Shown in pieces: positions 1-64,000 of a stretch of 64,000 bases of DNA. Each line of letters starts with the position of its first letter. The stretch's first letter is position 1. The position numbers and the translations under genes were made by a program. The stretch is from Rhodobacterales bacterium RIFCSPHIGHO2_02_FULL_62_130. GTDB lineage: Bacteria; Pseudomonadota; Alphaproteobacteria; Rhodobacterales; Rhodobacteraceae. The stretch lies in the NCBI GenBank assembly GCA_001828855.1, contig MHZT01000048.1, positions 186,001 to 250,000 of the forward strand, written 5' to 3'. The notes below the pieces were generated by a model. It was not told where the DNA came from, did no database searches, and saw only the letters and a program-made list of their open reading frames with translations.

Positions 1-2
1 TG

Positions 3-569
3 TTGGTCTTGCGCTTTCCGCAGCTGACCCCGCCCACCGCGATTGCGCGGGATTTGCAGACGATCCGGGAATTCAAGGCGCGGCATGGCGATATCATCCT
101 CAAGCCGCTTTACGGCAACGGCGGGGCTGGGGTGTTCCGGCTGGACCCGAATGACCGCAATCTGGCCAGCCTTTACGAGATGTTTACCGGCATGAACCGC
201 GAGCCGATGATCGTGCAGAAGTTCCTGCCTGATGTGTCCAAGGGCGACAAGCGGGTGATTCTGGTGGATGGCGAAGCCGTCGGGGCGATCAACCGTGTGC
301 CGCAGGCGGGGGAGACGCGGTCGAACATGCACGCGGGCGGGCGACCGGAGAAGATTGGCCTGACCCCTCGCGATCTTGAGATTTGCGCGACCATTGGTCC
401 GGTTCTGAAAGAGAAAGGCCAGATTTTCGTCGGGATCGATGTGATCGGCGATTATCTCACCGAAATCAACGTCACCTCGCCCACGGGGATTCAAGAGTTG
501 GAGCGGTTTGACGGCACCAACACGGCCGAACGTATCTGGCAGGTGATCGAGGCCAAGCGGGGGCAGTAG
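3..569 (+). CDS. gshB: Glutathione synthetase, C-terminal part (5' truncated by window edge)
   Basis: ATP-grasp motifs: [56 protein letters not shown]. Confidence 0.9.
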
Positions 570-602
570 CGGCGACTTGTCGGCCAAGTTTTCGGCGCGG
601 AA

Positions 603-2117
603 TCAGGATTTTGCCCCGACAGCCAGCCGATAGCTGACCGCTTCGGCGACATGTGGCAGGCGGACCTGTGCTGCGCCACCCAGATCGGCGATAGTGCGCG
701 CCACGCGCAGCACGCGGTGATAGCCGCGTGCTGACAGGCCAAAACGCTCGGCCACCTTGGCAAGCAGGGCGCGGCCTTCGGGATCGGGGGCCGCTACCTC
801 TTCCAGCAGCGCCCCCTCCATATCGGCATTCACGCGGGTGGCCGGATGCTGTGCAAAACGGGTGCTTTGCCGGGCGCGGGCGGCCTGAACCCGCGCGGCG
901 ATGGTGGCAGAACTATCGCCCGAGGCAGGCAGATCAAGGTCGGTATAGGCCACGGGTGGCACCTCGACGCGCAGATCGAACCGGTCCATCAGCGGGCCAG
1001 AAATGCGGCCCAGATAATCCTCGCCGCAGACCGGCACCTTGGCACAGGCGCGGGCGGGGTCTGACATATAGCCGCATTTGCAGGGATTGGCGGCCGCCAC
1101 CAGCAAGAAGCGGCACGGATAACGGATATGGGCATTGGCGCGGGCGACCATGATTTCGCCCGTCTCTATCGGTTGGCGCAGGGTTTCCAGCACGGTGCGC
1201 GGAAATTCGGGGAATTCGTCCATGAACAACACGCCATTGTGCGCCAGCGAAATCTCTCCGGGTTTGGCACCCTTGCCACCGCCTACGATGGCGGCCATCG
1301 AGGCGGTGTGGTGGGGTTCCCGAAAGGGCCTTGTGCGGGAAATACCCCCTTCGGACAAAAGCCCCGCAAGCGAGTGAATCATCGATGTTTCAAGGGCTTC
1401 TTGCGCCGACAGTGGTGGCAAGATCCCCGGCAACCGGGCGGCGAGCATGGATTTTCCCGATCCGGGGCTTCCCACCATCAGCGCGTGGTGACGGCCTGCG
1501 GCGGCGATTTCCAGCGCGCGTTTGGCGCGTTCTTGTCCCTTCACCTCGCGCATGTCGCGGCCCAAAGGGGGGGCCAGAACCTCGCCTGCCTCGGCGGGGG
1601 TAATCGGGGCTTGGCCGGTGAAATGACGCACCACCTCGTCCAGCGATCCGGCGGCCAGCACCTGAGTTGCGCCGACCCAAGCCGCTTCGGCCCCGCAAGC
1701 GCGAGGGCAAAGCAGGGCGCGGTCTTCTTCGGCGGCGGCCATAGCGGCGGGCAGCGCGCCGATCACGGGAATCAGGCGTCCATCCAGCGACAGTTCACCA
1801 AGGGAAACCGTCGCCTCGACCTCATCTTTCGGGATGATTTGCAGCGCGGCCAGCAGCGCCAGCGCGATGGGCAGATCGAAATGCGAGCCTTCTTTGGGCA
1901 GATCCGCAGGCGAGAGGTTCACGGTGATCCGCTTGGCAGGCAGCGCGATCGACATCGCATTCATCGCCGCGCGAACCCGTTCCTTTGCTTCGGACACCGC
2001 TTTGTCGGGCAGGCCCACCACGGCAAAGCCCGGCATGCCTGCGGAAATCGCACATTGCACCTCGACGATGCGGGCCTCGACGCCTTCGAATGCCACCGTG
2101 TAAGACCGCGCAACCAT
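603..2117 (-). CDS. comM: YifB/ComM family Mg chelatase-like AAA ATPase
   Basis: MVARSYTVAFEGVEARIVEVQ start; Walker A GSPGSGKSML; FREPHHTAS, NGVLFMDEFPEF, AANPCKCGY. Confidence 0.93.
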   Translation of the reverse strand: MVARSYTVAFEGVEARIVEVQCAISAGMPGFAVVGLPDKAVSEAKERVRAAMNAMSIALPAKRITVNLSPADLPKEGSHFDLPIALALLAALQIIPKDEVEATVSLGELSLDGRLIPVIGALPAAMAAAEEDRALLCPRACGAEAAWVGATQVLAAGSLDEVVRHFTGQAPITPAEAGEVLAPPLGRDMREVKGQERAKRALEIAAAGRHHALMVGSPGSGKSMLAARLPGILPPLSAQEALETSMIHSLAGLLSEGGISRTRPFREPHHTASMAAIVGGGKGAKPGEISLAHNGVLFMDEFPEFPRTVLETLRQPIETGEIMVARANAHIRYPCRFLLVAAANPCKCGYMSDPARACAKVPVCGEDYLGRISGPLMDRFDLRVEVPPVAYTDLDLPASGDSSATIAARVQAARARQSTRFAQHPATRVNADMEGALLEEVAAPDPEGRALLAKVAERFGLSARGYHRVLRVARTIADLGGAAQVRLPHVAEAVSYRLAVGAKS

Positions 2118-2161
2118 TGTCCCCCCGCTTGCCAGTTGGTTAACGGGTAGGCTGCAATGGT

Positions 2162-3034
2162 TTACGAGTGGTAAATTTCCATGAATTTTGGCCAAGCTTC
2201 GGGGTCCGCAACAGTCTTGTCACGGCAAAACGCGTTGCAGAAGCCGAAACGACGGCCCGAAAGTTCAAGCACATGGGTGACGGGCTTGCCCGAATAGGGG
2301 CAGGCGGTGTTCTCGGCCTGCGTCCCATCTACAGGGCGGGCTGGCAACGGCACGGGGCCGGGCCAAGGACGGCGCGGATAGGGGCGGCGGTAAAAATCCT
2401 GATCCGCGCCATCGACCATCCCCATCGCACGCCAGCGCCGGAAGGACGGGTGCGCCAGATGCGCCTGCACATAGGCGGCGGCCTCGGGGCTGACGGGCAG
2501 GTTATAGCTGGCAATGCGGGCCGCGACGGGGGCGTAAAACGCATCCGCCACCGAATAGGTGCCGGTCAGCCACGGGGTTTGTGATCCCGTCACTTTGCGC
2601 GCCCAAGCCCAGACGGTTTCAAGCCGCGACAGATCGGCCAGAACCTCGGCAGGCGGTTCGCAACCGGTATAGCTGACGCGCAGGTTCATCGGGCAATGGT
2701 TGCGAAGCGCGCCAAAGCCTGCATGCATCTCGGCGGCCAGAACGCGGGCGGTAGCGCGGGCCGACGGGTCACTTGGCCAAAGCCCGGCGTCGGGGTGGCG
2801 CGAGGCCAGTTCTTCGGCAATGGCGATGGTTTCGGGAACCACCACCCCGTCGGGCGTCCGCATCGTGGGGGCGGTCTTGCCGGGGAAGAAGTCTTTCAGA
2901 AGGTTCGGCAATTCATCGGTGTAAAGCCGCGCGAGATGTGTTTTTACCGGAATTCCGAAGGCATCGAACAACAGCCAGCCGCGCAGGGACCAACTGGAAT
3001 AGGCGCGGTCACCGATGGCAAGATCGTAGGTCAT
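2162..3034 (-). CDS. Glutathione S-transferase family protein with C-terminal Cys-rich extension
   Basis: MTYDLAIGDRAYSSWSLRGWLL GST N-terminus; C-terminal CPYSGKPVTHVLELSGRRFGFCNAFCRDK. Confidence 0.82.
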   Translation of the reverse strand: MTYDLAIGDRAYSSWSLRGWLLFDAFGIPVKTHLARLYTDELPNLLKDFFPGKTAPTMRTPDGVVVPETIAIAEELASRHPDAGLWPSDPSARATARVLAAEMHAGFGALRNHCPMNLRVSYTGCEPPAEVLADLSRLETVWAWARKVTGSQTPWLTGTYSVADAFYAPVAARIASYNLPVSPEAAAYVQAHLAHPSFRRWRAMGMVDGADQDFYRRPYPRRPWPGPVPLPARPVDGTQAENTACPYSGKPVTHVLELSGRRFGFCNAFCRDKTVADPEAWPKFMEIYHS

Positions 3035-3110
3035 GGGCAGTCCTTCCAAGTTTGCGACAGGGTAGGCGCGCGGTTACATCAAGAAAAATCGTGATTTGTG
3101 CGGGCGATCA

Positions 3111-3689
3111 TCACGGAAGATGATTGATCTGATGCAGCGCCCACCCCGAGGGGCCAAGATCAAGCCGCGTCACCGAGAGGTTGTCGATCTTGTGCGACAG
3201 CGCTTCGGCGGTGGAAATGCCGGTGGCATGCTGAACCGCCGCCAGAATCGCGCCGAAATGGGCAACCACGATGATATCGCCCTGATGCGTTTGGGTCAGC
3301 GCGGTGATCGCCGCGCCGATGCGGGCGCGCAGGTCGTTCCAGCTTTCGCCATCGGGTGCTGCAACATCGCCCGGCGTTTCCCAGAAGGCGCGGATATGAT
3401 CGGGGGCTTCGGCGTCAATCTCGGCAAAGCTGCGCTGCTCCCATGCGCCGAAATGGATCTCGCGCAGGGCCGGATCGTGCTGCAGGCGATGGCGGCCCTG
3501 CGCCAGCGCGTCGGCGGTGGCGGTGGCGCGGATCAGGTCTGACGATTGCAGCACGGCACCCGCGGGTAGATGCGCGTGAAGCCGCGCGATCTGGGCGGCA
3601 TCGGACAGATCGGCAGGCAGATCGGTCCATCCGATCATGGATTTGGCATGGGTCGGGCCGTGGCGCACCAGCCAAAGCCGCGTCATCAT
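3111..3689 (-). CDS. Histidine phosphatase (phosphoglycerate mutase-like) family protein, possibly CobC-like
   Basis: LVRHGPTHAK catalytic motif, GAWEQRSF, VVAHFGAI; overlaps the cobU-like gene. Confidence 0.85.
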   Translation of the reverse strand: MMTRLWLVRHGPTHAKSMIGWTDLPADLSDAAQIARLHAHLPAGAVLQSSDLIRATATADALAQGRHRLQHDPALREIHFGAWEQRSFAEIDAEAPDHIRAFWETPGDVAAPDGESWNDLRARIGAAITALTQTHQGDIIVVAHFGAILAAVQHATGISTAEALSHKIDNLSVTRLDLGPSGWALHQINHLP

Positions 3690-4246
3690 AGCACGCCCTC
3701 GGGGATTGCGCCTTTCAGCACCATCGGCAGCCCTGCCATGACACCCACCACCAAACCCGCCTGCACCGCAAGCCTTTGGTTCAGCCGCCCCTTATGATCC
3801 CGAAACGCGCGGGCCAGTGCATTTTCAGGCACGATCCCCCAGCCCACCTCGTTTGAGACCACCACGACGGGGGCGGCACAGCCCGCCAGCGCGGCCAAAA
3901 GGGCGCTTGTCTCGGCCTCGATATCCGCCTCGGCCAGCAGATGATTGGTCAGCCACAAGGTTGCACAATCGACCAGCACCACGGCACCGGCCGGAATCGC
4001 GGCTAGGGCAGCGCACAGGTCGCGCGGCGCTTCGGCAGTGATCCAATCCGCACCCCGGTCGGTCTGATGTTGCGCGATACGGGCGCGCATTTCGTCATCC
4101 CAAGCCTCGGCGGTGGCAATGTAATGGCGCGGGCGTGCGGTGGCGCGGACCAGCCGTTCCGCCAAGGCGGATTTGCCTGACCGCGCACCGCCAAGGATCA
4201 GGGAAAGCTGCGGTAAAGAAATATCTATGCGGGATGATCCGATCAC
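3686..4246 (-). CDS. cobU: Adenosylcobinamide kinase / adenosylcobinamide-phosphate guanylyltransferase
   Basis: LILGGARSGKSALAERL, YIATAEAWDDEMRARIAQHQ, VSNEVGWGIVPENALARAFRD. Confidence 0.92.
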   Translation of the reverse strand: MIGSSRIDISLPQLSLILGGARSGKSALAERLVRATARPRHYIATAEAWDDEMRARIAQHQTDRGADWITAEAPRDLCAALAAIPAGAVVLVDCATLWLTNHLLAEADIEAETSALLAALAGCAAPVVVVSNEVGWGIVPENALARAFRDHKGRLNQRLAVQAGLVVGVMAGLPMVLKGAIPEGVL

Positions 4247-4313
4247 AACTGGCTCGCGTATCTCATTTAGGGCCAGCGCAAGGCAGATGACACAGGCCCG
4301 TCAGGGGGAAGCT

Positions 4314-5192
4314 ATGGCGCTTGACGGATATACCGACCAAACCTTGCCGCGCCAAGCGCGCGCGGCAGAATTGCTGGATGCAGAAACCGAATTGCGGCTG
4401 GCTTACGCATGGCGTGACCAGCGCGACGAGGCTGCGCTGCATCGGCTGATCACGGCCTATATGCGGCTTGCGATCTCGATGGCGGCCAAATTCCGCCGCT
4501 ATGGCGCGCCGATGAATGATCTGATTCAGGAGGCCTCATTGGGCCTGATGAAAGCGGCCGAGAAATTCGACCCTGATCGCGGTGTGCGGTTTTCGACCTA
4601 TGCGGTTTGGTGGATCAAGGCCTCGATTCAGGATTATGTGATGCGGAACTGGTCAATGGTGCGGACCGGATCGACCAGCGGGCAGAAGTCCTTGTTCTTC
4701 AACCTGAAACGTGTGCAGGCCAAGCTGGAGCGCGAGGCTGCAGCGGCGGGGGAGCGGCTTGATGCCTTCCAGTTGCGCGAAAAGGTCGCGCACGAAATCG
4801 GCGTGACCATGGCCGAGGTCGAAATGATGGAGGGGCGGCTGTCCGGCTCGGATGCGTCTTTGAATGCGACGCAGGCGGCGGATGAGGACGGGCGCGAATG
4901 GATTGATGCGCTGGAGGATGACAGCCCGCAGGCCGCCGAAACTGTCGAGGCCGCGCATGATGCTGCGACGCTGCGCGGTTGGCTGGCGCAGGCGATGGCG
5001 GCGTTGAATGCGCGCGAGCGGTATATTGTGGGGCAGCGCCGTCTTCTGGAAACGCCGCGCACGCTGGAATCCTTGGGGGCCGAGATGGGCCTTTCCAAAG
5101 AGCGTATCCGCCAGCTTGAAGCCGCCGCCTACGGCAAGCTGCGCCGCCATCTTGAAGGCCAGTCGTCGGAGTTGCACCACTTTCTTGTCTAG
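4314..5192 (+). CDS. rpoH: RNA polymerase sigma-32 (RpoH) family sigma factor
   Basis: Region 2: DLIQEASLGLMKAAEKFDPDRGVRFSTYAVWWIKASIQDYVMRNWSMVR; region 4: LGLSKERIRQLE-like helix. Confidence 0.9.
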   Translation: MALDGYTDQTLPRQARAAELLDAETELRLAYAWRDQRDEAALHRLITAYMRLAISMAAKFRRYGAPMNDLIQEASLGLMKAAEKFDPDRGVRFSTYAVWWIKASIQDYVMRNWSMVRTGSTSGQKSLFFNLKRVQAKLEREAAAAGERLDAFQLREKVAHEIGVTMAEVEMMEGRLSGSDASLNATQAADEDGREWIDALEDDSPQAAETVEAAHDAATLRGWLAQAMAALNARERYIVGQRRLLETPRTLESLGAEMGLSKERIRQLEAAAYGKLRRHLEGQSSELHHFLV

Positions 5193-5269
5193 GCACCGGC
5201 GTTGCGGCCCGTTGCAAAAGCCGGTGCTGGCCCCTACACCTGTAGGCCACCCCAGAACGGAGCCTGCCC

Positions 5270-6469
5270 ATGCTGGCCGCAAAGCGTGTTCTTCTGATCA
5301 TCGGCGGCGGTATCGCGGCCTATAAGTCCTTGGCGCTGATCCGGCTTTTGCGCGGGGCAGGGGCTGCAGTGACACCAGTTCTGACCAAGGCGGGGGCCGA
5401 GTTTGTGACGCCCCTGTCAGTGTCGGCGCTGGCGGGGGAAAAGGTTTATACCGCCCTGTTCGATCTGACCGACGAAGCCGAGATGGGTCATATCCAGCTT
5501 TCCCGCGTGGCCGATCTGGTGGTCGTGGCCCCTGCAACGGCGGATCTGATGGCCAAAATGGCGGGCGGGCGGGCCGATGATCTGGCCTCGACCCTGCTTT
5601 TGGCCACCGATACGCCCGTGCTTGTGGCCCCTGCGATGAATGTGCGGATGTGGGATCATGCCGCGACCCGCCGGAATGTGGCGCAATTGCAGGCGGACGC
5701 TGTGCGCTTTGTCGGCCCGAACGAAGGCGAGATGGCTTGCGGTGAATTTGGCGCGGGCCGTATGGCAGAACCGGATGAGATCATGGCCGCGATTGCGACG
5801 CTGTTGGCCGATGGTCCGCTGAAAGGGCGGCGGGTGCTGGTGACCTCTGGTCCGACGCATGAACCGATTGATCCGGTGCGCTATATCGCCAACCGCTCAT
5901 CCGGCGCGCAAGGCACCGCGATAGCGGCGGCACTGCGCGATGTGGGGGCCGAAGTGGTGTTCGTGACCGGCCCTGCAAGCGTGCCACCGCCTGCGGGTGT
6001 GCAGGTGGTGCGGGTGGAAACTGCCGCCGATATGCTGGCAGCGGTGCTGGCGGCCTTGCCGGTTGACGCGGCGGTGATGGCAGCGGCTGTGGCGGATTGG
6101 CGCGTGGCCAATGCCAGCGGGCAGAAGATGAAGAAAGACGGGACGGGCAAGGCTCCGGCGCTGGAATTTGCCGAGAACGCCGACATTCTGGCGACGATCT
6201 CGAAAGGGGCCGCGCGCCCTGCCTTGGTGGTGGGCTTTGCCGCCGAGACGCAGGACGTGGTGGCCCATGCCACCGCCAAGCGCGCGCGCAAAGGCTGCGA
6301 CTGGATCGTGGCCAATGATGTCTCGCCCGAAACCGGCATAATGGGCGGTGCCGAAAATGCGGTGACAGTGATCACCGAGGCGGGGGCCGAGGTCTGGCCG
6401 CGTATGGGCAAGGACGAGGTTGCACGGAAACTGGCGCTTCGCATCGGCGAGGCGCTGAAAAATTCTTGA
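5270..6469 (+). CDS. coaBC: Bifunctional phosphopantothenoylcysteine decarboxylase / phosphopantothenate-cysteine ligase
   Basis: GGGIAAYKSLALIRLLR, APAMNVRMWDHAATRRN, TSGPTHEPIDPVRYIANRSSG. Confidence 0.95.
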   Translation: MLAAKRVLLIIGGGIAAYKSLALIRLLRGAGAAVTPVLTKAGAEFVTPLSVSALAGEKVYTALFDLTDEAEMGHIQLSRVADLVVVAPATADLMAKMAGGRADDLASTLLLATDTPVLVAPAMNVRMWDHAATRRNVAQLQADAVRFVGPNEGEMACGEFGAGRMAEPDEIMAAIATLLADGPLKGRRVLVTSGPTHEPIDPVRYIANRSSGAQGTAIAAALRDVGAEVVFVTGPASVPPPAGVQVVRVETAADMLAAVLAALPVDAAVMAAAVADWRVANASGQKMKKDGTGKAPALEFAENADILATISKGAARPALVVGFAAETQDVVAHATAKRARKGCDWIVANDVSPETGIMGGAENAVTVITEAGAEVWPRMGKDEVARKLALRIGEALKNS

Positions 6470-6481
6470 TGCAAGAATTTT
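6459..6481 (+). terminator. Hairpin at the end of coaBC (10-bp perfect arms; stop codon lies in the stem)
   Basis: AAAATTCTTG ATG CAAGAATTTT. Confidence 0.6.
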
Positions 6482-6526
6482 CGGGGCTGTTCCGAAGGAT
6501 AATGGCCGGTTCGGGGCGCAGGCATT

Positions 6527-6561
6527 GGCCTCCGGCGGGGATATTTGAACGAAGAGGATGG
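6527..6561 (+). repeat. Box repeat family E, copy E1 (subtype b)
   Basis: GGCCTCCGGCGGGGATATTTGAACGAAGAGGATGG. Confidence 0.85.
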
Positions 6562-6563
6562 CG

Positions 6564-7031
6564 ATGGAACCGGTGGTGCGGGTGATCTGGGAAGACTGGG
6601 CGGATCGGTCCTTGCCGTTGCCCTCTTATGAAACGGCGGGGGCGGCGGGGGCGGATATTCGCGCCAATCTGCGCCCCGAAGATCGGGACAGCGGCTTTGT
6701 GCTGGACCCGATGCATCGGGCGATTGTGCCGACAGGCATCCGGGTGGAAATCCCGGCTGGCTTCGAGATGCAGATCCGGCCCCGATCCGGGCTGGCGGTG
6801 AAGTTCGGGATTTCCATTCCCAACAGTCCGGGAACGATCGACAGCGATTATCGCGGGCCTTTGGGGGTGGCTTTGGTCAATCTTGGGGCAGAACCCTACA
6901 CGGTCCATCATGGCGACCGCATCGCGCAATGTGTTGTGGCCCCTGTCGTGCAGGCGGGGTTCGAGGTGGTGGAGGCCTTGGGCGATACTGCGCGGGGTGC
7001 GGGCGGGTTCGGCTCGACGGGGCGGAAATGA
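6564..7031 (+). CDS. dut: dUTP diphosphatase (alternative ATG at 6558)
   Basis: [53 protein letters not shown]. Confidence 0.95.
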
Positions 7032-8065
7032 TGCTGGTTTTCGGGATGGCTTTGGCGCTGTGGGGGGCGGGTTGGGGCTTTGGCGCGCCCGCGCGGCTGC
7101 GCTGGGGCATGGTTGCGGCGCTGTGGGCGGCAGTGGTGCTGGCGCATCTGGTGCTGCCGGAAGGCGCTGCGCTGCGCGTGGCGACGGGCGGTGATGCGCG
7201 GGTCTGGGCGGTGCTGGGCGGCGTGGTGGCGCTGGGCCTTGGCTATCGCGCGGGGCTGGCGCGTCTGCGCGCGCGGGCGACGCCGGTTGCTGCCCCTGCC
7301 CAGACGGGCAGCTTCCGCGAGGCCGAGCTGGACCGTTACGCCCGCCATATCCTGCTGCGCGAGATCGGCGGACCGGGGCAAAAGCGCCTGAAAGCGGCGA
7401 AGGTTCTGGTGATCGGGGCGGGGGGGCTTGGATCACCCGCGCTATTGTATCTGGCGGCGGCGGGGGTTGGCACCATTGGCGTGATCGACGACGACACGGT
7501 GGATGCATCCAACCTGCAGCGGCAGATCATCCATAGCGATCAACGGCTTGGCATGGCAAAGGTGCAATCTGCGGAAATTGCCATGACCGCGCTGAACCCC
7601 TTTGTGCAAGTGCGCCCCTATCAGCGCCGCCTCACCGAAGACATGGCCGAGGCGCTGATTGCCGATTATGATCTGGTGCTGGATGGGACCGACAATTTCG
7701 ACACCCGCTATCTGGTCAACCGCATTGCCGCCAAGCTGGGCAAGCCCCTGATTTCCGCTGCGATCACCCAATGGGAAGGGCAGCTTTCGCTGTATGATCC
7801 CGCCCGTGGCGCGCCCTGCTATGCCTGCGTTTTCCCCGTGCGCCCTGCCGATGGCATGGTGCCGACCTGTGCCGAGGCGGGCGTGGCCGCGCCCTTGCCG
7901 GGTGTGATCGGGTCGATGATGGCGATGGAGGCGATCAAGCATATCACCGGCGCGGGTCAGACCTTGCGCGGGCGGCTGATGATCCATGACGCGCTTTATG
8001 CCGAAACGCGGGTGATTGGCATCAAGCGACGCGACGGATGCGAGGCATGTGGCGGGCTGCACTGA
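7028..8065 (+). CDS. MoeB/ThiF family E1-like adenylyltransferase with hydrophobic N-terminal extension
   Basis: ATGA overlap with dut; [68 protein letters not shown]. Confidence 0.9.
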
Positions 8066-8148
8066 TCTTTGGCCCGCAGGGGTGCTTGCAACCGCCCCGA
8101 AGCGTGGGCCATAGTCTGCACGATTACTTTGTGACAGGGAGTTCACCG

Positions 8149-8937
8149 ATGAAATTGACTGCTGCCTTTGCCGGTCTGGCCATGACCGTTGCCGCGACCG
8201 CCAGCTTTGCCCAAGCCTTGCCGGATCTGGAAGGCAAGGAAATCGTGATCGTCACCGAAAACGCCTATCCGCCGCTGCAATTTCTGGATGCTTCCGGCGC
8301 GGCCATCGGCTGGGAATATGATGCCGTGGCCGAACTGGCCAAGCGGCTGAACTTTACCGTGAAATACGAAAACATCTCGTGGGATGCGATGATTCCGGCG
8401 GTGTCGGAAGGCCAGTTTGATTTCGGCATGACCGGCATCACCATCCGCGACGACCGCAAGGAACAGGTCGATTTCTCGGATGCCTATATGCGGTCGGAAA
8501 TGGTGATGCTGGTCAAGGGCGACGAGGCGCGCTTTACCGATGCCGCCAGCTTTGCCGCCGATCCCGAACTGCTGATCGCCGCACAGCCCGGCACGACGCC
8601 CTTCTATACCGCCGTCTATGAAATCTTGGACGGCAACGAGGCTAACCCGCGCATCAAGCTGTTCGAAACCTTTGGCGCAACGGTCGAGGCGTTGAAGGCG
8701 GGCGATGTGGATCTGGTGCTGACCGATGGCACCGCAGGCGCGGGCTATGTCGAGGCGTCGGCAGGCGGGCTGAAGATCGTTGGCGACAAACTGGGGGTCG
8801 AGGATTTCGGCTTTATCTTCCCGAAAGGCTCGACCTTGGTGGCCCCGATCAACGCTGGCATTGCCGCGATGAAGGCCGATGGCACCATCGACGCGCTGAA
8901 CAAGAAATGGTTCCTTGACTACAAGATGGGCCAGTAA
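8149..8937 (+). CDS. Amino-acid-type ABC transporter substrate-binding protein
   Basis: Signal peptide [23 protein letters not shown]; family 3 SBP motifs [39 protein letters not shown]. Confidence 0.9.
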
Positions 8938-8976
8938 TGGCTTTCGCCCCAAGCGCAGGCTTGGGGCATTTTACCG

Positions 8977-9774
8977 ATGACGCCCAACCCGAAACATGAC
9001 GCGGATTTCCCGTGGTGGCTGGTTATTCTGGCCACCACGGCTGCGTGGCTGTTCTATGAGGTATGGGCCAGCGACGTCTATTCCCAAGCGATGGCGACGC
9101 TGTCCAAGGGCATCTGGCTGACGGTTGTTGTCACACTGGTGGCTTACGGGATGGCCTGCGCGCTGGGGCTGGCTTTGGCGATGGCGGGGCTGTCGCGCTT
9201 TGTGGTGCTGCGGCAACTGGCGCGGTTCTATATCGAGGTGATCCGCGGCGTGCCGATCATCGTGCTGCTGCTTTATGTCGCCTTCGTGGTGTCGCCCGCC
9301 TTTGTCTATGCCTTTAACTGGGTGACGGGGCCGCTGGGGTTTGACCCGTTGAAGACGCGGGACTTTCCGCTTTTGTGGCGGGCGGTGATCGCGCTGACCA
9401 TGGCCTATTCCGCCTTTCTGGCCGAGATTTTCCGCGCGGGCCTTCAGGCCGTCGACAAAGGCCAGATCGAAGCCGCGCAGGCGCTGGGCCTGAACGGCTG
9501 GCAACGTTTTCGCCATATCGTGTTCCCGCAAGCGTTCCGGATGATCCTGCCGCCCTTGGGCAATGATTTTGTTGCCATGGTGAAGGATTCCAGTCTGGTG
9601 TCGGTGCTGGGGGTTTCGGATATCACCCAGCTCGGCAAGGTTACGGCGGCGGGGAATTTCCGCTATTTCGAGACCTATAATGTGGTGGCGCTGCTGTATC
9701 TGACCATGACGATCACGCTGTCGCTGGTGCTGCGGCGGATTGAAACTCGTCTGAAAGCGCGCTCTGAACGCTAG
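8977..9774 (+). CDS. Amino acid ABC transporter permease (HisM/GlnP type)
   Basis: YIEVIRGVPIIVLLLYVAF, YSAFLAEIFRAGLQAVDKGQIEAAQALGLNGWQRF, KDSSLVSVLGVSDITQLGK. Confidence 0.93.
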   Translation: MTPNPKHDADFPWWLVILATTAAWLFYEVWASDVYSQAMATLSKGIWLTVVVTLVAYGMACALGLALAMAGLSRFVVLRQLARFYIEVIRGVPIIVLLLYVAFVVSPAFVYAFNWVTGPLGFDPLKTRDFPLLWRAVIALTMAYSAFLAEIFRAGLQAVDKGQIEAAQALGLNGWQRFRHIVFPQAFRMILPPLGNDFVAMVKDSSLVSVLGVSDITQLGKVTAAGNFRYFETYNVVALLYLTMTITLSLVLRRIETRLKARSER

Positions 9775-9780
9775 CGTCGG

Positions 9781-9816
9781 ATGCGCTCCGCGCGGGAGTA
9801 TTTGGGCCAAGATGAA
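9781..9816 (+). repeat. Box repeat E2 (subtype a)
   Basis: ATGCGCTCCGCGCGGGAGTATTTGGGCCAAGATGAA. Confidence 0.85.
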
Positions 9817-9875
9817 GGGCGCGGGCTGGACCTATCCTGCAACGCTGCCTAGGTTTGCCGCAAAGGAGACTTGCG

Positions 9876-11891
9876 ATGAATGTTTTGCTTTCGGATTGGA
9901 CCGGCGAATTTGGCCTGCCGCCCTTCGCCGCGATTTCGGATGAGGATTTCGGACCGGCCTTTGAGGCGGCGCTGGCAGAGGCGCGGGCGAATATCGCGGT
10001 GATTGCAGGGGCGACGGAGGCACCGACCTTTGCCAATACCATCGAGGCGATGGAACTGGCCGAAGGGCTGCTCGACCGTGTGGCAGGGGTGTTCTACAAC
10101 CTTGCCGGAGCCGACAGCACCCCTGCGCGCGAGGCGTTGCAGCGCGATCTGGCCCCGAAGATGAGCGCGTTTTCATCCGAGGTCACCAACAACCGCGCGC
10201 TGTTTTCTCGGATTGAAACGCTGTGGCAGGGGCGCGATGGCTTGGGTCTGACGGCAGAACAAGCGCGGGTATTGCAGCTTTACCGGCAGATGTTCGTGCG
10301 ATCTGGCGCGCTGTTGGAGGGGGCTGCGGCGGAACGGCTGACGGCGGTGAAATCGCGACTGGCGGTGCTGGGGACGCAGTTCAGCCAAAATTTGCTTGCG
10401 GATGAACGGGCTTGGTTCATGCCGCTGGCCGAGGCTGATCTGGAGGGGCTGCCCGATTTCGTCGTGGCTTCCGCCCGTGCGGCGGGCGAGGAAAAGGGCG
10501 CGGGTGGGCCGGTGGTGACACTGTCGCGGTCGCTGATCGTGCCGTTCCTGCAATTCTCGCCCCGCCGTGCCTTGCGGCAAAAGGCCTATGAGGCGTGGGT
10601 GGCGCGCGGGGCCAATGGCGACGCCAATGACAACCGCGCCATTGCCGCCGAGATATTGGCGCTGCGCCATGAGCGGGCGCAGGCCTTGGGCTATGCCAGC
10701 TTTGCCGATTACAAGCTGGAGCCAGAGATGGCGAAAACCCCCGCCGCCGTGCGCGATCTGCTGCAACGAGTGTGGACGCCTGCCAAGGCCAAGGCTATGG
10801 CCGATGCCGCCATTCTGGAGGCGCGTCTGCATGCCGATGGCATCGCAGGGCCGTTGGAGCCGTGGGACTGGCGCTATTATTCCGAACAGCGCCGCGTGGC
10901 CGAACATGATCTGGATGAGTCCGTCCTGAAACCCTATCTGGGGCTGGAGGCGATGCTGGCTGCCTGCTTCGATTGCGCCAACCGCCTGTTCGGGCTGGAG
11001 TTTCGCCCGCTGGACACGCCGCTTTACCACCCCGACGCCCGCGCTTGGGAGGTGAGCCGCGCAGGCCAGCATATCGCGGTGTTCATAGGCGACTACTTTG
11101 CGCGCGGGTCGAAACGCTCGGGAGCGTGGTGTTCTGCGATGCGGTCCCAGCGCAAGCTGGGCGGCGAGGTGCGGCCCATCGTGGTGAATATCTGCAACTT
11201 TGCCAAAGGCGATCCGGCGCTGCTGTCCTATGACGATGCGCGCACGCTGTTCCATGAATTCGGCCATGCGCTGCACCAGATGCTGTCGGATGTGACCTAC
11301 GGGTTCATTTCCGGCACCTCGGTCGCGCGGGATTTCGTCGAACTGCCCAGTCAGCTATATGAACACTGGCTGGAAGTGCCAGAGGTGCTGGAGAAACACG
11401 CGCGGCATTGGCAGACGGGGGCACCGATGCCTGCCGATATGTTGCAGCGGTTGCTGGCGGCTGGGACTTACGATCAGGGCTTTGCGACGGTGGAATTCCT
11501 GTCCTCGGCCTTTGTCGATCTGGCGTTCCACGAGGGCACGCCGCCCGCCGATCCGATGCAGAAGCAGGCCGAAGTGCTGGAGGGCTTGGGCATGCCCCGT
11601 GCGATCCGCATGCGCCACGCGACGCCGCATTTCGCGCATGTGTTCTCGGGAGACGGTTATTCCAGCGGCTACTACAGCTATATGTGGTCCGAGGTGATGG
11701 ATGCCGATGCCTTTGCCGCGTTTGAGGAGGCGGGTGATGCCTTTGATCCGGCTGTGGCGCAGCGGTTGGAGAGGTTTATCCTGTCGGCAGGCGGATCAGA
11801 AGAGCCCGATGCGCTTTACACCAAATTCCGGGGCAAGATGCCGGGGGTAGAGCCTTTGCTGAAAGGGCGGGGCTTGTTGGACGTGGCGTAA
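9876..11891 (+). CDS. M3 family metallopeptidase (oligopeptidase A / Dcp type)
   Basis: HEFGHALHQM zinc motif; AAGGAG upstream of ATG 9876. Confidence 0.93.
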   Translation: MNVLLSDWTGEFGLPPFAAISDEDFGPAFEAALAEARANIAVIAGATEAPTFANTIEAMELAEGLLDRVAGVFYNLAGADSTPAREALQRDLAPKMSAFSSEVTNNRALFSRIETLWQGRDGLGLTAEQARVLQLYRQMFVRSGALLEGAAAERLTAVKSRLAVLGTQFSQNLLADERAWFMPLAEADLEGLPDFVVASARAAGEEKGAGGPVVTLSRSLIVPFLQFSPRRALRQKAYEAWVARGANGDANDNRAIAAEILALRHERAQALGYASFADYKLEPEMAKTPAAVRDLLQRVWTPAKAKAMADAAILEARLHADGIAGPLEPWDWRYYSEQRRVAEHDLDESVLKPYLGLEAMLAACFDCANRLFGLEFRPLDTPLYHPDARAWEVSRAGQHIAVFIGDYFARGSKRSGAWCSAMRSQRKLGGEVRPIVVNICNFAKGDPALLSYDDARTLFHEFGHALHQMLSDVTYGFISGTSVARDFVELPSQLYEHWLEVPEVLEKHARHWQTGAPMPADMLQRLLAAGTYDQGFATVEFLSSAFVDLAFHEGTPPADPMQKQAEVLEGLGMPRAIRMRHATPHFAHVFSGDGYSSGYYSYMWSEVMDADAFAAFEEAGDAFDPAVAQRLERFILSAGGSEEPDALYTKFRGKMPGVEPLLKGRGLLDVA

Positions 11892-11892
11892 A

Positions 11893-11972
11893 GGCGGGGG
11901 CTAGCCCCCTAGTCTGTGTTTTCTGAAAGAAAACACAGACTCCCCCCCCAGAGTATTTGGGCCAAGATGAAA
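11893..11972 (+). repeat. Box repeat E3, full composite A-B-C (subtype a)
   Basis: GGCGGGGGCTAGCCCCCT / hairpin / CCCCCCCAGAGTATTTGGGCCAAGATGAA. Confidence 0.88.
11911..11941. terminator. Perfect hairpin after the M3 peptidase (module B of repeat E3)
   Basis: AGTCTGTGTTTTCT GAA AGAAAACACAGACT. Confidence 0.6.
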
Positions 11973-11975
11973 CCG

Positions 11976-12941
11976 TCAGGGGCGCAGGTTTCTGGGCGGG
12001 TGGCCAAAGGCGGTGCGGAAGGCGCGTGACAGGGTTGAGGGGGAGGAGAATCCGCAGCGCAGCGCCACCTCGGCCAAGGGGTGGCGCGTGTCGGTGATCA
12101 TCCGGCGTGCGGCGGCAAGGCGCAGGGACAGGGCGTAGGCGGCAGGTGTCAGGCCAAGATTCTCGCGGAAGATTTGCTCCAGACGGCGGCGGGACAGACC
12201 CAAGGTAGCGGCGATTTCGGCGCTGGTTTCGGGGGTATCAAGGCGGGATTCCATCCGTGCGATGGCGGCGGCCACGCGCGGATCAAGGCGCGGGTCGGGT
12301 TTGGCGGGGCTGACCTGCGGCTCATTGCCGTCGCGGGCGGTGGTGATGAAGCTGGCCGCGACTTGCAGCGCCAGCGCCGCCCCGTGCCGTGCGCGGATCA
12401 GGTGCAGCATCAGATCGGCGGCGGGGGCGGCCCCGCCTGCGGTAAAGCGCGCGCGGTCGATCACAAAGCGGTCGGGCACCACATCAACTGCGGGGTGGGC
12501 GGAGGCGAAATCCTCGTGATCCTCCCAATGCACGGTGGCGCGGTGGCCGTTCAGCAGGCCCGCCCGCGCCAGCACCCAAGCGCCTGCATCAATCCCGCCG
12601 ATGGCGGCAAAGCGCGGGGCCATGCGGGCCAGATCGCGGATCAGGGGGGCGGTGGCCATCTCGGACTGGCGAAAGCCCGCGATCACGATCAGCGCCTCGG
12701 CCCCTTCGGCAGCGGACAGCGGGCCATCGGAGGGCAGCGAAATCCCGCAGGTCAGTGGCACCGCGCGCCCGTCGGGTGACACCACACGCCAGCGGTAAAT
12801 ATCCGCGCCAAGGTGGCGGTTGGCGGCGCGCAAAGGGTCCAGCGTCGAGGCGACCTCAAGGATCGAGGCCTGTGGCAGCACCAGCAGGGCGAGGGTTAGC
12901 GGTTGCCGCGATGCAGCGAAGATCGTTGCGCTTTTTGCCAT
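11976..12941 (-). CDS. GlxA/CdhR-type transcriptional regulator (DJ-1/PfpI-like domain plus AraC HTH)
   Basis: MAKSATIFAASRQPLTLALLVLPQASILEVASTLDPLRAAN; C-terminal AraC HTH LSRRRLEQIFRENLG, LAEVALRCGFSSPSTLSRAFRTAFG; divergent from the carnitine operon. Confidence 0.87.
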   Translation of the reverse strand: MAKSATIFAASRQPLTLALLVLPQASILEVASTLDPLRAANRHLGADIYRWRVVSPDGRAVPLTCGISLPSDGPLSAAEGAEALIVIAGFRQSEMATAPLIRDLARMAPRFAAIGGIDAGAWVLARAGLLNGHRATVHWEDHEDFASAHPAVDVVPDRFVIDRARFTAGGAAPAADLMLHLIRARHGAALALQVAASFITTARDGNEPQVSPAKPDPRLDPRVAAAIARMESRLDTPETSAEIAATLGLSRRRLEQIFRENLGLTPAAYALSLRLAAARRMITDTRHPLAEVALRCGFSSPSTLSRAFRTAFGHPPRNLRP

Positions 12942-13014
12942 GAATATTGCGTATATCGTCAAGCGTAAGCGCGCAAGCCCGCTATGCTGCGCGCAACCAC
13001 TCAGGAGGATTCCC

Positions 13015-13929
13015 ATGCCCTTGGCCATGAACCGCGAAGTTTTCATCACCTGTGCCGTCACCGGATCGGGCGGCACGCAGGACCGCAGCCCGCATGTGCC
13101 GCGCAGCCCCGAGCAGATTGCGAAATCGGCCATCGATGCCGCCAAGGCCGGTGCCGCCGTGGTGCATTGCCATGTGCGCGACCCCGAAACCGGCAAACCC
13201 AGCCGCGATGGCCGCCTTTACCGCGAAGTGACCGAGCGTATCCGTGACTCCGGCACCGATGTGGTGCTGAACCTGACGGCGGGGATGGGTGGCGACATCT
13301 ACTTCGAAGGCTCCGAGGATATGGGCCGCATGGGTCCGCGCTCGGACATGGCGGGGGCGACCGAACGGGTGGCACATGTCGTCGAATGCCGCCCCGAGAT
13401 CTGCACGCTTGATTGCGGCACGATGAACTTCAACGAGGCCGACTATGTGATGGTCAACACCCCCGGCATGTTGCGCGATATGGCGCGGCGGATGACGGCC
13501 GCGGGTGTGCGGATCGAGATCGAGGCCTTTGACACCGGCCATCTGTGGCTGGCGAAAGAACTGGCGAAAGAAGGCGTGATCCCCGCGCCGACCTTGGTGC
13601 AGTTGTGTATGGGCGTGCCGTGGGGCGCGCCGGATGATCTGAACACCTTCATGGCGATGGTCAATAATGTGCCTGCCGACTGGCATTGGTCGGCATTTTC
13701 CATCGGCCGCAACCAGATGCCCTATGTGGCGGCTTCTGTGCTGGCCGGTGGCAACGTTCGCGTCGGGCTGGAGGACAACCTGTGGCTGGACAAGGGCGTT
13801 CTGGCCACCAACGCGCAGCTTGTCGAACGCGCAGCCAGCATCATCGAAAACCTTGGCGCGCGGGTGATCACCCCTGCCGAGGTGCGGGCCAAACTGAAAC
13901 TTGAAAAGCGGGCACCGCTGGGGAAATGA
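13015..13929 (+). CDS. BKACE family beta-keto acid cleavage enzyme (3-dehydrocarnitine cleavage predicted)
   Basis: REVFITCAVTGSGGTQDRSPHVPRSPEQIA, HCHVRDPETGKPSRD, LNLTAGMGG; AGGAGG RBS. Confidence 0.9.
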   Translation: MPLAMNREVFITCAVTGSGGTQDRSPHVPRSPEQIAKSAIDAAKAGAAVVHCHVRDPETGKPSRDGRLYREVTERIRDSGTDVVLNLTAGMGGDIYFEGSEDMGRMGPRSDMAGATERVAHVVECRPEICTLDCGTMNFNEADYVMVNTPGMLRDMARRMTAAGVRIEIEAFDTGHLWLAKELAKEGVIPAPTLVQLCMGVPWGAPDDLNTFMAMVNNVPADWHWSAFSIGRNQMPYVAASVLAGGNVRVGLEDNLWLDKGVLATNAQLVERAASIIENLGARVITPAEVRAKLKLEKRAPLGK

Positions 13930-15398
13930 GCATGACACGCAAGGCAGCAATCATTGGCGGCGGGGTTATCGGCGGCGGTTGGGCGGCACGTTTCCTGCTG
14001 AACGGCTGGAACGTCTCGGTCTTCGACCCCGACCCGCAGGCCGAGCGCAAGATCAGCGAAGTGCTGGCCAACGCCCGCGCCGCGCTTCCCGCGCTTAGTG
14101 ATATTCCGATGCCGAAGGAGGGCGCGCTCTCCTTCGCGCAGACGATTACAGAGGCCGTGGAAGGCGCGCATTACATTCAGGAATCCGTGTCCGAGCGGCT
14201 GGATCTGAAGCATCGCGTCTTTGCACAAATCCAACAATCGGCAGAACTTGGCACGCCGATTGGATCTTCGACCAGCGGGTTCAAGCCGTCCGAATTGCAG
14301 GAAGGTGCCGCCAATCCGGCGGTGATTTTCGTGGCTCACCCGTTCAACCCCGTCTACCTCTTGCCGCTGGCCGAGGTAGTGCCGTCCGCGAAATCCGACG
14401 CAGGCGTGATCGAGAACGCCAAGCAGATCCTGCGCGAGATCGGCATGTTCCCGCTGCATGTCCGCAAGGAAATCGACGCCCATATCGCCGACCGTTTCCT
14501 TGAGGCCGTCTGGCGTGAAGCGCTTTGGCTGGTGAAAGACGGTGTCGCCACCACCGAGGAAATCGACGAGGCGATCCGCATGGGTTTCGGCCTGCGCTGG
14601 GGCCAGATGGGCCTGTTTGAAACCTACCGCGTCGCGGGCGGCGAGGCGGGCATGAAGCATTTCATGGCGCAATTCGGCCCCTGCCTGACGTGGCCCTGGA
14701 CCAAGCTGATGGACGTGCCGGAATTCAACGACGAGTTGGTGGACCTGATTGCAGGCCAGTCCGACGCGCAATCCGGCCACCATACGATCCGCGAACTAGA
14801 GCGTATCCGTGACAGCAACCTGATCGGTTTCCTGCGCGCGCTGAAGGATCGCAACTGGGGCGCGGGCAAGGTGTTGCGCGAACATGACGACCGCCGCCGC
14901 ACCGCCTTCCACGAGGAAGGCCGTGGGGCAGAAGGCGCGCCAATGGTCATGGCGCAGATGCAGGTGCTGCCCGGCTGGATCGACTATAACGGCCACATGA
15001 CCGAAAGCCGCTATCTGTTTGCGGCCTCGGAAACCTGCGATGCCTTCTTGCGGCTGATCGGGGCGGATATGGATTATGTGAAGGGCGGCCACAGCTATTA
15101 CACCGCTGAAAACCACATCATGCATCTGGATGAGGCAAAGCTGGGCGACCGTCTGATCGGCACGCTGCAAGTGCTGGCGGCGGATGAAAAGCGCCTGCAT
15201 CTGTTCATTCGCATCCTGAAAGACGGCGAACCTGTGGCGACCATCGAACAGATGCTGCTGCATGTCGATATGGCCAAGGGCAAGACCTGCACCGCCGCCC
15301 AATCCGTGCTCGACCGCCTGATGCCCATCGCCGCCGCCCATGCAGGTCTGCCGCGCCCCGAGGCCGCTGGCCGCTACGTCGGTCAAAGGAAAGCCTGA
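13926..15398 (+). CDS. L-carnitine dehydrogenase fused to a C-terminal hot-dog thioesterase
   Basis: AAIIGGGVIGGGWAARFLLNGWNV Rossmann; HPFNPVYLLPLAEVVPS; C-terminal MQVLPGWIDYNGHMTESRYLFAASET thioesterase; ATGA overlap with the BKACE gene. Confidence 0.9.
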   Translation: MSMTRKAAIIGGGVIGGGWAARFLLNGWNVSVFDPDPQAERKISEVLANARAALPALSDIPMPKEGALSFAQTITEAVEGAHYIQESVSERLDLKHRVFAQIQQSAELGTPIGSSTSGFKPSELQEGAANPAVIFVAHPFNPVYLLPLAEVVPSAKSDAGVIENAKQILREIGMFPLHVRKEIDAHIADRFLEAVWREALWLVKDGVATTEEIDEAIRMGFGLRWGQMGLFETYRVAGGEAGMKHFMAQFGPCLTWPWTKLMDVPEFNDELVDLIAGQSDAQSGHHTIRELERIRDSNLIGFLRALKDRNWGAGKVLREHDDRRRTAFHEEGRGAEGAPMVMAQMQVLPGWIDYNGHMTESRYLFAASETCDAFLRLIGADMDYVKGGHSYYTAENHIMHLDEAKLGDRLIGTLQVLAADEKRLHLFIRILKDGEPVATIEQMLLHVDMAKGKTCTAAQSVLDRLMPIAAAHAGLPRPEAAGRYVGQRKA

Positions 15399-15401
15399 GC
15401 C

Positions 15402-16565
15402 ATGCACTTTGGACTGTCCGAAGAACAGCAGATGATCGTCGACACCACCCGCGCCTTTGTCGAGAACGAGTTGTTCCCGCATGAGGCCGAGGTGGAACGC
15501 ACCGGCGTCCTGCGCCGCGAGTTGCTGAAGGAAATCTCGCAAAAGGCTGTGGCGGCAGGGCTTTATGCCGCCAACATGCCCGAAGACGTGGGTGGCGCGG
15601 GGCTGGATACGCTGACTTGGCTGCTTTACGAAAAGGAACTGGGCAAGGCCAATTACGCGCTGCACTGGAACTGCGTGGCGCGGCCTTCGAACATCCTGTT
15701 GGCCTGCACGCCGGAACAGCGCGAGCAATACCTGTTCCCCTGCATCCGCGCCGAAAAGCACGATTGCCAAGCCATGACCGAACCCGGATCGGGGTCTGAC
15801 CTGCGCTCGATGAAGGCTTTCGCGCGGGCGGATGGCGATGATTTCATCCTGAACGGCACCAAGCATTTCATCAGCCACGCCGATGTCGCCGATTTCGCCA
15901 TCGTCTGGGTGGCCACCGGCGAAGAAGACACCCCACGCGGCCCGAAAAAGCTGATCACGGCCTTTCTGGTCGATAAAGGCACGCCGGGCTTCACTGTCCG
16001 CGACGGCTATCGCAACGTCAGCCACCGCGGCTATAACAACATGATCCTCGAATTTGACGATTGCCGGCTGAACAAGCGGCAGGTGCTGGGCGAGGTTCAC
16101 AAGGGTTTTGAAGTGGCGGGCAAATGGCTGGGCGCCACCCGCCTGCAAGTCGCCTCCACTTGCCTTGGCCGTGCGGAACGTGCGCTTGGCCACGCGATTT
16201 CCTACGCTGCGGAGCGCAAGCAATTCGGCCAGCAGATCGGTAAATTCCAAGGCATCAGCTTCAAGCTTGCCGATATGGCCATGGAATTGAAGGCCGCCGA
16301 ATTGCTGACGCGCGAGGCCGCTTGGAAATACGACCAAGGCAGCGTGACCGAAGCCGATATGTCGATGGCGAAACTGAAAGCGACAGAAGTTCTGGCCATG
16401 ATCGCGGACGAGGCGATCCAGATTCACGGCGGCATGGGCCTGATGGACGAGTTGCCGCTGGAACGCATCTGGCGCGACGCGCGGGTGGAACGCATCTGGG
16501 AAGGCACCTCGGAAATCCAGCGCCATATCATCAGCCGCGAGTTACTCCGCCCCTTGGGCGCATGA
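15402..16565 (+). CDS. Acyl-CoA dehydrogenase family protein (CaiA / gamma-butyrobetainyl-CoA dehydrogenase candidate)
   Basis: AMTEPGSGSDLRSMKAFA, YAAERKQFGQQIGKFQGISFKLADMA, QIHGGMGLMDELPLERIWRDARVERIWEGTSEIQ. Confidence 0.92.
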   Translation: MHFGLSEEQQMIVDTTRAFVENELFPHEAEVERTGVLRRELLKEISQKAVAAGLYAANMPEDVGGAGLDTLTWLLYEKELGKANYALHWNCVARPSNILLACTPEQREQYLFPCIRAEKHDCQAMTEPGSGSDLRSMKAFARADGDDFILNGTKHFISHADVADFAIVWVATGEEDTPRGPKKLITAFLVDKGTPGFTVRDGYRNVSHRGYNNMILEFDDCRLNKRQVLGEVHKGFEVAGKWLGATRLQVASTCLGRAERALGHAISYAAERKQFGQQIGKFQGISFKLADMAMELKAAELLTREAAWKYDQGSVTEADMSMAKLKATEVLAMIADEAIQIHGGMGLMDELPLERIWRDARVERIWEGTSEIQRHIISRELLRPLGA

Positions 16566-16573
16566 CGCAGGCA

Positions 16574-16652
16574 GCGGGGGTTTCACACCCCCGGCTTGAT
16601 TTCCCCTAGGGGAAATCAAGCTCCCCCGTGGGATATTTAGGAACAGATGAAG
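16574..16652 (+). repeat. Box repeat E4, full composite (subtype c)
   Basis: CGGGGGTTTCACACCCCCG / GCTTGATTTCCCCTAGGGGAAATCAAGC / TCCCCCGTGGGATATTTAGGAACAGATGAAGG. Confidence 0.88.
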
Positions 16653-16771
16653 GTAACGGGATGTTAATCATTCGATTCCATAACGGATCTACCGAACAGG
16701 GGGGGACCCCGATGACGGTAACAGGTGAAGATTCCCTGCCTCGTTCGATCGGGGCAGGGCGTCTTGCCAGC

Positions 16772-16859
16772 CATTTCATCTGTTCTCAAATATCCTCGGG
16801 GAAGCCTGAATTTTCCCTTGGGAAAATTCGGGCGCGGGGGTGGAAAACCCCCGGAGCTG
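16772..16859 (-). repeat. Box repeat E5, full composite (subtype c)
   Basis: Minus strand: CCGGGGGTTTTCCACCCCCG / GAATTTTCCCAAGGGAAAATTC / CTTCCCCGAGGATATTTGAGAACAGATGAAA. Confidence 0.88.
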
Positions 16860-16881
16860 CCCAAGCGCGCGGAGGTCGGGG

Positions 16882-18873
16882 ATGAAAGACCTGAACCGCC
16901 TGCTACGCCCGAAATCCATCGCCGTTCTGGGCGCGGGCTGGGCGCTGAACGTGATCGAGCAGTGCCGCAAGATGGGCTTCACCGGCCCGATCTGGCCCGT
17001 GCATCCGACCAAGGCCGAGATCGGCGGGTTGCGGGCCTATCCGTCGCTTGCCGATCTGCCCCATGCCCCCGATGCGACCTTCATCGGCGTGAACCGCTTT
17101 GCCACCATCGACGTGGTGGCAGAACTGGCTGCAATGGGGGCGGGCGGGGCGATCTGTTTTGCCTCGGGCTGGACCGAAGCCGGAGAGCCGGAGTTGCAGG
17201 CCAAACTGGTCGCAGCCGCGGGTGACATGCCGATCCTTGGTCCGAACTGCTATGGCGTGATCAACTATCTGGACGGCGCGCTCTTGTGGCCCGATCAGCA
17301 TGGCGGGGTGCCGGTGCAAAAGGGCGTGGCGCTGGTCAGCCAATCCTCGAACATCGTGATCAATCTGGGGATGCAGAAACGCGCGCTGCCGGTGGCCTAT
17401 GTCGCCTGTCTGGGCAATGCCGCCGTTGTGGGCTTGGCCGATCTGGCGGGCGCGCTGCTGGATGATCCACGCGTCACCGCCCTTGGCATGTATATCGAAG
17501 GCATCGACGACGCCCCTGCCTTTGCCGCGCTGGCCGAGCGCGCACGCGCCATGGGCAAGGGCGTGGTCTGCATCAAATCCGGCAAGACCGAGCTGTCGCG
17601 CACCGCCGCCGCCTCGCATACCGCGTCTTTGGCAGGCGGCGGCGCGGCCTCATCCGCCTTCCTGCGCCAGATCGGTGTGGCCGAGGTGAACACGCCATCC
17701 GAACTGATCGAGACGCTGAAGATCTTCCACACCCACGGCCCCCAGATTGGTGCCCGCCTGTGCAGCCTGTCCTGCTCTGGCGGAGAGGCGGGTCTGGTGG
17801 CCGATCTGGCCGCACCCTTTGGTATCGACTTCCCGCCAGTGCCAGTGGATGTTAAAACCCGACTGAACGAAATCCTCGGATCGATCGTCACGGTGGCCAA
17901 CCCGCTGGATTATCACACCTTTATCTGGGGAGACGGGCCTCGCACGACGGATGTGTTTACAACCATGCTGTCGGGCTATGACGCGGGTATCTACATCATC
18001 GACCCGCCCCGCAATGACCGCTGCGATCCGTCTGGCTATCAGCCTGCGCTGGATGCCATTGTCGCGGCCCAAGCCAGCACCGGCAAGCCCGCCTTCCCAG
18101 TAGCCTCGATGCCCGAGAATTTCGACGAAGCCTATGCCCTGCGCCTGATGGATCAGGGCGTGGTCACGCTGATGGGGCTGGAAACCGCGTTGGCGGCGAT
18201 CAAGGCGGCACAGACTGCGCCCGCGCAACTTGGCTGGCGTCCGGCTGCGGCGATTGCCCCGCGCGACAACCATATGCTGACCGAGGCCGAGGGCAAATCC
18301 TTGCTTGCATCGGCGGGCGTACTGGTTCCGCGTGCGGTCACGGGGGCGACATTGGCCGAAGTCACCGCGAAATCCGCCGATTTGACCGCTCCCCTCGCCC
18401 TCAAAGGTCTAGGTTTCGCCCATAAAACCGAAGCCGGTGCCGTGCGCCTTGGCCTGACCACTCTGGAAGGTCAGCCCGAAATGGCGGGTGCCACCGGTTA
18501 TCTGGCCGAAGAAATGGTCACGGGCGCGGTTGGGGAAATCCTGCTGGGCCTGCGACGCGATCCGGTCTACGGCATCAGCCTGACGGTTGGCATGGGCGGT
18601 GTTACGGCCGAGGTTCTGGCCGATACCGTCACCCTGATCCTGCCTGCGACCGCCGCAGCAATTCTGGATGCGATGCGCGGCCTGCGGCTTTGGCCGCTGC
18701 TGGACGGGTATCGCGGGCGGGCCAAGGCCGACATGGCGGCGGTGGCGGCGATTGCTGTGCAGTTGGGCGATCTGATGCTGGCCGACGGCAGCCTTGAAGA
18801 AATCGAAATCAACCCGATCCTCGTGCGGCCCCAAGGGGCTGTCGCGGTCGATGCTCTTATCAGAAAGGCTTAA
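16882..18873 (+). CDS. Acyl-CoA synthetase, NDP-forming type (CoA-binding, ligase-CoA and ATP-grasp domains)
   Basis: LLRPKSIAVLGAG, GPNCYGVINYLDG, SQSSNIVINLGMQKR, SHTASLAGGGAASSAFLRQIGV, LADGSLEEIEINPILVRPQGAVAVDALI. Confidence 0.9.
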   Translation: MKDLNRLLRPKSIAVLGAGWALNVIEQCRKMGFTGPIWPVHPTKAEIGGLRAYPSLADLPHAPDATFIGVNRFATIDVVAELAAMGAGGAICFASGWTEAGEPELQAKLVAAAGDMPILGPNCYGVINYLDGALLWPDQHGGVPVQKGVALVSQSSNIVINLGMQKRALPVAYVACLGNAAVVGLADLAGALLDDPRVTALGMYIEGIDDAPAFAALAERARAMGKGVVCIKSGKTELSRTAAASHTASLAGGGAASSAFLRQIGVAEVNTPSELIETLKIFHTHGPQIGARLCSLSCSGGEAGLVADLAAPFGIDFPPVPVDVKTRLNEILGSIVTVANPLDYHTFIWGDGPRTTDVFTTMLSGYDAGIYIIDPPRNDRCDPSGYQPALDAIVAAQASTGKPAFPVASMPENFDEAYALRLMDQGVVTLMGLETALAAIKAAQTAPAQLGWRPAAAIAPRDNHMLTEAEGKSLLASAGVLVPRAVTGATLAEVTAKSADLTAPLALKGLGFAHKTEAGAVRLGLTTLEGQPEMAGATGYLAEEMVTGAVGEILLGLRRDPVYGISLTVGMGGVTAEVLADTVTLILPATAAAILDAMRGLRLWPLLDGYRGRAKADMAAVAAIAVQLGDLMLADGSLEEIEINPILVRPQGAVAVDALIRKA

Positions 18874-18874
18874 T

Positions 18875-19669
18875 ATGGAAATGCGGACCGAAGGCCCGAT
18901 CAAGACCCGCCGCGAAGGCGCGATCCTTGAGGTGACGCTTGATGCCCCCAAGGCCAATGCGATCAGCCTGAAAACCAGCCGTGTGATGGGACTGGTGTTC
19001 CGCGATTTCCGCGACGACGACTCCTTGCGCGTCTGTATCCTGCGGGCCGCCGGCGAGAAATTCTTCTGCCCCGGTTGGGATCTGAAGGCCGCCGCCGAGG
19101 GTGATGCGGTGGATGGCGATTACGGGGTGGGCGGCTTCGGCGGCTTGCAGGAACTGCCCAACCTGAACAAGCCGGTGATCGCGGCGGTGAACGGCATCTG
19201 CTGCGGCGGCGGTCTGGAACTGGCGCTGTCGGCCGACCTTATCCTGTGTTCGGCCAACGCCACCTTCGCGCTGCCCGAAATCCGCTCTGGCACTGTGGCC
19301 GATGCGGCCTCGATCAAACTTCCCAAACGCATCCCCTATCACGTCGCCATGGACCTGCTGCTGACAGGCCGCTGGTTTGACGCCGAGGAAGCGCATCGCT
19401 GGGGCATCGTCAAGGAAATCACCACCTCCGAAGACCTGCTGCCAAAGGCATGGGATCTGGCCCGCCTGCTCGAATCCGGCCCGCCGCTGGTCTACGCCGC
19501 CATCAAGGAAGTGGTGCGCGAGGCCGAAAACATGCGCTTCCAAGACGCGCTGAACCGCGTCACCAAACGCCTGCTGCCCACGGTGGACAGGCTCTATTCC
19601 TCGGAAGATCAGCTTGAAGGCGCACGTGCCTTCGCAGAAAAGCGTGATCCGGTCTGGAAGGGCCGCTGA
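18875..19669 (+). CDS. Enoyl-CoA hydratase/isomerase family protein, carnitinyl-CoA dehydratase (CaiD)-like
   Basis: DAPKANAISLKTSRVMG, KFFCPGWDLKAAAEGD, NKPVIAAVNGICCGGGLELALSADLILCS, EAHRWGIVKEI. Confidence 0.88.
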   Translation: MEMRTEGPIKTRREGAILEVTLDAPKANAISLKTSRVMGLVFRDFRDDDSLRVCILRAAGEKFFCPGWDLKAAAEGDAVDGDYGVGGFGGLQELPNLNKPVIAAVNGICCGGGLELALSADLILCSANATFALPEIRSGTVADAASIKLPKRIPYHVAMDLLLTGRWFDAEEAHRWGIVKEITTSEDLLPKAWDLARLLESGPPLVYAAIKEVVREAENMRFQDALNRVTKRLLPTVDRLYSSEDQLEGARAFAEKRDPVWKGR

Positions 19670-19749
19670 TCCTCCACGCGCGACAAATCTTGTCGGAAAC
19701 GGGCGCGGGCCGATAACCCCGCGCCTATAGGGTCAACTCCGCCCCGTGT

Positions 19750-19798
19750 TTCATCTTGGCCCAAATACTCCGGGGTCCGGGGCAGCGCCCCGGAGGCC
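19750..19798 (-). repeat. Box repeat E6 (subtype a, single hairpin)
   Basis: Minus strand: GGCCTCCGGGGCGCTGCCCCGGACCCCGGAGTATTTGGGCCAAGATGAA. Confidence 0.85.
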
Positions 19799-19815
19799 AC
19801 AAGGATAAATCCGCC

Positions 19816-21429
19816 ATGGCCGACACCGATTACATCATCGTAGGCGCAGGCTCGGCAGGCTGCGTTCTGGCCAATCGCCTGACCGATTCCGGCAAACACA
19901 AGGTCACCCTGATCGAGGCAGGCGGCAGCGATGCGCGGTTTTATGTCCATCTGCCCTTGGGCTATGGCAAGCTGTTCTACGATCCGGCGGTGAACTGGAT
20001 GTACAAAACCGAACCCGATCCGGGTCTGGCAGGCCAGCAGGATCACTGGCCGCGCGGGAAGATTCTGGGCGGCTCTTCCTCGATCAACGCGATGGTCTGG
20101 ATCAGGGGCCACCGCGCCGATTACGACGAATGGGGCGCCGAGAACGCAGGCTGGGGCTGGGACGATTGCCTGTCCGCTTATAAGGCCATCGAAGATACCG
20201 AGGCGGGCGGCGACGCCTGGCGCGGCAAGGGCGGCCCGCTTTTCATCAGCCAGAACCGCAAGGGCCTGCACTGGATCGTTCAGGATTATATCGCCGCCTG
20301 CGGGCAGGCCGGTCTGCCCTATAACCCCGATTTCAACGGTGCCGAGCAGGAAGGCGCCGGCACCTACCAGATGACGATCAAGAATGCCCGTCGCAATTCC
20401 ACCGCCCGCGCCTTCCTGCGCCCCGCGATGAAACGCGAAAATCTGCGCGTGCTGACCCGCGCGCAGGTGACGCGGGTGATCTTCGACGGCACTCGCGGGG
20501 TCGGGGTCGAATACATCAAGGACGGTCAGCGGCACGAGTTGCGCTGCAACGCCGAGGTGATCCTGTCGGGTGGCGCGATCAACTCGCCGCAACTGCTGCA
20601 GCTTTCCGGCGTGGGGCCAGCACGGCTGCTGTCTGGTCTAGGCCTGCCGGTGGTGCTGGACAATCCCAATGTCGGCGATCACCTGAACGACCATCAGGGC
20701 ATCAACTACACATGGCGAATGAAGGTGCCGACCTATAACAACCTGCTGCGCCCGTGGTGGGGCAAGCTGTTGGTCGGGATGCAATATTTCCTGACCGGAG
20801 GCGGGCCGCTGGCGAAATCCATCAACCACGGCGGCGGGTTCTTCCGCACCGACCCCGCGCTGGACCGCCCCAACATGCAGCTTTACATGCAGGCGTTTTC
20901 CACCCTGCTGCCCAAGGCAGGCGAACGCCCACTGCTGACCCCCGATCCCTTCCCCGGACTGTCGTTGGGCCTGTCAAACTGCCGCCCCACCAGCCGAGGC
21001 CATATCCGCATCCATAGCGCCGACCCGCTGGCGCATCCGACCATCACCGCCAATGCGTTTTCCACCGACCATGACGTGCAGGAAATGCTGGCCGCCGTGA
21101 AATACCTGCGCCACATCGCGGCACAACCGGCCTTCGCCAAACTGATCGAAGAAGAACTCCGCCCCGGCCCGCAAGTACAGAACGACGCCGACCTGATCGC
21201 CGATTTCCGCCAACGCTCCGGCACGGTCTACCACCCGTCCTGCACCGCCCGCATGGGCCGCGATGCCGTAACCTCGGTGGTTGACGCATCTCTGCGCGTC
21301 CACGGGCTGCAATCCCTTCGCGTCATCGACGCCAGCGCCTTCCCCAACCTGATTGCAGGCAACACCAATGCGCCCTCGATCCTTATGGGCTGGAAGGGGG
21401 CCGAGCGTATTCTGGCTGACGCCCGCTGA
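19816..21429 (+). CDS. GMC family oxidoreductase (choline/alcohol dehydrogenase-like)
   Basis: DYIIVGAGSAGCVLANRLTD, RGKILGGSSSINAMVWIRGHRADYDEW, ASAFPNLIAGNTNAPSILMGWKGAERI. Confidence 0.9.
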   Translation: MADTDYIIVGAGSAGCVLANRLTDSGKHKVTLIEAGGSDARFYVHLPLGYGKLFYDPAVNWMYKTEPDPGLAGQQDHWPRGKILGGSSSINAMVWIRGHRADYDEWGAENAGWGWDDCLSAYKAIEDTEAGGDAWRGKGGPLFISQNRKGLHWIVQDYIAACGQAGLPYNPDFNGAEQEGAGTYQMTIKNARRNSTARAFLRPAMKRENLRVLTRAQVTRVIFDGTRGVGVEYIKDGQRHELRCNAEVILSGGAINSPQLLQLSGVGPARLLSGLGLPVVLDNPNVGDHLNDHQGINYTWRMKVPTYNNLLRPWWGKLLVGMQYFLTGGGPLAKSINHGGGFFRTDPALDRPNMQLYMQAFSTLLPKAGERPLLTPDPFPGLSLGLSNCRPTSRGHIRIHSADPLAHPTITANAFSTDHDVQEMLAAVKYLRHIAAQPAFAKLIEEELRPGPQVQNDADLIADFRQRSGTVYHPSCTARMGRDAVTSVVDASLRVHGLQSLRVIDASAFPNLIAGNTNAPSILMGWKGAERILADAR

Positions 21430-21525
21430 CCCCACAAGGCTGAGCCGCCCTTGCCCCCATCGAGGGGGCCAAGTGCGGCGCTTCCGCGGGATGTGCCGGA
21501 CAGGTCGGGTAAGTGGCGTCGACAG

Positions 21526-21563
21526 GAGCCTCCGGCGGGGATATTTGTGCAAAGGGGATGGGG
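21526..21563 (+). repeat. Box repeat E7 (subtype b)
   Basis: GAGCCTCCGGCGGGGATATTTGTGCAAAGGGGATGGGG. Confidence 0.87.
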
Positions 21564-21616
21564 CCGGATGGGTTTTCCCCTTGGATGGACAGTGCAGTAC
21601 CGCGCGCGGTTCCGCA

Positions 21617-21655
21617 CATCCTCTTTGCATAAATATCCCCGCCGGAGGCCCCACG
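21617..21655 (-). repeat. Box repeat E8 (subtype b)
   Basis: Minus strand: GCGTGGGGCCTCCGGCGGGGATATTTATGCAAAGAGGATG. Confidence 0.87.
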
Positions 21656-21691
21656 CTTGCAACGCGGATGCTGCCTGCAGGAAAGGGGTAG

Positions 21692-21711
21692 GGTGCGTGA
21701 TTTCACGCACC
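21692..21711. repeat. Palindrome family P, copy P1
   Basis: GGTGCGTGATTTCACGCACC. Confidence 0.85.
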
Positions 21712-21716
21712 TTGGC

Positions 21717-23225
21717 CTATTCGCCGCGGGGGAAGCGTTTGTTTTCTTCCAGCACGTTCAGATCCATGTGGTTGCGCATATAGCGTTCCGAGGCCAGCCG
21801 CAGGGGTTGGTGGTCCCACGGGTAATAGGCACCGTTGCGCAGAGCTTCGTAGACCACCCAGCGGCGGGCTTGGGATTGGCGGACTTCGGCATCATAGGCG
21901 GGGATGTCCCAGCGCTTTGCGGTCTCGGTCCGGAAATGGGCCAGAACTTCGGCGGCGCGGGGATCGGTGGCGAGGTTGGTATTTTCCTCGGGGTCGGCGT
22001 TCAGGTCGAACAGCATGTCCGGATCGGCAGGGCAGTGGATGTATTTCCATGCGCCTTCGCGCAAGGCGACCATGGGGGTGATGGTGCCTTCGGCGGCGTA
22101 TTCCATCGCCACGGGGCTGGTGCGCGGGGTGCCTTTGGCCAGTGGCACAAGGCTTTCGCCATCGGTCCATGGCATCACCGCGTCCATCGAAATCCCTGCC
22201 AGATCGCAGAGTGTCGGCGTCAGGTCGATGGTCGAAACCGGTGTCTCGATCCGTTGCGGCACAAGGCCGGGGGCCGAGATCATCAGCGGCACACGGGCCG
22301 AGCCTTCGAAGAAGTTCATCTTGAACCACAGGCCCTTGCGGCCCAGCATCTCGCCGTGGTCGGACACGAAGATCACGACCGCCTCCTGGCGCGAGGCTTG
22401 AAGCGCCGCGAAAATCTCGCCGATCTTGTCATCGACGTAAGAGATATTGGCGAAATAGCCTTGGCGTGAGCGGCGGATATGCTCCGGCGTCACCTTTAGT
22501 CCGCGCCAGTCGCAGGCGTCCATCAGGCGTTTGGAGTGGGGGTCCATATCCTCGTAGGCCAGCGGCGTTGGCGGCTCCAGTTCCGGTGCGCCTTCGTAGA
22601 GGTCCCAGTATTTCTTGCGCGCGACGAAGGGGTCGTGCGGATGGGTAAAGCTGGCAGTCAGGCACCACGGGCGTTTGTCCAGCCCGCGCGACAGATCGTA
22701 GATCTTCTGCACGGCTTGGTGGCAAACGTCATCGTCATATTCCAGCTGGTTGGTGATCTCGGCCACGCCTGCGCCGGTGACCGATCCCATGTTGTGATAC
22801 CACCAGTCGATGCGTTCGCCCGGTTTGCGGTAATCGGGGGTCCAGCCGAAATCGGCGGGGTAGATGTCGGTGGTCAGGCGCTCTTCAAAGCCGTGAAGCT
22901 GGTCGGGGCCGACGAAATGCATCTTGCCCGACAGGGCGGTCTGATAGCCTGCGCGGCGCAGATGGTGCGCGTAGGTGGGGATATCCGATGCGAATTCGGC
23001 GGCGTTGTCATAGACCCTTGTGCGACGGGGCAGGGCACCCGACATGAAGGCCGCCCGCGCAGGCGCGCAGAGCGGCGAGGCGGTGTAGGCATTGGCAAAG
23101 CGCACCGAATGATCCGCCAGCCGCCGCAGGTTCGGCGCGTGCAGAAATGCCGCCGGACCATCGTCGAACAGGGTGCCGGTCAACTGGTCAACCATCAGGA
23201 TCAGGATATTTGGGCGGTCGGTCAC
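21717..23225 (-). CDS. betC: Choline-sulfatase-like sulfatase
   Basis: PLCAPARAAFMSG sulfatase signature; SGKMHFVGPDQLHGFEERLTTDIYPADFGWTPDY; C-terminal RRWVVYEALRNGAYYPWDHQPLRLASERYMRNHMDLNVLEENKRFPRG typical of BetC. Confidence 0.85.
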   Translation of the reverse strand: MTDRPNILILMVDQLTGTLFDDGPAAFLHAPNLRRLADHSVRFANAYTASPLCAPARAAFMSGALPRRTRVYDNAAEFASDIPTYAHHLRRAGYQTALSGKMHFVGPDQLHGFEERLTTDIYPADFGWTPDYRKPGERIDWWYHNMGSVTGAGVAEITNQLEYDDDVCHQAVQKIYDLSRGLDKRPWCLTASFTHPHDPFVARKKYWDLYEGAPELEPPTPLAYEDMDPHSKRLMDACDWRGLKVTPEHIRRSRQGYFANISYVDDKIGEIFAALQASRQEAVVIFVSDHGEMLGRKGLWFKMNFFEGSARVPLMISAPGLVPQRIETPVSTIDLTPTLCDLAGISMDAVMPWTDGESLVPLAKGTPRTSPVAMEYAAEGTITPMVALREGAWKYIHCPADPDMLFDLNADPEENTNLATDPRAAEVLAHFRTETAKRWDIPAYDAEVRQSQARRWVVYEALRNGAYYPWDHQPLRLASERYMRNHMDLNVLEENKRFPRGE

Positions 23226-23406
23226 GGGCAGGCTCCTGCGGGATTGGGTGCGTTTGCAATATGGGTGCAGCGTGTCGAGGGACAGGGCAAGAGGGCATTT
23301 TCACAACTGTGGCACGGGCGTCGTTATCGCGTGGCAAAGCGCCGCATTCACGATAGGCTTGACGTCTGCGGGCGGGCCTGATGGCACGAAGAAAAAAGGA
23401 GCGCAG

Positions 23407-25446
23407 ATGCGGGTTGTGACAGAGTTTCCCCACGCGGTGGTCGAGACGCCCGATATGGGTATCACGCTTTCCGATGGCTGCCGGTTGTCGGCGCGAGTCT
23501 GGATGCCGGAAGACGCCGCCATCAATCCCGTGCCAGCCGTGCTGGAATATATCCCCTACCGCAAGCGCGACGGGACCCTGCCTCGGGACGAGATCATGCA
23601 CCCCTATGTGGCCGGTCATGGCTATGCCACGGTGCGGGTCGACATGCGCGGCAATGGTGACTCTGAAGGGCTGATGGCCGATGAATACACCATTCAGGAA
23701 CTGGCCGACGCCTGCGAGGTGATCGAGTGGCTGGCAGCGCAGCCGTGGTGCTCGGGCGCGGTGGGGATGATGGGGAAAAGCTGGGGCGGGTTCAACTGCC
23801 TGCAAACCGCTTTCCTGCAACCGCCCGCGCTGAAGGCGGTGATCTCGGTCTGCTCGACCACTGACCGCTTTGCCGATGACATCCACTACAAGGGCGGCTG
23901 TCTGCTGGGCGAGAATTTCGGCTGGGGGGCGGTGATGCTGTCCTATTCCAGCCGCCCTGCCGATCCGGCCCTGCGGGCGGACTGGCGCGAAGACTGGCTG
24001 CGGCGGCTTGAGGCCGAACCATGGCTGGCCCCGCGCTGGGCCGACATGCAAGAGCGCAATGACTATTGGAAGCACGGTTCGGTCTGTGAAGATTACAGCC
24101 GTATGACGGTTCCGGTGCTGTCATGGGGCGGCTGGGCCGACAACTATATGAACACGGTGTCGCATCTGGTGGAAAACGTGCCTGCACCTGTGAAGGGCAT
24201 CGTCGGGCCTTGGGTGCATCAATACCCGCACACTGCCGTTCCCGGCCCGCAGGTCGGCTTTCTGCAAGAGGCGCTGCGCTGGTGGGACCGCTGGCTGAAG
24301 GGCATCGACAACGGGGCCGAGGCTGATCCGGCCTACCGCGCCTACATGATCCATTCCGAGGCCCCCGATGCTTCGGCAAGGCATCGCGCCGGGCATTGGG
24401 TGGCTGAGGCGGAATGGCCGAGCGCGCGGGTTTCGCGGCATGTCTTGGCGCTTGGGGCGGGCGCCGGAGAGGGCCGTCTGCCCTCCCCGGACCCCTCCCG
24501 AGGATATTTGCGCGAAGAGGATGGGGAAGCCTTTCAGGTGAAACTGGCGACGCCTCAGCATCTGGGGATGCACACGGGCGAGTTTTTCCCGATGGGGCTG
24601 AACGCGGAAATGCCCGGCGATCAGGCGGGGGATGATGCGCTGTCGGTTTGCTTTGACGGCGATGTGCTTGCGGCTGATCTGGACTTGCTGGGGGCTGCGC
24701 GGCTGACCCTGCTGGTTTCCAGCGACAAGCCTTTGGGCTTTGTGGTGGCGCGGCTGAATGATGTGGCCCCCGATGGATCATCGGTGCGGATCGCGCATGG
24801 GATGCTGAACCTGTGCCACCGCGACAGCATGGAAGAGCCTGCGCCGATGCTGCCGGGGCAAGAGGTGGAGGTGTCTTTTGCCATCGACCACATGGCCTAT
24901 CGGTTGGCGGCGGGGCATCGGCTGCGGCTGGCGCTGTCAAACAGCTATTGGCCCTTTGTCTGGCCCTCGCCCGAGGCGGGGGAGTTGACGATCACGGGCG
25001 GGGCCTTGGACCTGCCAGTGCATCAGGGCAGCGTCAATGAGTGGACGCCACCGCCGTCCGAAGGGGCTCAGCCTTGGGCGCATCGGGTGATCCGTGCGGG
25101 CAAGACCACCCGCAAGATCGAGACCGATCTGATCACGGGCCGCGTGGCCTTGGTGGTGAATGACGATCTGGGTGATGCCGAAAACCTGACCCACGGGCTT
25201 TGCACCGGTGAAACCATGTCGGAACTGTGGTACATCCACCCCGATGACCCGCTGTCCGCCCGCGCCGTGCATACATGGGAGCAGCGCCTGTCGCGCGGGG
25301 ATTGGGCGGTGAAAACCTATGCCAATGCCGAGATGACCGCCAGCGCCACACATCTGAACATGAAGGCCACTCTGACCGCATGGGAAGGTGATCAGGTGAT
25401 CTTTACCCGCAGTTTCGATGACAAGGTGCCGCGCCGCTTTGTCTGA
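23407..25446 (+). CDS. CocE/NonD family (X-Pro dipeptidyl-peptidase-like) hydrolase
   Basis: ARVWMPEDAAINPVPAVLEYIPYRKRDG, VDMRGNGDSEG, GAVGMMGKSWGGFNCLQTA, C-terminal beta domain. Confidence 0.9.
   Translation: MRVVTEFPHAVVETPDMGITLSDGCRLSARVWMPEDAAINPVPAVLEYIPYRKRDGTLPRDEIMHPYVAGHGYATVRVDMRGNGDSEGLMADEYTIQELADACEVIEWLAAQPWCSGAVGMMGKSWGGFNCLQTAFLQPPALKAVISVCSTTDRFADDIHYKGGCLLGENFGWGAVMLSYSSRPADPALRADWREDWLRRLEAEPWLAPRWADMQERNDYWKHGSVCEDYSRMTVPVLSWGGWADNYMNTVSHLVENVPAPVKGIVGPWVHQYPHTAVPGPQVGFLQEALRWWDRWLKGIDNGAEADPAYRAYMIHSEAPDASARHRAGHWVAEAEWPSARVSRHVLALGAGAGEGRLPSPDPSRGYLREEDGEAFQVKLATPQHLGMHTGEFFPMGLNAEMPGDQAGDDALSVCFDGDVLAADLDLLGAARLTLLVSSDKPLGFVVARLNDVAPDGSSVRIAHGMLNLCHRDSMEEPAPMLPGQEVEVSFAIDHMAYRLAAGHRLRLALSNSYWPFVWPSPEAGELTITGGALDLPVHQGSVNEWTPPPSEGAQPWAHRVIRAGKTTRKIETDLITGRVALVVNDDLGDAENLTHGLCTGETMSELWYIHPDDPLSARAVHTWEQRLSRGDWAVKTYANAEMTASATHLNMKATLTAWEGDQVIFTRSFDDKVPRRFV
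24469..24527 (+). repeat. Box repeat E9 (subtype b) inside the CocE-type CDS
   Basis: GAGGGCCGTCTGCCCTC then CCCGGACCCCTCCCGAGGATATTTGCGCGAAGAGGATGGGG. Confidence 0.85.
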
Positions 25447-25550
25447 CCCCGTGCCGACCTGAGGGCAAGAATCGTTGCCAGACGGGAAAGTCGCGGGTTA
25501 TTGATTCAGTAATCAACAATAAAGGCCAGTGGCCAAACAGGGAGACTAGG

Positions 25551-27140
25551 ATGTCTAACGAACTGAACTATCTGCTAAAGCGGGCCGCGCGCGGGCTGAT
25601 GAGCCGTCGTGAATTTGTTGGCCGTGCAGGCGCGCTGGGCGTGTCGGCCGCTGTTGCCAGCAGCATGTTGGCCACGGCGGCGCGGGCTGAAGGTCCGGTC
25701 AAGGGCGGTCTGCTGCGCGCTGGTATGCAGGGTGGTGAATCCACCAACACGCTGGACCCGGCACTGGCCGCATCCGAAGTGCCGTTTGCCGTGAACATGC
25801 TTTGGGGCGAAATGCTGGTCGATGTGAACGCCAAGGGCGAGATCGATTACCGCATCGCCGAAGAAATCAGTGCCTCGGCCGATGCGACCGAGTGGAAGTT
25901 CAAGATCCGTGCGGGCGTCGAATTCCATGACGGCAAGACCGTCACCGCCGAAGATGTGGTTGCCACGCTGAAACGCCACACGGACGAGAAATCGCAATCG
26001 GGCGCGCTGGGCATCGTGCAGGGCATTTCCGAAATGAAGGCCGAGGGTGACATGGTCACCCTGAAACTGGCCGCCGGCAACGCCGACCTTCCCTTCCTGA
26101 TGGCCGACTATCACCTGATCATCCAGCCCGGTGGCGGTGTGGGTGCCGAGGCTGCTGGCATCGGTGCCGGTCCCTACAAGGTGGTCTCGAACGAGCCGGG
26201 CGTGCGTCATGCCTTTGAAAAGCATGCCAACTATTTCGACACGACCATGGGCCATGCCGATCAGGTCGAAATCATCGTCATCAACGACAACACCGCCCGC
26301 ACCGCTGCGCTGCAGGCTGGCCAAGTCCATATGATCAACCGCGTTGACCCCAAGATCATCGACCTGCTGAAAGGTGCCCCCGGCATCTCGATCGAGCATG
26401 TGGCGGGCCGTGGCCACTATGTGTTCATCATGCACGTCGACAAAGCCCCCTTCGACAACAACGACCTGCGTATGGCGCTGAAACTGGCGATCAACCGTCA
26501 GGAGATGGTGGACAAGATCCTTGGTGGCTATGGTTCGGTTGGCAACGACTTCCCGATCAACGGGGCCTATCCGCTGTTTGATGAAACCATCGCGCAGCGC
26601 GAATATGATCCGGCTGCCGCCGCAGAGTATTACAAGAAGTCCGGCCATGATGGCTCGCCCATCGTTCTGCGCACCGCCGCAGGGGCCTTCCCCGGCGCGG
26701 TTGAGGCGGCGGAACTCTTCCAGCAATCGGCAGCCGCTGCCGGTATCCCGCTGGAAATCAAGCGCGAGCCTGATGATGGCTATTGGTCGGATGTGTGGAA
26801 CGTGCAGCCCTTCTGCGCGTCCTATTGGGGCGGGCGTCCGGTGCAGGACCAGATGTATTCGACCGCCTATCTGTCGACCGCAGACTGGAACGACACCAAG
26901 TTCAAAGACCCTGCCTTTGATGCAACCCTGATCGCGGCGCGTGCCGAACTTGATCCGGTCAAGCGCAAGGCGATGTATTCGGAACTGGCCAACAATCTGC
27001 GCGACAACGGCGGCCTTATCTGCCCGATGTTCAACGATTTCGTCGAAGCCAAGCGCGAAGAAGTCGGCGGCTGGGAGCCTGATCCGAATGGCGAGCTGAT
27101 GAATGGCCGTGCCTTGGCACGTTGCTGGCTGAACGCCTGA
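25551..27140 (+). CDS. Family 5 (peptide/nickel) ABC transporter substrate-binding protein, Tat-type leader
   Basis: GLMSRREFVGRAGALGVSAAVASSMLATAARAEG; family 5 SBP motif WKFKIRAGVEFHDGKTVTAEDVVATLKRH. Confidence 0.92.
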   Translation: MSNELNYLLKRAARGLMSRREFVGRAGALGVSAAVASSMLATAARAEGPVKGGLLRAGMQGGESTNTLDPALAASEVPFAVNMLWGEMLVDVNAKGEIDYRIAEEISASADATEWKFKIRAGVEFHDGKTVTAEDVVATLKRHTDEKSQSGALGIVQGISEMKAEGDMVTLKLAAGNADLPFLMADYHLIIQPGGGVGAEAAGIGAGPYKVVSNEPGVRHAFEKHANYFDTTMGHADQVEIIVINDNTARTAALQAGQVHMINRVDPKIIDLLKGAPGISIEHVAGRGHYVFIMHVDKAPFDNNDLRMALKLAINRQEMVDKILGGYGSVGNDFPINGAYPLFDETIAQREYDPAAAAEYYKKSGHDGSPIVLRTAAGAFPGAVEAAELFQQSAAAAGIPLEIKREPDDGYWSDVWNVQPFCASYWGGRPVQDQMYSTAYLSTADWNDTKFKDPAFDATLIAARAELDPVKRKAMYSELANNLRDNGGLICPMFNDFVEAKREEVGGWEPDPNGELMNGRALARCWLNA

Positions 27141-27147
27141 TCGCCGT

Positions 27148-28104
27148 ATGCATCCGGTTGTAACTCTTGTGGCCCAGCGTATCGCGCTGGGCCTGCTTCT
27201 CCTGCTGGCGGTTTCAGTCCTGATCTTTCTGGGGACCGAGGCTTTGCCGGGCGATACCGCGCAGGCCATTCTGGGCCAATCCGCAACGCCCGAGGCTTTG
27301 GCGAACCTGCGCGCCGAACTTGGCCTCGATCAACCCGCGCTGACCCGCTATTTCGGCTGGCTGGGCGGTATCCTGACCGGCGATCTGGGCGTTGCCCTGA
27401 CCAATGGCATGGAAATCTCGTCCGAACTGGGCAAGCGTCTGGGCAACACGCTGTTTCTGGCCTTCTGGGCCGCCGTGATCTCGGTGCCGCTTGCGATCAT
27501 CCTTGGCCTTGTGGCTGCGCGCTATGTCGGGCGCTGGCCGGACAAGCTGATCTCGGGGGTGACCCTTTCGACGATCTCGCTGCCGGAATTTGTGGTCGGC
27601 TATATCCTGCTGTTTTTTCTGGGTGTGAAGTGGCAAATCTTCCCGCCCATGGCGATGGCCTTCCCCGGCATGGGGCTGTTTGAGCGGCTTTATACCGTGA
27701 TGCTGCCGGTTCTGGTGCTGGTTCTGGTTGTCCTGGCCCACATGATGCGGATGACCCGCGCCGCGATCCTGAACGTGATGCAATCGGCCTATATCGAAAC
27801 GGCTGAACTCAAAGGCCTGTCGCCGATGACCGTCATCGCCCGCCACGCCCTGCCCAACGCGATTGCGCCGGTGGTCAATGTGGTGATGCTGAATCTTGCC
27901 TATCTGGTGGTCGGGGTTGTCGTGGTTGAAGTGGTCTTTGCCTATAACGGCGTCGGTCAATACCTTGTCGATCACGTCGCCAAGCGCGATCTTCCTGTCG
28001 TCCAAGCCGTCGGCATGGTCTTTGCCGCCGTCTATATCGGGCTGAACATCCTTGCTGATGTGATCTCGATCCTTGCCAACCCGCGACTGAGGCACCCGAA
28101 ATGA
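27148..28104 (+). CDS. Dipeptide-type ABC transporter permease (DppB-like)
   Basis: LGLDQPALTRYFGWLGGILTGDLG; EAA loop ETAELKGLSPMTVIARHALPNAIAPVVN. Confidence 0.93.
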   Translation: MHPVVTLVAQRIALGLLLLLAVSVLIFLGTEALPGDTAQAILGQSATPEALANLRAELGLDQPALTRYFGWLGGILTGDLGVALTNGMEISSELGKRLGNTLFLAFWAAVISVPLAIILGLVAARYVGRWPDKLISGVTLSTISLPEFVVGYILLFFLGVKWQIFPPMAMAFPGMGLFERLYTVMLPVLVLVLVVLAHMMRMTRAAILNVMQSAYIETAELKGLSPMTVIARHALPNAIAPVVNVVMLNLAYLVVGVVVVEVVFAYNGVGQYLVDHVAKRDLPVVQAVGMVFAAVYIGLNILADVISILANPRLRHPK

Positions 28105-28919
28105 GGCGCATTCCGCTTTCCGCCATTATCGGGATGATCCTGACCGGCGCGTTCATCCTCTCGGCCCTGCTGGCCGATTTCATTGCCCCCTATGGCATGG
28201 CCGAAGTCGTCGGTGACGTGTGGGAACCGATCTCGGCTGACCACTGGTTCGGCACCGATACCATTGGCCGCGACATGCTGACCCGCATGATCTACGGCGG
28301 CCAGACCACGATCCTTGTCGCCGCTGCCGCCACGATGATCTCTTTCGGCACCGGATCGGTGTTCGGCTTTCTGGCCGCTACGATGGGTGGCTGGATTGAT
28401 CAGGCGATGTCGCGCTTTGTCGATCTTTTGATGGCGATCCCGTCGCTGATCCTTGCGCTGGTGATCCTTTCAGTGATGCCCGCCACGCTGACCACGCTGA
28501 TCCTTGTGATGGGCTTTTTGGATGCCACCCGCGTGTTCCGCCTGTCGCGCGCGGTTGCAGTTGACATCACCGTGATGGACTATGTCGAGGCTGCGCGTCT
28601 GCGTGGCGAAGGCTGGCGCTGGATCATCTTCCGCGAGATTTTGCCCAACGCCCTGTCGCCCTTGGTGGCCGAACTGGGCCTGCGCTTTATCTTCGCGGTG
28701 CTGTTCATTTCAACCCTGTCCTTCCTTGGCCTTGGCGTGCAACCGCCGCTGGCCGACTGGGGCGGCATCGTCAAGGAAAACTCGGCTGGTCTGGTCTATG
28801 GCAAATCGGCGGCGCTGATCCCCGCCTTTGCCATCGCGGCGCTGGCCATTTCCGTCAACCTCGTGGCCGACTGGGTGTTGTCGCGCACCACCAGTCTGAA
28901 AGGGGGCCGCGGTGCCTAA
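28101..28919 (+). CDS. Dipeptide-type ABC transporter permease (DppC-like)
   Basis: HWFGTDTIGRDMLTRMIYGGQTTILV; YVEAARLRGEGWRWIIFREILPNALSPLV. Confidence 0.93.
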   Translation: MRRIPLSAIIGMILTGAFILSALLADFIAPYGMAEVVGDVWEPISADHWFGTDTIGRDMLTRMIYGGQTTILVAAAATMISFGTGSVFGFLAATMGGWIDQAMSRFVDLLMAIPSLILALVILSVMPATLTTLILVMGFLDATRVFRLSRAVAVDITVMDYVEAARLRGEGWRWIIFREILPNALSPLVAELGLRFIFAVLFISTLSFLGLGVQPPLADWGGIVKENSAGLVYGKSAALIPAFAIAALAISVNLVADWVLSRTTSLKGGRGA

Positions 28920-30543
28920 CCTTCTCGAAATCAAGAACCTGCGGATCGAGGCCACCTCTTACCCGCCGGGCGAACCCCCGTGCGAGGTGGTGCTGGTCGA
29001 TGATGTCTCGGTCTCGGTCGAAAAGGGCCGCGTGCTTGGCCTGATCGGCGAATCCGGCGCGGGCAAATCCACCATCGGCCTGTCGGCCATGGCCTTTGGC
29101 CGGGGCGGCGTTCGGCTCACGGGGGGGCAAATCCTGCTGGGGGGCCGCGATATTCGCGGCGCCTCTGCCACCGCCCTGCGGAGCTTGCGGGGCCGCGAGG
29201 TCACCTACGTCGCCCAATCCGCCGCCGCCGCCTTCAATCCGGCCAAACGGCTGATGGAGCAGGTGATCGAAACCTCGTTGCACCATGGGGTGATGTCCCG
29301 CCCCGAGGCCGAGGCCCGCGCTGTCGAGTTGTTCCGTAAACTGGGCCTGCCCAACCCCGAAACCTTCGGCACCCGCTATCCGCATCAGGTGTCGGGCGGT
29401 CAGTTGCAGCGCGCGATGACGGCGATGGCGCTTTGCCCCAAGCCCGATCTGGTGATCTTCGACGAACCCACCACCGCGCTGGATGTGACGACACAGATTG
29501 ACGTGCTGGTGGCGATCAAGGCCGCCATCCGCGACACCGGAGTGGCCGCGCTTTACATCACCCACGACCTTGCCGTGGTGGCGCAGGTGGCCGACGACAT
29601 CCTTGTGCTGCGTGGCGGCAAGAAGGTCGAATACGGCACCACCGACCAGATCATCAATACGCCACAACAGCCCTACACGCAGGCGCTGGTCTCGGTCCGC
29701 TCGATCGACCATGTCGAGAAGTCCGACGCCCCCGCCGTGCTGTCGGTCGCCAATGTGACCGCCCGCTACAAAGGCACCAGTTTCGACGTGCTGAAAAACG
29801 TCACCGTCGATCTGCCCCCCGGCCAAACGCTGGCCGTCGTGGGCGAAAGCGGATCGGGCAAATCCACCCTTGCCCGCGTGATCACCGGCCTTCTGCCCGC
29901 CGCCAATGGCCGCATCACCTTCGCAGGCCGCCAACTCTCGCCCGATCTTGCCAGCCGCAGCAAGGATGACCTGCGCGAGTTGCAGATGATCTACCAGATG
30001 GCCGACACCGCGATGAACCCGCGCCAGACCGTCGGCACCATCATCGGCCGCCCGCTGGAATTCTACTTCGGCCTGAAAGGCGAGGCGAAACGCAAACGGA
30101 TTCAGGACTTGCTCGAACAGATCGAAATGGGCGCCGGTTTCATCGACCGTTACCCCGCCGAACTGTCGGGCGGCCAAAAACAGCGCGTCTGCATCGCCCG
30201 CGCACTGGCCGCCAAACCCAAACTGATCATCTGCGACGAGGTCACCTCGGCCCTCGATCCCCTTGTGGCCGACGGCATCCTGAAACTGCTGCTGGACCTG
30301 CAAGCCCGCGAAGGCGTGGCCTACCTGTTCATCACCCATGATCTGGCCACCGTCCGCGCCATCGCCGACCGCATCGCGGTGATGTATCGCGGTCAGGTCG
30401 TGCGTTATGGCAGCAAGACCGATGTGCTGACCCCGCCCTTCGATGATTACACCGACTTGCTGCTGTCTTCGGTTCCCGAAATGAAACTCGGCTGGCTTGA
30501 AGACGTGCTGAAAACCCGCAAGATGGAAAGCGCCGGAAACTAG
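28912..30543 (+). CDS. Dipeptide-type ABC transporter, tandem ATP-binding protein
   Basis: Two Walker A motifs (GESGAGKST, GESGSGKST) and two signature motifs (VSGGQLQR, LSGGQKQR). Confidence 0.95.
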   Translation: MPNLLEIKNLRIEATSYPPGEPPCEVVLVDDVSVSVEKGRVLGLIGESGAGKSTIGLSAMAFGRGGVRLTGGQILLGGRDIRGASATALRSLRGREVTYVAQSAAAAFNPAKRLMEQVIETSLHHGVMSRPEAEARAVELFRKLGLPNPETFGTRYPHQVSGGQLQRAMTAMALCPKPDLVIFDEPTTALDVTTQIDVLVAIKAAIRDTGVAALYITHDLAVVAQVADDILVLRGGKKVEYGTTDQIINTPQQPYTQALVSVRSIDHVEKSDAPAVLSVANVTARYKGTSFDVLKNVTVDLPPGQTLAVVGESGSGKSTLARVITGLLPAANGRITFAGRQLSPDLASRSKDDLRELQMIYQMADTAMNPRQTVGTIIGRPLEFYFGLKGEAKRKRIQDLLEQIEMGAGFIDRYPAELSGGQKQRVCIARALAAKPKLIICDEVTSALDPLVADGILKLLLDLQAREGVAYLFITHDLATVRAIADRIAVMYRGQVVRYGSKTDVLTPPFDDYTDLLLSSVPEMKLGWLEDVLKTRKMESAGN

Positions 30544-30545
30544 CC

Positions 30546-30593
30546 GCATCATCTTGGCATAAATACTCCCGCCGGAGGCCCCACGCCTCCGGC
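30546..30593 (-). repeat. Box repeat E10 (subtype a)
   Basis: Minus strand: GCCGGAGGCGTGGGGCCTCCGGCGGGAGTATTTATGCCAAGATGATG. Confidence 0.86.
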
Positions 30594-30610
30594 AAAACCA
30601 AAGGCACGCT

Positions 30611-31441
30611 ATGCGTAAACTGCTGCTGATCATCCTTGACGGCGTTCCCTACGCCAACTGGCGCCGACTGTTTGGCAACCTTGAAGGCTGGGTGCAATCC
30701 GGCGAGGCGCGGGTCTGGCGCATGCGCGCGGTGCTGCCGTCCACCAGCGCCTCCTGCTATGCCTCGATCCACACCGGCACCCCGCCGCAGGTGCATCGGG
30801 TCTGGGGCAACGAGTATATCCGAAGGCTGGAACTGCCCGATGTGTTCTCGGAACTGTCCAAAGCGGGCAAGAAAACCGGTGCGGTCGCGCACAGCTTCTG
30901 GTCAGAATTTTTCAACCGTGCGCCCTTTGATGTGGTGCGCGATATCGAATACGATGAACCCGAAAGCCCGATCACCCATGGCCGCTTTCACACCATGACC
31001 GGCTATGGCAACATCAATCAGATGACGCCATCAGATGTAGATCTGTTCGGCACGCTGACGCGGCTTTGTGAATACAAGGGCATCGACTACGGCATGCTGC
31101 ACACCTGCACGCTGGACAGCATGGGCCACCGTTTCTACCACGACAGCGAAGAGATGGACCACGCCTGCTATGTGATGGACGCGATGTTGGCCCCTTGGGT
31201 GCATCGCTGGCGCGCCCAAGGCTATGAGGTGATCGTCACCGCCGACCACGGTCAGGATGCGCGCGGGCATCATGGCGGCACGGGTGAGTTGCAGCAGGAT
31301 TTCGCCTTCTACTACTTCGGCGACGCCGAGATGCCGTCCAAAGACACGGTACTGGACCAGCTTGCGCTGGCCCCGTCGATCCTGACCCGTATGGGTGTGG
31401 CCGTGCCGGACAGCATGAAGGCAAAGCCCTTTTTCACCTGA
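30611..31441 (+). CDS. Alkaline phosphatase / nucleotide pyrophosphatase superfamily protein
   Basis: LLLIILDGVPYANWRRL, VLPSTSASCYASIHTGTPPQVH, VTADHGQDARGHHGG. Confidence 0.82.
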   Translation: MRKLLLIILDGVPYANWRRLFGNLEGWVQSGEARVWRMRAVLPSTSASCYASIHTGTPPQVHRVWGNEYIRRLELPDVFSELSKAGKKTGAVAHSFWSEFFNRAPFDVVRDIEYDEPESPITHGRFHTMTGYGNINQMTPSDVDLFGTLTRLCEYKGIDYGMLHTCTLDSMGHRFYHDSEEMDHACYVMDAMLAPWVHRWRAQGYEVIVTADHGQDARGHHGGTGELQQDFAFYYFGDAEMPSKDTVLDQLALAPSILTRMGVAVPDSMKAKPFFT

Positions 31442-31449
31442 CCCGCCCT

Positions 31450-31512
31450 AGAAAAATTTTCGTCCGAAAATTTTTCGGTCCCACCGAAGATTTTTCGGAC
31501 GAAAAATCTTCT
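31450..31512. terminator. Large double-palindromic hairpin between convergent genes (bidirectional terminator candidate)
   Basis: AGAAAAATTTTCGTCCGAAAATTTTTCGG TCCCA CCGAAGATTTTTCGGACGAAAAATCTTCT. Confidence 0.65.
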
Positions 31513-31516
31513 TGTC

Positions 31517-32263
31517 TTACATCGCGTAGGTTGCGCCTTCTTCATCCAGCAAGGCCTTGATTTCGCGCAGATGGAAATCGGCAAAGCCGGGGTAATTCTC
31601 CCATTCCTGCGCGGTCTTTTCGGCAACTGCATCCGACAGCACGCGCAGCGGCTGCCCCGTTTGCAGCGCGCGGATATAGGTTTCGGCGGCGCGCTCGAAA
31701 TAGGTCAGCCGGTTGAAGGTTTCGGCCACCGTCCGACCGATGATCAGCACGCCATGATTGCCCATGATCATCGTGGTGATCTTGGGGTCGCGCAACATTT
31801 CCGCACAACGCGCACCCTCGTCGCCAAAGGCCATGCCGCCATAATGGTCGTCTACCACCTGACGGCCAAAGAACATGGCCGAGTTCTGGTCGATTGGCGG
31901 CAAATAGCTGTCTGCAAGGCTGGCCAGCACGGTGGCATGCATCGAATGGACATGCATCACACAGCGGGCATGGGGCAGGGCGCGGTGGATCGACCCATGC
32001 AGGCCCCAAGCCGTTGGGTCAGGCGCATCGGGCCGGTTCATTGTGTCGGGATCATTCGCGTCGATCTCGACCAGCGACGAGGCCGTGATCCGTGCGAAAT
32101 GACGACCGTTCGGGTTGATCAGGAACCGCGTGCCTTCCGCATTTGTCGCAAGGCTGAAGTGGTTGGCCACCGCTTCATGCAGGTTCAGTTTGACGGTCCA
32201 GCGAAAGGCGGCGGCCATGTCCACCCGCTCGGCCCAATGGGTCATGTTGTGATGTAAGGTCAT
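31517..32263 (-). CDS. Class II aldolase/adducin family protein
   Basis: NHFSLATNAEGTRFLINPNGRHFARITASSLVEID, LPHARCVMHVHSMHATVLASL, MIMGNHGVLIIGRTVAETF. Confidence 0.9.
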   Translation of the reverse strand: MTLHHNMTHWAERVDMAAAFRWTVKLNLHEAVANHFSLATNAEGTRFLINPNGRHFARITASSLVEIDANDPDTMNRPDAPDPTAWGLHGSIHRALPHARCVMHVHSMHATVLASLADSYLPPIDQNSAMFFGRQVVDDHYGGMAFGDEGARCAEMLRDPKITTMIMGNHGVLIIGRTVAETFNRLTYFERAAETYIRALQTGQPLRVLSDAVAEKTAQEWENYPGFADFHLREIKALLDEEGATYAM

Positions 32264-33201
32264 TTTGGCTCCGTGTCGTAGGGCCACTCGCCTTTTGACA
32301 GGGCGGAAATGGCGGTGCAGATGCGGGTAAAGCTGAGGCGGGCGCGGGCAACCGAATGGCGCGCGCGCAGATAGCCGTGAACAAGCCCCGGCTCTTGCAA
32401 CCATATGGCAAGGCCACCGGCGGCACGGGTTGCGGCAGCGTAATCACGGGCGTCGTCGGCCAAAGGGTCACATTCGGCGCTGATCGCAACCGTCGGGGGA
32501 AGGCCGCTGAAATCACTGTCCTGCAGGGGCGATACCGTCGGATCACCCTGCACCACGACACCGGAATGCCGGATGCCTGCGTAAAACAGCACATCGTCAC
32601 GGGTCAACATCGGTGCATGGGCATGGGTCAGATAGCTGCCCCGCCCCGTATCTCCACCCAGACCCGGATAGATCAGAACCTGCCCCAACACCCGCACGTC
32701 CGACCCGCGCAAGCGGTGCGCGACTGCCGCCGCCAGATTGCCCCCCGCCGAATCCCCGACCAGCAGGATCGGCTCCCCCAGCGCACAGGCCACAGCCATG
32801 GCGTCGTCAAAGGCGGCGGGATGGTCATGCTCGGGCGACAGGCGGTAATCGGCGGCAACCACAGTCAGCCCCGTCTCGGCGCAAATCTCGGCGCACACGT
32901 CGTCGTGGCTGTCCAACCCGCCCACGACAAACCCGCCGCCATGCAGATACAGCACCTTCGGCCCCGTTTTCGCCAGACCCTCGCCGGCATAGCTTCGGCA
33001 CGGCACTCCCGCAATCAGGCTGTCTTGCGCCCCGATCCCCGCCGGATAGCCCTGATGGAACAGGCGGCACATGCCATCATAAATCCGTCGCTGATCCGCA
33101 ATGCCCATGCTTGCCGTATCGGGCGGATAGCAGGCGTCGGTGCGCGCAATAAAGGCCCAGGTCTCGGCGTCGATAAGGGTTTGGTAATCCGGAGCTGTCA
33201 T
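32260..33201 (-). CDS. Alpha/beta hydrolase (HSL/GDXG esterase family)
   Basis: VLYLHGGGFVVGGLDSHDDV and LLVGDSAGGNLAAAVAHR; ATGA-type overlap with the aldolase gene. Confidence 0.92.
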   Translation of the reverse strand: MTAPDYQTLIDAETWAFIARTDACYPPDTASMGIADQRRIYDGMCRLFHQGYPAGIGAQDSLIAGVPCRSYAGEGLAKTGPKVLYLHGGGFVVGGLDSHDDVCAEICAETGLTVVAADYRLSPEHDHPAAFDDAMAVACALGEPILLVGDSAGGNLAAAVAHRLRGSDVRVLGQVLIYPGLGGDTGRGSYLTHAHAPMLTRDDVLFYAGIRHSGVVVQGDPTVSPLQDSDFSGLPPTVAISAECDPLADDARDYAAATRAAGGLAIWLQEPGLVHGYLRARHSVARARLSFTRICTAISALSKGEWPYDTEPK

Positions 33202-33359
33202 GGTGATCCTGCGGCTGGTCAAAGCCATCTTGCAGAGGAACACCTGCTGCCGCAACGCCAATCCTGTGCAGCAATCTCGAACGGGAATGTCGGGGGTTTC
33301 TCGTATTTCCGCCGCATCCGCTGTGCATGCTGGATTTGCAGTTTCGTCAAAGGAGCAAC

Positions 33360-33755
33360 ATGCAACGCGTCAGATATTTCGGGCAGGAAAGCGCCGCCCT
33401 CGTTGGCTTTGGCATCCGCGTCATGCTGGTCACAAAGCAACACGATACGGGGGGGATCGCACGCAGGCTGGCGGGTCTGGGCGGGGTGATTGAACTGTCC
33501 CATGACCTGTTCGAAGGCCTTTCGACGGTGATCGGCGATCCGGCAGGCTATGGGCTGATGGTGCTGGATTGCGACTCGATCGGCGGCATTCAGGCAGGAA
33601 TGCAGGCGTTTTACAGACTGGGCGAAACTGCGCGCCGCCTGCCTGTGATTCTGGTCAGCACCGAATGCGCCACGCAAACCTTCCCCGAAGGCCACAGCGC
33701 ACCGACCCTGTTGCGTGCGCCCCTTTTCGGCAGTTGCGTCGCGGGTAGGCCTTGA
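33360..33755 (+). CDS. Hypothetical protein, receiver-domain-like
   Basis: ORF with RVMLVTKQHDTGGIARRLAGLGGVIELSHDLFEGLSTVIGDPAGYGLMVLDCDSIGG, resembling a degenerate response-regulator fold. Confidence 0.55.
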   Translation: MQRVRYFGQESAALVGFGIRVMLVTKQHDTGGIARRLAGLGGVIELSHDLFEGLSTVIGDPAGYGLMVLDCDSIGGIQAGMQAFYRLGETARRLPVILVSTECATQTFPEGHSAPTLLRAPLFGSCVAGRP

Positions 33756-33807
33756 ACACGCGTTGCGCGACAGATTTGCCCTGCGATTTTCCTAGAGGTG
33801 CAGCAAA

Positions 33808-33841
33808 GGAAAAAGGCAGGTCGGCGGACCTGCCTTTTTCC
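33808..33841. terminator. Strong bidirectional intrinsic terminator
   Basis: GGAAAAAGGCAGGTC GGCG GACCTGCCTTTTTCC, 15-bp perfect arms with A and T tracts, between convergent genes. Confidence 0.88.
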
Positions 33842-33859
33842 ATTCAGTGATCGAAATGA

Positions 33860-34066
33860 TCAGGCCAGCGCAAGGTTGGTGGCCGATTCGCGGCCATCAC
33901 GGCCTGCTTCGATGTCGAACGTAACCGGCTGGCCATCTTTCAGCGAACGCAGACCAGCGCGCTCCAGCGCGGTGATGTGAACGAACACGTCCTTTTTGCC
34001 GCCTTCCGGGGCGATAAAGCCGTAGCCTTTGGTTTCGTTAAACCATTTCACGGTGCCCTTAGCCAT
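33860..34066 (-). CDS. Cold-shock protein (CspA family)
   Basis: MAKGTVKWFNETKGYGFIAPEGGKKDVFVHITALERAGL. Confidence 0.96.
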   Translation of the reverse strand: MAKGTVKWFNETKGYGFIAPEGGKKDVFVHITALERAGLRSLKDGQPVTFDIEAGRDGRESATNLALA

Positions 34067-34230
34067 CGTGAAGTCTCCTCTAGTATTGCCGCCCGCGAGA
34101 TTGCGGCGGCCCGGCTCAGTCAGCTGTGGTCGAATGCTGTGGCCGAAATCGGAGACAGAGATCGAGTAGAGATAACATCGCAGGATATATATCGGGACAA
34201 TGTGGCCTCAGATCAAGATAAATTTGGAAT

Positions 34231-34431
34231 TCAGGTGTTTTCCGCCAGCGGTGTGGCGCGGCTTTCGGGACGCGGCATTGCGATGAAACCGACAAGAACA
34301 GCGGTCGCGCCCGTCCCGATCAGCGACCATAGCGCCAAGGCTGCCAGCAGGCTGACACCCATAAGAAAGAAGGCGGCAAGGGCCAAAGTGAACCCGATAA
34401 CAGACCCTAACAGCAAAGAAATTCCGGCCAT
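34231..34431 (-). CDS. Small hydrophobic membrane protein, unknown function
   Basis: 66 aa ORF with two predicted TM segments (ISLLLGSVIGFTLALAAFFLMGV / LAALALWSLIGTGATAVLVGFIAM). Confidence 0.55.
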   Translation of the reverse strand: MAGISLLLGSVIGFTLALAAFFLMGVSLLAALALWSLIGTGATAVLVGFIAMPRPESRATPLAENT

Positions 34432-34515
34432 GATCCCCTCCTGCAGCCGATTTTTTCAAAGTTGCAGACGAATTTGGCAAGATTGCGGCGTAAGATCAGG
34501 CAGGGCAGGGCGTGG

Positions 34516-35112
34516 CTAGAACCGCTTGCGGGCGCGCAACGCCGCCCCGATGGTGCCATCGTCGAGATAGTCCAACTCGCCGCCAATCGGCACACCTTGC
34601 GCCAGCGACGTGATCTGCACCCCTGTAACCGCCAGCGCATCTGCGATGTAATGCGCCGTGGTTTGGCCGTCGACGGTTGCATTCAGCGCCAGAATCACCT
34701 CTTTGGCGTGGCTTTCGCGCACCCGCGCCACCAGTCGCGGGATGCCCAACTCATCCGGTCCCACTGCGTCCAGCGCTGACAGCGTGCCACCCAGCACATG
34801 ATAACGGCCCTTGAAAACTCCGCCCCGCTCCATCGCCCAGAGGTCAGCCACGTCTTCAACCACACAAATTTCGCCGGTTTCCCGTTCGGGATTCGCACAA
34901 ATCGGACATAGATCCGCCGTGCCGATATTGCCGCACACCGTGCAATCCTTGGCCGAAAGCGCCACCCCCGCCATCGCCTGCGCCAAAGGTGCCATCAACT
35001 GTCCGCGCTTTTTCAGCAGCGCCAGCACCGCCCGCCGCGCTGATCGTGGCCCAAGCCCCGGCAGCCGCGCCATCAGTTCGATCAGCGTTTCGATGTCGCG
35101 GGTGTCGGTCAT
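34516..35112 (-). CDS. recR: Recombination mediator RecR
   Basis: [30 protein letters not shown]4 zinc finger [16 protein letters not shown]; Toprim domain. Confidence 0.96.
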
Positions 35113-35119
35113 TGCGCCC

Positions 35120-35464
35120 TCAGAACGGCAGTTTCATATCCGCAGGCAGCCCCAGCGCCTGCGTCAGCCGCGACAATTCCTGCGTGCTGCGCTGTGCCGC
35201 CTTGGCCTGCGCGTCCTTGACGGCAGCCAGAATCAGATCCTCCAGCACTTCTTTTTCCGATGGCACAAGGATCGAAGCGTCGATCTCAAGCCCCGTCACC
35301 TCGCCTTTGGCAGTGCAGCGCGCCTTGACCAGACCGGCACCGGATTCGCCGATCACGACCGTCCGCGCCAGATCTTCCTGCAGCTCGGCCATCTTGCCTT
35401 GCATCTCTTGCGCGGCCTTCATCATCTTGGCCATATCGCCAAGACCGCCCAAACCTTTCAGCAT
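35120..35464 (-). CDS. YbaB/EbfC family nucleoid-associated protein
   Basis: [25 protein letters not shown]; conserved dnaX-ybaB-recR order. Confidence 0.95.
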
Positions 35465-35473
35465 ATCAACTCC

Positions 35474-37219
35474 TTAGCTATCCTCGAACGGGTCCCATTC
35501 GTCTTCGACTTCTGGCAACGCCTCAATCGCGGCCTGCGCCACCATCTGTTCGGGCGTGCGGATTTCCGCAATCCTTGCCCCCGGAAACGCCGCCATCACT
35601 GCCATCACCAGCGGGTTTTGCAGAGCCTCGGCCTGCGCCGCTGCGGCATCTTTGTCACGCTCCTCGGCAATCGTGGCCGTGCCGCCGGTGGACACCACCG
35701 ACACGCCCCAACGCGCGCCTGTCCAACCCTGCAGGCGCTGCCCAAGCCGCGAAGCCAGATCGGAGGCTGCCCCCGGTGCCGGTTCAAACTCGATCCGACC
35801 CGGCGCATATTTTGCCAGCCGCACACCGGTTTCTACCTCAAGCAGCAATCGCATGTCGCGCTTTTCGCGGATCAATTCAACAACTTGCTCGAAGGTGGCG
35901 TAAACCGTCAACTGCCCCTCGGCCAGCGCCAAGGCCTGCCCGCCCTGCATGGTCGGCCCCCGCATCGGCGCGGCAGGGGCCATCCGCATCATCGGCGCAT
36001 GCACTGTGCCACCGCCGCCACCCGCAGGCGCGCCGCCCATCACGGGCGCAGGCTGCGATTGCAGGCGTTTGATCAGCGCCTCGGGGTCGGGCAAATCAGC
36101 CACATGGGTCAGACGGATCAGTGCCATTTCTGCCGCCATCATCGCGTTCGGGGCCAGCGGCACCTCTTCCAGCGCCTTGAGCAACATTTGCCACATCCGC
36201 GACAGCACCCGCATTGGCAAGCGGGTCGCCATATCAAGCCCCCGCGCGCGTTCATCGGGCGGAGTCGTCGGATCATCCGCCGCCTCGGGTGTGATTTTTA
36301 TCACAGAAATCCAGTGCGTAATCTCGGCCAGATCGCGCAGCACCGCCATTGGATCTGCCCCGTCGGCATATTGCCCCGACAGTTCCGACAGCGCCCCCGC
36401 CGCATCGCCCTTCATCACCAGATCGAATAGGTCCAGTACGCGGCCACGGTCGGCCAGTCCCAGCATCGCCCGCACCTGCGCTGCCGACGTTTCCCCTGCG
36501 CCATGGGCAATCGCCTGATCCATCAGGCTCATGGCGTCACGGACCGAGCCTTCGGCTGCCCGCGTGATCAGCGCCATCGCATCCGGCGCAAGGCTTGCCC
36601 CCTCCAACGCCGCGATGCGGGTCAGATGCGCCATCATCACCTCAGGTTCAATCCGCTTCAGGTCAAACCGCTGGCAGCGCGACAGTACCGTCACCGGAAC
36701 CTTGCGGATTTCGGTGGTGGCGAAAATGAATTTCACATGGGCCGGAGGTTCTTCCAGCGTCTTGAGCAGCGCGTTGAACGCCGCGTTCGACAGCATGTGA
36801 ACTTCGTCGATGATATAGATCTTATAGCGGGCCGAGGCCGCGCGATAGTGAACAGAATCAATAACTTCACGTATATCGCCCACGCCTGTCCGGCTGGCCG
36901 CGTCCATTTCCATCACGTCAACATGGCGGCCCTCGGCAATGGCGCGGCAAGGGTCACACAATCCGCAAGGCTCGGTCGTAGGGCCACCCTTGCCATCTGG
37001 CCCGATGCAGTTCAGCCCCTTGGCGATGATCCGCGCAGTGGTGGTTTTGCCCACCCCCCGCACGCCGGTCATTACAAAGGCATGCGCGATCCGGTCCGCC
37101 GCGAAGGCGTTTTTAAGGGTGCGAACCATCGCCTCTTGCCCGATCAGATCGGCAAAAGTCGCGGGTCGGTATTTGCGGGCAAGGACTTGATAGCCTTGCT
37201 CGGGCGCGTCAGACATCAT
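35474..37219 (-). CDS. dnaX: DNA polymerase III subunit gamma/tau
   Basis: YQVLARKYRPATFADLIGQEAMVRTL, GVRGVGKTTTARIIAKGLNC, YIIDEVHMLSNAAFNALLKTLEEPP. Confidence 0.96.
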   Translation of the reverse strand: MMSDAPEQGYQVLARKYRPATFADLIGQEAMVRTLKNAFAADRIAHAFVMTGVRGVGKTTTARIIAKGLNCIGPDGKGGPTTEPCGLCDPCRAIAEGRHVDVMEMDAASRTGVGDIREVIDSVHYRAASARYKIYIIDEVHMLSNAAFNALLKTLEEPPAHVKFIFATTEIRKVPVTVLSRCQRFDLKRIEPEVMMAHLTRIAALEGASLAPDAMALITRAAEGSVRDAMSLMDQAIAHGAGETSAAQVRAMLGLADRGRVLDLFDLVMKGDAAGALSELSGQYADGADPMAVLRDLAEITHWISVIKITPEAADDPTTPPDERARGLDMATRLPMRVLSRMWQMLLKALEEVPLAPNAMMAAEMALIRLTHVADLPDPEALIKRLQSQPAPVMGGAPAGGGGGTVHAPMMRMAPAAPMRGPTMQGGQALALAEGQLTVYATFEQVVELIREKRDMRLLLEVETGVRLAKYAPGRIEFEPAPGAASDLASRLGQRLQGWTGARWGVSVVSTGGTATIAEERDKDAAAAQAEALQNPLVMAVMAAFPGARIAEIRTPEQMVAQAAIEALPEVEDEWDPFEDS

Positions 37220-37344
37220 GCCTCGCAGGATTCGGTTCAAGGGGCAGACTAAGCCGCCCCGCGTGCCGCGTAAACCGAAAGGGGCAGCGGGGGCTTGATC
37301 CCCGCGCCAATCCGTCCCAAACCTGTGTCAAAAAAGGAAAAGCC

Positions 37345-37866
37345 ATGGCACGCATTGCCGTTCTGACCGTCTCTGACCGCGCCTCTCGTGGGGAATATGA
37401 AGACCGTGGCGGTCCCGCCTGCGAAGACTGGCTGCGCCGTGTTGTCACCTCTCCGGTCGAAATCCTGCGCCGGATCACGCCGGATGGCCGCGCCGAGGTT
37501 GGCGCTGCGCTGATCGATCTGGCCGACACATGGGCCGCCGATCTGATCCTTGCCACCGGCGGCACCGGCCCTGCGCCGCGCGACCAGACGCCCGAGGCGA
37601 TGGCCGATGTGATCAGCATGGAACTTCCCGGTTTCGGCGAACAGATGCGCGCCGCCAATGGCCGCGTGGTGGCCACCGCCATCCTGTCACGCCAAGGCGC
37701 AGGGGTGCGGGGCCGCACTCTGATCATCACCCTTCCAGGCAGCCCCAACGCCATCGGCACCAGCCTTGAGGCTATCTTCGCCGCCGTTCCCTACTGCCTT
37801 GATCTGATCGGCGCGGGCCGGATCGAAACCGATCCCGCGATCATCAAAGCCCACCGCCCCAAGTAG
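37345..37866 (+). CDS. mog: Molybdopterin adenylyltransferase / MoaB-Mog family
   Basis: MARIAVLTVSDRASRGEYEDRGGPA, LILATGGTGPAPRDQTPEA, LPGSPNAI. Confidence 0.9.
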   Translation: MARIAVLTVSDRASRGEYEDRGGPACEDWLRRVVTSPVEILRRITPDGRAEVGAALIDLADTWAADLILATGGTGPAPRDQTPEAMADVISMELPGFGEQMRAANGRVVATAILSRQGAGVRGRTLIITLPGSPNAIGTSLEAIFAAVPYCLDLIGAGRIETDPAIIKAHRPK

Positions 37867-37888
37867 GTCGGGGTTCACCCCGACTCCC

Positions 37889-38290
37889 TCACGCCCCCAC
37901 CCCCGCCTCGGGCAAAAGCTGCACAGCATTGATCTGCCAGCCCTCGGCTGTTTCGATCATCTGATAATCCAGCAGATGCGTCCGGCCTTCGGCATCGGTA
38001 ATCATTACCCGCTGCCACAGGTTCCCCGCCACCTCGCGCAGGTCCAGCATCTGCACCGCCGCAGGTCGCGCCACCATCGGATAACCCTGCGCCACCATCG
38101 CACCGAAATTTTCGGCCGACCCGAAAATCCCCTTGATCGTGGGCGAGGCATAGCTGAACGCCGCCGCGACATCATCGGCTATAAAGGCATCCAGTTGCGA
38201 TTGGATCGTGCTTTGGATCGGCGCTTCTTGCGCCTGTGCTGGCACGGCCAAAACCGCCGCCATCAATAGTCCGTAAAGGCCAAGCCGCAT
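37889..38290 (-). CDS. DUF4864 domain-containing exported protein
   Basis: Signal peptide ending AQA; IQSQLDAFIADDVAAAFSYASPTIKGIFGSAENFGAMV. Confidence 0.83.
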   Translation of the reverse strand: MRLGLYGLLMAAVLAVPAQAQEAPIQSTIQSQLDAFIADDVAAAFSYASPTIKGIFGSAENFGAMVAQGYPMVARPAAVQMLDLREVAGNLWQRVMITDAEGRTHLLDYQMIETAEGWQINAVQLLPEAGVGA

Positions 38291-38371
38291 GACTTCCCCC
38301 GTTTTTACGTCCCCATGAAAACGATAGCGCCCAATCGTTAAAGAAAAAGCCCCGACGCATCCGCCGGGGCC

Positions 38372-38394
38372 AAAAATTTTCGTCGAAAATTTTT
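38372..38394. terminator. Perfect 11+1+11 dyad downstream of lysK
   Basis: AAAAATTTTCG T CGAAAATTTTT. Confidence 0.6.
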
Positions 38395-38403
38395 CCTGTT
38401 TCT

Positions 38404-40029
38404 CTACGCCACCAATTCGCCCTTCAAGCCGCGATCCAGCAACGCGATGGATTCCTCCACCCCGTAAAGCGCCACAAACCCGCCAAAGCGCGGCCCGTCG
38501 CTTGCGCCCAGCAGCACCTCGTACAGTGCCTTGAACCAGTCGCGCAGTGGCTCGAACCCGTGATCCTTGCCCACCGCGAAGACCATGGATTGGATGCCAT
38601 CTTCGGAAAGAAGTTCTGCTGCGTTCGCAGGGATGCCTTCTATTTCGCCACTGGTCATTCTAGCCAACTTCTGGAGCCTTGCGCGCAGATCCTCCATAGC
38701 GGCCCGCTCCTGATCGGAAGGCAGCCGGAACACCCGAGTCGGCGCGATCTTGTCGGCGAAATAGCGCACGGCAAAGCCCGCCGCTGCATCCAGATCGGGA
38801 TTGCCTTCGGGCGAGGCTTCGGGGGCATAGCGCTTGATGAATCCCCACAGCCCTTTGGCATCCTGCGCCGCCGACACCGATGCTAGGTTCAGCAGCATCG
38901 AGAATGGCACCACCATTTTCGATGCAGGCGGCTTGCCCTGATGGATATGCCAGACCGGATTGTTCACCTGTGCATCCACGTCCTGCGTCGGATAGGCGCG
39001 CAACTGCTGGTGATATTCGTCCACCGCCCGCGGGATCACATCGAAATGCATCCGCTTGGCGGTTTTCGGCTTTTGATACATGAAATAGGACAGGCTTTCC
39101 GAGGCCGCATAGGTCAGCCATTCGTCAATCGTTAGGCCATTGCCCTTGGATTTGGAAATCTTCTGGCCCTGATCGTCCAAGAACAGCTCATAAGTCATGT
39201 GGTTCGGCTTCTTGCCGCCCAAAACCTCGCAAATCCCGTCATAGATCGGGGTGTTGGTGGAGTGATCCTTGCCATACATCTCGAAATCCACATCCAGCGC
39301 GGCCCAACGCGCGCCGAAATCCGGCTTCCATTGCAGTTTCACATTGCCGCCGGTGACAGGCAGCGTCCACTCGCGGCCATCCTCGTCGTCGAATGTGATG
39401 GTGTGGTTCACCGCATCGACGTTCTTCATCGGCACATACATCACCCGCCCGGTTTCCGGGTGGATCGGCAGGAAACAGCTATAGGTCTGCTGGCGTTCCT
39501 CTCGCAAGGACGCCAGCATGATCTTCATGATCGCGTCATAGCGTTCGGTGGCCAGCCGCAGGGTGTCATCGAAGCGGCCCGACTTGTAGAATTCGGTCGC
39601 GCTGATGAATTCATACTCGAACCCGAACGTGTCCAGAAACCGCCGCAGCATGGCGTTGTTATGCGCACCAAAGCTGTCAAACTCGCCAAACGGATCGGGA
39701 ACCGAGGTCAGCGGGCGCTGCAGGTTTTCGATCAGCATCTCGCGGTTCGGCACGTTTTCCGGCACCTTCCGCATGCCGTCCACGTCATCCGAGAAACAGA
39801 TCAGCCGCGTCGGAATATCCGAAATCGCCTCGAAGGCGCGGCGGATCATCGTCGTGCGCGCCACTTCGCCAAAGGTGCCTATATGCGGCAGACCCGACGG
39901 ACCATAGCCGGTTTCAAACAGCACATAGCCCTTTTCCGGCGCCTTTTTCTCATACCGTTTCAGCAATGCGCGGGCCTCTTCAAAGGGCCAAGCTTTCGAT
40001 TTCATCCCGGCATCGCGCAAAGCAGTCAT
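38404..40029 (-). CDS. lysK: Lysine-tRNA ligase, class I
   Basis: [24 protein letters not shown]-like motif; [23 protein letters not shown]-like motif. Confidence 0.95.
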
Positions 40030-40137
40030 CGCGGCAGTCTCCTGATCGTGAAAACCCCATGTTTTCCCGAAGCCCTTCCTCTATTGCCGCGAAGGCGCGG
40101 GGTCAATATTCTGCACCGCAACAATAGGAGAGCCACC

Positions 40138-40560
40138 GTGCCGGATACCCCCCCTTCGCTTTCGCCCCAAGACGCGTTGATTGCTGTGATGATTGCGGTT
40201 TCGGCCTCGGACGAACAGATGCGGACAGCCGAGCTGGTGGCGATTCAGCGCATGGTCAACCATATGCCGATCTTCGGCACCTATGATCTCGACCGTATCC
40301 GCACCATCGCGCAGACCGTGTTCGATCTGTTCGAGGTCGAGGACGGTCTGGACGCCCTGTTCGGCCTGATCCGCGATGCGCTGCCCGAACGGCTGCACGA
40401 AACCGCCTATGCGCTGGCCTGCGATGTGGTTTCCGCCGATGGCAATCTGCGCGAGGTGGAATTGCGGATGCTGGAAGAGGTGCGCGAAGAGCTGAATCTT
40501 GATCGTTTGCACGCCGCCGCTATCGAATGGGGCGCGCGGGTGCGGCATATGAAGCCTTAA
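40138..40560 (+). CDS. TerB-like / tellurite resistance TerB family protein (GTG start)
   Basis: AATAGGAG RBS then GTG; LSPQDALIAVMIAVSASDEQMRTAELVAIQRMV; VVSADGNLREVELRMLEEVREEL. Confidence 0.8.
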   Translation: MPDTPPSLSPQDALIAVMIAVSASDEQMRTAELVAIQRMVNHMPIFGTYDLDRIRTIAQTVFDLFEVEDGLDALFGLIRDALPERLHETAYALACDVVSADGNLREVELRMLEEVREELNLDRLHAAAIEWGARVRHMKP

Positions 40561-42041
40561 AGATAGGCGTCGGCCCAGCGGGCAATCAACTGCCCCTGCA
40601 AGCGGCGCGACCGCCTGACCCAGCTTTTGACGCCTTTGGGCGTTTCCCGCTCGGCAATCGGAATCGCGTCGCGTCGTGGCAGGTCGCCTGTGAAAATCGC
40701 AAAAGCCAGCTCTCGTCCTTCCGGCGCACCGATATAGCCCGACAGGCAGGACACGAAATTCAGCGTGCCGCTCTTGGCTCGCACCCGCACCCTGCTGTCC
40801 TTGCGCTCGTTGCCCTCCGCGTCCACCAGCCCGTGATCGCGCATCAGCCCGCCCAGCAGCTTGCCGGTCTGCGTGGCCTTTGCGCCGATCATCACCCGCA
40901 TCATATCCGCCGCCGTGATCCGCGAGTTCGGCCCCAGCCCCGAATGATCGCCCAAGCGCCCCGCAATACCGAACCGTCTGCGCGCCCAATCCGTCATCGC
41001 TGCCGCTGACCCCTCCAACGTCCCCGCGCCGGATGCCGCCAGACCTACCGCCTCGGCTGTCAGGTTGGTCGAGAATTTCAGCATACTCCGCAACAGATCC
41101 GTCAGCACCGCACTGTCATGCGCCACCATCTGCACTGCCCCTTCCGGCAGAACCGTCACCACTTCGGCCTCTTTCAGCACAATCCCCTGCGCGCGGCACA
41201 GGGTCGCAAACACCTCGGCCACATAGATCGCCGGATGCCGCACCGGCAACCAGCGGCTGCCATCCTGCCCCAAGGCACTTTGCGCCACCGTCCAGCGGTC
41301 TTCCTTCTCGCCCCGCTCATAGGTGAAAACCGGCACCTCGCGCTTGGCAAGCCGTGCAGACGCCATATGCACCGGCGGCACGAACCGCTCGCCCCGCGCG
41401 TCCATGCCCAAGGCCCAATCGCCATTGGCCCGCTTCCACTCGAAATAGACCCGGTTGAAATTCAGCATCAGCCCCGAAATCGCGGGGTTGTAGCCGACAT
41501 GATCCGGCTGATCCGCCGAAATCCGCTCACGCTCGGGGATCGCGGCACCATAGGCCAGAAACCGCCCCGTCACCTCGCGCAAGCCCGTTGCCGCCAAAGC
41601 CGCCACCAGATCGCCCAGACTGTCAGTGTCCAGCGTCGGATCGCCACCCCCCGCAAGGATCAGATCGCCCTCCAGACGCCCATCCACCACCGCCCCCACC
41701 CGCATCACCCGCGTGGTGAACCGATGCACCGGACCCAGCTTTTCCAGCGCATATAACGAGGTCACAGCCTTGCACACCGAGGCCGGAGCCATCGGCTGAT
41801 CTGCCCCGCCAGACTCCAACATCACGCCCGTCGCCGCATCGGCCACGCAGAACCCGACCGCCCCGCCCAGCTTGGCCGCCTCGATCAGCCGTGCAACTTC
41901 CGAATCCGCGCCGCGATCCAACCCCCCGCGCGTGACAGGGCGCGGCGAGGTCGCAGGCGCATCCGCCCAGACGGGCAGGGCGACCCCTGCCAGCATTGCC
42001 CCCAACACAAACCGCCGACCAACCACCTGACCCAAGACCAA
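40557..42041 (-). CDS. dacB: D-alanyl-D-alanine carboxypeptidase / endopeptidase (PBP4)
   Basis: MAPASVCKAVTSLYAL (SxxK), GDLILAGGGDPTL, HSGLGPNSRITA, RVRAKSGTLNFVSCLSGY (KSG). Confidence 0.92.
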   Translation of the reverse strand: MVLGQVVGRRFVLGAMLAGVALPVWADAPATSPRPVTRGGLDRGADSEVARLIEAAKLGGAVGFCVADAATGVMLESGGADQPMAPASVCKAVTSLYALEKLGPVHRFTTRVMRVGAVVDGRLEGDLILAGGGDPTLDTDSLGDLVAALAATGLREVTGRFLAYGAAIPERERISADQPDHVGYNPAISGLMLNFNRVYFEWKRANGDWALGMDARGERFVPPVHMASARLAKREVPVFTYERGEKEDRWTVAQSALGQDGSRWLPVRHPAIYVAEVFATLCRAQGIVLKEAEVVTVLPEGAVQMVAHDSAVLTDLLRSMLKFSTNLTAEAVGLAASGAGTLEGSAAAMTDWARRRFGIAGRLGDHSGLGPNSRITAADMMRVMIGAKATQTGKLLGGLMRDHGLVDAEGNERKDSRVRVRAKSGTLNFVSCLSGYIGAPEGRELAFAIFTGDLPRRDAIPIAERETPKGVKSWVRRSRRLQGQLIARWADAYL

Positions 42042-42050
42042 CCCCGTTCA

Positions 42051-42120
42051 CATCCTCTTCGCACAAATATCCACGGGGGAGGCCGCGATGCAATCGCGGA
42101 CGGGGGCGGTAAGCCCCCTA
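42051..42120 (-). repeat. Box repeat E11, full composite (subtype b)
   Basis: Minus strand: GGGGGCTTACCGCCCCCG / CCGCGATTGCATCGCGG / CCTCCCCCGTGGATATTTGTGCGAAGAGGATG. Confidence 0.88.
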
Positions 42121-42714
42121 CTTGCGCCATTCCCCCCGCGCACGGATCGCCGAGGATGAGGCCCCATGCATCGGCAGGTTTACAAAACACCATGCCGGAG
42201 CCGATCGCGCCCCCAAACCTTCGCCCCTCGCCACCCGATGCACGCGAAACGATTGCGCCGCCACCGACAACCGCGCCGTCACCCCCGCGCCGGGTCGCGC
42301 CAGTACCCCTACCGGAACTGCGCGCAGAATATCGCGCCAATGGCCCCAGCGGTGGAACTGCACCAGATTGTCCGCCCCCATCAGCCAGACAAAGCGCACC
42401 CCCGGATAGATCGCCTGCAACCGCCGCAGCGTGTCATAGGTCGCCCGCGTGCCAAGCCGCGCTTCAAGGTCCGTCACATCCACGCGCGGATCGTCCATCA
42501 CGGCCTGCGCCCGTGCCAGCCGGTCGGCCATCGGTGCAGGCTGACGTGCCTTCAGCGGATTGCCGGGGCTGACCAGCCACCACACCCGATCAAGGCCCAT
42601 CCGCTTGATCGCCTCGCGGGTGATATGCGCGTGGCCCTCATGCGCGGGGTCAAAAGACCCGCCCAGCAGGCCAATCACCATGCCCCGCGTTGCAATTGGG
42701 AAACCAGCCCGCAT
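42118..42714 (-). CDS. nadD: Nicotinate-nucleotide adenylyltransferase
   Basis: [68 protein letters not shown]. Confidence 0.95.
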
Positions 42715-42808
42715 TCCGCCTCCAAAACCGGACGCAACCTGACCCGCCCTCGTTGCCCTTGTCCACAACAATCGCTACATAGCCCCCAACAACGCATGGA
42801 GCGATCAG

Positions 42809-44464
<1,656 letters not shown>

Positions 44465-44474
44465 TCAAAAAGAA

Positions 44475-44496
44475 GGGTGCGTGGAATCACGCACCC
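44475..44496. repeat. Palindrome family P, copy P2
   Basis: GGGTGCGTG GAAT CACGCACCC, directly after ettA. Confidence 0.8.
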
Positions 44497-44678
44497 TACA
44501 CCGGACGATCTGTGGCAAACGAGGCGACAGGCCCCGCCGGGGGGCTGGCAGCCTTTGCAGCGCCTGTCCTAGCTCGGGACCTTTTTTGTTCTTTTTATTA
44601 CAATGTGTTAGCTGTGCCGCGTTAAGGGATTCTTAAGGTTTGGCGAGATTCTGCCCTTGCCCACCCCCCCTAAAAACC

Positions 44679-45092
44679 CTACCGCGCCACTGTCACCGAG
44701 CAATGCGCCCGCGCCGACACATCTGCCGCGACCGACCCCAGCATCAACCGCGATATGCCTTTCTTGTCGCCGGTCCCCATCACGATATGATCGATCCCGT
44801 GGGTCTCGGCAAAGCCGACGATCCCCGACGCCGCTTCGCGGTCGATCACGATGGCGGTATGGGCGGCCTTTACCCCGTGATCCGCGGCAAGCTTGGTGGC
44901 GACATCCAGAATCTGCTGCGCCTCGGCGTCCGGCCAGTGATGGATCAAAGGCCCGCGCCCACCCCCGTGGGCGACATTGACGACGCAGATATAAAGCTCT
45001 GCCCCGAATTTGGCGGCCAATTCGGCGGCGGTGATCACGGCTTGGGCGGAATGGGCGGCCCCATCGGTGGGGCATAGAACCTTGCTGGTCAT
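44679..45092 (-). CDS. Universal stress protein family
   Basis: MTSKVLCPTDGAAHSAQAVITAAELAAKF; IDHIVMGTGDKKGISRLMLGSVAADVSARAHCSVTVAR. Confidence 0.9.
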   Translation of the reverse strand: MTSKVLCPTDGAAHSAQAVITAAELAAKFGAELYICVVNVAHGGGRGPLIHHWPDAEAQQILDVATKLAADHGVKAAHTAIVIDREAASGIVGFAETHGIDHIVMGTGDKKGISRLMLGSVAADVSARAHCSVTVAR

Positions 45093-45162
45093 GGCATTCT
45101 CCTCGGCATGGCCGGAGCCTGTCCGGCGACCGCAAGACTATTGCGCCCCGACACCGCCCGCC

Positions 45163-45176
45163 TTGACCTGCATCAA
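45163..45176 (-). promoter_or_regulatory. FNR/FnrL-type box upstream of the usp gene
   Basis: Minus strand TTGAT GCAG GTCAA (plus strand TTGACCTGCATCAA). Confidence 0.7.
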
Positions 45177-45179
45177 GCC

Positions 45180-45926
45180 CTAGCCGAGCATGCCGCCATC
45201 GCTGTCATCGCCGGTTTCTTCCATCAGCCTGTCAAAGTTCGGAACGTTGATGTGGCGCTTGCCCTCAAGCCCGATAACGCCGTCGCGTTTCAGCGCGCTC
45301 ATCTGGCGGCTGACGGTTTCCAGAGTCAGGCCCAGATAATCGGCCATCTCTTCGCGGGTCAGCGGCAGATCGAAGGTGAACGCCCCTTTGGCTGATTTCA
45401 GCTTCAGGCTGGTATCGCGCCGCGCGATGATGGCCAGCAGCGAGGCGATCTTTTCCCGCGCGGTTTTGCGGCCCAGCAAAAGCATCCATTCGCGCGCGGC
45501 GTCCAGTTCGTCCAGCGTCATTTCCAACAGCCGCTGCGCGATATGCGGGGTTGTGGACATCAGCTCTTCAAACGGCTTTTTGCGGAAGCAGCACATCACC
45601 AGATCGGTTGTTGCCGTCACATCATAGGCTGCCGCAGACCGCCCCGGACGCCCCACGAAATCCGACGGCAGCAGCAGGCCGACCATCTGGCGGCGCCCGT
45701 CCTCCATCGTCTGGGTCAGTGTTGCGATCCCCGTGACAACCGAGGCCACAAAATCCATCCGGTCGCCCGACCAGATCACCGTCTGACCAGCCTGAAAGCT
45801 GCGGTAATACTTGATCTCTTCAAGCCGCTTCAATTCATCCGATTCGCAACGCGCGCAGACGGCCCGGTGACGAATGGGGCAATCCCCGCAGTCGGGCGCG
45901 CCCAGCTTTAGGTCGTGATGCGACAT
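45180..45926 (-). CDS. fnrL: Crp/Fnr family regulator, FnrL
   Basis: CGDCPIRHRAVCARC cysteine cluster; LLGRKTAREKIASLL; HTH LTREEMADYLGLTLETVSRQMSALKRDGVI; divergent from hemN. Confidence 0.92.
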   Translation of the reverse strand: MSHHDLKLGAPDCGDCPIRHRAVCARCESDELKRLEEIKYYRSFQAGQTVIWSGDRMDFVASVVTGIATLTQTMEDGRRQMVGLLLPSDFVGRPGRSAAAYDVTATTDLVMCCFRKKPFEELMSTTPHIAQRLLEMTLDELDAAREWMLLLGRKTAREKIASLLAIIARRDTSLKLKSAKGAFTFDLPLTREEMADYLGLTLETVSRQMSALKRDGVIGLEGKRHINVPNFDRLMEETGDDSDGGMLG

Positions 45927-45941
45927 TGCCGGCCTTTCCAT

Positions 45942-45955
45942 TTGATTTGGGTCAA
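45942..45955 (+). promoter_or_regulatory. FNR box in the fnrL-hemN intergenic region
   Basis: TTGAT TTGG GTCAA. Confidence 0.8.
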
Positions 45956-45989
45956 GGCACAGGCCACAACCTGAGGTAAGACTACCTGC

Positions 45990-47345
45990 ATGACAGTCCA
46001 TTCGCAACTCATGCGGCTCGGTCTTTTTGACGCGCGCGTGCCCCGCTATACCAGCTATCCCACGGCTCCGCAGTTTGGCGGATCGGTCGGGCCTGCCGAG
46101 TTTACCCAATGGATCGAGGCGGTTCCGGCGGGGTCAGAGATCTCGCTTTACCTGCATGTGCCGTTCTGTCGGCGGCTGTGCTGGTTTTGCGCCTGCCGCA
46201 CCCAAGGCACCACCTCGGATGATCCGGTGCGGGCCTATGCCAAGGTGCTGAAAGCCGAGATCGCGCTGATGAAGGCGCATCTGGCCCCCGGAGTGAAGCT
46301 TTCGCGGCTGCACTGGGGCGGTGGCACCCCGACAATGCTGCCCGCCGATCTGGCGCGTGATCTGGCCGAGACAATTTTCGCCGCCGTGCCGATGGCAGAG
46401 GGCGGTGAATTTTCGGTGGAAATCGACCCCTGCGAAATTGATGCTGCGCGGCTGGATGCGCTGGTGGATGCCGGGATGAACCGGGCCTCGATCGGGGTGC
46501 AGGATTTCGATGAGGAAATTCAACGCACCATCGGGCGCGAGCAACCCTATGAGGTCACCCGCGATGTAGCCGAGATGATTCGCGCGCGCGGTGTGAAAAG
46601 CCTGAACGCCGATATTCTTTACGGGCTGCCACATCAGACCAATGCGCGCATCGCGGATTCGGTGCAGAAATTGCTGGCGCTGTCACCGGATCGGGTTGCG
46701 CTTTACGGCTATGCCCATGTGCCGTGGATGAGCCGCCGCCAGCAGATGATCCCGTCGGACGCCATGCCCACCCCGCAAGAACGGCTGGCATTGTTTGAAA
46801 CCGCACGGCAGCTTTTCCTTGCCGATGGCTATGACGAAATCGGCATCGACCATTTTGCCCGCCCCAGCGATGGCATGGCCAAGGCCGCCAAGGCCGGAAC
46901 GCTGCGGCGGAATTTCCAAGGCTACACCGATGACACCTCTCCGGTGCTGATCGGGCTGGGGGCTTCGTCGATCTCGCGCTTTCCGCAGGGGTTCGCGCAG
47001 AATGTCTCTGGCACGGCGGACTATACGCGGGCGGTGCGGGCAGGGCAGTTTTCCACCCATCGCGGCCACATCTTTACCGCCGAGGACAAGCTGCGGGGCC
47101 GTATCATCGAGGCGCTGATGTGCGATTTCTTCGTGTCGCGTGCGGAAATCCTGCGCGATTACGCGGTAACGGCGGAACGGCTGGAGCAGATGTTTGCAAC
47201 CGCCAGCCGCGCCTTTCCCGAGATGATGGTGTTGAATCAGGACGGGCTGGCGATTCCACCCCATGCGCGCCCGCTGACGCGGATGATCGCACGGGCCTTC
47301 GATGCCTATGACCAGAGCAAGGCACAACACTCGGCTGCGGTCTAG
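45990..47345 (+). CDS. hemN: Oxygen-independent coproporphyrinogen III oxidase
   Basis: VPRYTSYPTAPQFGG, LYLHVPFCRRLCWFCACRTQGT radical-SAM, HWGGGTPTMLPADL, RASIGVQDFDEEIQRTIGREQP. Confidence 0.95.
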   Translation: MTVHSQLMRLGLFDARVPRYTSYPTAPQFGGSVGPAEFTQWIEAVPAGSEISLYLHVPFCRRLCWFCACRTQGTTSDDPVRAYAKVLKAEIALMKAHLAPGVKLSRLHWGGGTPTMLPADLARDLAETIFAAVPMAEGGEFSVEIDPCEIDAARLDALVDAGMNRASIGVQDFDEEIQRTIGREQPYEVTRDVAEMIRARGVKSLNADILYGLPHQTNARIADSVQKLLALSPDRVALYGYAHVPWMSRRQQMIPSDAMPTPQERLALFETARQLFLADGYDEIGIDHFARPSDGMAKAAKAGTLRRNFQGYTDDTSPVLIGLGASSISRFPQGFAQNVSGTADYTRAVRAGQFSTHRGHIFTAEDKLRGRIIEALMCDFFVSRAEILRDYAVTAERLEQMFATASRAFPEMMVLNQDGLAIPPHARPLTRMIARAFDAYDQSKAQHSAAV

Positions 47346-48568
47346 CGCGGGGCAAAGCCTTCGACGAAATCGACCATGCGCGGCAGGCAGTGGCGGCGCA
47401 GGTCATATCGGGCCAAGGCCGTTTGGCGGGCCGCGTCACGCAGGGGCTGAAACCGCGCGGGGTTTGCCAGCGCTTCGGTCAGCTTTTCCGACCATGCGGC
47501 CACGTCAAAGAAGTTGACCAGCGTGCCGTTCTGGCCATCGGTGATCGCCTCGGTCACCGGCGCCGTGTCGGATGCCACGATATGACAGCCCGCCGCCATC
47601 GCCTCGATCATCGACCAGCTTAGCACGAAGGGGTAGGTCAGATAGGCATGCACGCGGCTGACATGCAGCAGCGCGCGGAAGTTGGCATAAGGCACTTTGC
47701 CCATGAAATGCACGCGCGACAGGTCCAACTGATCGCGCACTTCGGTCAGAATACGCTCTTTCCAGCCCTTTTCACCTTTGGGGGCAACGCCATAGCTGAC
47801 CTCGTCTCCGCCGACGATCACAACCTGCGCCTCGGGTCGCGCCTTCAGAACCGCCGGAAGGGCGCGCATGAAGATGTGATAGCCGCGATAGGGTTCAAGG
47901 TTGCGGTTCACGAAGGTCAGCACCTCATCCCCTGCGTGCAAGACGCGGCCATCGGGCAGGGCAAAGCGGGCGGCAGGGTCGGGGGCCAACGCATCGGTAT
48001 CCACACCGTCATGGATCACCGAGATCATCCGGCGCAGGGGCGCAGGGTAGGTCGAGGCCTGCCATTCTGTCGGCGACACCCCAGCATCGGCATGCAGCAA
48101 GGCCTGCCCCAGATGCGCGGTGCGGCCCTGTGCGATCATCACCTGATCGAAACCCGCCGTGCTGAATTCGGGGTCAAACCCCACATCCGCGCCCACGCCC
48201 TTGTAGTAGAATTCCGCATAGACAATCAGCTTGGCCGTAGGCCAGACCTCTTTCAGAAACAGAGTCTCGCCCCAGCCGGAATGGCCGAAAATCACATCCG
48301 GCGTATAGCCGCGTTCGTCGCGCAACTGTCGCGCGGCACGTGCCACGGAGACACCACGATCGCTCATCAGGGTGTAATTGCGTCCCAAGCGGGTGGCGGC
48401 GGGGTCAACCTCCGGTGTGTCGTGTTTATAGCGCAGCACCGGAATCGCCGAAGCGCGGTTGTTCTTGGCATTGGTCAGCGCAAGGCATTGATGCCCGCGC
48501 TTGGCCAGTTCGGGGGCCAGATGCAGGAATTGGCCGGGAAAGTTCTGATGGATAAACAGCACCTTCAC
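47342..48568 (-). CDS. Glycosyltransferase family 4-like protein
   Basis: MKVLFIHQNFPGQFLHLAPELAKRGH; LTYPFVLSWSMIEAMAAGCHIVASDTAPVTE; ATGA overlap with yejF. Confidence 0.88.
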   Translation of the reverse strand: MKVLFIHQNFPGQFLHLAPELAKRGHQCLALTNAKNNRASAIPVLRYKHDTPEVDPAATRLGRNYTLMSDRGVSVARAARQLRDERGYTPDVIFGHSGWGETLFLKEVWPTAKLIVYAEFYYKGVGADVGFDPEFSTAGFDQVMIAQGRTAHLGQALLHADAGVSPTEWQASTYPAPLRRMISVIHDGVDTDALAPDPAARFALPDGRVLHAGDEVLTFVNRNLEPYRGYHIFMRALPAVLKARPEAQVVIVGGDEVSYGVAPKGEKGWKERILTEVRDQLDLSRVHFMGKVPYANFRALLHVSRVHAYLTYPFVLSWSMIEAMAAGCHIVASDTAPVTEAITDGQNGTLVNFFDVAAWSEKLTEALANPARFQPLRDAARQTALARYDLRRHCLPRMVDFVEGFAPR

Positions 48569-50157
48569 GGTGCAGGACCAAAGGCTGCCGCCATAAGCGC
48601 GCGCGTATAGGCGGATTGCGGATCGGCAAAGATTGCTGACGCAGCACCCGCTTCGACGACATCGCCATCCTTCATCACGATGACCTTATGCGCCAAGGCC
48701 CGCACCACGCGCAGATCGTGGCTGATAAAGACATAGGCCAGCCCCCATTTGCGCTGCAAATCGCGCAAGAGGTCGACGATCTGCACCTGAACCGTCATGT
48801 CCAGCGCGCTGGTGGGTTCGTCCAGCACCACCAGCTTTGGCCGCAGGATCATCGCGCGGGCAATCGCGATGCGCTGGCGCTGCCCGCCGGAAAATTCATG
48901 CGGATAGCGCGACATGCTGGCCGGATCGAGACCCACCTCGGCCATGATCTCGGCCACCATGTCACGCCGGTTGCGGCCCGGTTCCAGCCCGTGAACGCCC
49001 AGACCCTCGGCGATGATTTCCTCGGCCGTCATGCGGGGCGAGAGGCTGCCGAACGGGTCTTGGAACACGATCTGCATCTCGCGCCGGTGCGCGCGCATCT
49101 GGCCGCCGGACAGGTGCGACAGGTCATTGCCCAGAAAGCGGATGCCGCCTTCGGACCCGATCAGCCGCAAGATCGCCAGCGCCAGCGTGGTTTTGCCAGA
49201 CCCGCTTTCGCCCACAATTCCAAGGGTTTCGCCCGCGCGCACCGACAGATTGGCGTCGTTGACGGCCTTTACATGGCCCACGGTGCGGCGCAGGAAACCG
49301 CGCTGGATCGGGAACCAGACCCGCAGATGATCGGTGTGCAGCACTTCTGCGGCGTCCACAGGCACGGCGTCTGGCAGACCTTTCGCCTCGGCTGCCAGCA
49401 GTTTCTGGGTGTAGGGATGCTGCGGATTGGCGAAGATTTCCGCCGTGCGCCCCTGTTCGACAATCTCGCCGCCCTGCATCACACAAACGCGGTCGGCGAT
49501 GCGGCGGACGATGCCCAGATCATGGGTGATGAACAAAAGGCTCAGGTTTTCCGAGCGTTTCAGATCGGCCAAAAGGTCCAGAATCTGCGCCTGAATCGTC
49601 ACATCAAGCGCGGTGGTCGGCTCATCCGCGACCAGTAGTTCGGGACCATTGGCCAGCGCCATCGCGATCATCACGCGCTGCCGCTGCCCGCCCGAAAGCT
49701 GATGCGGATAGGCGGACAAACGGCTTTCGGCGTCGCGGATGCCGACCTTGTGCAGCAGGTCCAGAATCCGCGCGCGGGCCGCCGCGCCGTCCAGCCCCTG
49801 ATGCAGTTTCAGGCTTTCGCCCAACTGCCGTTCAATAGAATGAAGCGGGTTCAGCGATGTCATAGGCTCTTGAAAGATAAAGCTTATGTCATTGCCGCGC
49901 ACGCGGCGCAGATCGGCTTCGGAGGCGCCCACCATCTCGCGCCCCATATAGCGAACCGAGCCGGAAACGGCGGCGCTATCGGGCAAAAGGCCGACGGTGG
50001 ACAGGGCGGTGACGGATTTTCCAGACCCGCTTTCGCCCACCAAGGCCACGGTTTCCCCGCGATCCACGGTGAAACTGACGCCTTTGACCGCATCAATGCT
50101 GCGCCCGTCCTGCCGGAAGCGCACGCCCAGACCTTCGACTTGCAGCACCGTGGTCAT
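48565..50157 (-). CDS. yejF: Microcin C/oligopeptide-type ABC transporter tandem ATP-binding protein
   Basis: Two Walker A motifs (GESGSGKSVT, GESGSGKTTLA) and signature motifs (LSGGQRQRVMIAMA, FSGGQRQRIAIARA). Confidence 0.93.
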   Translation of the reverse strand: MTTVLQVEGLGVRFRQDGRSIDAVKGVSFTVDRGETVALVGESGSGKSVTALSTVGLLPDSAAVSGSVRYMGREMVGASEADLRRVRGNDISFIFQEPMTSLNPLHSIERQLGESLKLHQGLDGAAARARILDLLHKVGIRDAESRLSAYPHQLSGGQRQRVMIAMALANGPELLVADEPTTALDVTIQAQILDLLADLKRSENLSLLFITHDLGIVRRIADRVCVMQGGEIVEQGRTAEIFANPQHPYTQKLLAAEAKGLPDAVPVDAAEVLHTDHLRVWFPIQRGFLRRTVGHVKAVNDANLSVRAGETLGIVGESGSGKTTLALAILRLIGSEGGIRFLGNDLSHLSGGQMRAHRREMQIVFQDPFGSLSPRMTAEEIIAEGLGVHGLEPGRNRRDMVAEIMAEVGLDPASMSRYPHEFSGGQRQRIAIARAMILRPKLVVLDEPTSALDMTVQVQIVDLLRDLQRKWGLAYVFISHDLRVVRALAHKVIVMKDGDVVEAGAASAIFADPQSAYTRALMAAAFGPAP

Positions 50158-51269
50158 CGAAAGGTCTTTCGCGGATCGAAAGCGTCGCGGACGCCTTCAA
50201 AGATGAACACCATCAGCGAGAGCATGATCGCAAAGGTGAAAAAAGCGGTGAAGGCCAGCGAGGGCATTTGCAGGTTTTGCTTGGCCTGCTGCGTCAACTC
50301 TCCCAAAGACGGCAGATCGGCGGGCAGGCCAAAGCCCAGAAAATCCAGCGTCGCCAGCGATCCGATTGCCCCCGACACCACAAAGGGCAGCATGGTCAGC
50401 GTGGCAACCATCGCATTCGGCAGCACATGGCGGAACATGATGATGCGGTCCGGCACGCCCAAGGCGCGGGCCGCGCGGACATATTCGAAATTGCGCGCGC
50501 GCAGGAATTCAGCCCGCACCACGCCGACAAGCCCGGTCCAGCCGAACAGCACCATCAGTAAAACCAGCAGCCAGAAGTTCATCCGCCAGATCGCGGCCAC
50601 GATGATGATCACGTAAAGCGAAGGCGTTGATCCCCAGATTTCCAGCACGCGCTGAAACACAAGGTCGGTCAGCCCGCCGAAATAGCCCTGCACCGCCCCC
50701 GCCGCGATGCCAATCACCGAGGTGATCAGCGTGACGATCAGGGCAAATGTCACCGACAGGCGGAAGCCGTAGATCACCCGCGCCAGCACATCGCGCGAGG
50801 TGTCATCGGTGCCAAGCCAGTGGTCTGCATCGGGGGCCGACGGGGCCGCTTGCCCGCCCAAATCATTGATCGTGTTGAAGGAATAGGGAATCGGCGCCCA
50901 AATGATCCAGCCTTTGTGAAAGCCTTCGGTTTCGGGGGCGAATTTGTCCAGCGTGACCGCCTGAACCATGGTTTCGGGCTCGTCAAAGCAATCGACCAAG
51001 CCGCCGGTGACGATCAGGCATTGCACCTCGGGCGATTTGTAATTCGCCTCGGTGCGAAAATCGCCTCCGAAATCGGCCTCGGAATAGAAGGTCAGGAAGG
51101 GGGTGTGAACCTCGCCGCGATAGCTGACCAGAAGCGGGCGGTCATTGGCCAGCACCTCGGCAAACAGCGACAGGCCGAACAGCACGGCGAACAGCCACAG
51201 CGAGACATAGGCGCGGCGGTTGGTTTTGAAATTGCGCCAGCGGCGCTGGTTCAGGGGGGAAAGGGCCAC
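50154..51269 (-). CDS. yejE: YejE-type ABC transporter permease (GTG start at 51269 or ATG at 51314)
   Basis: LSPLNQRRWRNFKTNRRAYVSLWLF; HWLGTDDTSRDVLARVIYGFRLSV; YVRAARALGVPDRIIMFRHVLPNAM. Confidence 0.92.
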   Translation of the reverse strand: MALSPLNQRRWRNFKTNRRAYVSLWLFAVLFGLSLFAEVLANDRPLLVSYRGEVHTPFLTFYSEADFGGDFRTEANYKSPEVQCLIVTGGLVDCFDEPETMVQAVTLDKFAPETEGFHKGWIIWAPIPYSFNTINDLGGQAAPSAPDADHWLGTDDTSRDVLARVIYGFRLSVTFALIVTLITSVIGIAAGAVQGYFGGLTDLVFQRVLEIWGSTPSLYVIIIVAAIWRMNFWLLVLLMVLFGWTGLVGVVRAEFLRARNFEYVRAARALGVPDRIIMFRHVLPNAMVATLTMLPFVVSGAIGSLATLDFLGFGLPADLPSLGELTQQAKQNLQMPSLAFTAFFTFAIMLSLMVFIFEGVRDAFDPRKTFR

Positions 51270-51270
51270 T

Positions 51271-52422
51271 TTATCCCCTCCGGTCAAAGTCGATGCGCGG
51301 ATCGACCCAGACATACATCAGGTCCGACAGAATCCCCACCACCAGCCCCATCAGGCCAAAGGCGAACAGTGTGCCGAAGATCACCGGATAGTCGCGCTCA
51401 ACCGCCGAGCGGAAACCAAGCTGCCCCAAACCATCCAGCGAAAAGATCGTCTCGATGATCAGCGACCCGCCAAAGAACACCGAGACAAACAGCGCCGGAA
51501 AGCCCGCGATTACGATCAGCATGGCGTTGCGGAACACATGGCCATACAGCACGCGTCGTTCTGACAGGCCCTTGGCACGGGCCGTCATCACGTATTGCTT
51601 TTTGATTTCCTCAAGAAAGCTGTTTTTTGTCAGCAGCGTCAGGGTGGCGAAGGATGAAATGGTCGAGGCCACGACGGGCAGGGTGATGTGCCAGATGTAA
51701 TCGGCGGCCTTGCCGATCAGGGACAATTCGGCCCAGTTTTCCGAGGTCAGCCCGCGCAGGGGGAACCATTTGTAGTAAGAGCCACCCGCGAACAGCACCA
51801 GCAGCAGGATCGCAAACAGAAAGCCGGGGATGGAATAGGCGGCGACGATCACGCCAGAGGTCCAGCCATCAAAGCCCGACCCGTCGCGCACTGCCTTGCG
51901 GATGCCCAGAGGGATCGAGATCATATAGGCAATCAGGGTGGACCACAGGCCCAAGGTGATGGAAACAGGCAGTTTTTCAGCCACAAGGTCCAGCACGCCG
52001 ACGGATCGGAAATAGCTTTGCCCGAAATCAAAGCGCAGGTAATTGCCCATCATGATGAAGAACCGCTCAACCGCGGGGATCATTTCCTTGGTGCATTCGG
52101 GGGCTTTCAGGGACGGTTCTCCGGTGAAACCCGGCGCGCAGACAAAGCGGGCAAAGCCGAATTCAACCTCAAGCTTGGCGCGGAATTCGGGCGGTAATCC
52201 GCGCGCGCCGATATAGCCGTTCTCATCCTTGCCGCCCTCGGCCCCCGGATCGGTGCCGCCCCCGCCCACCACGTCAAGCGAGTCACCCCCGCCTTCCAGC
52301 CGCGCCTCGATCTGGTCGAAGGGGCCGCCGGGGACGAACTGGGTCAGGGTAAAATTCACCACCATGATCCCGAACAGTGTCGGGATCACCAGCAGCAGGC
52401 GGCGGAGGATATAGGCTCCCAT
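51271..52422 (-). CDS. yejB: YejB-type ABC transporter permease
   Basis: MGAYILRRLLLVIPTLFGIMVVNFTLTQFVPGGP; YVMTARAKGLSERRVLYGHVFRNAML. Confidence 0.93.
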   Translation of the reverse strand: MGAYILRRLLLVIPTLFGIMVVNFTLTQFVPGGPFDQIEARLEGGGDSLDVVGGGGTDPGAEGGKDENGYIGARGLPPEFRAKLEVEFGFARFVCAPGFTGEPSLKAPECTKEMIPAVERFFIMMGNYLRFDFGQSYFRSVGVLDLVAEKLPVSITLGLWSTLIAYMISIPLGIRKAVRDGSGFDGWTSGVIVAAYSIPGFLFAILLLVLFAGGSYYKWFPLRGLTSENWAELSLIGKAADYIWHITLPVVASTISSFATLTLLTKNSFLEEIKKQYVMTARAKGLSERRVLYGHVFRNAMLIVIAGFPALFVSVFFGGSLIIETIFSLDGLGQLGFRSAVERDYPVIFGTLFAFGLMGLVVGILSDLMYVWVDPRIDFDRRG

Positions 52423-52437
52423 CGGGGTGAGGCGGCT

Positions 52438-54363
52438 TTACTTCAGCACGCCAGCAGCCTTGAGGGCCGCAGCTTTGTCAGGGTCGGCCCACCAGATCGA
52501 CAACTCGCCCAAGTCATAGGGGGGCAGGGTTTCGGGGTGTTCATACTGGTCATAATAGGCGACGGTGTGAACGTTCTTGAACCATTGCGGCACCCAGAAG
52601 CGTTCCGCCCGCAGCACGCGGTCCATCGCTCTGGTGGCAACCGTCAACTCGTCGTTGGTCTTGGCGGCCATCACCACACCGATCATCTTGTCAACGGCAG
52701 GCGACTTCAGCCCCATCAGGTTGAAGGCCGACACATCCGCCGTTTCCGAGCCGTAATACTGTTTCAGCTCGGACCCCGAGATATAGCCGCCCCGCGCATT
52801 TCCGGTAATGATGTCAAAATCATAGCTTGGCGGGCGCGTGCGGCTTTCCATTTGGGCCTGATCGACATTGGTCAGAACCGCATCGACACCCAGCGATTTC
52901 AGATTGTCCACATAGGGGGTGATCACGCGGTCGAAAGAGGGGTTGTCGTTCAGAAACTCGACCCGCAACACCTCGCCCTTGGCATTGCGGCGGATGCCGT
53001 CATCGCCCACAATCCAGCCTGCTTCGTCCAGCAGGGCGGAGGCCTTGCGAAGATTGCCGCGATCAAGCTGGTTCGTGCCGGAACTGGGCGGCATCACGGC
53101 CTCATCCGTCAGGATCGAGGCGGGCAAAAGGCCTTCGTCCACAAGCGGTTGCAGAAGGGCTACCTCTTCGGGCGCAGGAACGCCCGTGGCCGCGAGCCAG
53201 CTGTTTTCCCAGATCGAATTGATCCGCGCGTAAAGCCCGTAGAACAGGGTCTGGTCGGACCATTCAAAGTTGAACATCATGCCCAAAGCCTCACGCACAC
53301 GCGGGTCTTGAAACTTTTCGCGGCGCAGGTTGAACAGGAAGGCCTGACCGTTGGCCTTGGTGCCATCCGGCAATTCCGCCTTCACCACCTGACCGGAGGC
53401 GATGGTGGGGAAATCATAGGCGGTGGCCCAGCTTTTGGACGAGTTTTCATTGCGGAAGGTATAGGCCCCCGCCTTGAACGCCTCAAACGCGGCGGTGCTG
53501 TCGGCAAAATACTCGATGCGGATGGTGTCGAAATTGGCAGTGCCGATGTTGATCGGCAGATCGCGGCCCCAATAGTCGGGATTGCGTTTGTAGATCAGCG
53601 TGGTGCCGTTCACCATCTTGTCCAGCGCATAGGGGCCAGTGCCAAGGAAGGGCGTCAGGCTGGATTCCTCAAGATCAAGCTTGTTCGCCTCATACTGGGC
53701 TTTGGACAGGATCGGCAGGCCGCCGACATCGGAGGGCAGGTCGCGGGTGGGGATGCCCGGTTTGAAGGTGAACTTGACGCGGTGGGCATCCAGCGCCTCG
53801 GCGCTTTGGACCTGTTCGCCGAACACAGTGCGGAAATCGGTCAGGCCCTTGGTCAGGAAGGTATTATAGCTGAAAACCACATCCTCTGCCGTCATCGGCG
53901 AGCCATCGGCAAAGCGCACTTCGGGGCGCAGGTTGAAGATCACCCAGGACCGGTCTTCGGGGTATTCCATCGTGCTGCACAGCAGGCAATAGGCGGCGCC
54001 GATTTCATCCGCCGTGCCAGCGAGGATGCTTTCATAGGGCAAGGACGCCAGCGCCCCCGCCCGCCCTTTCACCGAATAGGGGTTCATCGAATCAAACCCG
54101 CCCGGCGCCCACTCCGAGATTTCGCCGCCCTTGGGTGCATCGGGGTTCACATAGTCCAGATGTTTGAAATCCGCGGGATATTTCAGCTCGCCAAAGGTCG
54201 AAATCCCGTGCGAGGTGATGATCGTCGCATCTTGCGCGCGGGCCGCAAAGGCAAAGACCGCAGCCGACAGTGCCAGAATGCCCGCAGAGCAGCGGATCGC
54301 AAATCCGGTATTATCCACCGCCAACGCCCGCGTCCCGATCCGCCCACCCGTCCGCTTTGTCAT
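52438..54363 (-). CDS. yejA: YejA-type extracellular solute-binding protein (family 5)
   Basis: HGISTFGELKYPADFKHLDYVNPDAPKGGEISEWAPGGFDSMNPYS; operon with yejBEF. Confidence 0.92.
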   Translation of the reverse strand: MTKRTGGRIGTRALAVDNTGFAIRCSAGILALSAAVFAFAARAQDATIITSHGISTFGELKYPADFKHLDYVNPDAPKGGEISEWAPGGFDSMNPYSVKGRAGALASLPYESILAGTADEIGAAYCLLCSTMEYPEDRSWVIFNLRPEVRFADGSPMTAEDVVFSYNTFLTKGLTDFRTVFGEQVQSAEALDAHRVKFTFKPGIPTRDLPSDVGGLPILSKAQYEANKLDLEESSLTPFLGTGPYALDKMVNGTTLIYKRNPDYWGRDLPINIGTANFDTIRIEYFADSTAAFEAFKAGAYTFRNENSSKSWATAYDFPTIASGQVVKAELPDGTKANGQAFLFNLRREKFQDPRVREALGMMFNFEWSDQTLFYGLYARINSIWENSWLAATGVPAPEEVALLQPLVDEGLLPASILTDEAVMPPSSGTNQLDRGNLRKASALLDEAGWIVGDDGIRRNAKGEVLRVEFLNDNPSFDRVITPYVDNLKSLGVDAVLTNVDQAQMESRTRPPSYDFDIITGNARGGYISGSELKQYYGSETADVSAFNLMGLKSPAVDKMIGVVMAAKTNDELTVATRAMDRVLRAERFWVPQWFKNVHTVAYYDQYEHPETLPPYDLGELSIWWADPDKAAALKAAGVLK

Positions 54364-54471
54364 GCCCGACCTCCATCAATTCGCATGGCTTGTGCCACAG
54401 CTTGCTTAACTTATGCTAAATCGGAACTTGTCCACCCCACAAGGCGCGAATGTGTGAACAGCGCGCAATGA

Positions 54472-54501
54472 AAAAGGCCGCCCGGTTCGGGGCGGCCTTT
54501 T
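54472..54501 (-). terminator. Intrinsic terminator of the cytochrome c gene
   Basis: AAAAGGCCGCCC ggttcg GGGCGGCCTTTT. Confidence 0.85.
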
Positions 54502-54519
54502 CAACGGAATTTTGTCAGA

Positions 54520-55041
54520 TCACGGCAGGGTTGCCAGATAGGCGATCACATTGGCGCGGTCTTCCACCTTGGCCAGACCGGCGAAGGACATCTTGGTGCC
54601 GGGAACGGCGGCCTTGGGATTTTCAAGGAAGGCATTCAGGGCATCGGGTGTCCACGGATCGGTGACCGACTTCATGCCATCCGAATAGCCAAAGCCTGCA
54701 ACACCGGCACGGGCGCGGTTCACAACGCCGTTCAGATGCGGGCCAGTGCCGTCTGCACCATCAACCTTGTGGCAGGCCTTGCACTTGCCAAAGACCTTTT
54801 CGCCAGCGGCGGCATCGGCGGCGGCGTAAACCTCGCCGAACACGGGGCCAGCCTCGGCGGCTTCGGTCGGAGCGGCCTCACCGGTTTCGATGGTATAGGC
54901 CTGCGCCACCTCTTCACCGCCATGCCCTGCGGGCGCGCCGGTGTGATACAGGGTCTCGGCGGCCCAAGCCCCGAACAGATAGACCAGAAGCGATCCACAA
55001 ACGGCGCCGGTCACCTTGGTCAAAGTCATCGTGTCGAACAT
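54520..55041 (-). CDS. Membrane-anchored class I cytochrome c (c552/CycM-like)
   Basis: [23 protein letters not shown] heme site; N-terminal TM anchor; [10 protein letters not shown]. Confidence 0.92.
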
Positions 55042-55177
55042 GTCGTGCCTTCCTTACGGCTGGTTTGGCCGGGACTTGGTTTGCGCCGTATCTACCCGCT
55101 TCCCCCGCCCTCTTTCAAGGTGTAGTAGCGCGACCAATCGCCCGAATGTCGGGCTTTTTGCGACGGAGTATGTCGAA

Positions 55178-56008
55178 ATGTCTGGCCGCATCGCTTTTCA
55201 GGGTGAACTTGGCGCTTATTCGCATCAGGCTTGCCGTCAGGCGCGCCCCGAAATGGAGGCGGTTCCCTGCGCGACCTTCGAAGAAGTGATCGACCGCACC
55301 CGGTCGGGCGATGTCGATCTGGGCATGTTGGCGGTGGAAAATTCCACCTATGGCCGGGTTGCGGATGTGCATCGGTTGTTGCCGCAAAGCGGGCTGCATA
55401 TCATCGACGAGGCCTTTGTGCGGGTGCATATCAACCTGCTGGCGGTGAAGGGGACCACGCTGGATCAGGTGCGACGGGTGCGCTGCATGTCGATCCTGCT
55501 GGGCCAGTGCGGCACATTCCTGAAGGACCACAACCTTGCCACGCTGAACTGGACCGACAACGCCGCCGCCGCCCGCGATGTGGCGGCGCTGGGTGATCCG
55601 GCCGAGGCTGCGCTGGCCAGCGAGTTGGCCGGTGAGATCTACGGGCTGGACGTGCTGGCGCGTGAGATCGAGGACCAGTCGAACAACACCACACGCTTTC
55701 TGGTGATGTCGCGCGATCCCGACCACCGCCGCCGCGCCGATCACATGATGACCACCTTCACCTTCCGCGTCCGCAACATTCCGGCGGCGCTGTATAAGGC
55801 GATGGGCGGCTTTGCCACCAATGGCGTGAACATGACCAAGCTGGAAAGCTATATGGTCGGCGGGTCTTTCACCGCGACCGAGTTTTATGCCGACATCGAA
55901 GGCCATCCCGACGATGCCAACGTGAAACTGGCGCTGGACGAGTTGGCCTATTTCACCAGTCAGGTAGAGATTCTGGGGGTCTACCCCGCCGACCGGCGGC
56001 GGGGGTAA
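55178..56008 (+). CDS. pheA: Prephenate dehydratase
   Basis: MSGRIAFQGELGAYSHQA; LAVENSTYGRVADVHRLL; ACT domain KLESYMVGGSFTATEFYADIEGH. Confidence 0.94.
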   Translation: MSGRIAFQGELGAYSHQACRQARPEMEAVPCATFEEVIDRTRSGDVDLGMLAVENSTYGRVADVHRLLPQSGLHIIDEAFVRVHINLLAVKGTTLDQVRRVRCMSILLGQCGTFLKDHNLATLNWTDNAAAARDVAALGDPAEAALASELAGEIYGLDVLAREIEDQSNNTTRFLVMSRDPDHRRRADHMMTTFTFRVRNIPAALYKAMGGFATNGVNMTKLESYMVGGSFTATEFYADIEGHPDDANVKLALDELAYFTSQVEILGVYPADRRRG

Positions 56009-56014
56009 CCGGCG

Positions 56015-56488
56015 CTAGGCGCGGCGCACACCGCGAAAGCGTTGTTCGATATCATGCGCCATATGCGCGACGCGCTGGTCAAAGCTGCGGTCCACCCGCG
56101 CCCGCGCCAGCCGCAGCGATTGCAGGAACAGCCGCGCGCCCAAGGTTTTGGGCGTCACCTCCATTGTGATCAGCAGTCGCGTGCGCTTGGCCGACATTTC
56201 CAGCAACTCGATACGGGCCAGTGCCTCGATCGTGGTGGCATGTCCGGCAAAGGCCAGATGCAGCGGGGCGTCCCATTCTGTCAGGGTGACGGCGATGTTC
56301 CGCTCTTTGCCGCGATAGTTGAATTTCGAAGCCCAAGCCATGCCCGCTGCGGGTTGGCGCAGGGTATCGGTGCGGTTGACCTCGGCCCCGCGCCGCATCG
56401 CCGCGCGCTCCCACATGCCGAAATCGGTCAGGGTCTGGTGGACAAAGACAAGCGGTGCCTCGATGTCCTGTTTCGTGCTGAACTTCAT
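56015..56488 (-). CDS. SRPBCC family protein
   Basis: FSTKQDIEAPLVFVHQTLTDFGMWERAAMRRG; START-like fold length and pattern. Confidence 0.75.
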   Translation of the reverse strand: MKFSTKQDIEAPLVFVHQTLTDFGMWERAAMRRGAEVNRTDTLRQPAAGMAWASKFNYRGKERNIAVTLTEWDAPLHLAFAGHATTIEALARIELLEMSAKRTRLLITMEVTPKTLGARLFLQSLRLARARVDRSFDQRVAHMAHDIEQRFRGVRRA

Positions 56489-56567
56489 GCCGCGTCTATC
56501 CTATGACGTCTAAAGCTGTCCCAAGCCGACAACTGCGGCCCCCACGACCAGCGCGGGGAATCTGGCC

Positions 56568-57515
56568 TTAATCCAGCCGGTCCGCAAGCCAGTTGGAGAT
56601 CAGGAAATGCGCGATGGCACCTTTTCTTCCGGCTTTGATCTGCGGGTGCTGGCCGGCAAGAACCGTCACCATGTCTTCCCGGTTGATCCAGAGCGCATCC
56701 TGCAATTCGGCGGGGTCGATGGTGATCTGGTCGCTGGTGGCCTCGGCGATGCAGCCGAACATCAGCGAGGCCGGAAAGGCCCAAGGCTGGCTGGCCAGAT
56801 AGCGCACGGCCCCGATCCTGACACCGGTTTCCTCGACCACCTCGCGGCGCACGGCGGCCTCAAGTGTTTCGCCGGGTTCGACAAATCCGGCCAGCAGGGA
56901 ATACATGCCTTCGGGCCAGACCGCATTGCGCCCGATCAGCAGCCGGTTGCCGCGTGTGACCAGCATGATGACAACCGGATCGGTGCGCGGGAAATGCTGC
57001 GCCCCGCAGGCGGGGCAAGACCGCTGCCAGCCCGCCTGCACCATATCGGATTTCTGCCCGCAGGCCGCGCAAAAGCCGTGGCAGTGGTGCCAATGCAGCA
57101 CGGCCTTGGCGGTCGCGGCCAGTTCGGCATCCCGCGGCGAAAGCAGGGCCATGACATTGCGAAGGTCTTGGAACGCATGGTGCGCGGGCAGGGCAGGGTG
57201 GGTTTGCAGATTGGGGTCAAGAAAACCCGAAGCCTCGGCAATCGGCTCATCCGGCGACCAGTGCGAGATGTCTTGGGTGAAGCGGGGTTGCCCGTCGTCC
57301 AATCCCAGAAACACGGCAGGACCGGCACCTTGCAGAACCGGACTGTCGGCCGCCAGCCAGACCAGCGCCGCGCTGTCCACCAGCGGCTTGCCCCGCCACA
57401 GTGGCAGCACGGTCCCTTCTGCCAAGAGGGTTGCGATGCGCGCGCCATCGCCACGCAAGGCTGCCACACGGTCCAGCCCTGATCCGCCAAAGGTCACGTC
57501 TTCCGCCTGCCGCAC
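56568..57515 (-). CDS. nudC: NAD(+) diphosphatase (NUDIX)
   Basis: Zinc ribbon CAACGQKSDMVQAGWQRSCPACG; NUDIX box GFVEPGETLEAAVRREVVEETGVRIG; SQPWAFPASLMFG. Confidence 0.95.
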   Translation of the reverse strand: MRQAEDVTFGGSGLDRVAALRGDGARIATLLAEGTVLPLWRGKPLVDSAALVWLAADSPVLQGAGPAVFLGLDDGQPRFTQDISHWSPDEPIAEASGFLDPNLQTHPALPAHHAFQDLRNVMALLSPRDAELAATAKAVLHWHHCHGFCAACGQKSDMVQAGWQRSCPACGAQHFPRTDPVVIMLVTRGNRLLIGRNAVWPEGMYSLLAGFVEPGETLEAAVRREVVEETGVRIGAVRYLASQPWAFPASLMFGCIAEATSDQITIDPAELQDALWINREDMVTVLAGQHPQIKAGRKGAIAHFLISNWLADRLD

Positions 57516-57778
57516 GCTGCCCTCGCTTGGTTCTTTTGACCCGACCTACATGCCACGTCGTATCCTTGGGGGCAAACCCTTGCACAGCGAAGGATTTTTG
57601 CAACTTAAACGGGAAATTGTGCGGGCCTGCCGTGCGGGTTGCTTTATTTATGCGCGATGAGCTGAGACACAGAACAGGCAAGACCGGGGCCGGATTGGCG
57701 GGCAAGGGCCGGCGGGCAATGGGAGGTCCGAAAATTCGAGATGAAGCCGCCATTGTGGCCCTTGGCCTTCCGTCAGAG

Positions 57779-59647
57779 ATGGCCGTGTCCACCATGCCTT
57801 TAACGGGGCCGCCGGTAACCCTGTGTCTGCGGGTGCTGGCAACATCGGATTTGCACGCACATATCCTGCCTTGGGATTATCACGCAGACCGCCCTTCGGA
57901 CACGCGCGGCCTGTCGCGGGTGGCGGGGCTGATCGAGATTGCACGGGCCAAGGCGGGCAATGTGCTTTTGCTGGACAATGGCGATTTCCTGCATGGCAGC
58001 CCGCTGGGGGATTTCGTGGTTCAGGCCGTGCCAAGGCCCGATCATCCGATGATTACGGCGATGAACCGGCTGGGCTATGACGCGGCAACCTTGGGCAACC
58101 ATGAATTCAGCCACGGCATTGACCTGCTGTGCCAAAGCCTTGGGGCTGCGCAATTTCCGGTCGTCTCCGCCAATTTGCGCCATCACGGCGAAGAGCGGTT
58201 CTTCCTGCCGCCCTATGCCATTCTGGACCGGAAAATGGCCGACACCTCTGGCACGCCGCACCCGTTGCGGATCGGTGTCATCGGGTTCCTGCCACCGCAA
58301 ACGGTGATCTGGGAGCGGGCGCATCTGCAAGGGCGACTCGAAGCGCAGGATATCGTCAACACGGCCAAGGCCCTTGTGCCGGAACTGCGGGCGCAGGGGG
58401 TTGATCTGGTCATCGCCCTTTCACATTCGGGGATCGGCACGGGCGACGATTCGGGGGGGGATGAAAACGCCTCATTGGCCTTGGCTGCGGTCGAGGGCAT
58501 CGATGCAGTGATCGCCGGGCATACGCATGAGGTATTTCCGATCAACTCCGGTGCTGCGGCGCTGCATGGCCGACCGGCGGTGATGCCGGGTTTCTTCGGC
58601 TCGCATCTTGGGGTGATTGATCTGACGCTTGAAAAGAGCGGCGCTGCCGGTTGGCAAGTCGTGGCACATCGTGCCGAGGCGCGGCCCATCGCGGGGCGGG
58701 ATGCGGTTTCGGGGCAAGCTGTGGCTTTGGTGGGTGGCCAGCCCGAGATCGAGGATCTCGCAGCCCCGTTGCATGCGGCCCTGAAGGCGCAGGGGGATCG
58801 TGTGGTCGGGCAGACCCTGTTCCCTTTGCACAGCTATCTTGCCCTTGTTACCGAAAGCAGCGCCCTGCGACTGGTGGCCGAAGCGCAGGCCGATCATCTG
58901 CGCCTGTCGCTGCAAGGCACCACGCTTGGCGATCTGCCGCTGGTATCGGCCGTGGCCCCCTTCAAGGCGGGCGGTCGCGGCGGGCCAGAGAATTACACCG
59001 ATATTCCGGCGGGTTCTGTGACAGAACGCCATGTCGCGGATCTGTACCTGCACCCCAACCGGCTGGTCGCCTTGCGTGTGACGGGGCAGGATCTGGCCGA
59101 TTGGCTGGAGCGTTCGGTCAGCCTCTTTCACCAGATTGCACCGGGGGCGCGGGATGCCGATCTGGTTGATCCCGATTTCCCCAGTTTCAATTTCGATATG
59201 ATCTATGGCCTTGGCTATCAGATCGACCTGTCACAACCGGCGCGGTTCGAGGCCAAGGGAAGGCTGGTCAATCCGGCGGCGCGACGGATCGTCGGTCTGT
59301 GCCACCAGGGCAAGCCCGTCGATCCGAAAGCCAGCTTTCTGCTTGCGACCAACAGCTATCGTGTCAGTGGCGGTGCAGGTTTTCCCGCCTGCACCTCTGG
59401 CCCGCCCGCCTATAGCAGCGCCCAGTCCATCAGTGATATCTTGCGGGGTTATGTGGCGCGCAAGGGCAGCATCCGCATAAATCCCATGGCTCCGCCACAA
59501 TGGAAACTTGCCGCGCTGCATGGCACATCGGCGATCTTGCGTGCCGCACCGGCCGCCGCGCGCCATCTGGCCGAAGTGGCGGCCCTGCACCCCGAACCGC
59601 TGGACCTGCAAGCCGACGGGTATCAGCGCTTTCGCCTGCACCTGTGA
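57779..59647 (+). CDS. 2',3'-cyclic-nucleotide 2'-phosphodiesterase/3'-nucleotidase family protein (start uncertain: 57650, 57779 or 57794)
   Basis: LRVLATSDLHAHI, LLLDNGDFLHGSPLGDF, TLGNHEFSHG, VIAGHTHEVFP. Confidence 0.88.
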   Translation: MAVSTMPLTGPPVTLCLRVLATSDLHAHILPWDYHADRPSDTRGLSRVAGLIEIARAKAGNVLLLDNGDFLHGSPLGDFVVQAVPRPDHPMITAMNRLGYDAATLGNHEFSHGIDLLCQSLGAAQFPVVSANLRHHGEERFFLPPYAILDRKMADTSGTPHPLRIGVIGFLPPQTVIWERAHLQGRLEAQDIVNTAKALVPELRAQGVDLVIALSHSGIGTGDDSGGDENASLALAAVEGIDAVIAGHTHEVFPINSGAAALHGRPAVMPGFFGSHLGVIDLTLEKSGAAGWQVVAHRAEARPIAGRDAVSGQAVALVGGQPEIEDLAAPLHAALKAQGDRVVGQTLFPLHSYLALVTESSALRLVAEAQADHLRLSLQGTTLGDLPLVSAVAPFKAGGRGGPENYTDIPAGSVTERHVADLYLHPNRLVALRVTGQDLADWLERSVSLFHQIAPGARDADLVDPDFPSFNFDMIYGLGYQIDLSQPARFEAKGRLVNPAARRIVGLCHQGKPVDPKASFLLATNSYRVSGGAGFPACTSGPPAYSSAQSISDILRGYVARKGSIRINPMAPPQWKLAALHGTSAILRAAPAAARHLAEVAALHPEPLDLQADGYQRFRLHL

Positions 59648-59701
59648 TCGGCTATCAGCACCCGACCGGTGGCCGTCCGGTCGATCTGCGCGGGAAACAC
59701 G

Positions 59702-60334
59702 ATGTTTGATGCCATTCTCTTTGATCTGGACGGCACGCTTGTCGATACGGAAAGCCTTGCGCTGGCGGCGGGCCTTGTGGCCTTCGAGGCTCTTGGCCAT
59801 CCTGTCACCGCAGACTTTCTGCACCAACTGGTCGGGATCGATCTGCCCACCGCAGGGGGGATCATCGGCGCGGCGCTGCCCAAGCTGAACCAGCAAGACC
59901 TGCATCCGATGTGGCAGGCGGGCTTTCTGGCGGCAATGGACGCACAGGGCCTGCCGCTGAAAGCAGGGGTGGCCGAGTTGATCGGTGCCAGATTGCACCC
60001 CATGGCGATCGTCACCTCGTCCAGCCGCACAGAAGCCCGGCGCAAACTTTCCAAAGCGGGCATTGCCGACGCCTTCGAACTTGTGATCACTCTGGATGAC
60101 GTCATCGCCCCCAAACCGGCCCCCGATCCCTACCTGCTGGCGGCCAGACGACTGGGCGTTGCGCCTGCGCGCTGTCTGGTGTTCGAGGACAGTGAAACCG
60201 GAGCCGAGGCCGCATTCCGCGCCGGCTGTCGCGTGGTGCAGGTGCCGGATGTCGTCCCAAGCACAGGCCGGTGGGCGCACCACCTTGCCCCTGACATGCT
60301 GAGCGGCGCCCGTGCCGCAGGCCTGCTGCGCTAA
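59702..60334 (+). CDS. HAD-IA family hydrolase (beta-phosphoglucomutase/phosphatase-like)
   Basis: FDAILFDLDGTLVDTESLAL; IVTSSSRTEARRKL; CLVFEDSETGAEAAFRAG. Confidence 0.92.
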   Translation: MFDAILFDLDGTLVDTESLALAAGLVAFEALGHPVTADFLHQLVGIDLPTAGGIIGAALPKLNQQDLHPMWQAGFLAAMDAQGLPLKAGVAELIGARLHPMAIVTSSSRTEARRKLSKAGIADAFELVITLDDVIAPKPAPDPYLLAARRLGVAPARCLVFEDSETGAEAAFRAGCRVVQVPDVVPSTGRWAHHLAPDMLSGARAAGLLR

Positions 60335-60340
60335 CCCCAA

Positions 60341-60360
60341 GGTGCGTGAAATCACGCACC
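60341..60360. repeat. Palindrome family P, copy P3
   Basis: GGTGCGTGAAATCACGCACC. Confidence 0.85.
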
Positions 60361-60386
60361 CTACCCCTTGTGTTGTGGGTTCCGCC

Positions 60387-60423
60387 CATCCTCTTTGCAC
60401 AAATATCCCCGCCGGAGGCACCC
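60387..60423 (-). repeat. Box repeat E12 (subtype b)
   Basis: Minus strand: GGGTGCCTCCGGCGGGGATATTTGTGCAAAGAGGATG. Confidence 0.87.
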
Positions 60424-60436
60424 TGCATTTCGGTCA

Positions 60437-60472
60437 GGTGCCTCCGGCGGGAGTATTTGAACCAAGGTGAAT
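60437..60472 (+). repeat. Box repeat E13 (subtype a)
   Basis: GGTGCCTCCGGCGGGAGTATTTGAACCAAGGTGAAT. Confidence 0.86.
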
Positions 60473-60483
60473 GCAGGGGGTAG

Positions 60484-60503
60484 GGTGCGTGATTTCACGC
60501 ACC
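60484..60503. repeat. Palindrome family P, copy P4
   Basis: GGTGCGTGATTTCACGCACC. Confidence 0.85.
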
Positions 60504-60589
60504 TTTCGTTCGAGCTGCCGTCTTTGGTCTTTTGAAACGCGTTTCTGCTGTGTTCTGATGGCCGCAAGGCAGGGCTTTGGAACGGGGGA

Positions 60590-61558
60590 ATGATGCGGAT
60601 TTTGATCACGGGTGCGGCTGGCATGATCGGGGCCAAGCTGGTGGCGCGGTTGCTGGCCGACGGGCAGTTGGGGGGCAAGGCGATTGCGGGGCTGATCTTG
60701 CATGATCTTGTGGCCCCGTTGCCTTTGCCCTCGGTTATTCCGGTGGTTTGTCTGGCGGGCGATCTGGCGGCGCGGGGGGCCAGCGAGGCATTGGTCGCGC
60801 ATCGCCCGGATGTGATCTTCCATTTGGCGGGCGTTGTCTCGGGGGAGGCCGAGGCAAATTTCGAGCTTGGGTACAGCGTCAATCTGGATGGCACCCGTGC
60901 GTTGTTCGAGGCAATCCGGAGCGCGGGCTATGGGCCGCGGGTGGTCTATGCCTCGACCACTGCGGTTTTTGGCGGGCCGTTTCCGGAGGTCATCCCCGAT
61001 GATTTCGCGCCGACGCCGCAGTCCTCTTATGGCACGCAAAAGCTGATGGGGGAGGCGCTTTTGGCGGATTACACGCGGCGCGGGGTTATGGACGGGGTTG
61101 GACTGCGCCTGCCGACCATATGTGTGCGGCCCGGCAAGGCGAACCGTGCGGCGTCGAGTTTCTTTTCTGGCATCATCCGCGAGCCGCTGAACGGGCTTGT
61201 GGCCAATCTGCCGGTTGCGCGCGATTGGGTGCATACAATGGCCAGCCCGCGCGCGGCGGTGGGGTTTTTCCTGCATGCGGCGGTGATGGACACCGCCCGC
61301 ATCGGGCATCGGCGCAGTCTGACGCTGCCGGGGGTTGCGGTGACGGTGGCCGAGCAGATTGCGGCCCTGACCCGCGTGGCGGGGCCAAAGGTGGCGTCGC
61401 TGATCGTGGAGGCACCGGACCCGGCTGTCTGGGCCATTGTGCAGACTTGGCCGCGCCGCTTTGCCGCCAGCCGCGCGCGGGAACTGGGATTTATGGCCGA
61501 GACCGATTTTGACCAGATCATTCAGGCCTATATCGAGGATGATCTGCGGCGCGGGTGA
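60590..61558 (+). CDS. NAD-dependent epimerase/dehydratase, D-erythronate dehydrogenase (DenD)-like
   Basis: RILITGAAGMIGAKLVARLL; DVIFHLAGVVSGEAEANFELGYSVNLDGTRALFEAIR; SSYGTQKLMGEALLADYTRRGVMDGVGLRLPTICVRPGKAN. Confidence 0.88.
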   Translation: MMRILITGAAGMIGAKLVARLLADGQLGGKAIAGLILHDLVAPLPLPSVIPVVCLAGDLAARGASEALVAHRPDVIFHLAGVVSGEAEANFELGYSVNLDGTRALFEAIRSAGYGPRVVYASTTAVFGGPFPEVIPDDFAPTPQSSYGTQKLMGEALLADYTRRGVMDGVGLRLPTICVRPGKANRAASSFFSGIIREPLNGLVANLPVARDWVHTMASPRAAVGFFLHAAVMDTARIGHRRSLTLPGVAVTVAEQIAALTRVAGPKVASLIVEAPDPAVWAIVQTWPRRFAASRARELGFMAETDFDQIIQAYIEDDLRRG

Positions 61559-61579
61559 AAATGGCTGTGCTGAAAGAAA

Positions 61580-61659
61580 GGCGGGGGTTTCACACCCCCG
61601 CGCCGGATTGTGCCAATCCGGCTTTCCCCGTGGGATATTTGGGCAAAGAGGATGGGGAA
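61580..61659 (+). repeat. Box repeat E14, full composite (subtype b)
   Basis: GGCGGGGGTTTCACACCCCCGC / GCCGGATTGTGCCAATCCGGC / TTTCCCCGTGGGATATTTGGGCAAAGAGGATGGGG. Confidence 0.88.
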
Positions 61660-61742
61660 ACCGGCGCTTTTTGCCGTAGGTGGCGGGGTGGGGCTGTTTG
61701 ATGCGGCCTTGCGAATCCGCTGTGGCCCCCCTATATGGACGC

Positions 61743-61842
61743 TTGAGAGGTTGGCGCGGGTGAGCGCCTCGCCAACTCGGTCAGGTCCGGAAGGAAGCAG
61801 CCGTAACGAGCCCCGCTTGGGTCGTTGTCAGCCTCTCACCCT
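61743..61842 (+). ncRNA. ffs: Signal recognition particle 4.5S RNA (ends approximate)
   Basis: GGTCAGGTCCGGAAGGAAGCAGCCGTAACGAG core; GAGAGGTTGGC pairs with GTCAGCCTCTC. Confidence 0.92.
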
Positions 61843-61929
61843 CTTCCTCCTTTGCCGTTTAGTGCATTTGCATCATAGACAGATGCTGGCGTTTTGCGCT
61901 CCCTTTGGGAAAATCCCAGGGAGGAATTC

Positions 61930-63186
61930 ATGTTTCAACTGAACCGTCGTCGCTTTCTGTTGACCTCGGCCGCGACTGTGGCTGCGGCCTCGATCTCGGC
62001 TCCGGCCTTTGCGGCCGACCCGATCCTGATCGGTGTGCCGACCGCGCAATCGGGGCCGGTGGGGGTGGCCGATCAGGCGGATTGGCTGAACGGTGTCACC
62101 ATGGCCGTCGAGGAGATCAACGCGGCGGGGGGCGTGAACGGGCGGATGCTGGAAACGCGGGTGGTGGATATTGACCTGCTGACGCCGGAAGGCACGGTGG
62201 CCGCGTTCCAAAGCCTGACCGAGCAGGGCGTTCACGCGCTGGCGCATTCCTTTGCGATCATTCCGCAGCCTGCGATGGATGTGGCGGCGGTGACGGGAAC
62301 GCCCTATCTGCATGGCAATACCTCGCAGGCGAGCCTTGATCTGTTCAAATCGGACCCGCAGAAATACCGCAACATCTTTCAGGTCGATGTGGCAGAGACG
62401 TGGTATGGTGCGGGGCTGGTGCGCTATATCTCGGACGCCAAGGCGGCGGGTTGGGCGCCCAAGAACAACCGCGTCCATATCGTGCAAGAGCAGATCGGCT
62501 ATACGCAGGTGATCTCGAAGGCCACGCAGGATGCGATTGCGGCCTCGGGTGGGGAATGGGAGGTGGGGCAGATCACCGATATCCAGTTCCCCGTGCAGGA
62601 TTGGTCGCCCGTCATTCAGGCGCTGAAAGAGCAGGATGCGGGCGTCATCATGATCGACCACTGGGTTGCGGCCGAGTTGGCGTCTTTTGCCAATGCCTAT
62701 GTGCTGGACCCTGTGCCGGGCGCGCTGGTCTATCTGCAATATGGCCCGTCGCAGCCCGAGTTCCTTGATCTGGCAGCAGAAAATGCCGAAGGGTTTATCT
62801 GGGGTTCGGTGATTGGCACCTATGCCGATGAAAAGGGTGCGGCCTTCCGCGCGGCCTATCAGGAGAAATTCCCCGGCACGATGGGGATGGTTTACACGGG
62901 GTCGGGCTATGACACCGTGCATATTCTGGCGCAGGTCTGGGCCACGGTGGACCCGTCCGAATTTGATGCGGTGGGCGCGGCGATCAAAGCGATCACGTAT
63001 CGCGGGGTTTGCGGCACTTATACTTTCGCCAATGATACCAACTCTGGCACCTCTTACCCCAACCAGACCGATGATCCCGAGGCAGGTCAGGCCCATCTGA
63101 TTTTTCAGGTGCAGGATGGCGCGCACAAGATCATCGCGCCTGCCGCCTTTGCCGAGGCCGCATTCCGCCCCGCGCCCTGGATGTAA
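61930..63186 (+). CDS. Branched-chain amino acid/urea-type ABC transporter substrate-binding protein
   Basis: FQLNRRRFLLTSAATVAAASISAPAFAADPILIGVPTAQSGPVGVADQADWLNGVTMAVEEINAAGGVNGR. Confidence 0.9.
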   Translation: MFQLNRRRFLLTSAATVAAASISAPAFAADPILIGVPTAQSGPVGVADQADWLNGVTMAVEEINAAGGVNGRMLETRVVDIDLLTPEGTVAAFQSLTEQGVHALAHSFAIIPQPAMDVAAVTGTPYLHGNTSQASLDLFKSDPQKYRNIFQVDVAETWYGAGLVRYISDAKAAGWAPKNNRVHIVQEQIGYTQVISKATQDAIAASGGEWEVGQITDIQFPVQDWSPVIQALKEQDAGVIMIDHWVAAELASFANAYVLDPVPGALVYLQYGPSQPEFLDLAAENAEGFIWGSVIGTYADEKGAAFRAAYQEKFPGTMGMVYTGSGYDTVHILAQVWATVDPSEFDAVGAAIKAITYRGVCGTYTFANDTNSGTSYPNQTDDPEAGQAHLIFQVQDGAHKIIAPAAFAEAAFRPAPWM

Positions 63187-63195
63187 GCGCGCAGC

Positions 63196-63927
63196 ATGGC
63201 ACCCGAGGACGGCATCTTCGGTTGCCGGGGGATTGGCATATCCTTCGGCGGCCGCGCGATCCTGCGCGAGGTTTCCCTTTCCGTTTCCCACGGAGAGGTG
63301 CTTGGTCTTGTCGGTCCCAACGGGGCTGGCAAGACCAGTCTTTTTGAAATCCTGTGCGGTCGCTACACGGCCAGCGCGGGTCAGGTCTTTCTGAAAGGAC
63401 AGGACGTGACGCGCAGGGCGGTGCATGACCGTGCGCGGATGGGTCTTGCGCGCACCTATCAAAGTCCGGTGGTGCCGTCTGCCATGACGATTGCCGAAAC
63501 CTTTCGCGCGGCGCGCTATGCCTACAGGCCTTACAAGACCCGTATGGAGGCCGAATGGGCCTGCCATCTGGCGAATTTCCGGCAGCCTTGGGATCGGATC
63601 GCGGGATCACTGGACACGTTTGACCGGCGCAAGCTGTTGCTGGCCTGTCTGCTGATGCGGCGGCCTGCGGTGCTGTTGCTGGATGAACCGGCCTCGGGGC
63701 TGATCAATTCGGAAATTGACGAGTTGGACCTGATCATCCGGCGTCTGGTGGATGAATACCATATCGCGGCCATCCTGATCGAACATCGGCTGGAACTGTT
63801 GTCGGCCATCGCGGATCGGGCGGTGGTGCTGGATATGGGCGAGGTGATTGCCACCGGCACCCCGCAAGAGGTGTTCCAGAACCCGCGCGTGCTGGCCGCC
63901 TATTTCGAGGAGCCGGCGCATGGCTGA
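63196..63927 (+). CDS. LivG-type ABC transporter ATP-binding protein
   Basis: GLVGPNGAGKTSLFEILCG; ARTYQSPVVPSAMTIAETF; DRAVVLDMGEVIATGTPQEVFQNPRVLAAYF. Confidence 0.92.
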   Translation: MAPEDGIFGCRGIGISFGGRAILREVSLSVSHGEVLGLVGPNGAGKTSLFEILCGRYTASAGQVFLKGQDVTRRAVHDRARMGLARTYQSPVVPSAMTIAETFRAARYAYRPYKTRMEAEWACHLANFRQPWDRIAGSLDTFDRRKLLLACLLMRRPAVLLLDEPASGLINSEIDELDLIIRRLVDEYHIAAILIEHRLELLSAIADRAVVLDMGEVIATGTPQEVFQNPRVLAAYFEEPAHG

Positions 63928-64000
63928 TATTCTGAAAATCAGCGGCCTGACCGCGGGCTACGGGCCTTTGCGCGTGCTGCACGAGATCGATTTTCGTGTG
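63920..64000 (+). CDS. LivF-type ABC transporter ATP-binding protein, 5' fragment truncated by window end
   Basis: ATGGCTGA overlap with the previous gene; MADILKISGLTAGYGPLRVLHEIDFRV. Confidence 0.75.
   Translation, partial: MADILKISGLTAGYGPLRVLHEIDFRV

What the first reader, a model, noticed from the sequence alone, without database searches (positions are those of the whole stretch)
6527..61659. Dispersed modular repeat family with a conserved G(GA/AG)TATTT box, 14 copies in 64 kb
A C/G-rich run followed by GGATATTT or GAGTATTT and a purine-rich tail (CCAAGATGAA, CAAAGAGGATG or GAACAGATGAA) recurs at 6527, 9781, 11893, 16574, 16772(-), 19750(-), 21526, 21617(-), 24469, 30546(-), 42051(-), 60387(-), 60437 and 61580. 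Thirteen copies are intergenic and one is intragenic. This was read directly from the sequence. REP/BIME-like behaviour is inferred from copy number, hairpins and inverted pairing. I do not know a named family it belongs to, and no RAYT transposase is visible in the window.
Basis: partly seen in the sequence, partly recalled or inferred. Interest (0 to 1): 0.75.

Follow-up and report, generated by a model that had tools for sequence, protein, structure and literature searches.

The report
Rhodobacteraceae gene-end palindrome repeat family
Roughly 600 copies of a short hairpin-plus-tag DNA element sit at the ends of genes in this bacterium, with each related genus using its own spelling of the tag; they are arranged like the known REP/BIME repeats but lack the enzyme and tag that define REPs.

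Summary
The unit is a GC arm, G(GA/AG)TATTT, a free 3-nt spacer and a fixed ~10-nt tail, in three tail classes. Type I arms usually get their hairpin from an inverted second copy at a fixed 47-50 nt pitch. Type II copies carry their own hairpins, whose middle stem differs in sequence but always folds. Copies are almost never in genes (4/239), enriched between convergent genes (98 against 37 expected) and depleted between divergent ones (12 against 67). The family is confined to Rhodobacteraceae. Each genus spells box and tail differently while the spacer stays free. One ABC-operon site is filled in 14 genomes and empty (4-7 nt) in six. No RAYT is detectable and there is no GTAG tag at the hairpin foot. 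I call it a RAYT-less, REP/BIME-like family of gene-end elements whose core is probably read by an unknown factor. A terminator role is plausible but unproven. No prior description was found in the open-access text searched.

The parts
6527..6560 (+). type I half-site (no complementary arm nearby), box GGA, tail class T2; 21 nt before the dUTPase start, so its tail may serve as ribosome-binding site
   Evidence: fold z +1.2
9783..9817 (+). type I-like hairpin CTCC..GGAG, box GAG, tail T1; after the ABC permease gene 8977-9774
11896..11972 (+). type II element: G-run hairpin, variable stem AGTCTGTGTTTTCT..AGAAAACACAGACT, C-run, GAG-TATTT, T1; between convergent genes
   Evidence: z -3.65
16576..16652 (+). 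type II element with tail T3
   Evidence: z -3.0
16774..16852 (-). type II element with tail T3, opposite strand, same gap as 16576-16652
19749..19798 (-). GC hairpin CCTCCGGGGCGCTGCCCCGGACCCCGGAG, tail T1, antisense between tandem genes (enoyl-CoA hydratase, GMC oxidoreductase)
21527..21560 (+). type I half-site, tail T2, in a convergent gap
21617..21650 (-). type I half-site, tail T2, tail-to-tail with the previous copy (93 nt)
24466..24523 (+). intragenic copy in the CocE-like gene 23407-25446, read in frame as PSRGYLREEDG
30547..30593 (-). type I copy with own hairpin GCCGGAGGCGTGGGGCCTCCGGC, tail T1, antisense in a 67-nt tandem gap
42051..42118 (-). type II element with tail T2, sense, after the gene 42118-42681
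60387..60472 (.). head-to-head pair (60405- T2 and 60454+ T1, pitch 49) forming one palindrome; more than a dozen other places in this genome match the surrounding ~170 bp
   Evidence: z -8.3
61583..61654 (+). type II element with tail T2; relative G155 has a type I hairpin with the same core at this place
60339..60505 (.). flanking palindromes AAGGTGCGTGAAATCACGCACCCTACCCCTTG (60339-60370 and 60474-60505), a separate GTAG-tagged repeat enclosing the pair
   Evidence: I4, I11, I14

Best explanation
A RAYT-independent, REP/BIME-like family of mosaic palindromic elements of Rhodobacteraceae that sits at gene ends. The unit is directional: GC arm, box G(GA/AG), TATTT, free 3-nt spacer, fixed ~10-nt tail. 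A hairpin is supplied either by a second inverted unit at a fixed 47-50 nt pitch (type I) or by a self-contained module of G-run hairpin, variable stem and C-run (type II). Shown: unit, pitch, modules, gene-end placement, filled versus empty site, genus dialects. Inferred: modules spread by copying or conversion through a machinery not identified; box, TATTT and tail are kept because a trans-acting factor or RNA polymerase reads them on either side of the unconstrained spacer; the hairpins punctuate transcription or protect 3' ends between convergent genes, as proposed for BIMEs.
For: 239 copies in 2.05 Mb, no control match at 12 bits or more, few intermediate scores. Gap counts conv 98, div 12, tandem 123 against 37, 67, 129 expected, chi-square p about 2e-32; 4 in genes. 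Head-to-head pitch 47-50 nt in 36 pairs, tail-to-tail 46-47 in 10. Type II middle stems: 54 of 54 fold better than shuffles (mean z -4.6) though median similarity between them is 0.52. Box-tail coupling 119/121 for T1 and 82/83 for T2 with 16-18 different spacers per class. ABC-operon site: element in 14 genomes (gaps 81-103 nt), absent in six (gaps 4-7 nt), same orientation wherever present. Genus dialects with free spacer. Outside the family only chance-level hits. No Y1 transposase.
Against: No mobilising enzyme and no binding factor identified. Core conservation exceeds what a decaying selfish repeat should show. Solitary type I copies mostly lack a partner arm (5 of 39 have one). Empty sites were shown clearly at one locus only. 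Empty versus filled could in part be deletion: L081 keeps a tail remnant.
Confidence: 0.5

Rival explanations
1. They are primarily intrinsic transcription terminators of Rhodobacteraceae: GC hairpin followed by a weak U-tract UAUUUNNN (8 nt, about the length of the RNA-DNA hybrid), with a conserved downstream DNA tail that assists release; head-to-head pairs are bidirectional terminators.
For: Hairpin directly before TATTT in most copies; TATTT present in the dialects of all genera examined, although the searches were seeded on it; strong convergent enrichment; at two orthologous gene ends an AT-rich terminator-like hairpin stands in one species where another has the element; orientation ratio 42:29 not different from that of T-run hairpins, 120:67, p = 0.47.
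Against: Only 4 T in the tract, and the consensus scan does not call them. No exclusion between elements and T-run hairpins. Sense copies occur in likely operons such as substrate-binding protein/permease and coaBC-dut, and an antisense copy is kept inside an ABC operon across genera. Some solitary type I copies have no stable fold. Termination alone does not predict genus-specific tails.
Confidence: 0.27
2. A purely selfish mobile repeat spread by an unidentified transposase or reverse-transcription mechanism and merely tolerated downstream of genes.
For: Filled and empty sites; modular copies such as C3:125372 and C6:258620 with 91% identical upstream parts and different tails; no significant orientation bias; depletion from divergent gaps and genes.
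Against: Spacer varies freely while box and tail stay almost fixed, so copies are old yet conserved; few decayed copies; element kept across genera at one site; no Y1 transposase.
Confidence: 0.13
3. A DNA uptake or self-recognition sequence analogous to DUS/USS, with the tail as the recognised word and gene-end hairpins as co-opted terminators.
For: Hundreds of near-invariant copies, dialects between related genera, inverted pairs at gene ends as in Neisseria and Pasteurellaceae; no detectable match to the pair in plasmid or phage records.
Against: Almost none in coding sequence (4/239), whereas most DUS/USS copies are not in terminators (PMC1852404); copies carry long hairpin modules not needed for uptake; no uptake specificity known to me in this family.
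Confidence: 0.05

Closest known systems
REP / BIME elements of enterobacteria and pseudomonads (REPINs)
   Same: More than 100 extragenic palindromic copies, alternating orientation at regular spacing, mosaic modules, 3' gene-end location, lineage-specific sequence classes
   Different: No RAYT/Y1 transposase in the genome, no GTAG/CGTC tag at the hairpin foot; instead TATTT-N3-tail 3' of the hairpin; variable middle stem in type II
Rho-independent terminators
   Same: GC hairpin followed by a T-containing tract, at convergent gene ends
   Different: Weak T-tract, conserved sequence-specific tail beyond the expected release point, genus dialects, both orientations in tandem gaps
DNA uptake sequences (Neisseriaceae DUS dialects, Pasteurellaceae USS)
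   Same: Sharp motif, hundreds of copies, dialects, inverted pairs at gene ends
   Different: Longer bipartite motif with free spacer, almost absent from genes, no uptake data
Intergenic repeat families of alphaproteobacteria (recalled only: Caulobacter intergenic repeats, Rickettsia palindromic elements)
   Same: Dispersed palindromes in alphaproteobacterial genomes
   Different: Not compared by sequence here; no description of this motif found in the library searched

Membership tests
REP/BIME (RAYT-associated) | More than 100 short palindromic extragenic copies per genome | tested here: met
   239 in 2.05 Mb, 4 in genes
REP/BIME (RAYT-associated) | Regularly spaced copies in alternating orientation | tested here: met
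   47-50 nt head-to-head in 36 pairs, 46-47 nt tail-to-tail in 10; definition from PMC2817692 abstract
REP/BIME (RAYT-associated) | GTAG or CGTC tag at one end of the palindrome | tested here: not met
   Box is GAG or GGA followed by TATTT in T1-T3 units; definition from PMC3733652
REP/BIME (RAYT-associated) | RAYT (Y1_Tnp, PF01797) in the genome | tested here: not met
   none in own genome; three weak hits, at most 22.7 bits, among 15 genus genomes
Intrinsic terminator | Stable hairpin directly before the T-tract | tested here: inconclusive
   true of paired type I and most type II copies; solitary type I copies mostly lack a partner arm and are only weakly more stable than shuffles
Intrinsic terminator | T-tract of at least 5 T in 8 | tested here: not met
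   TATTTNNN; the motif sites are not called by the terminator scan of 6001-25999
Intrinsic terminator | Sense orientation to the upstream gene | tested here: inconclusive
   42:29, p = 0.15; T-run hairpins 120:67
Intrinsic terminator | RNA 3' ends map to the site | not testable with these tools
   no RNA data
DUS/USS | Hundreds of copies of a sharp motif with dialects | tested here: met
DUS/USS | Most copies lie outside terminator-like gene-end sites | tested here: not met
   4/239 in genes, most of the rest at gene ends
DUS/USS | Uptake bias | not testable with these tools
   needs transformation assay
Rfam families | Match above gathering score | tested here: not met
   only SRP RNA in the window

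The most novel reading that the evidence does not exclude
The bipartite core (TATTT, free spacer, tail) is the target of an undiscovered, rapidly co-evolving DNA- or RNA-polymerase-associated factor, so that each Rhodobacteraceae genus carries its own genome-wide gene-end code of several hundred sites (a new termination/insulation system, or a third independent self-recognition sequence system).
Probability: 0.18. Interest if true: 0.88.

Novelty: new variant of a known kind. Interest (0 to 1): 0.6.

Why it matters
If right, many Rhodobacteraceae genera carry a repeat system of hundreds of conserved gene-end elements that I could not find named. It would be a REP-like family without a RAYT, and its per-genus dialects would give a natural comparative experiment for finding the factor that reads it. 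It also bears on where transcripts end in a family of marine and freshwater model bacteria.

Tried and rejected
Membership in RAYT-type REPs: rejected. Rfam family: none at gathering score. Mutual exclusion with T-run terminators as proof of shared function: no signal, and the orientation control was not discriminating. Intragenic copy as a Rickettsia-type in-frame insertion: not supported, the alignment to cocaine esterase shows no extra length there. 5S rRNA ends as an independent terminator test: no 5S found in this assembly; six tRNAs found in the 40 stretches scanned, too few to test. Coupling of spacer to flanking positions: no overall mutual information in T1 (one position of 68 at z 4.4). 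Literature by sequence string and by terms: nothing relevant; the library is open-access only.

Full report
OBSERVATION. The 14 sites are real. A weight matrix of 30 positions around TATTT, trained on the genome's own copies, returns exactly these 14 in the window. In 2.05 Mb of the same genome it finds 239 copies at 17 bits or more; most score above 28, few are intermediate, and the reversed sequence gives none at 12 bits or more and one at 8 or more. That extrapolates to about 580 copies. The window (22 per 100 kb) is the densest stretch sampled; the mean is 11.6 and contig C30 has 2.8. The window is G000:C48:186001-250000. Its genus is most likely Cypionkella, because the same-genus contig G161:C8 (157,283 bases) has the length and region of a named Cypionkella record, L072.

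ANATOMY. Each unit reads: GC arm, box GGA or GAG, TATTT, three free bases, a fixed tail. In this genome there are three tail classes: T1 CCAAGATGAA with box GAG (119/121), T2 CRAAGAGGAT with box GGA (82/83), T3 AACAGATGAA with box GGA (26/27); 16-18 different spacers occur in T1 and T2 and 8 in T3. Spacer identity shows no overall mutual information with flanking positions, apart from one position of 68. Type I arms (GCCTCCGGCGGG) are mostly paired: 36 head-to-head pairs lie at a pitch of 47-50 nt and form palindromes of about -34 kcal/mol, and 10 tail-to-tail pairs lie at 46-47 nt. Type II units mostly stand alone (71 of 78). In 54 of the 78 a G-run hairpin (GGGGG..CCCCC), a middle stem and a C-run can be parsed before the box; all 54 middle stems fold better than shuffles (mean z -4.6) while their sequences are largely unrelated (median similarity 0.52), which argues for selection on structure. 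Of 39 solitary type I arms only five have a complementary arm upstream, so most of these are half-sites.

PLACEMENT. Of 233 intergenic copies with two flanking genes, 98 lie between convergent, 12 between divergent and 123 between tandem genes, against 37, 67 and 129 expected by length (chi-square p about 2e-32); 4 of 239 lie in predicted genes although 91% of the sequence is coding. In tandem gaps solitary copies point with the gene 42 times and against it 29 times (p = 0.15). A crude set of T-run hairpins gives 120:67, not significantly different, so orientation does not decide between a REP and a terminator reading. Sense copies occur between genes that look co-transcribed (substrate-binding protein/permease; amidohydrolase pair; coaBC/dut), and antisense copies in others.

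EVOLUTION. The strict pattern occurs in 53 of 150 genera of the family and a more general one in 46 of 150; several hits of either are single, chance-level ones. Outside the family 289 class-wide genomes give only chance-level hits of 0-2. Each genus has its own spelling with a free spacer, for example GAG..CCACRATGAA (G010), GGA..CCAGAATGAA (G051), GAG..GCAAGATGAA (G041), GAG..ACAAGATGAA (G125), GGG..CCAAGATGAA (G039). Between an ABC permease and its ATPase gene the element is present, in the same antisense orientation, in 14 genomes (gaps 81-103 nt) and absent in six whose genes are 4 or 7 nt apart. At that one site the hairpin loop (CCAGC or TTTCACA) and the tail class change between genomes. 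At another site a head-to-head pair is present in three Cypionkella genomes, while a fourth (L081) retains only one tail, written in the CCAGTATGAA form it uses elsewhere. Two copies in this genome are 91% identical upstream but carry different tails. Modules therefore appear to be exchanged or converted, and old copies keep a conserved core.

WHAT IT IS NOT. There is no Y1/RAYT transposase in this genome and only three weak hits, at most 22.7 bits, among 15 genus genomes. The foot of the hairpin has no GTAG or CGTC tag. The window has no Rfam match to it. The exact type I/T1 pattern occurs once in viral contigs, and the pair has no detectable match in plasmid or phage records.

MECHANISM. The anatomy works like a BIME: palindromic, alternating, modular, at gene ends. 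Invariant words on both sides of a free spacer, genus dialects and near-absence of decayed copies suggest that something reads the core. Two readings fit. In the first, the hairpin plus UAUUUNNN is a weak intrinsic terminator assisted by the tail. In the second, a DNA-binding factor reads the core and the hairpins are secondary. Searches do not settle this. I rate a RAYT-less BIME-like gene-end element at 0.5, primarily a terminator at 0.27, purely selfish at 0.13 and uptake signal at 0.05.

NOVELTY. No description was found by sequence string or by terms in the open-access library. Subscription literature could not be searched, so priority is not certain. I file it as a new variant of a known kind: it works like REP/BIME, but two defining REP features were tested and not met.

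Noticed in passing
21683-21730, 44469-44502, 60339-60370, 60474-60505: A second repeat, GTAGGGTGCGTGATTTCACGCACC, a GTAG-tagged palindrome (classic REP look) that often follows T1 tails, again without a RAYT in the genome.
   Followed up: partly
31450-31514, 38372-38399, 6458-6485: AT-rich palindromes such as AAAAATTTTCGTCCGAAAATTTTT that look like bidirectional terminators; at some orthologous gene ends they stand where a relative has the repeat element.
   Followed up: partly
6542-6564: The T2 tail AAGAGGATG lies where the ribosome-binding site of the dUTPase gene should be; other T2 copies sit 21-29 nt before predicted starts.
   Followed up: no
61744-61841: Bacterial small SRP RNA (Rfam RF00169), nearly identical in relative G155.
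   Followed up: no
24466-24523: Intragenic element in a CocE/NonD hydrolase gene is read in frame (PSRGYLREEDG) without extra length against cocaine esterase.
   Followed up: partly
L205 4195-4224: One 12.5-kb IMG/VR contig carries an exact type I/T1 element; provirus, gene transfer agent or mis-binned host DNA not checked.
   Followed up: no
G000 C30 (other contigs C2, C7, C9, C49): Element density is low on C30 (2.8 per 100 kb); five strong RepA (repABC) hits lie on C2, C7, C9 (two) and C49, so the genome probably has several extrachromosomal replicons.
   Followed up: no
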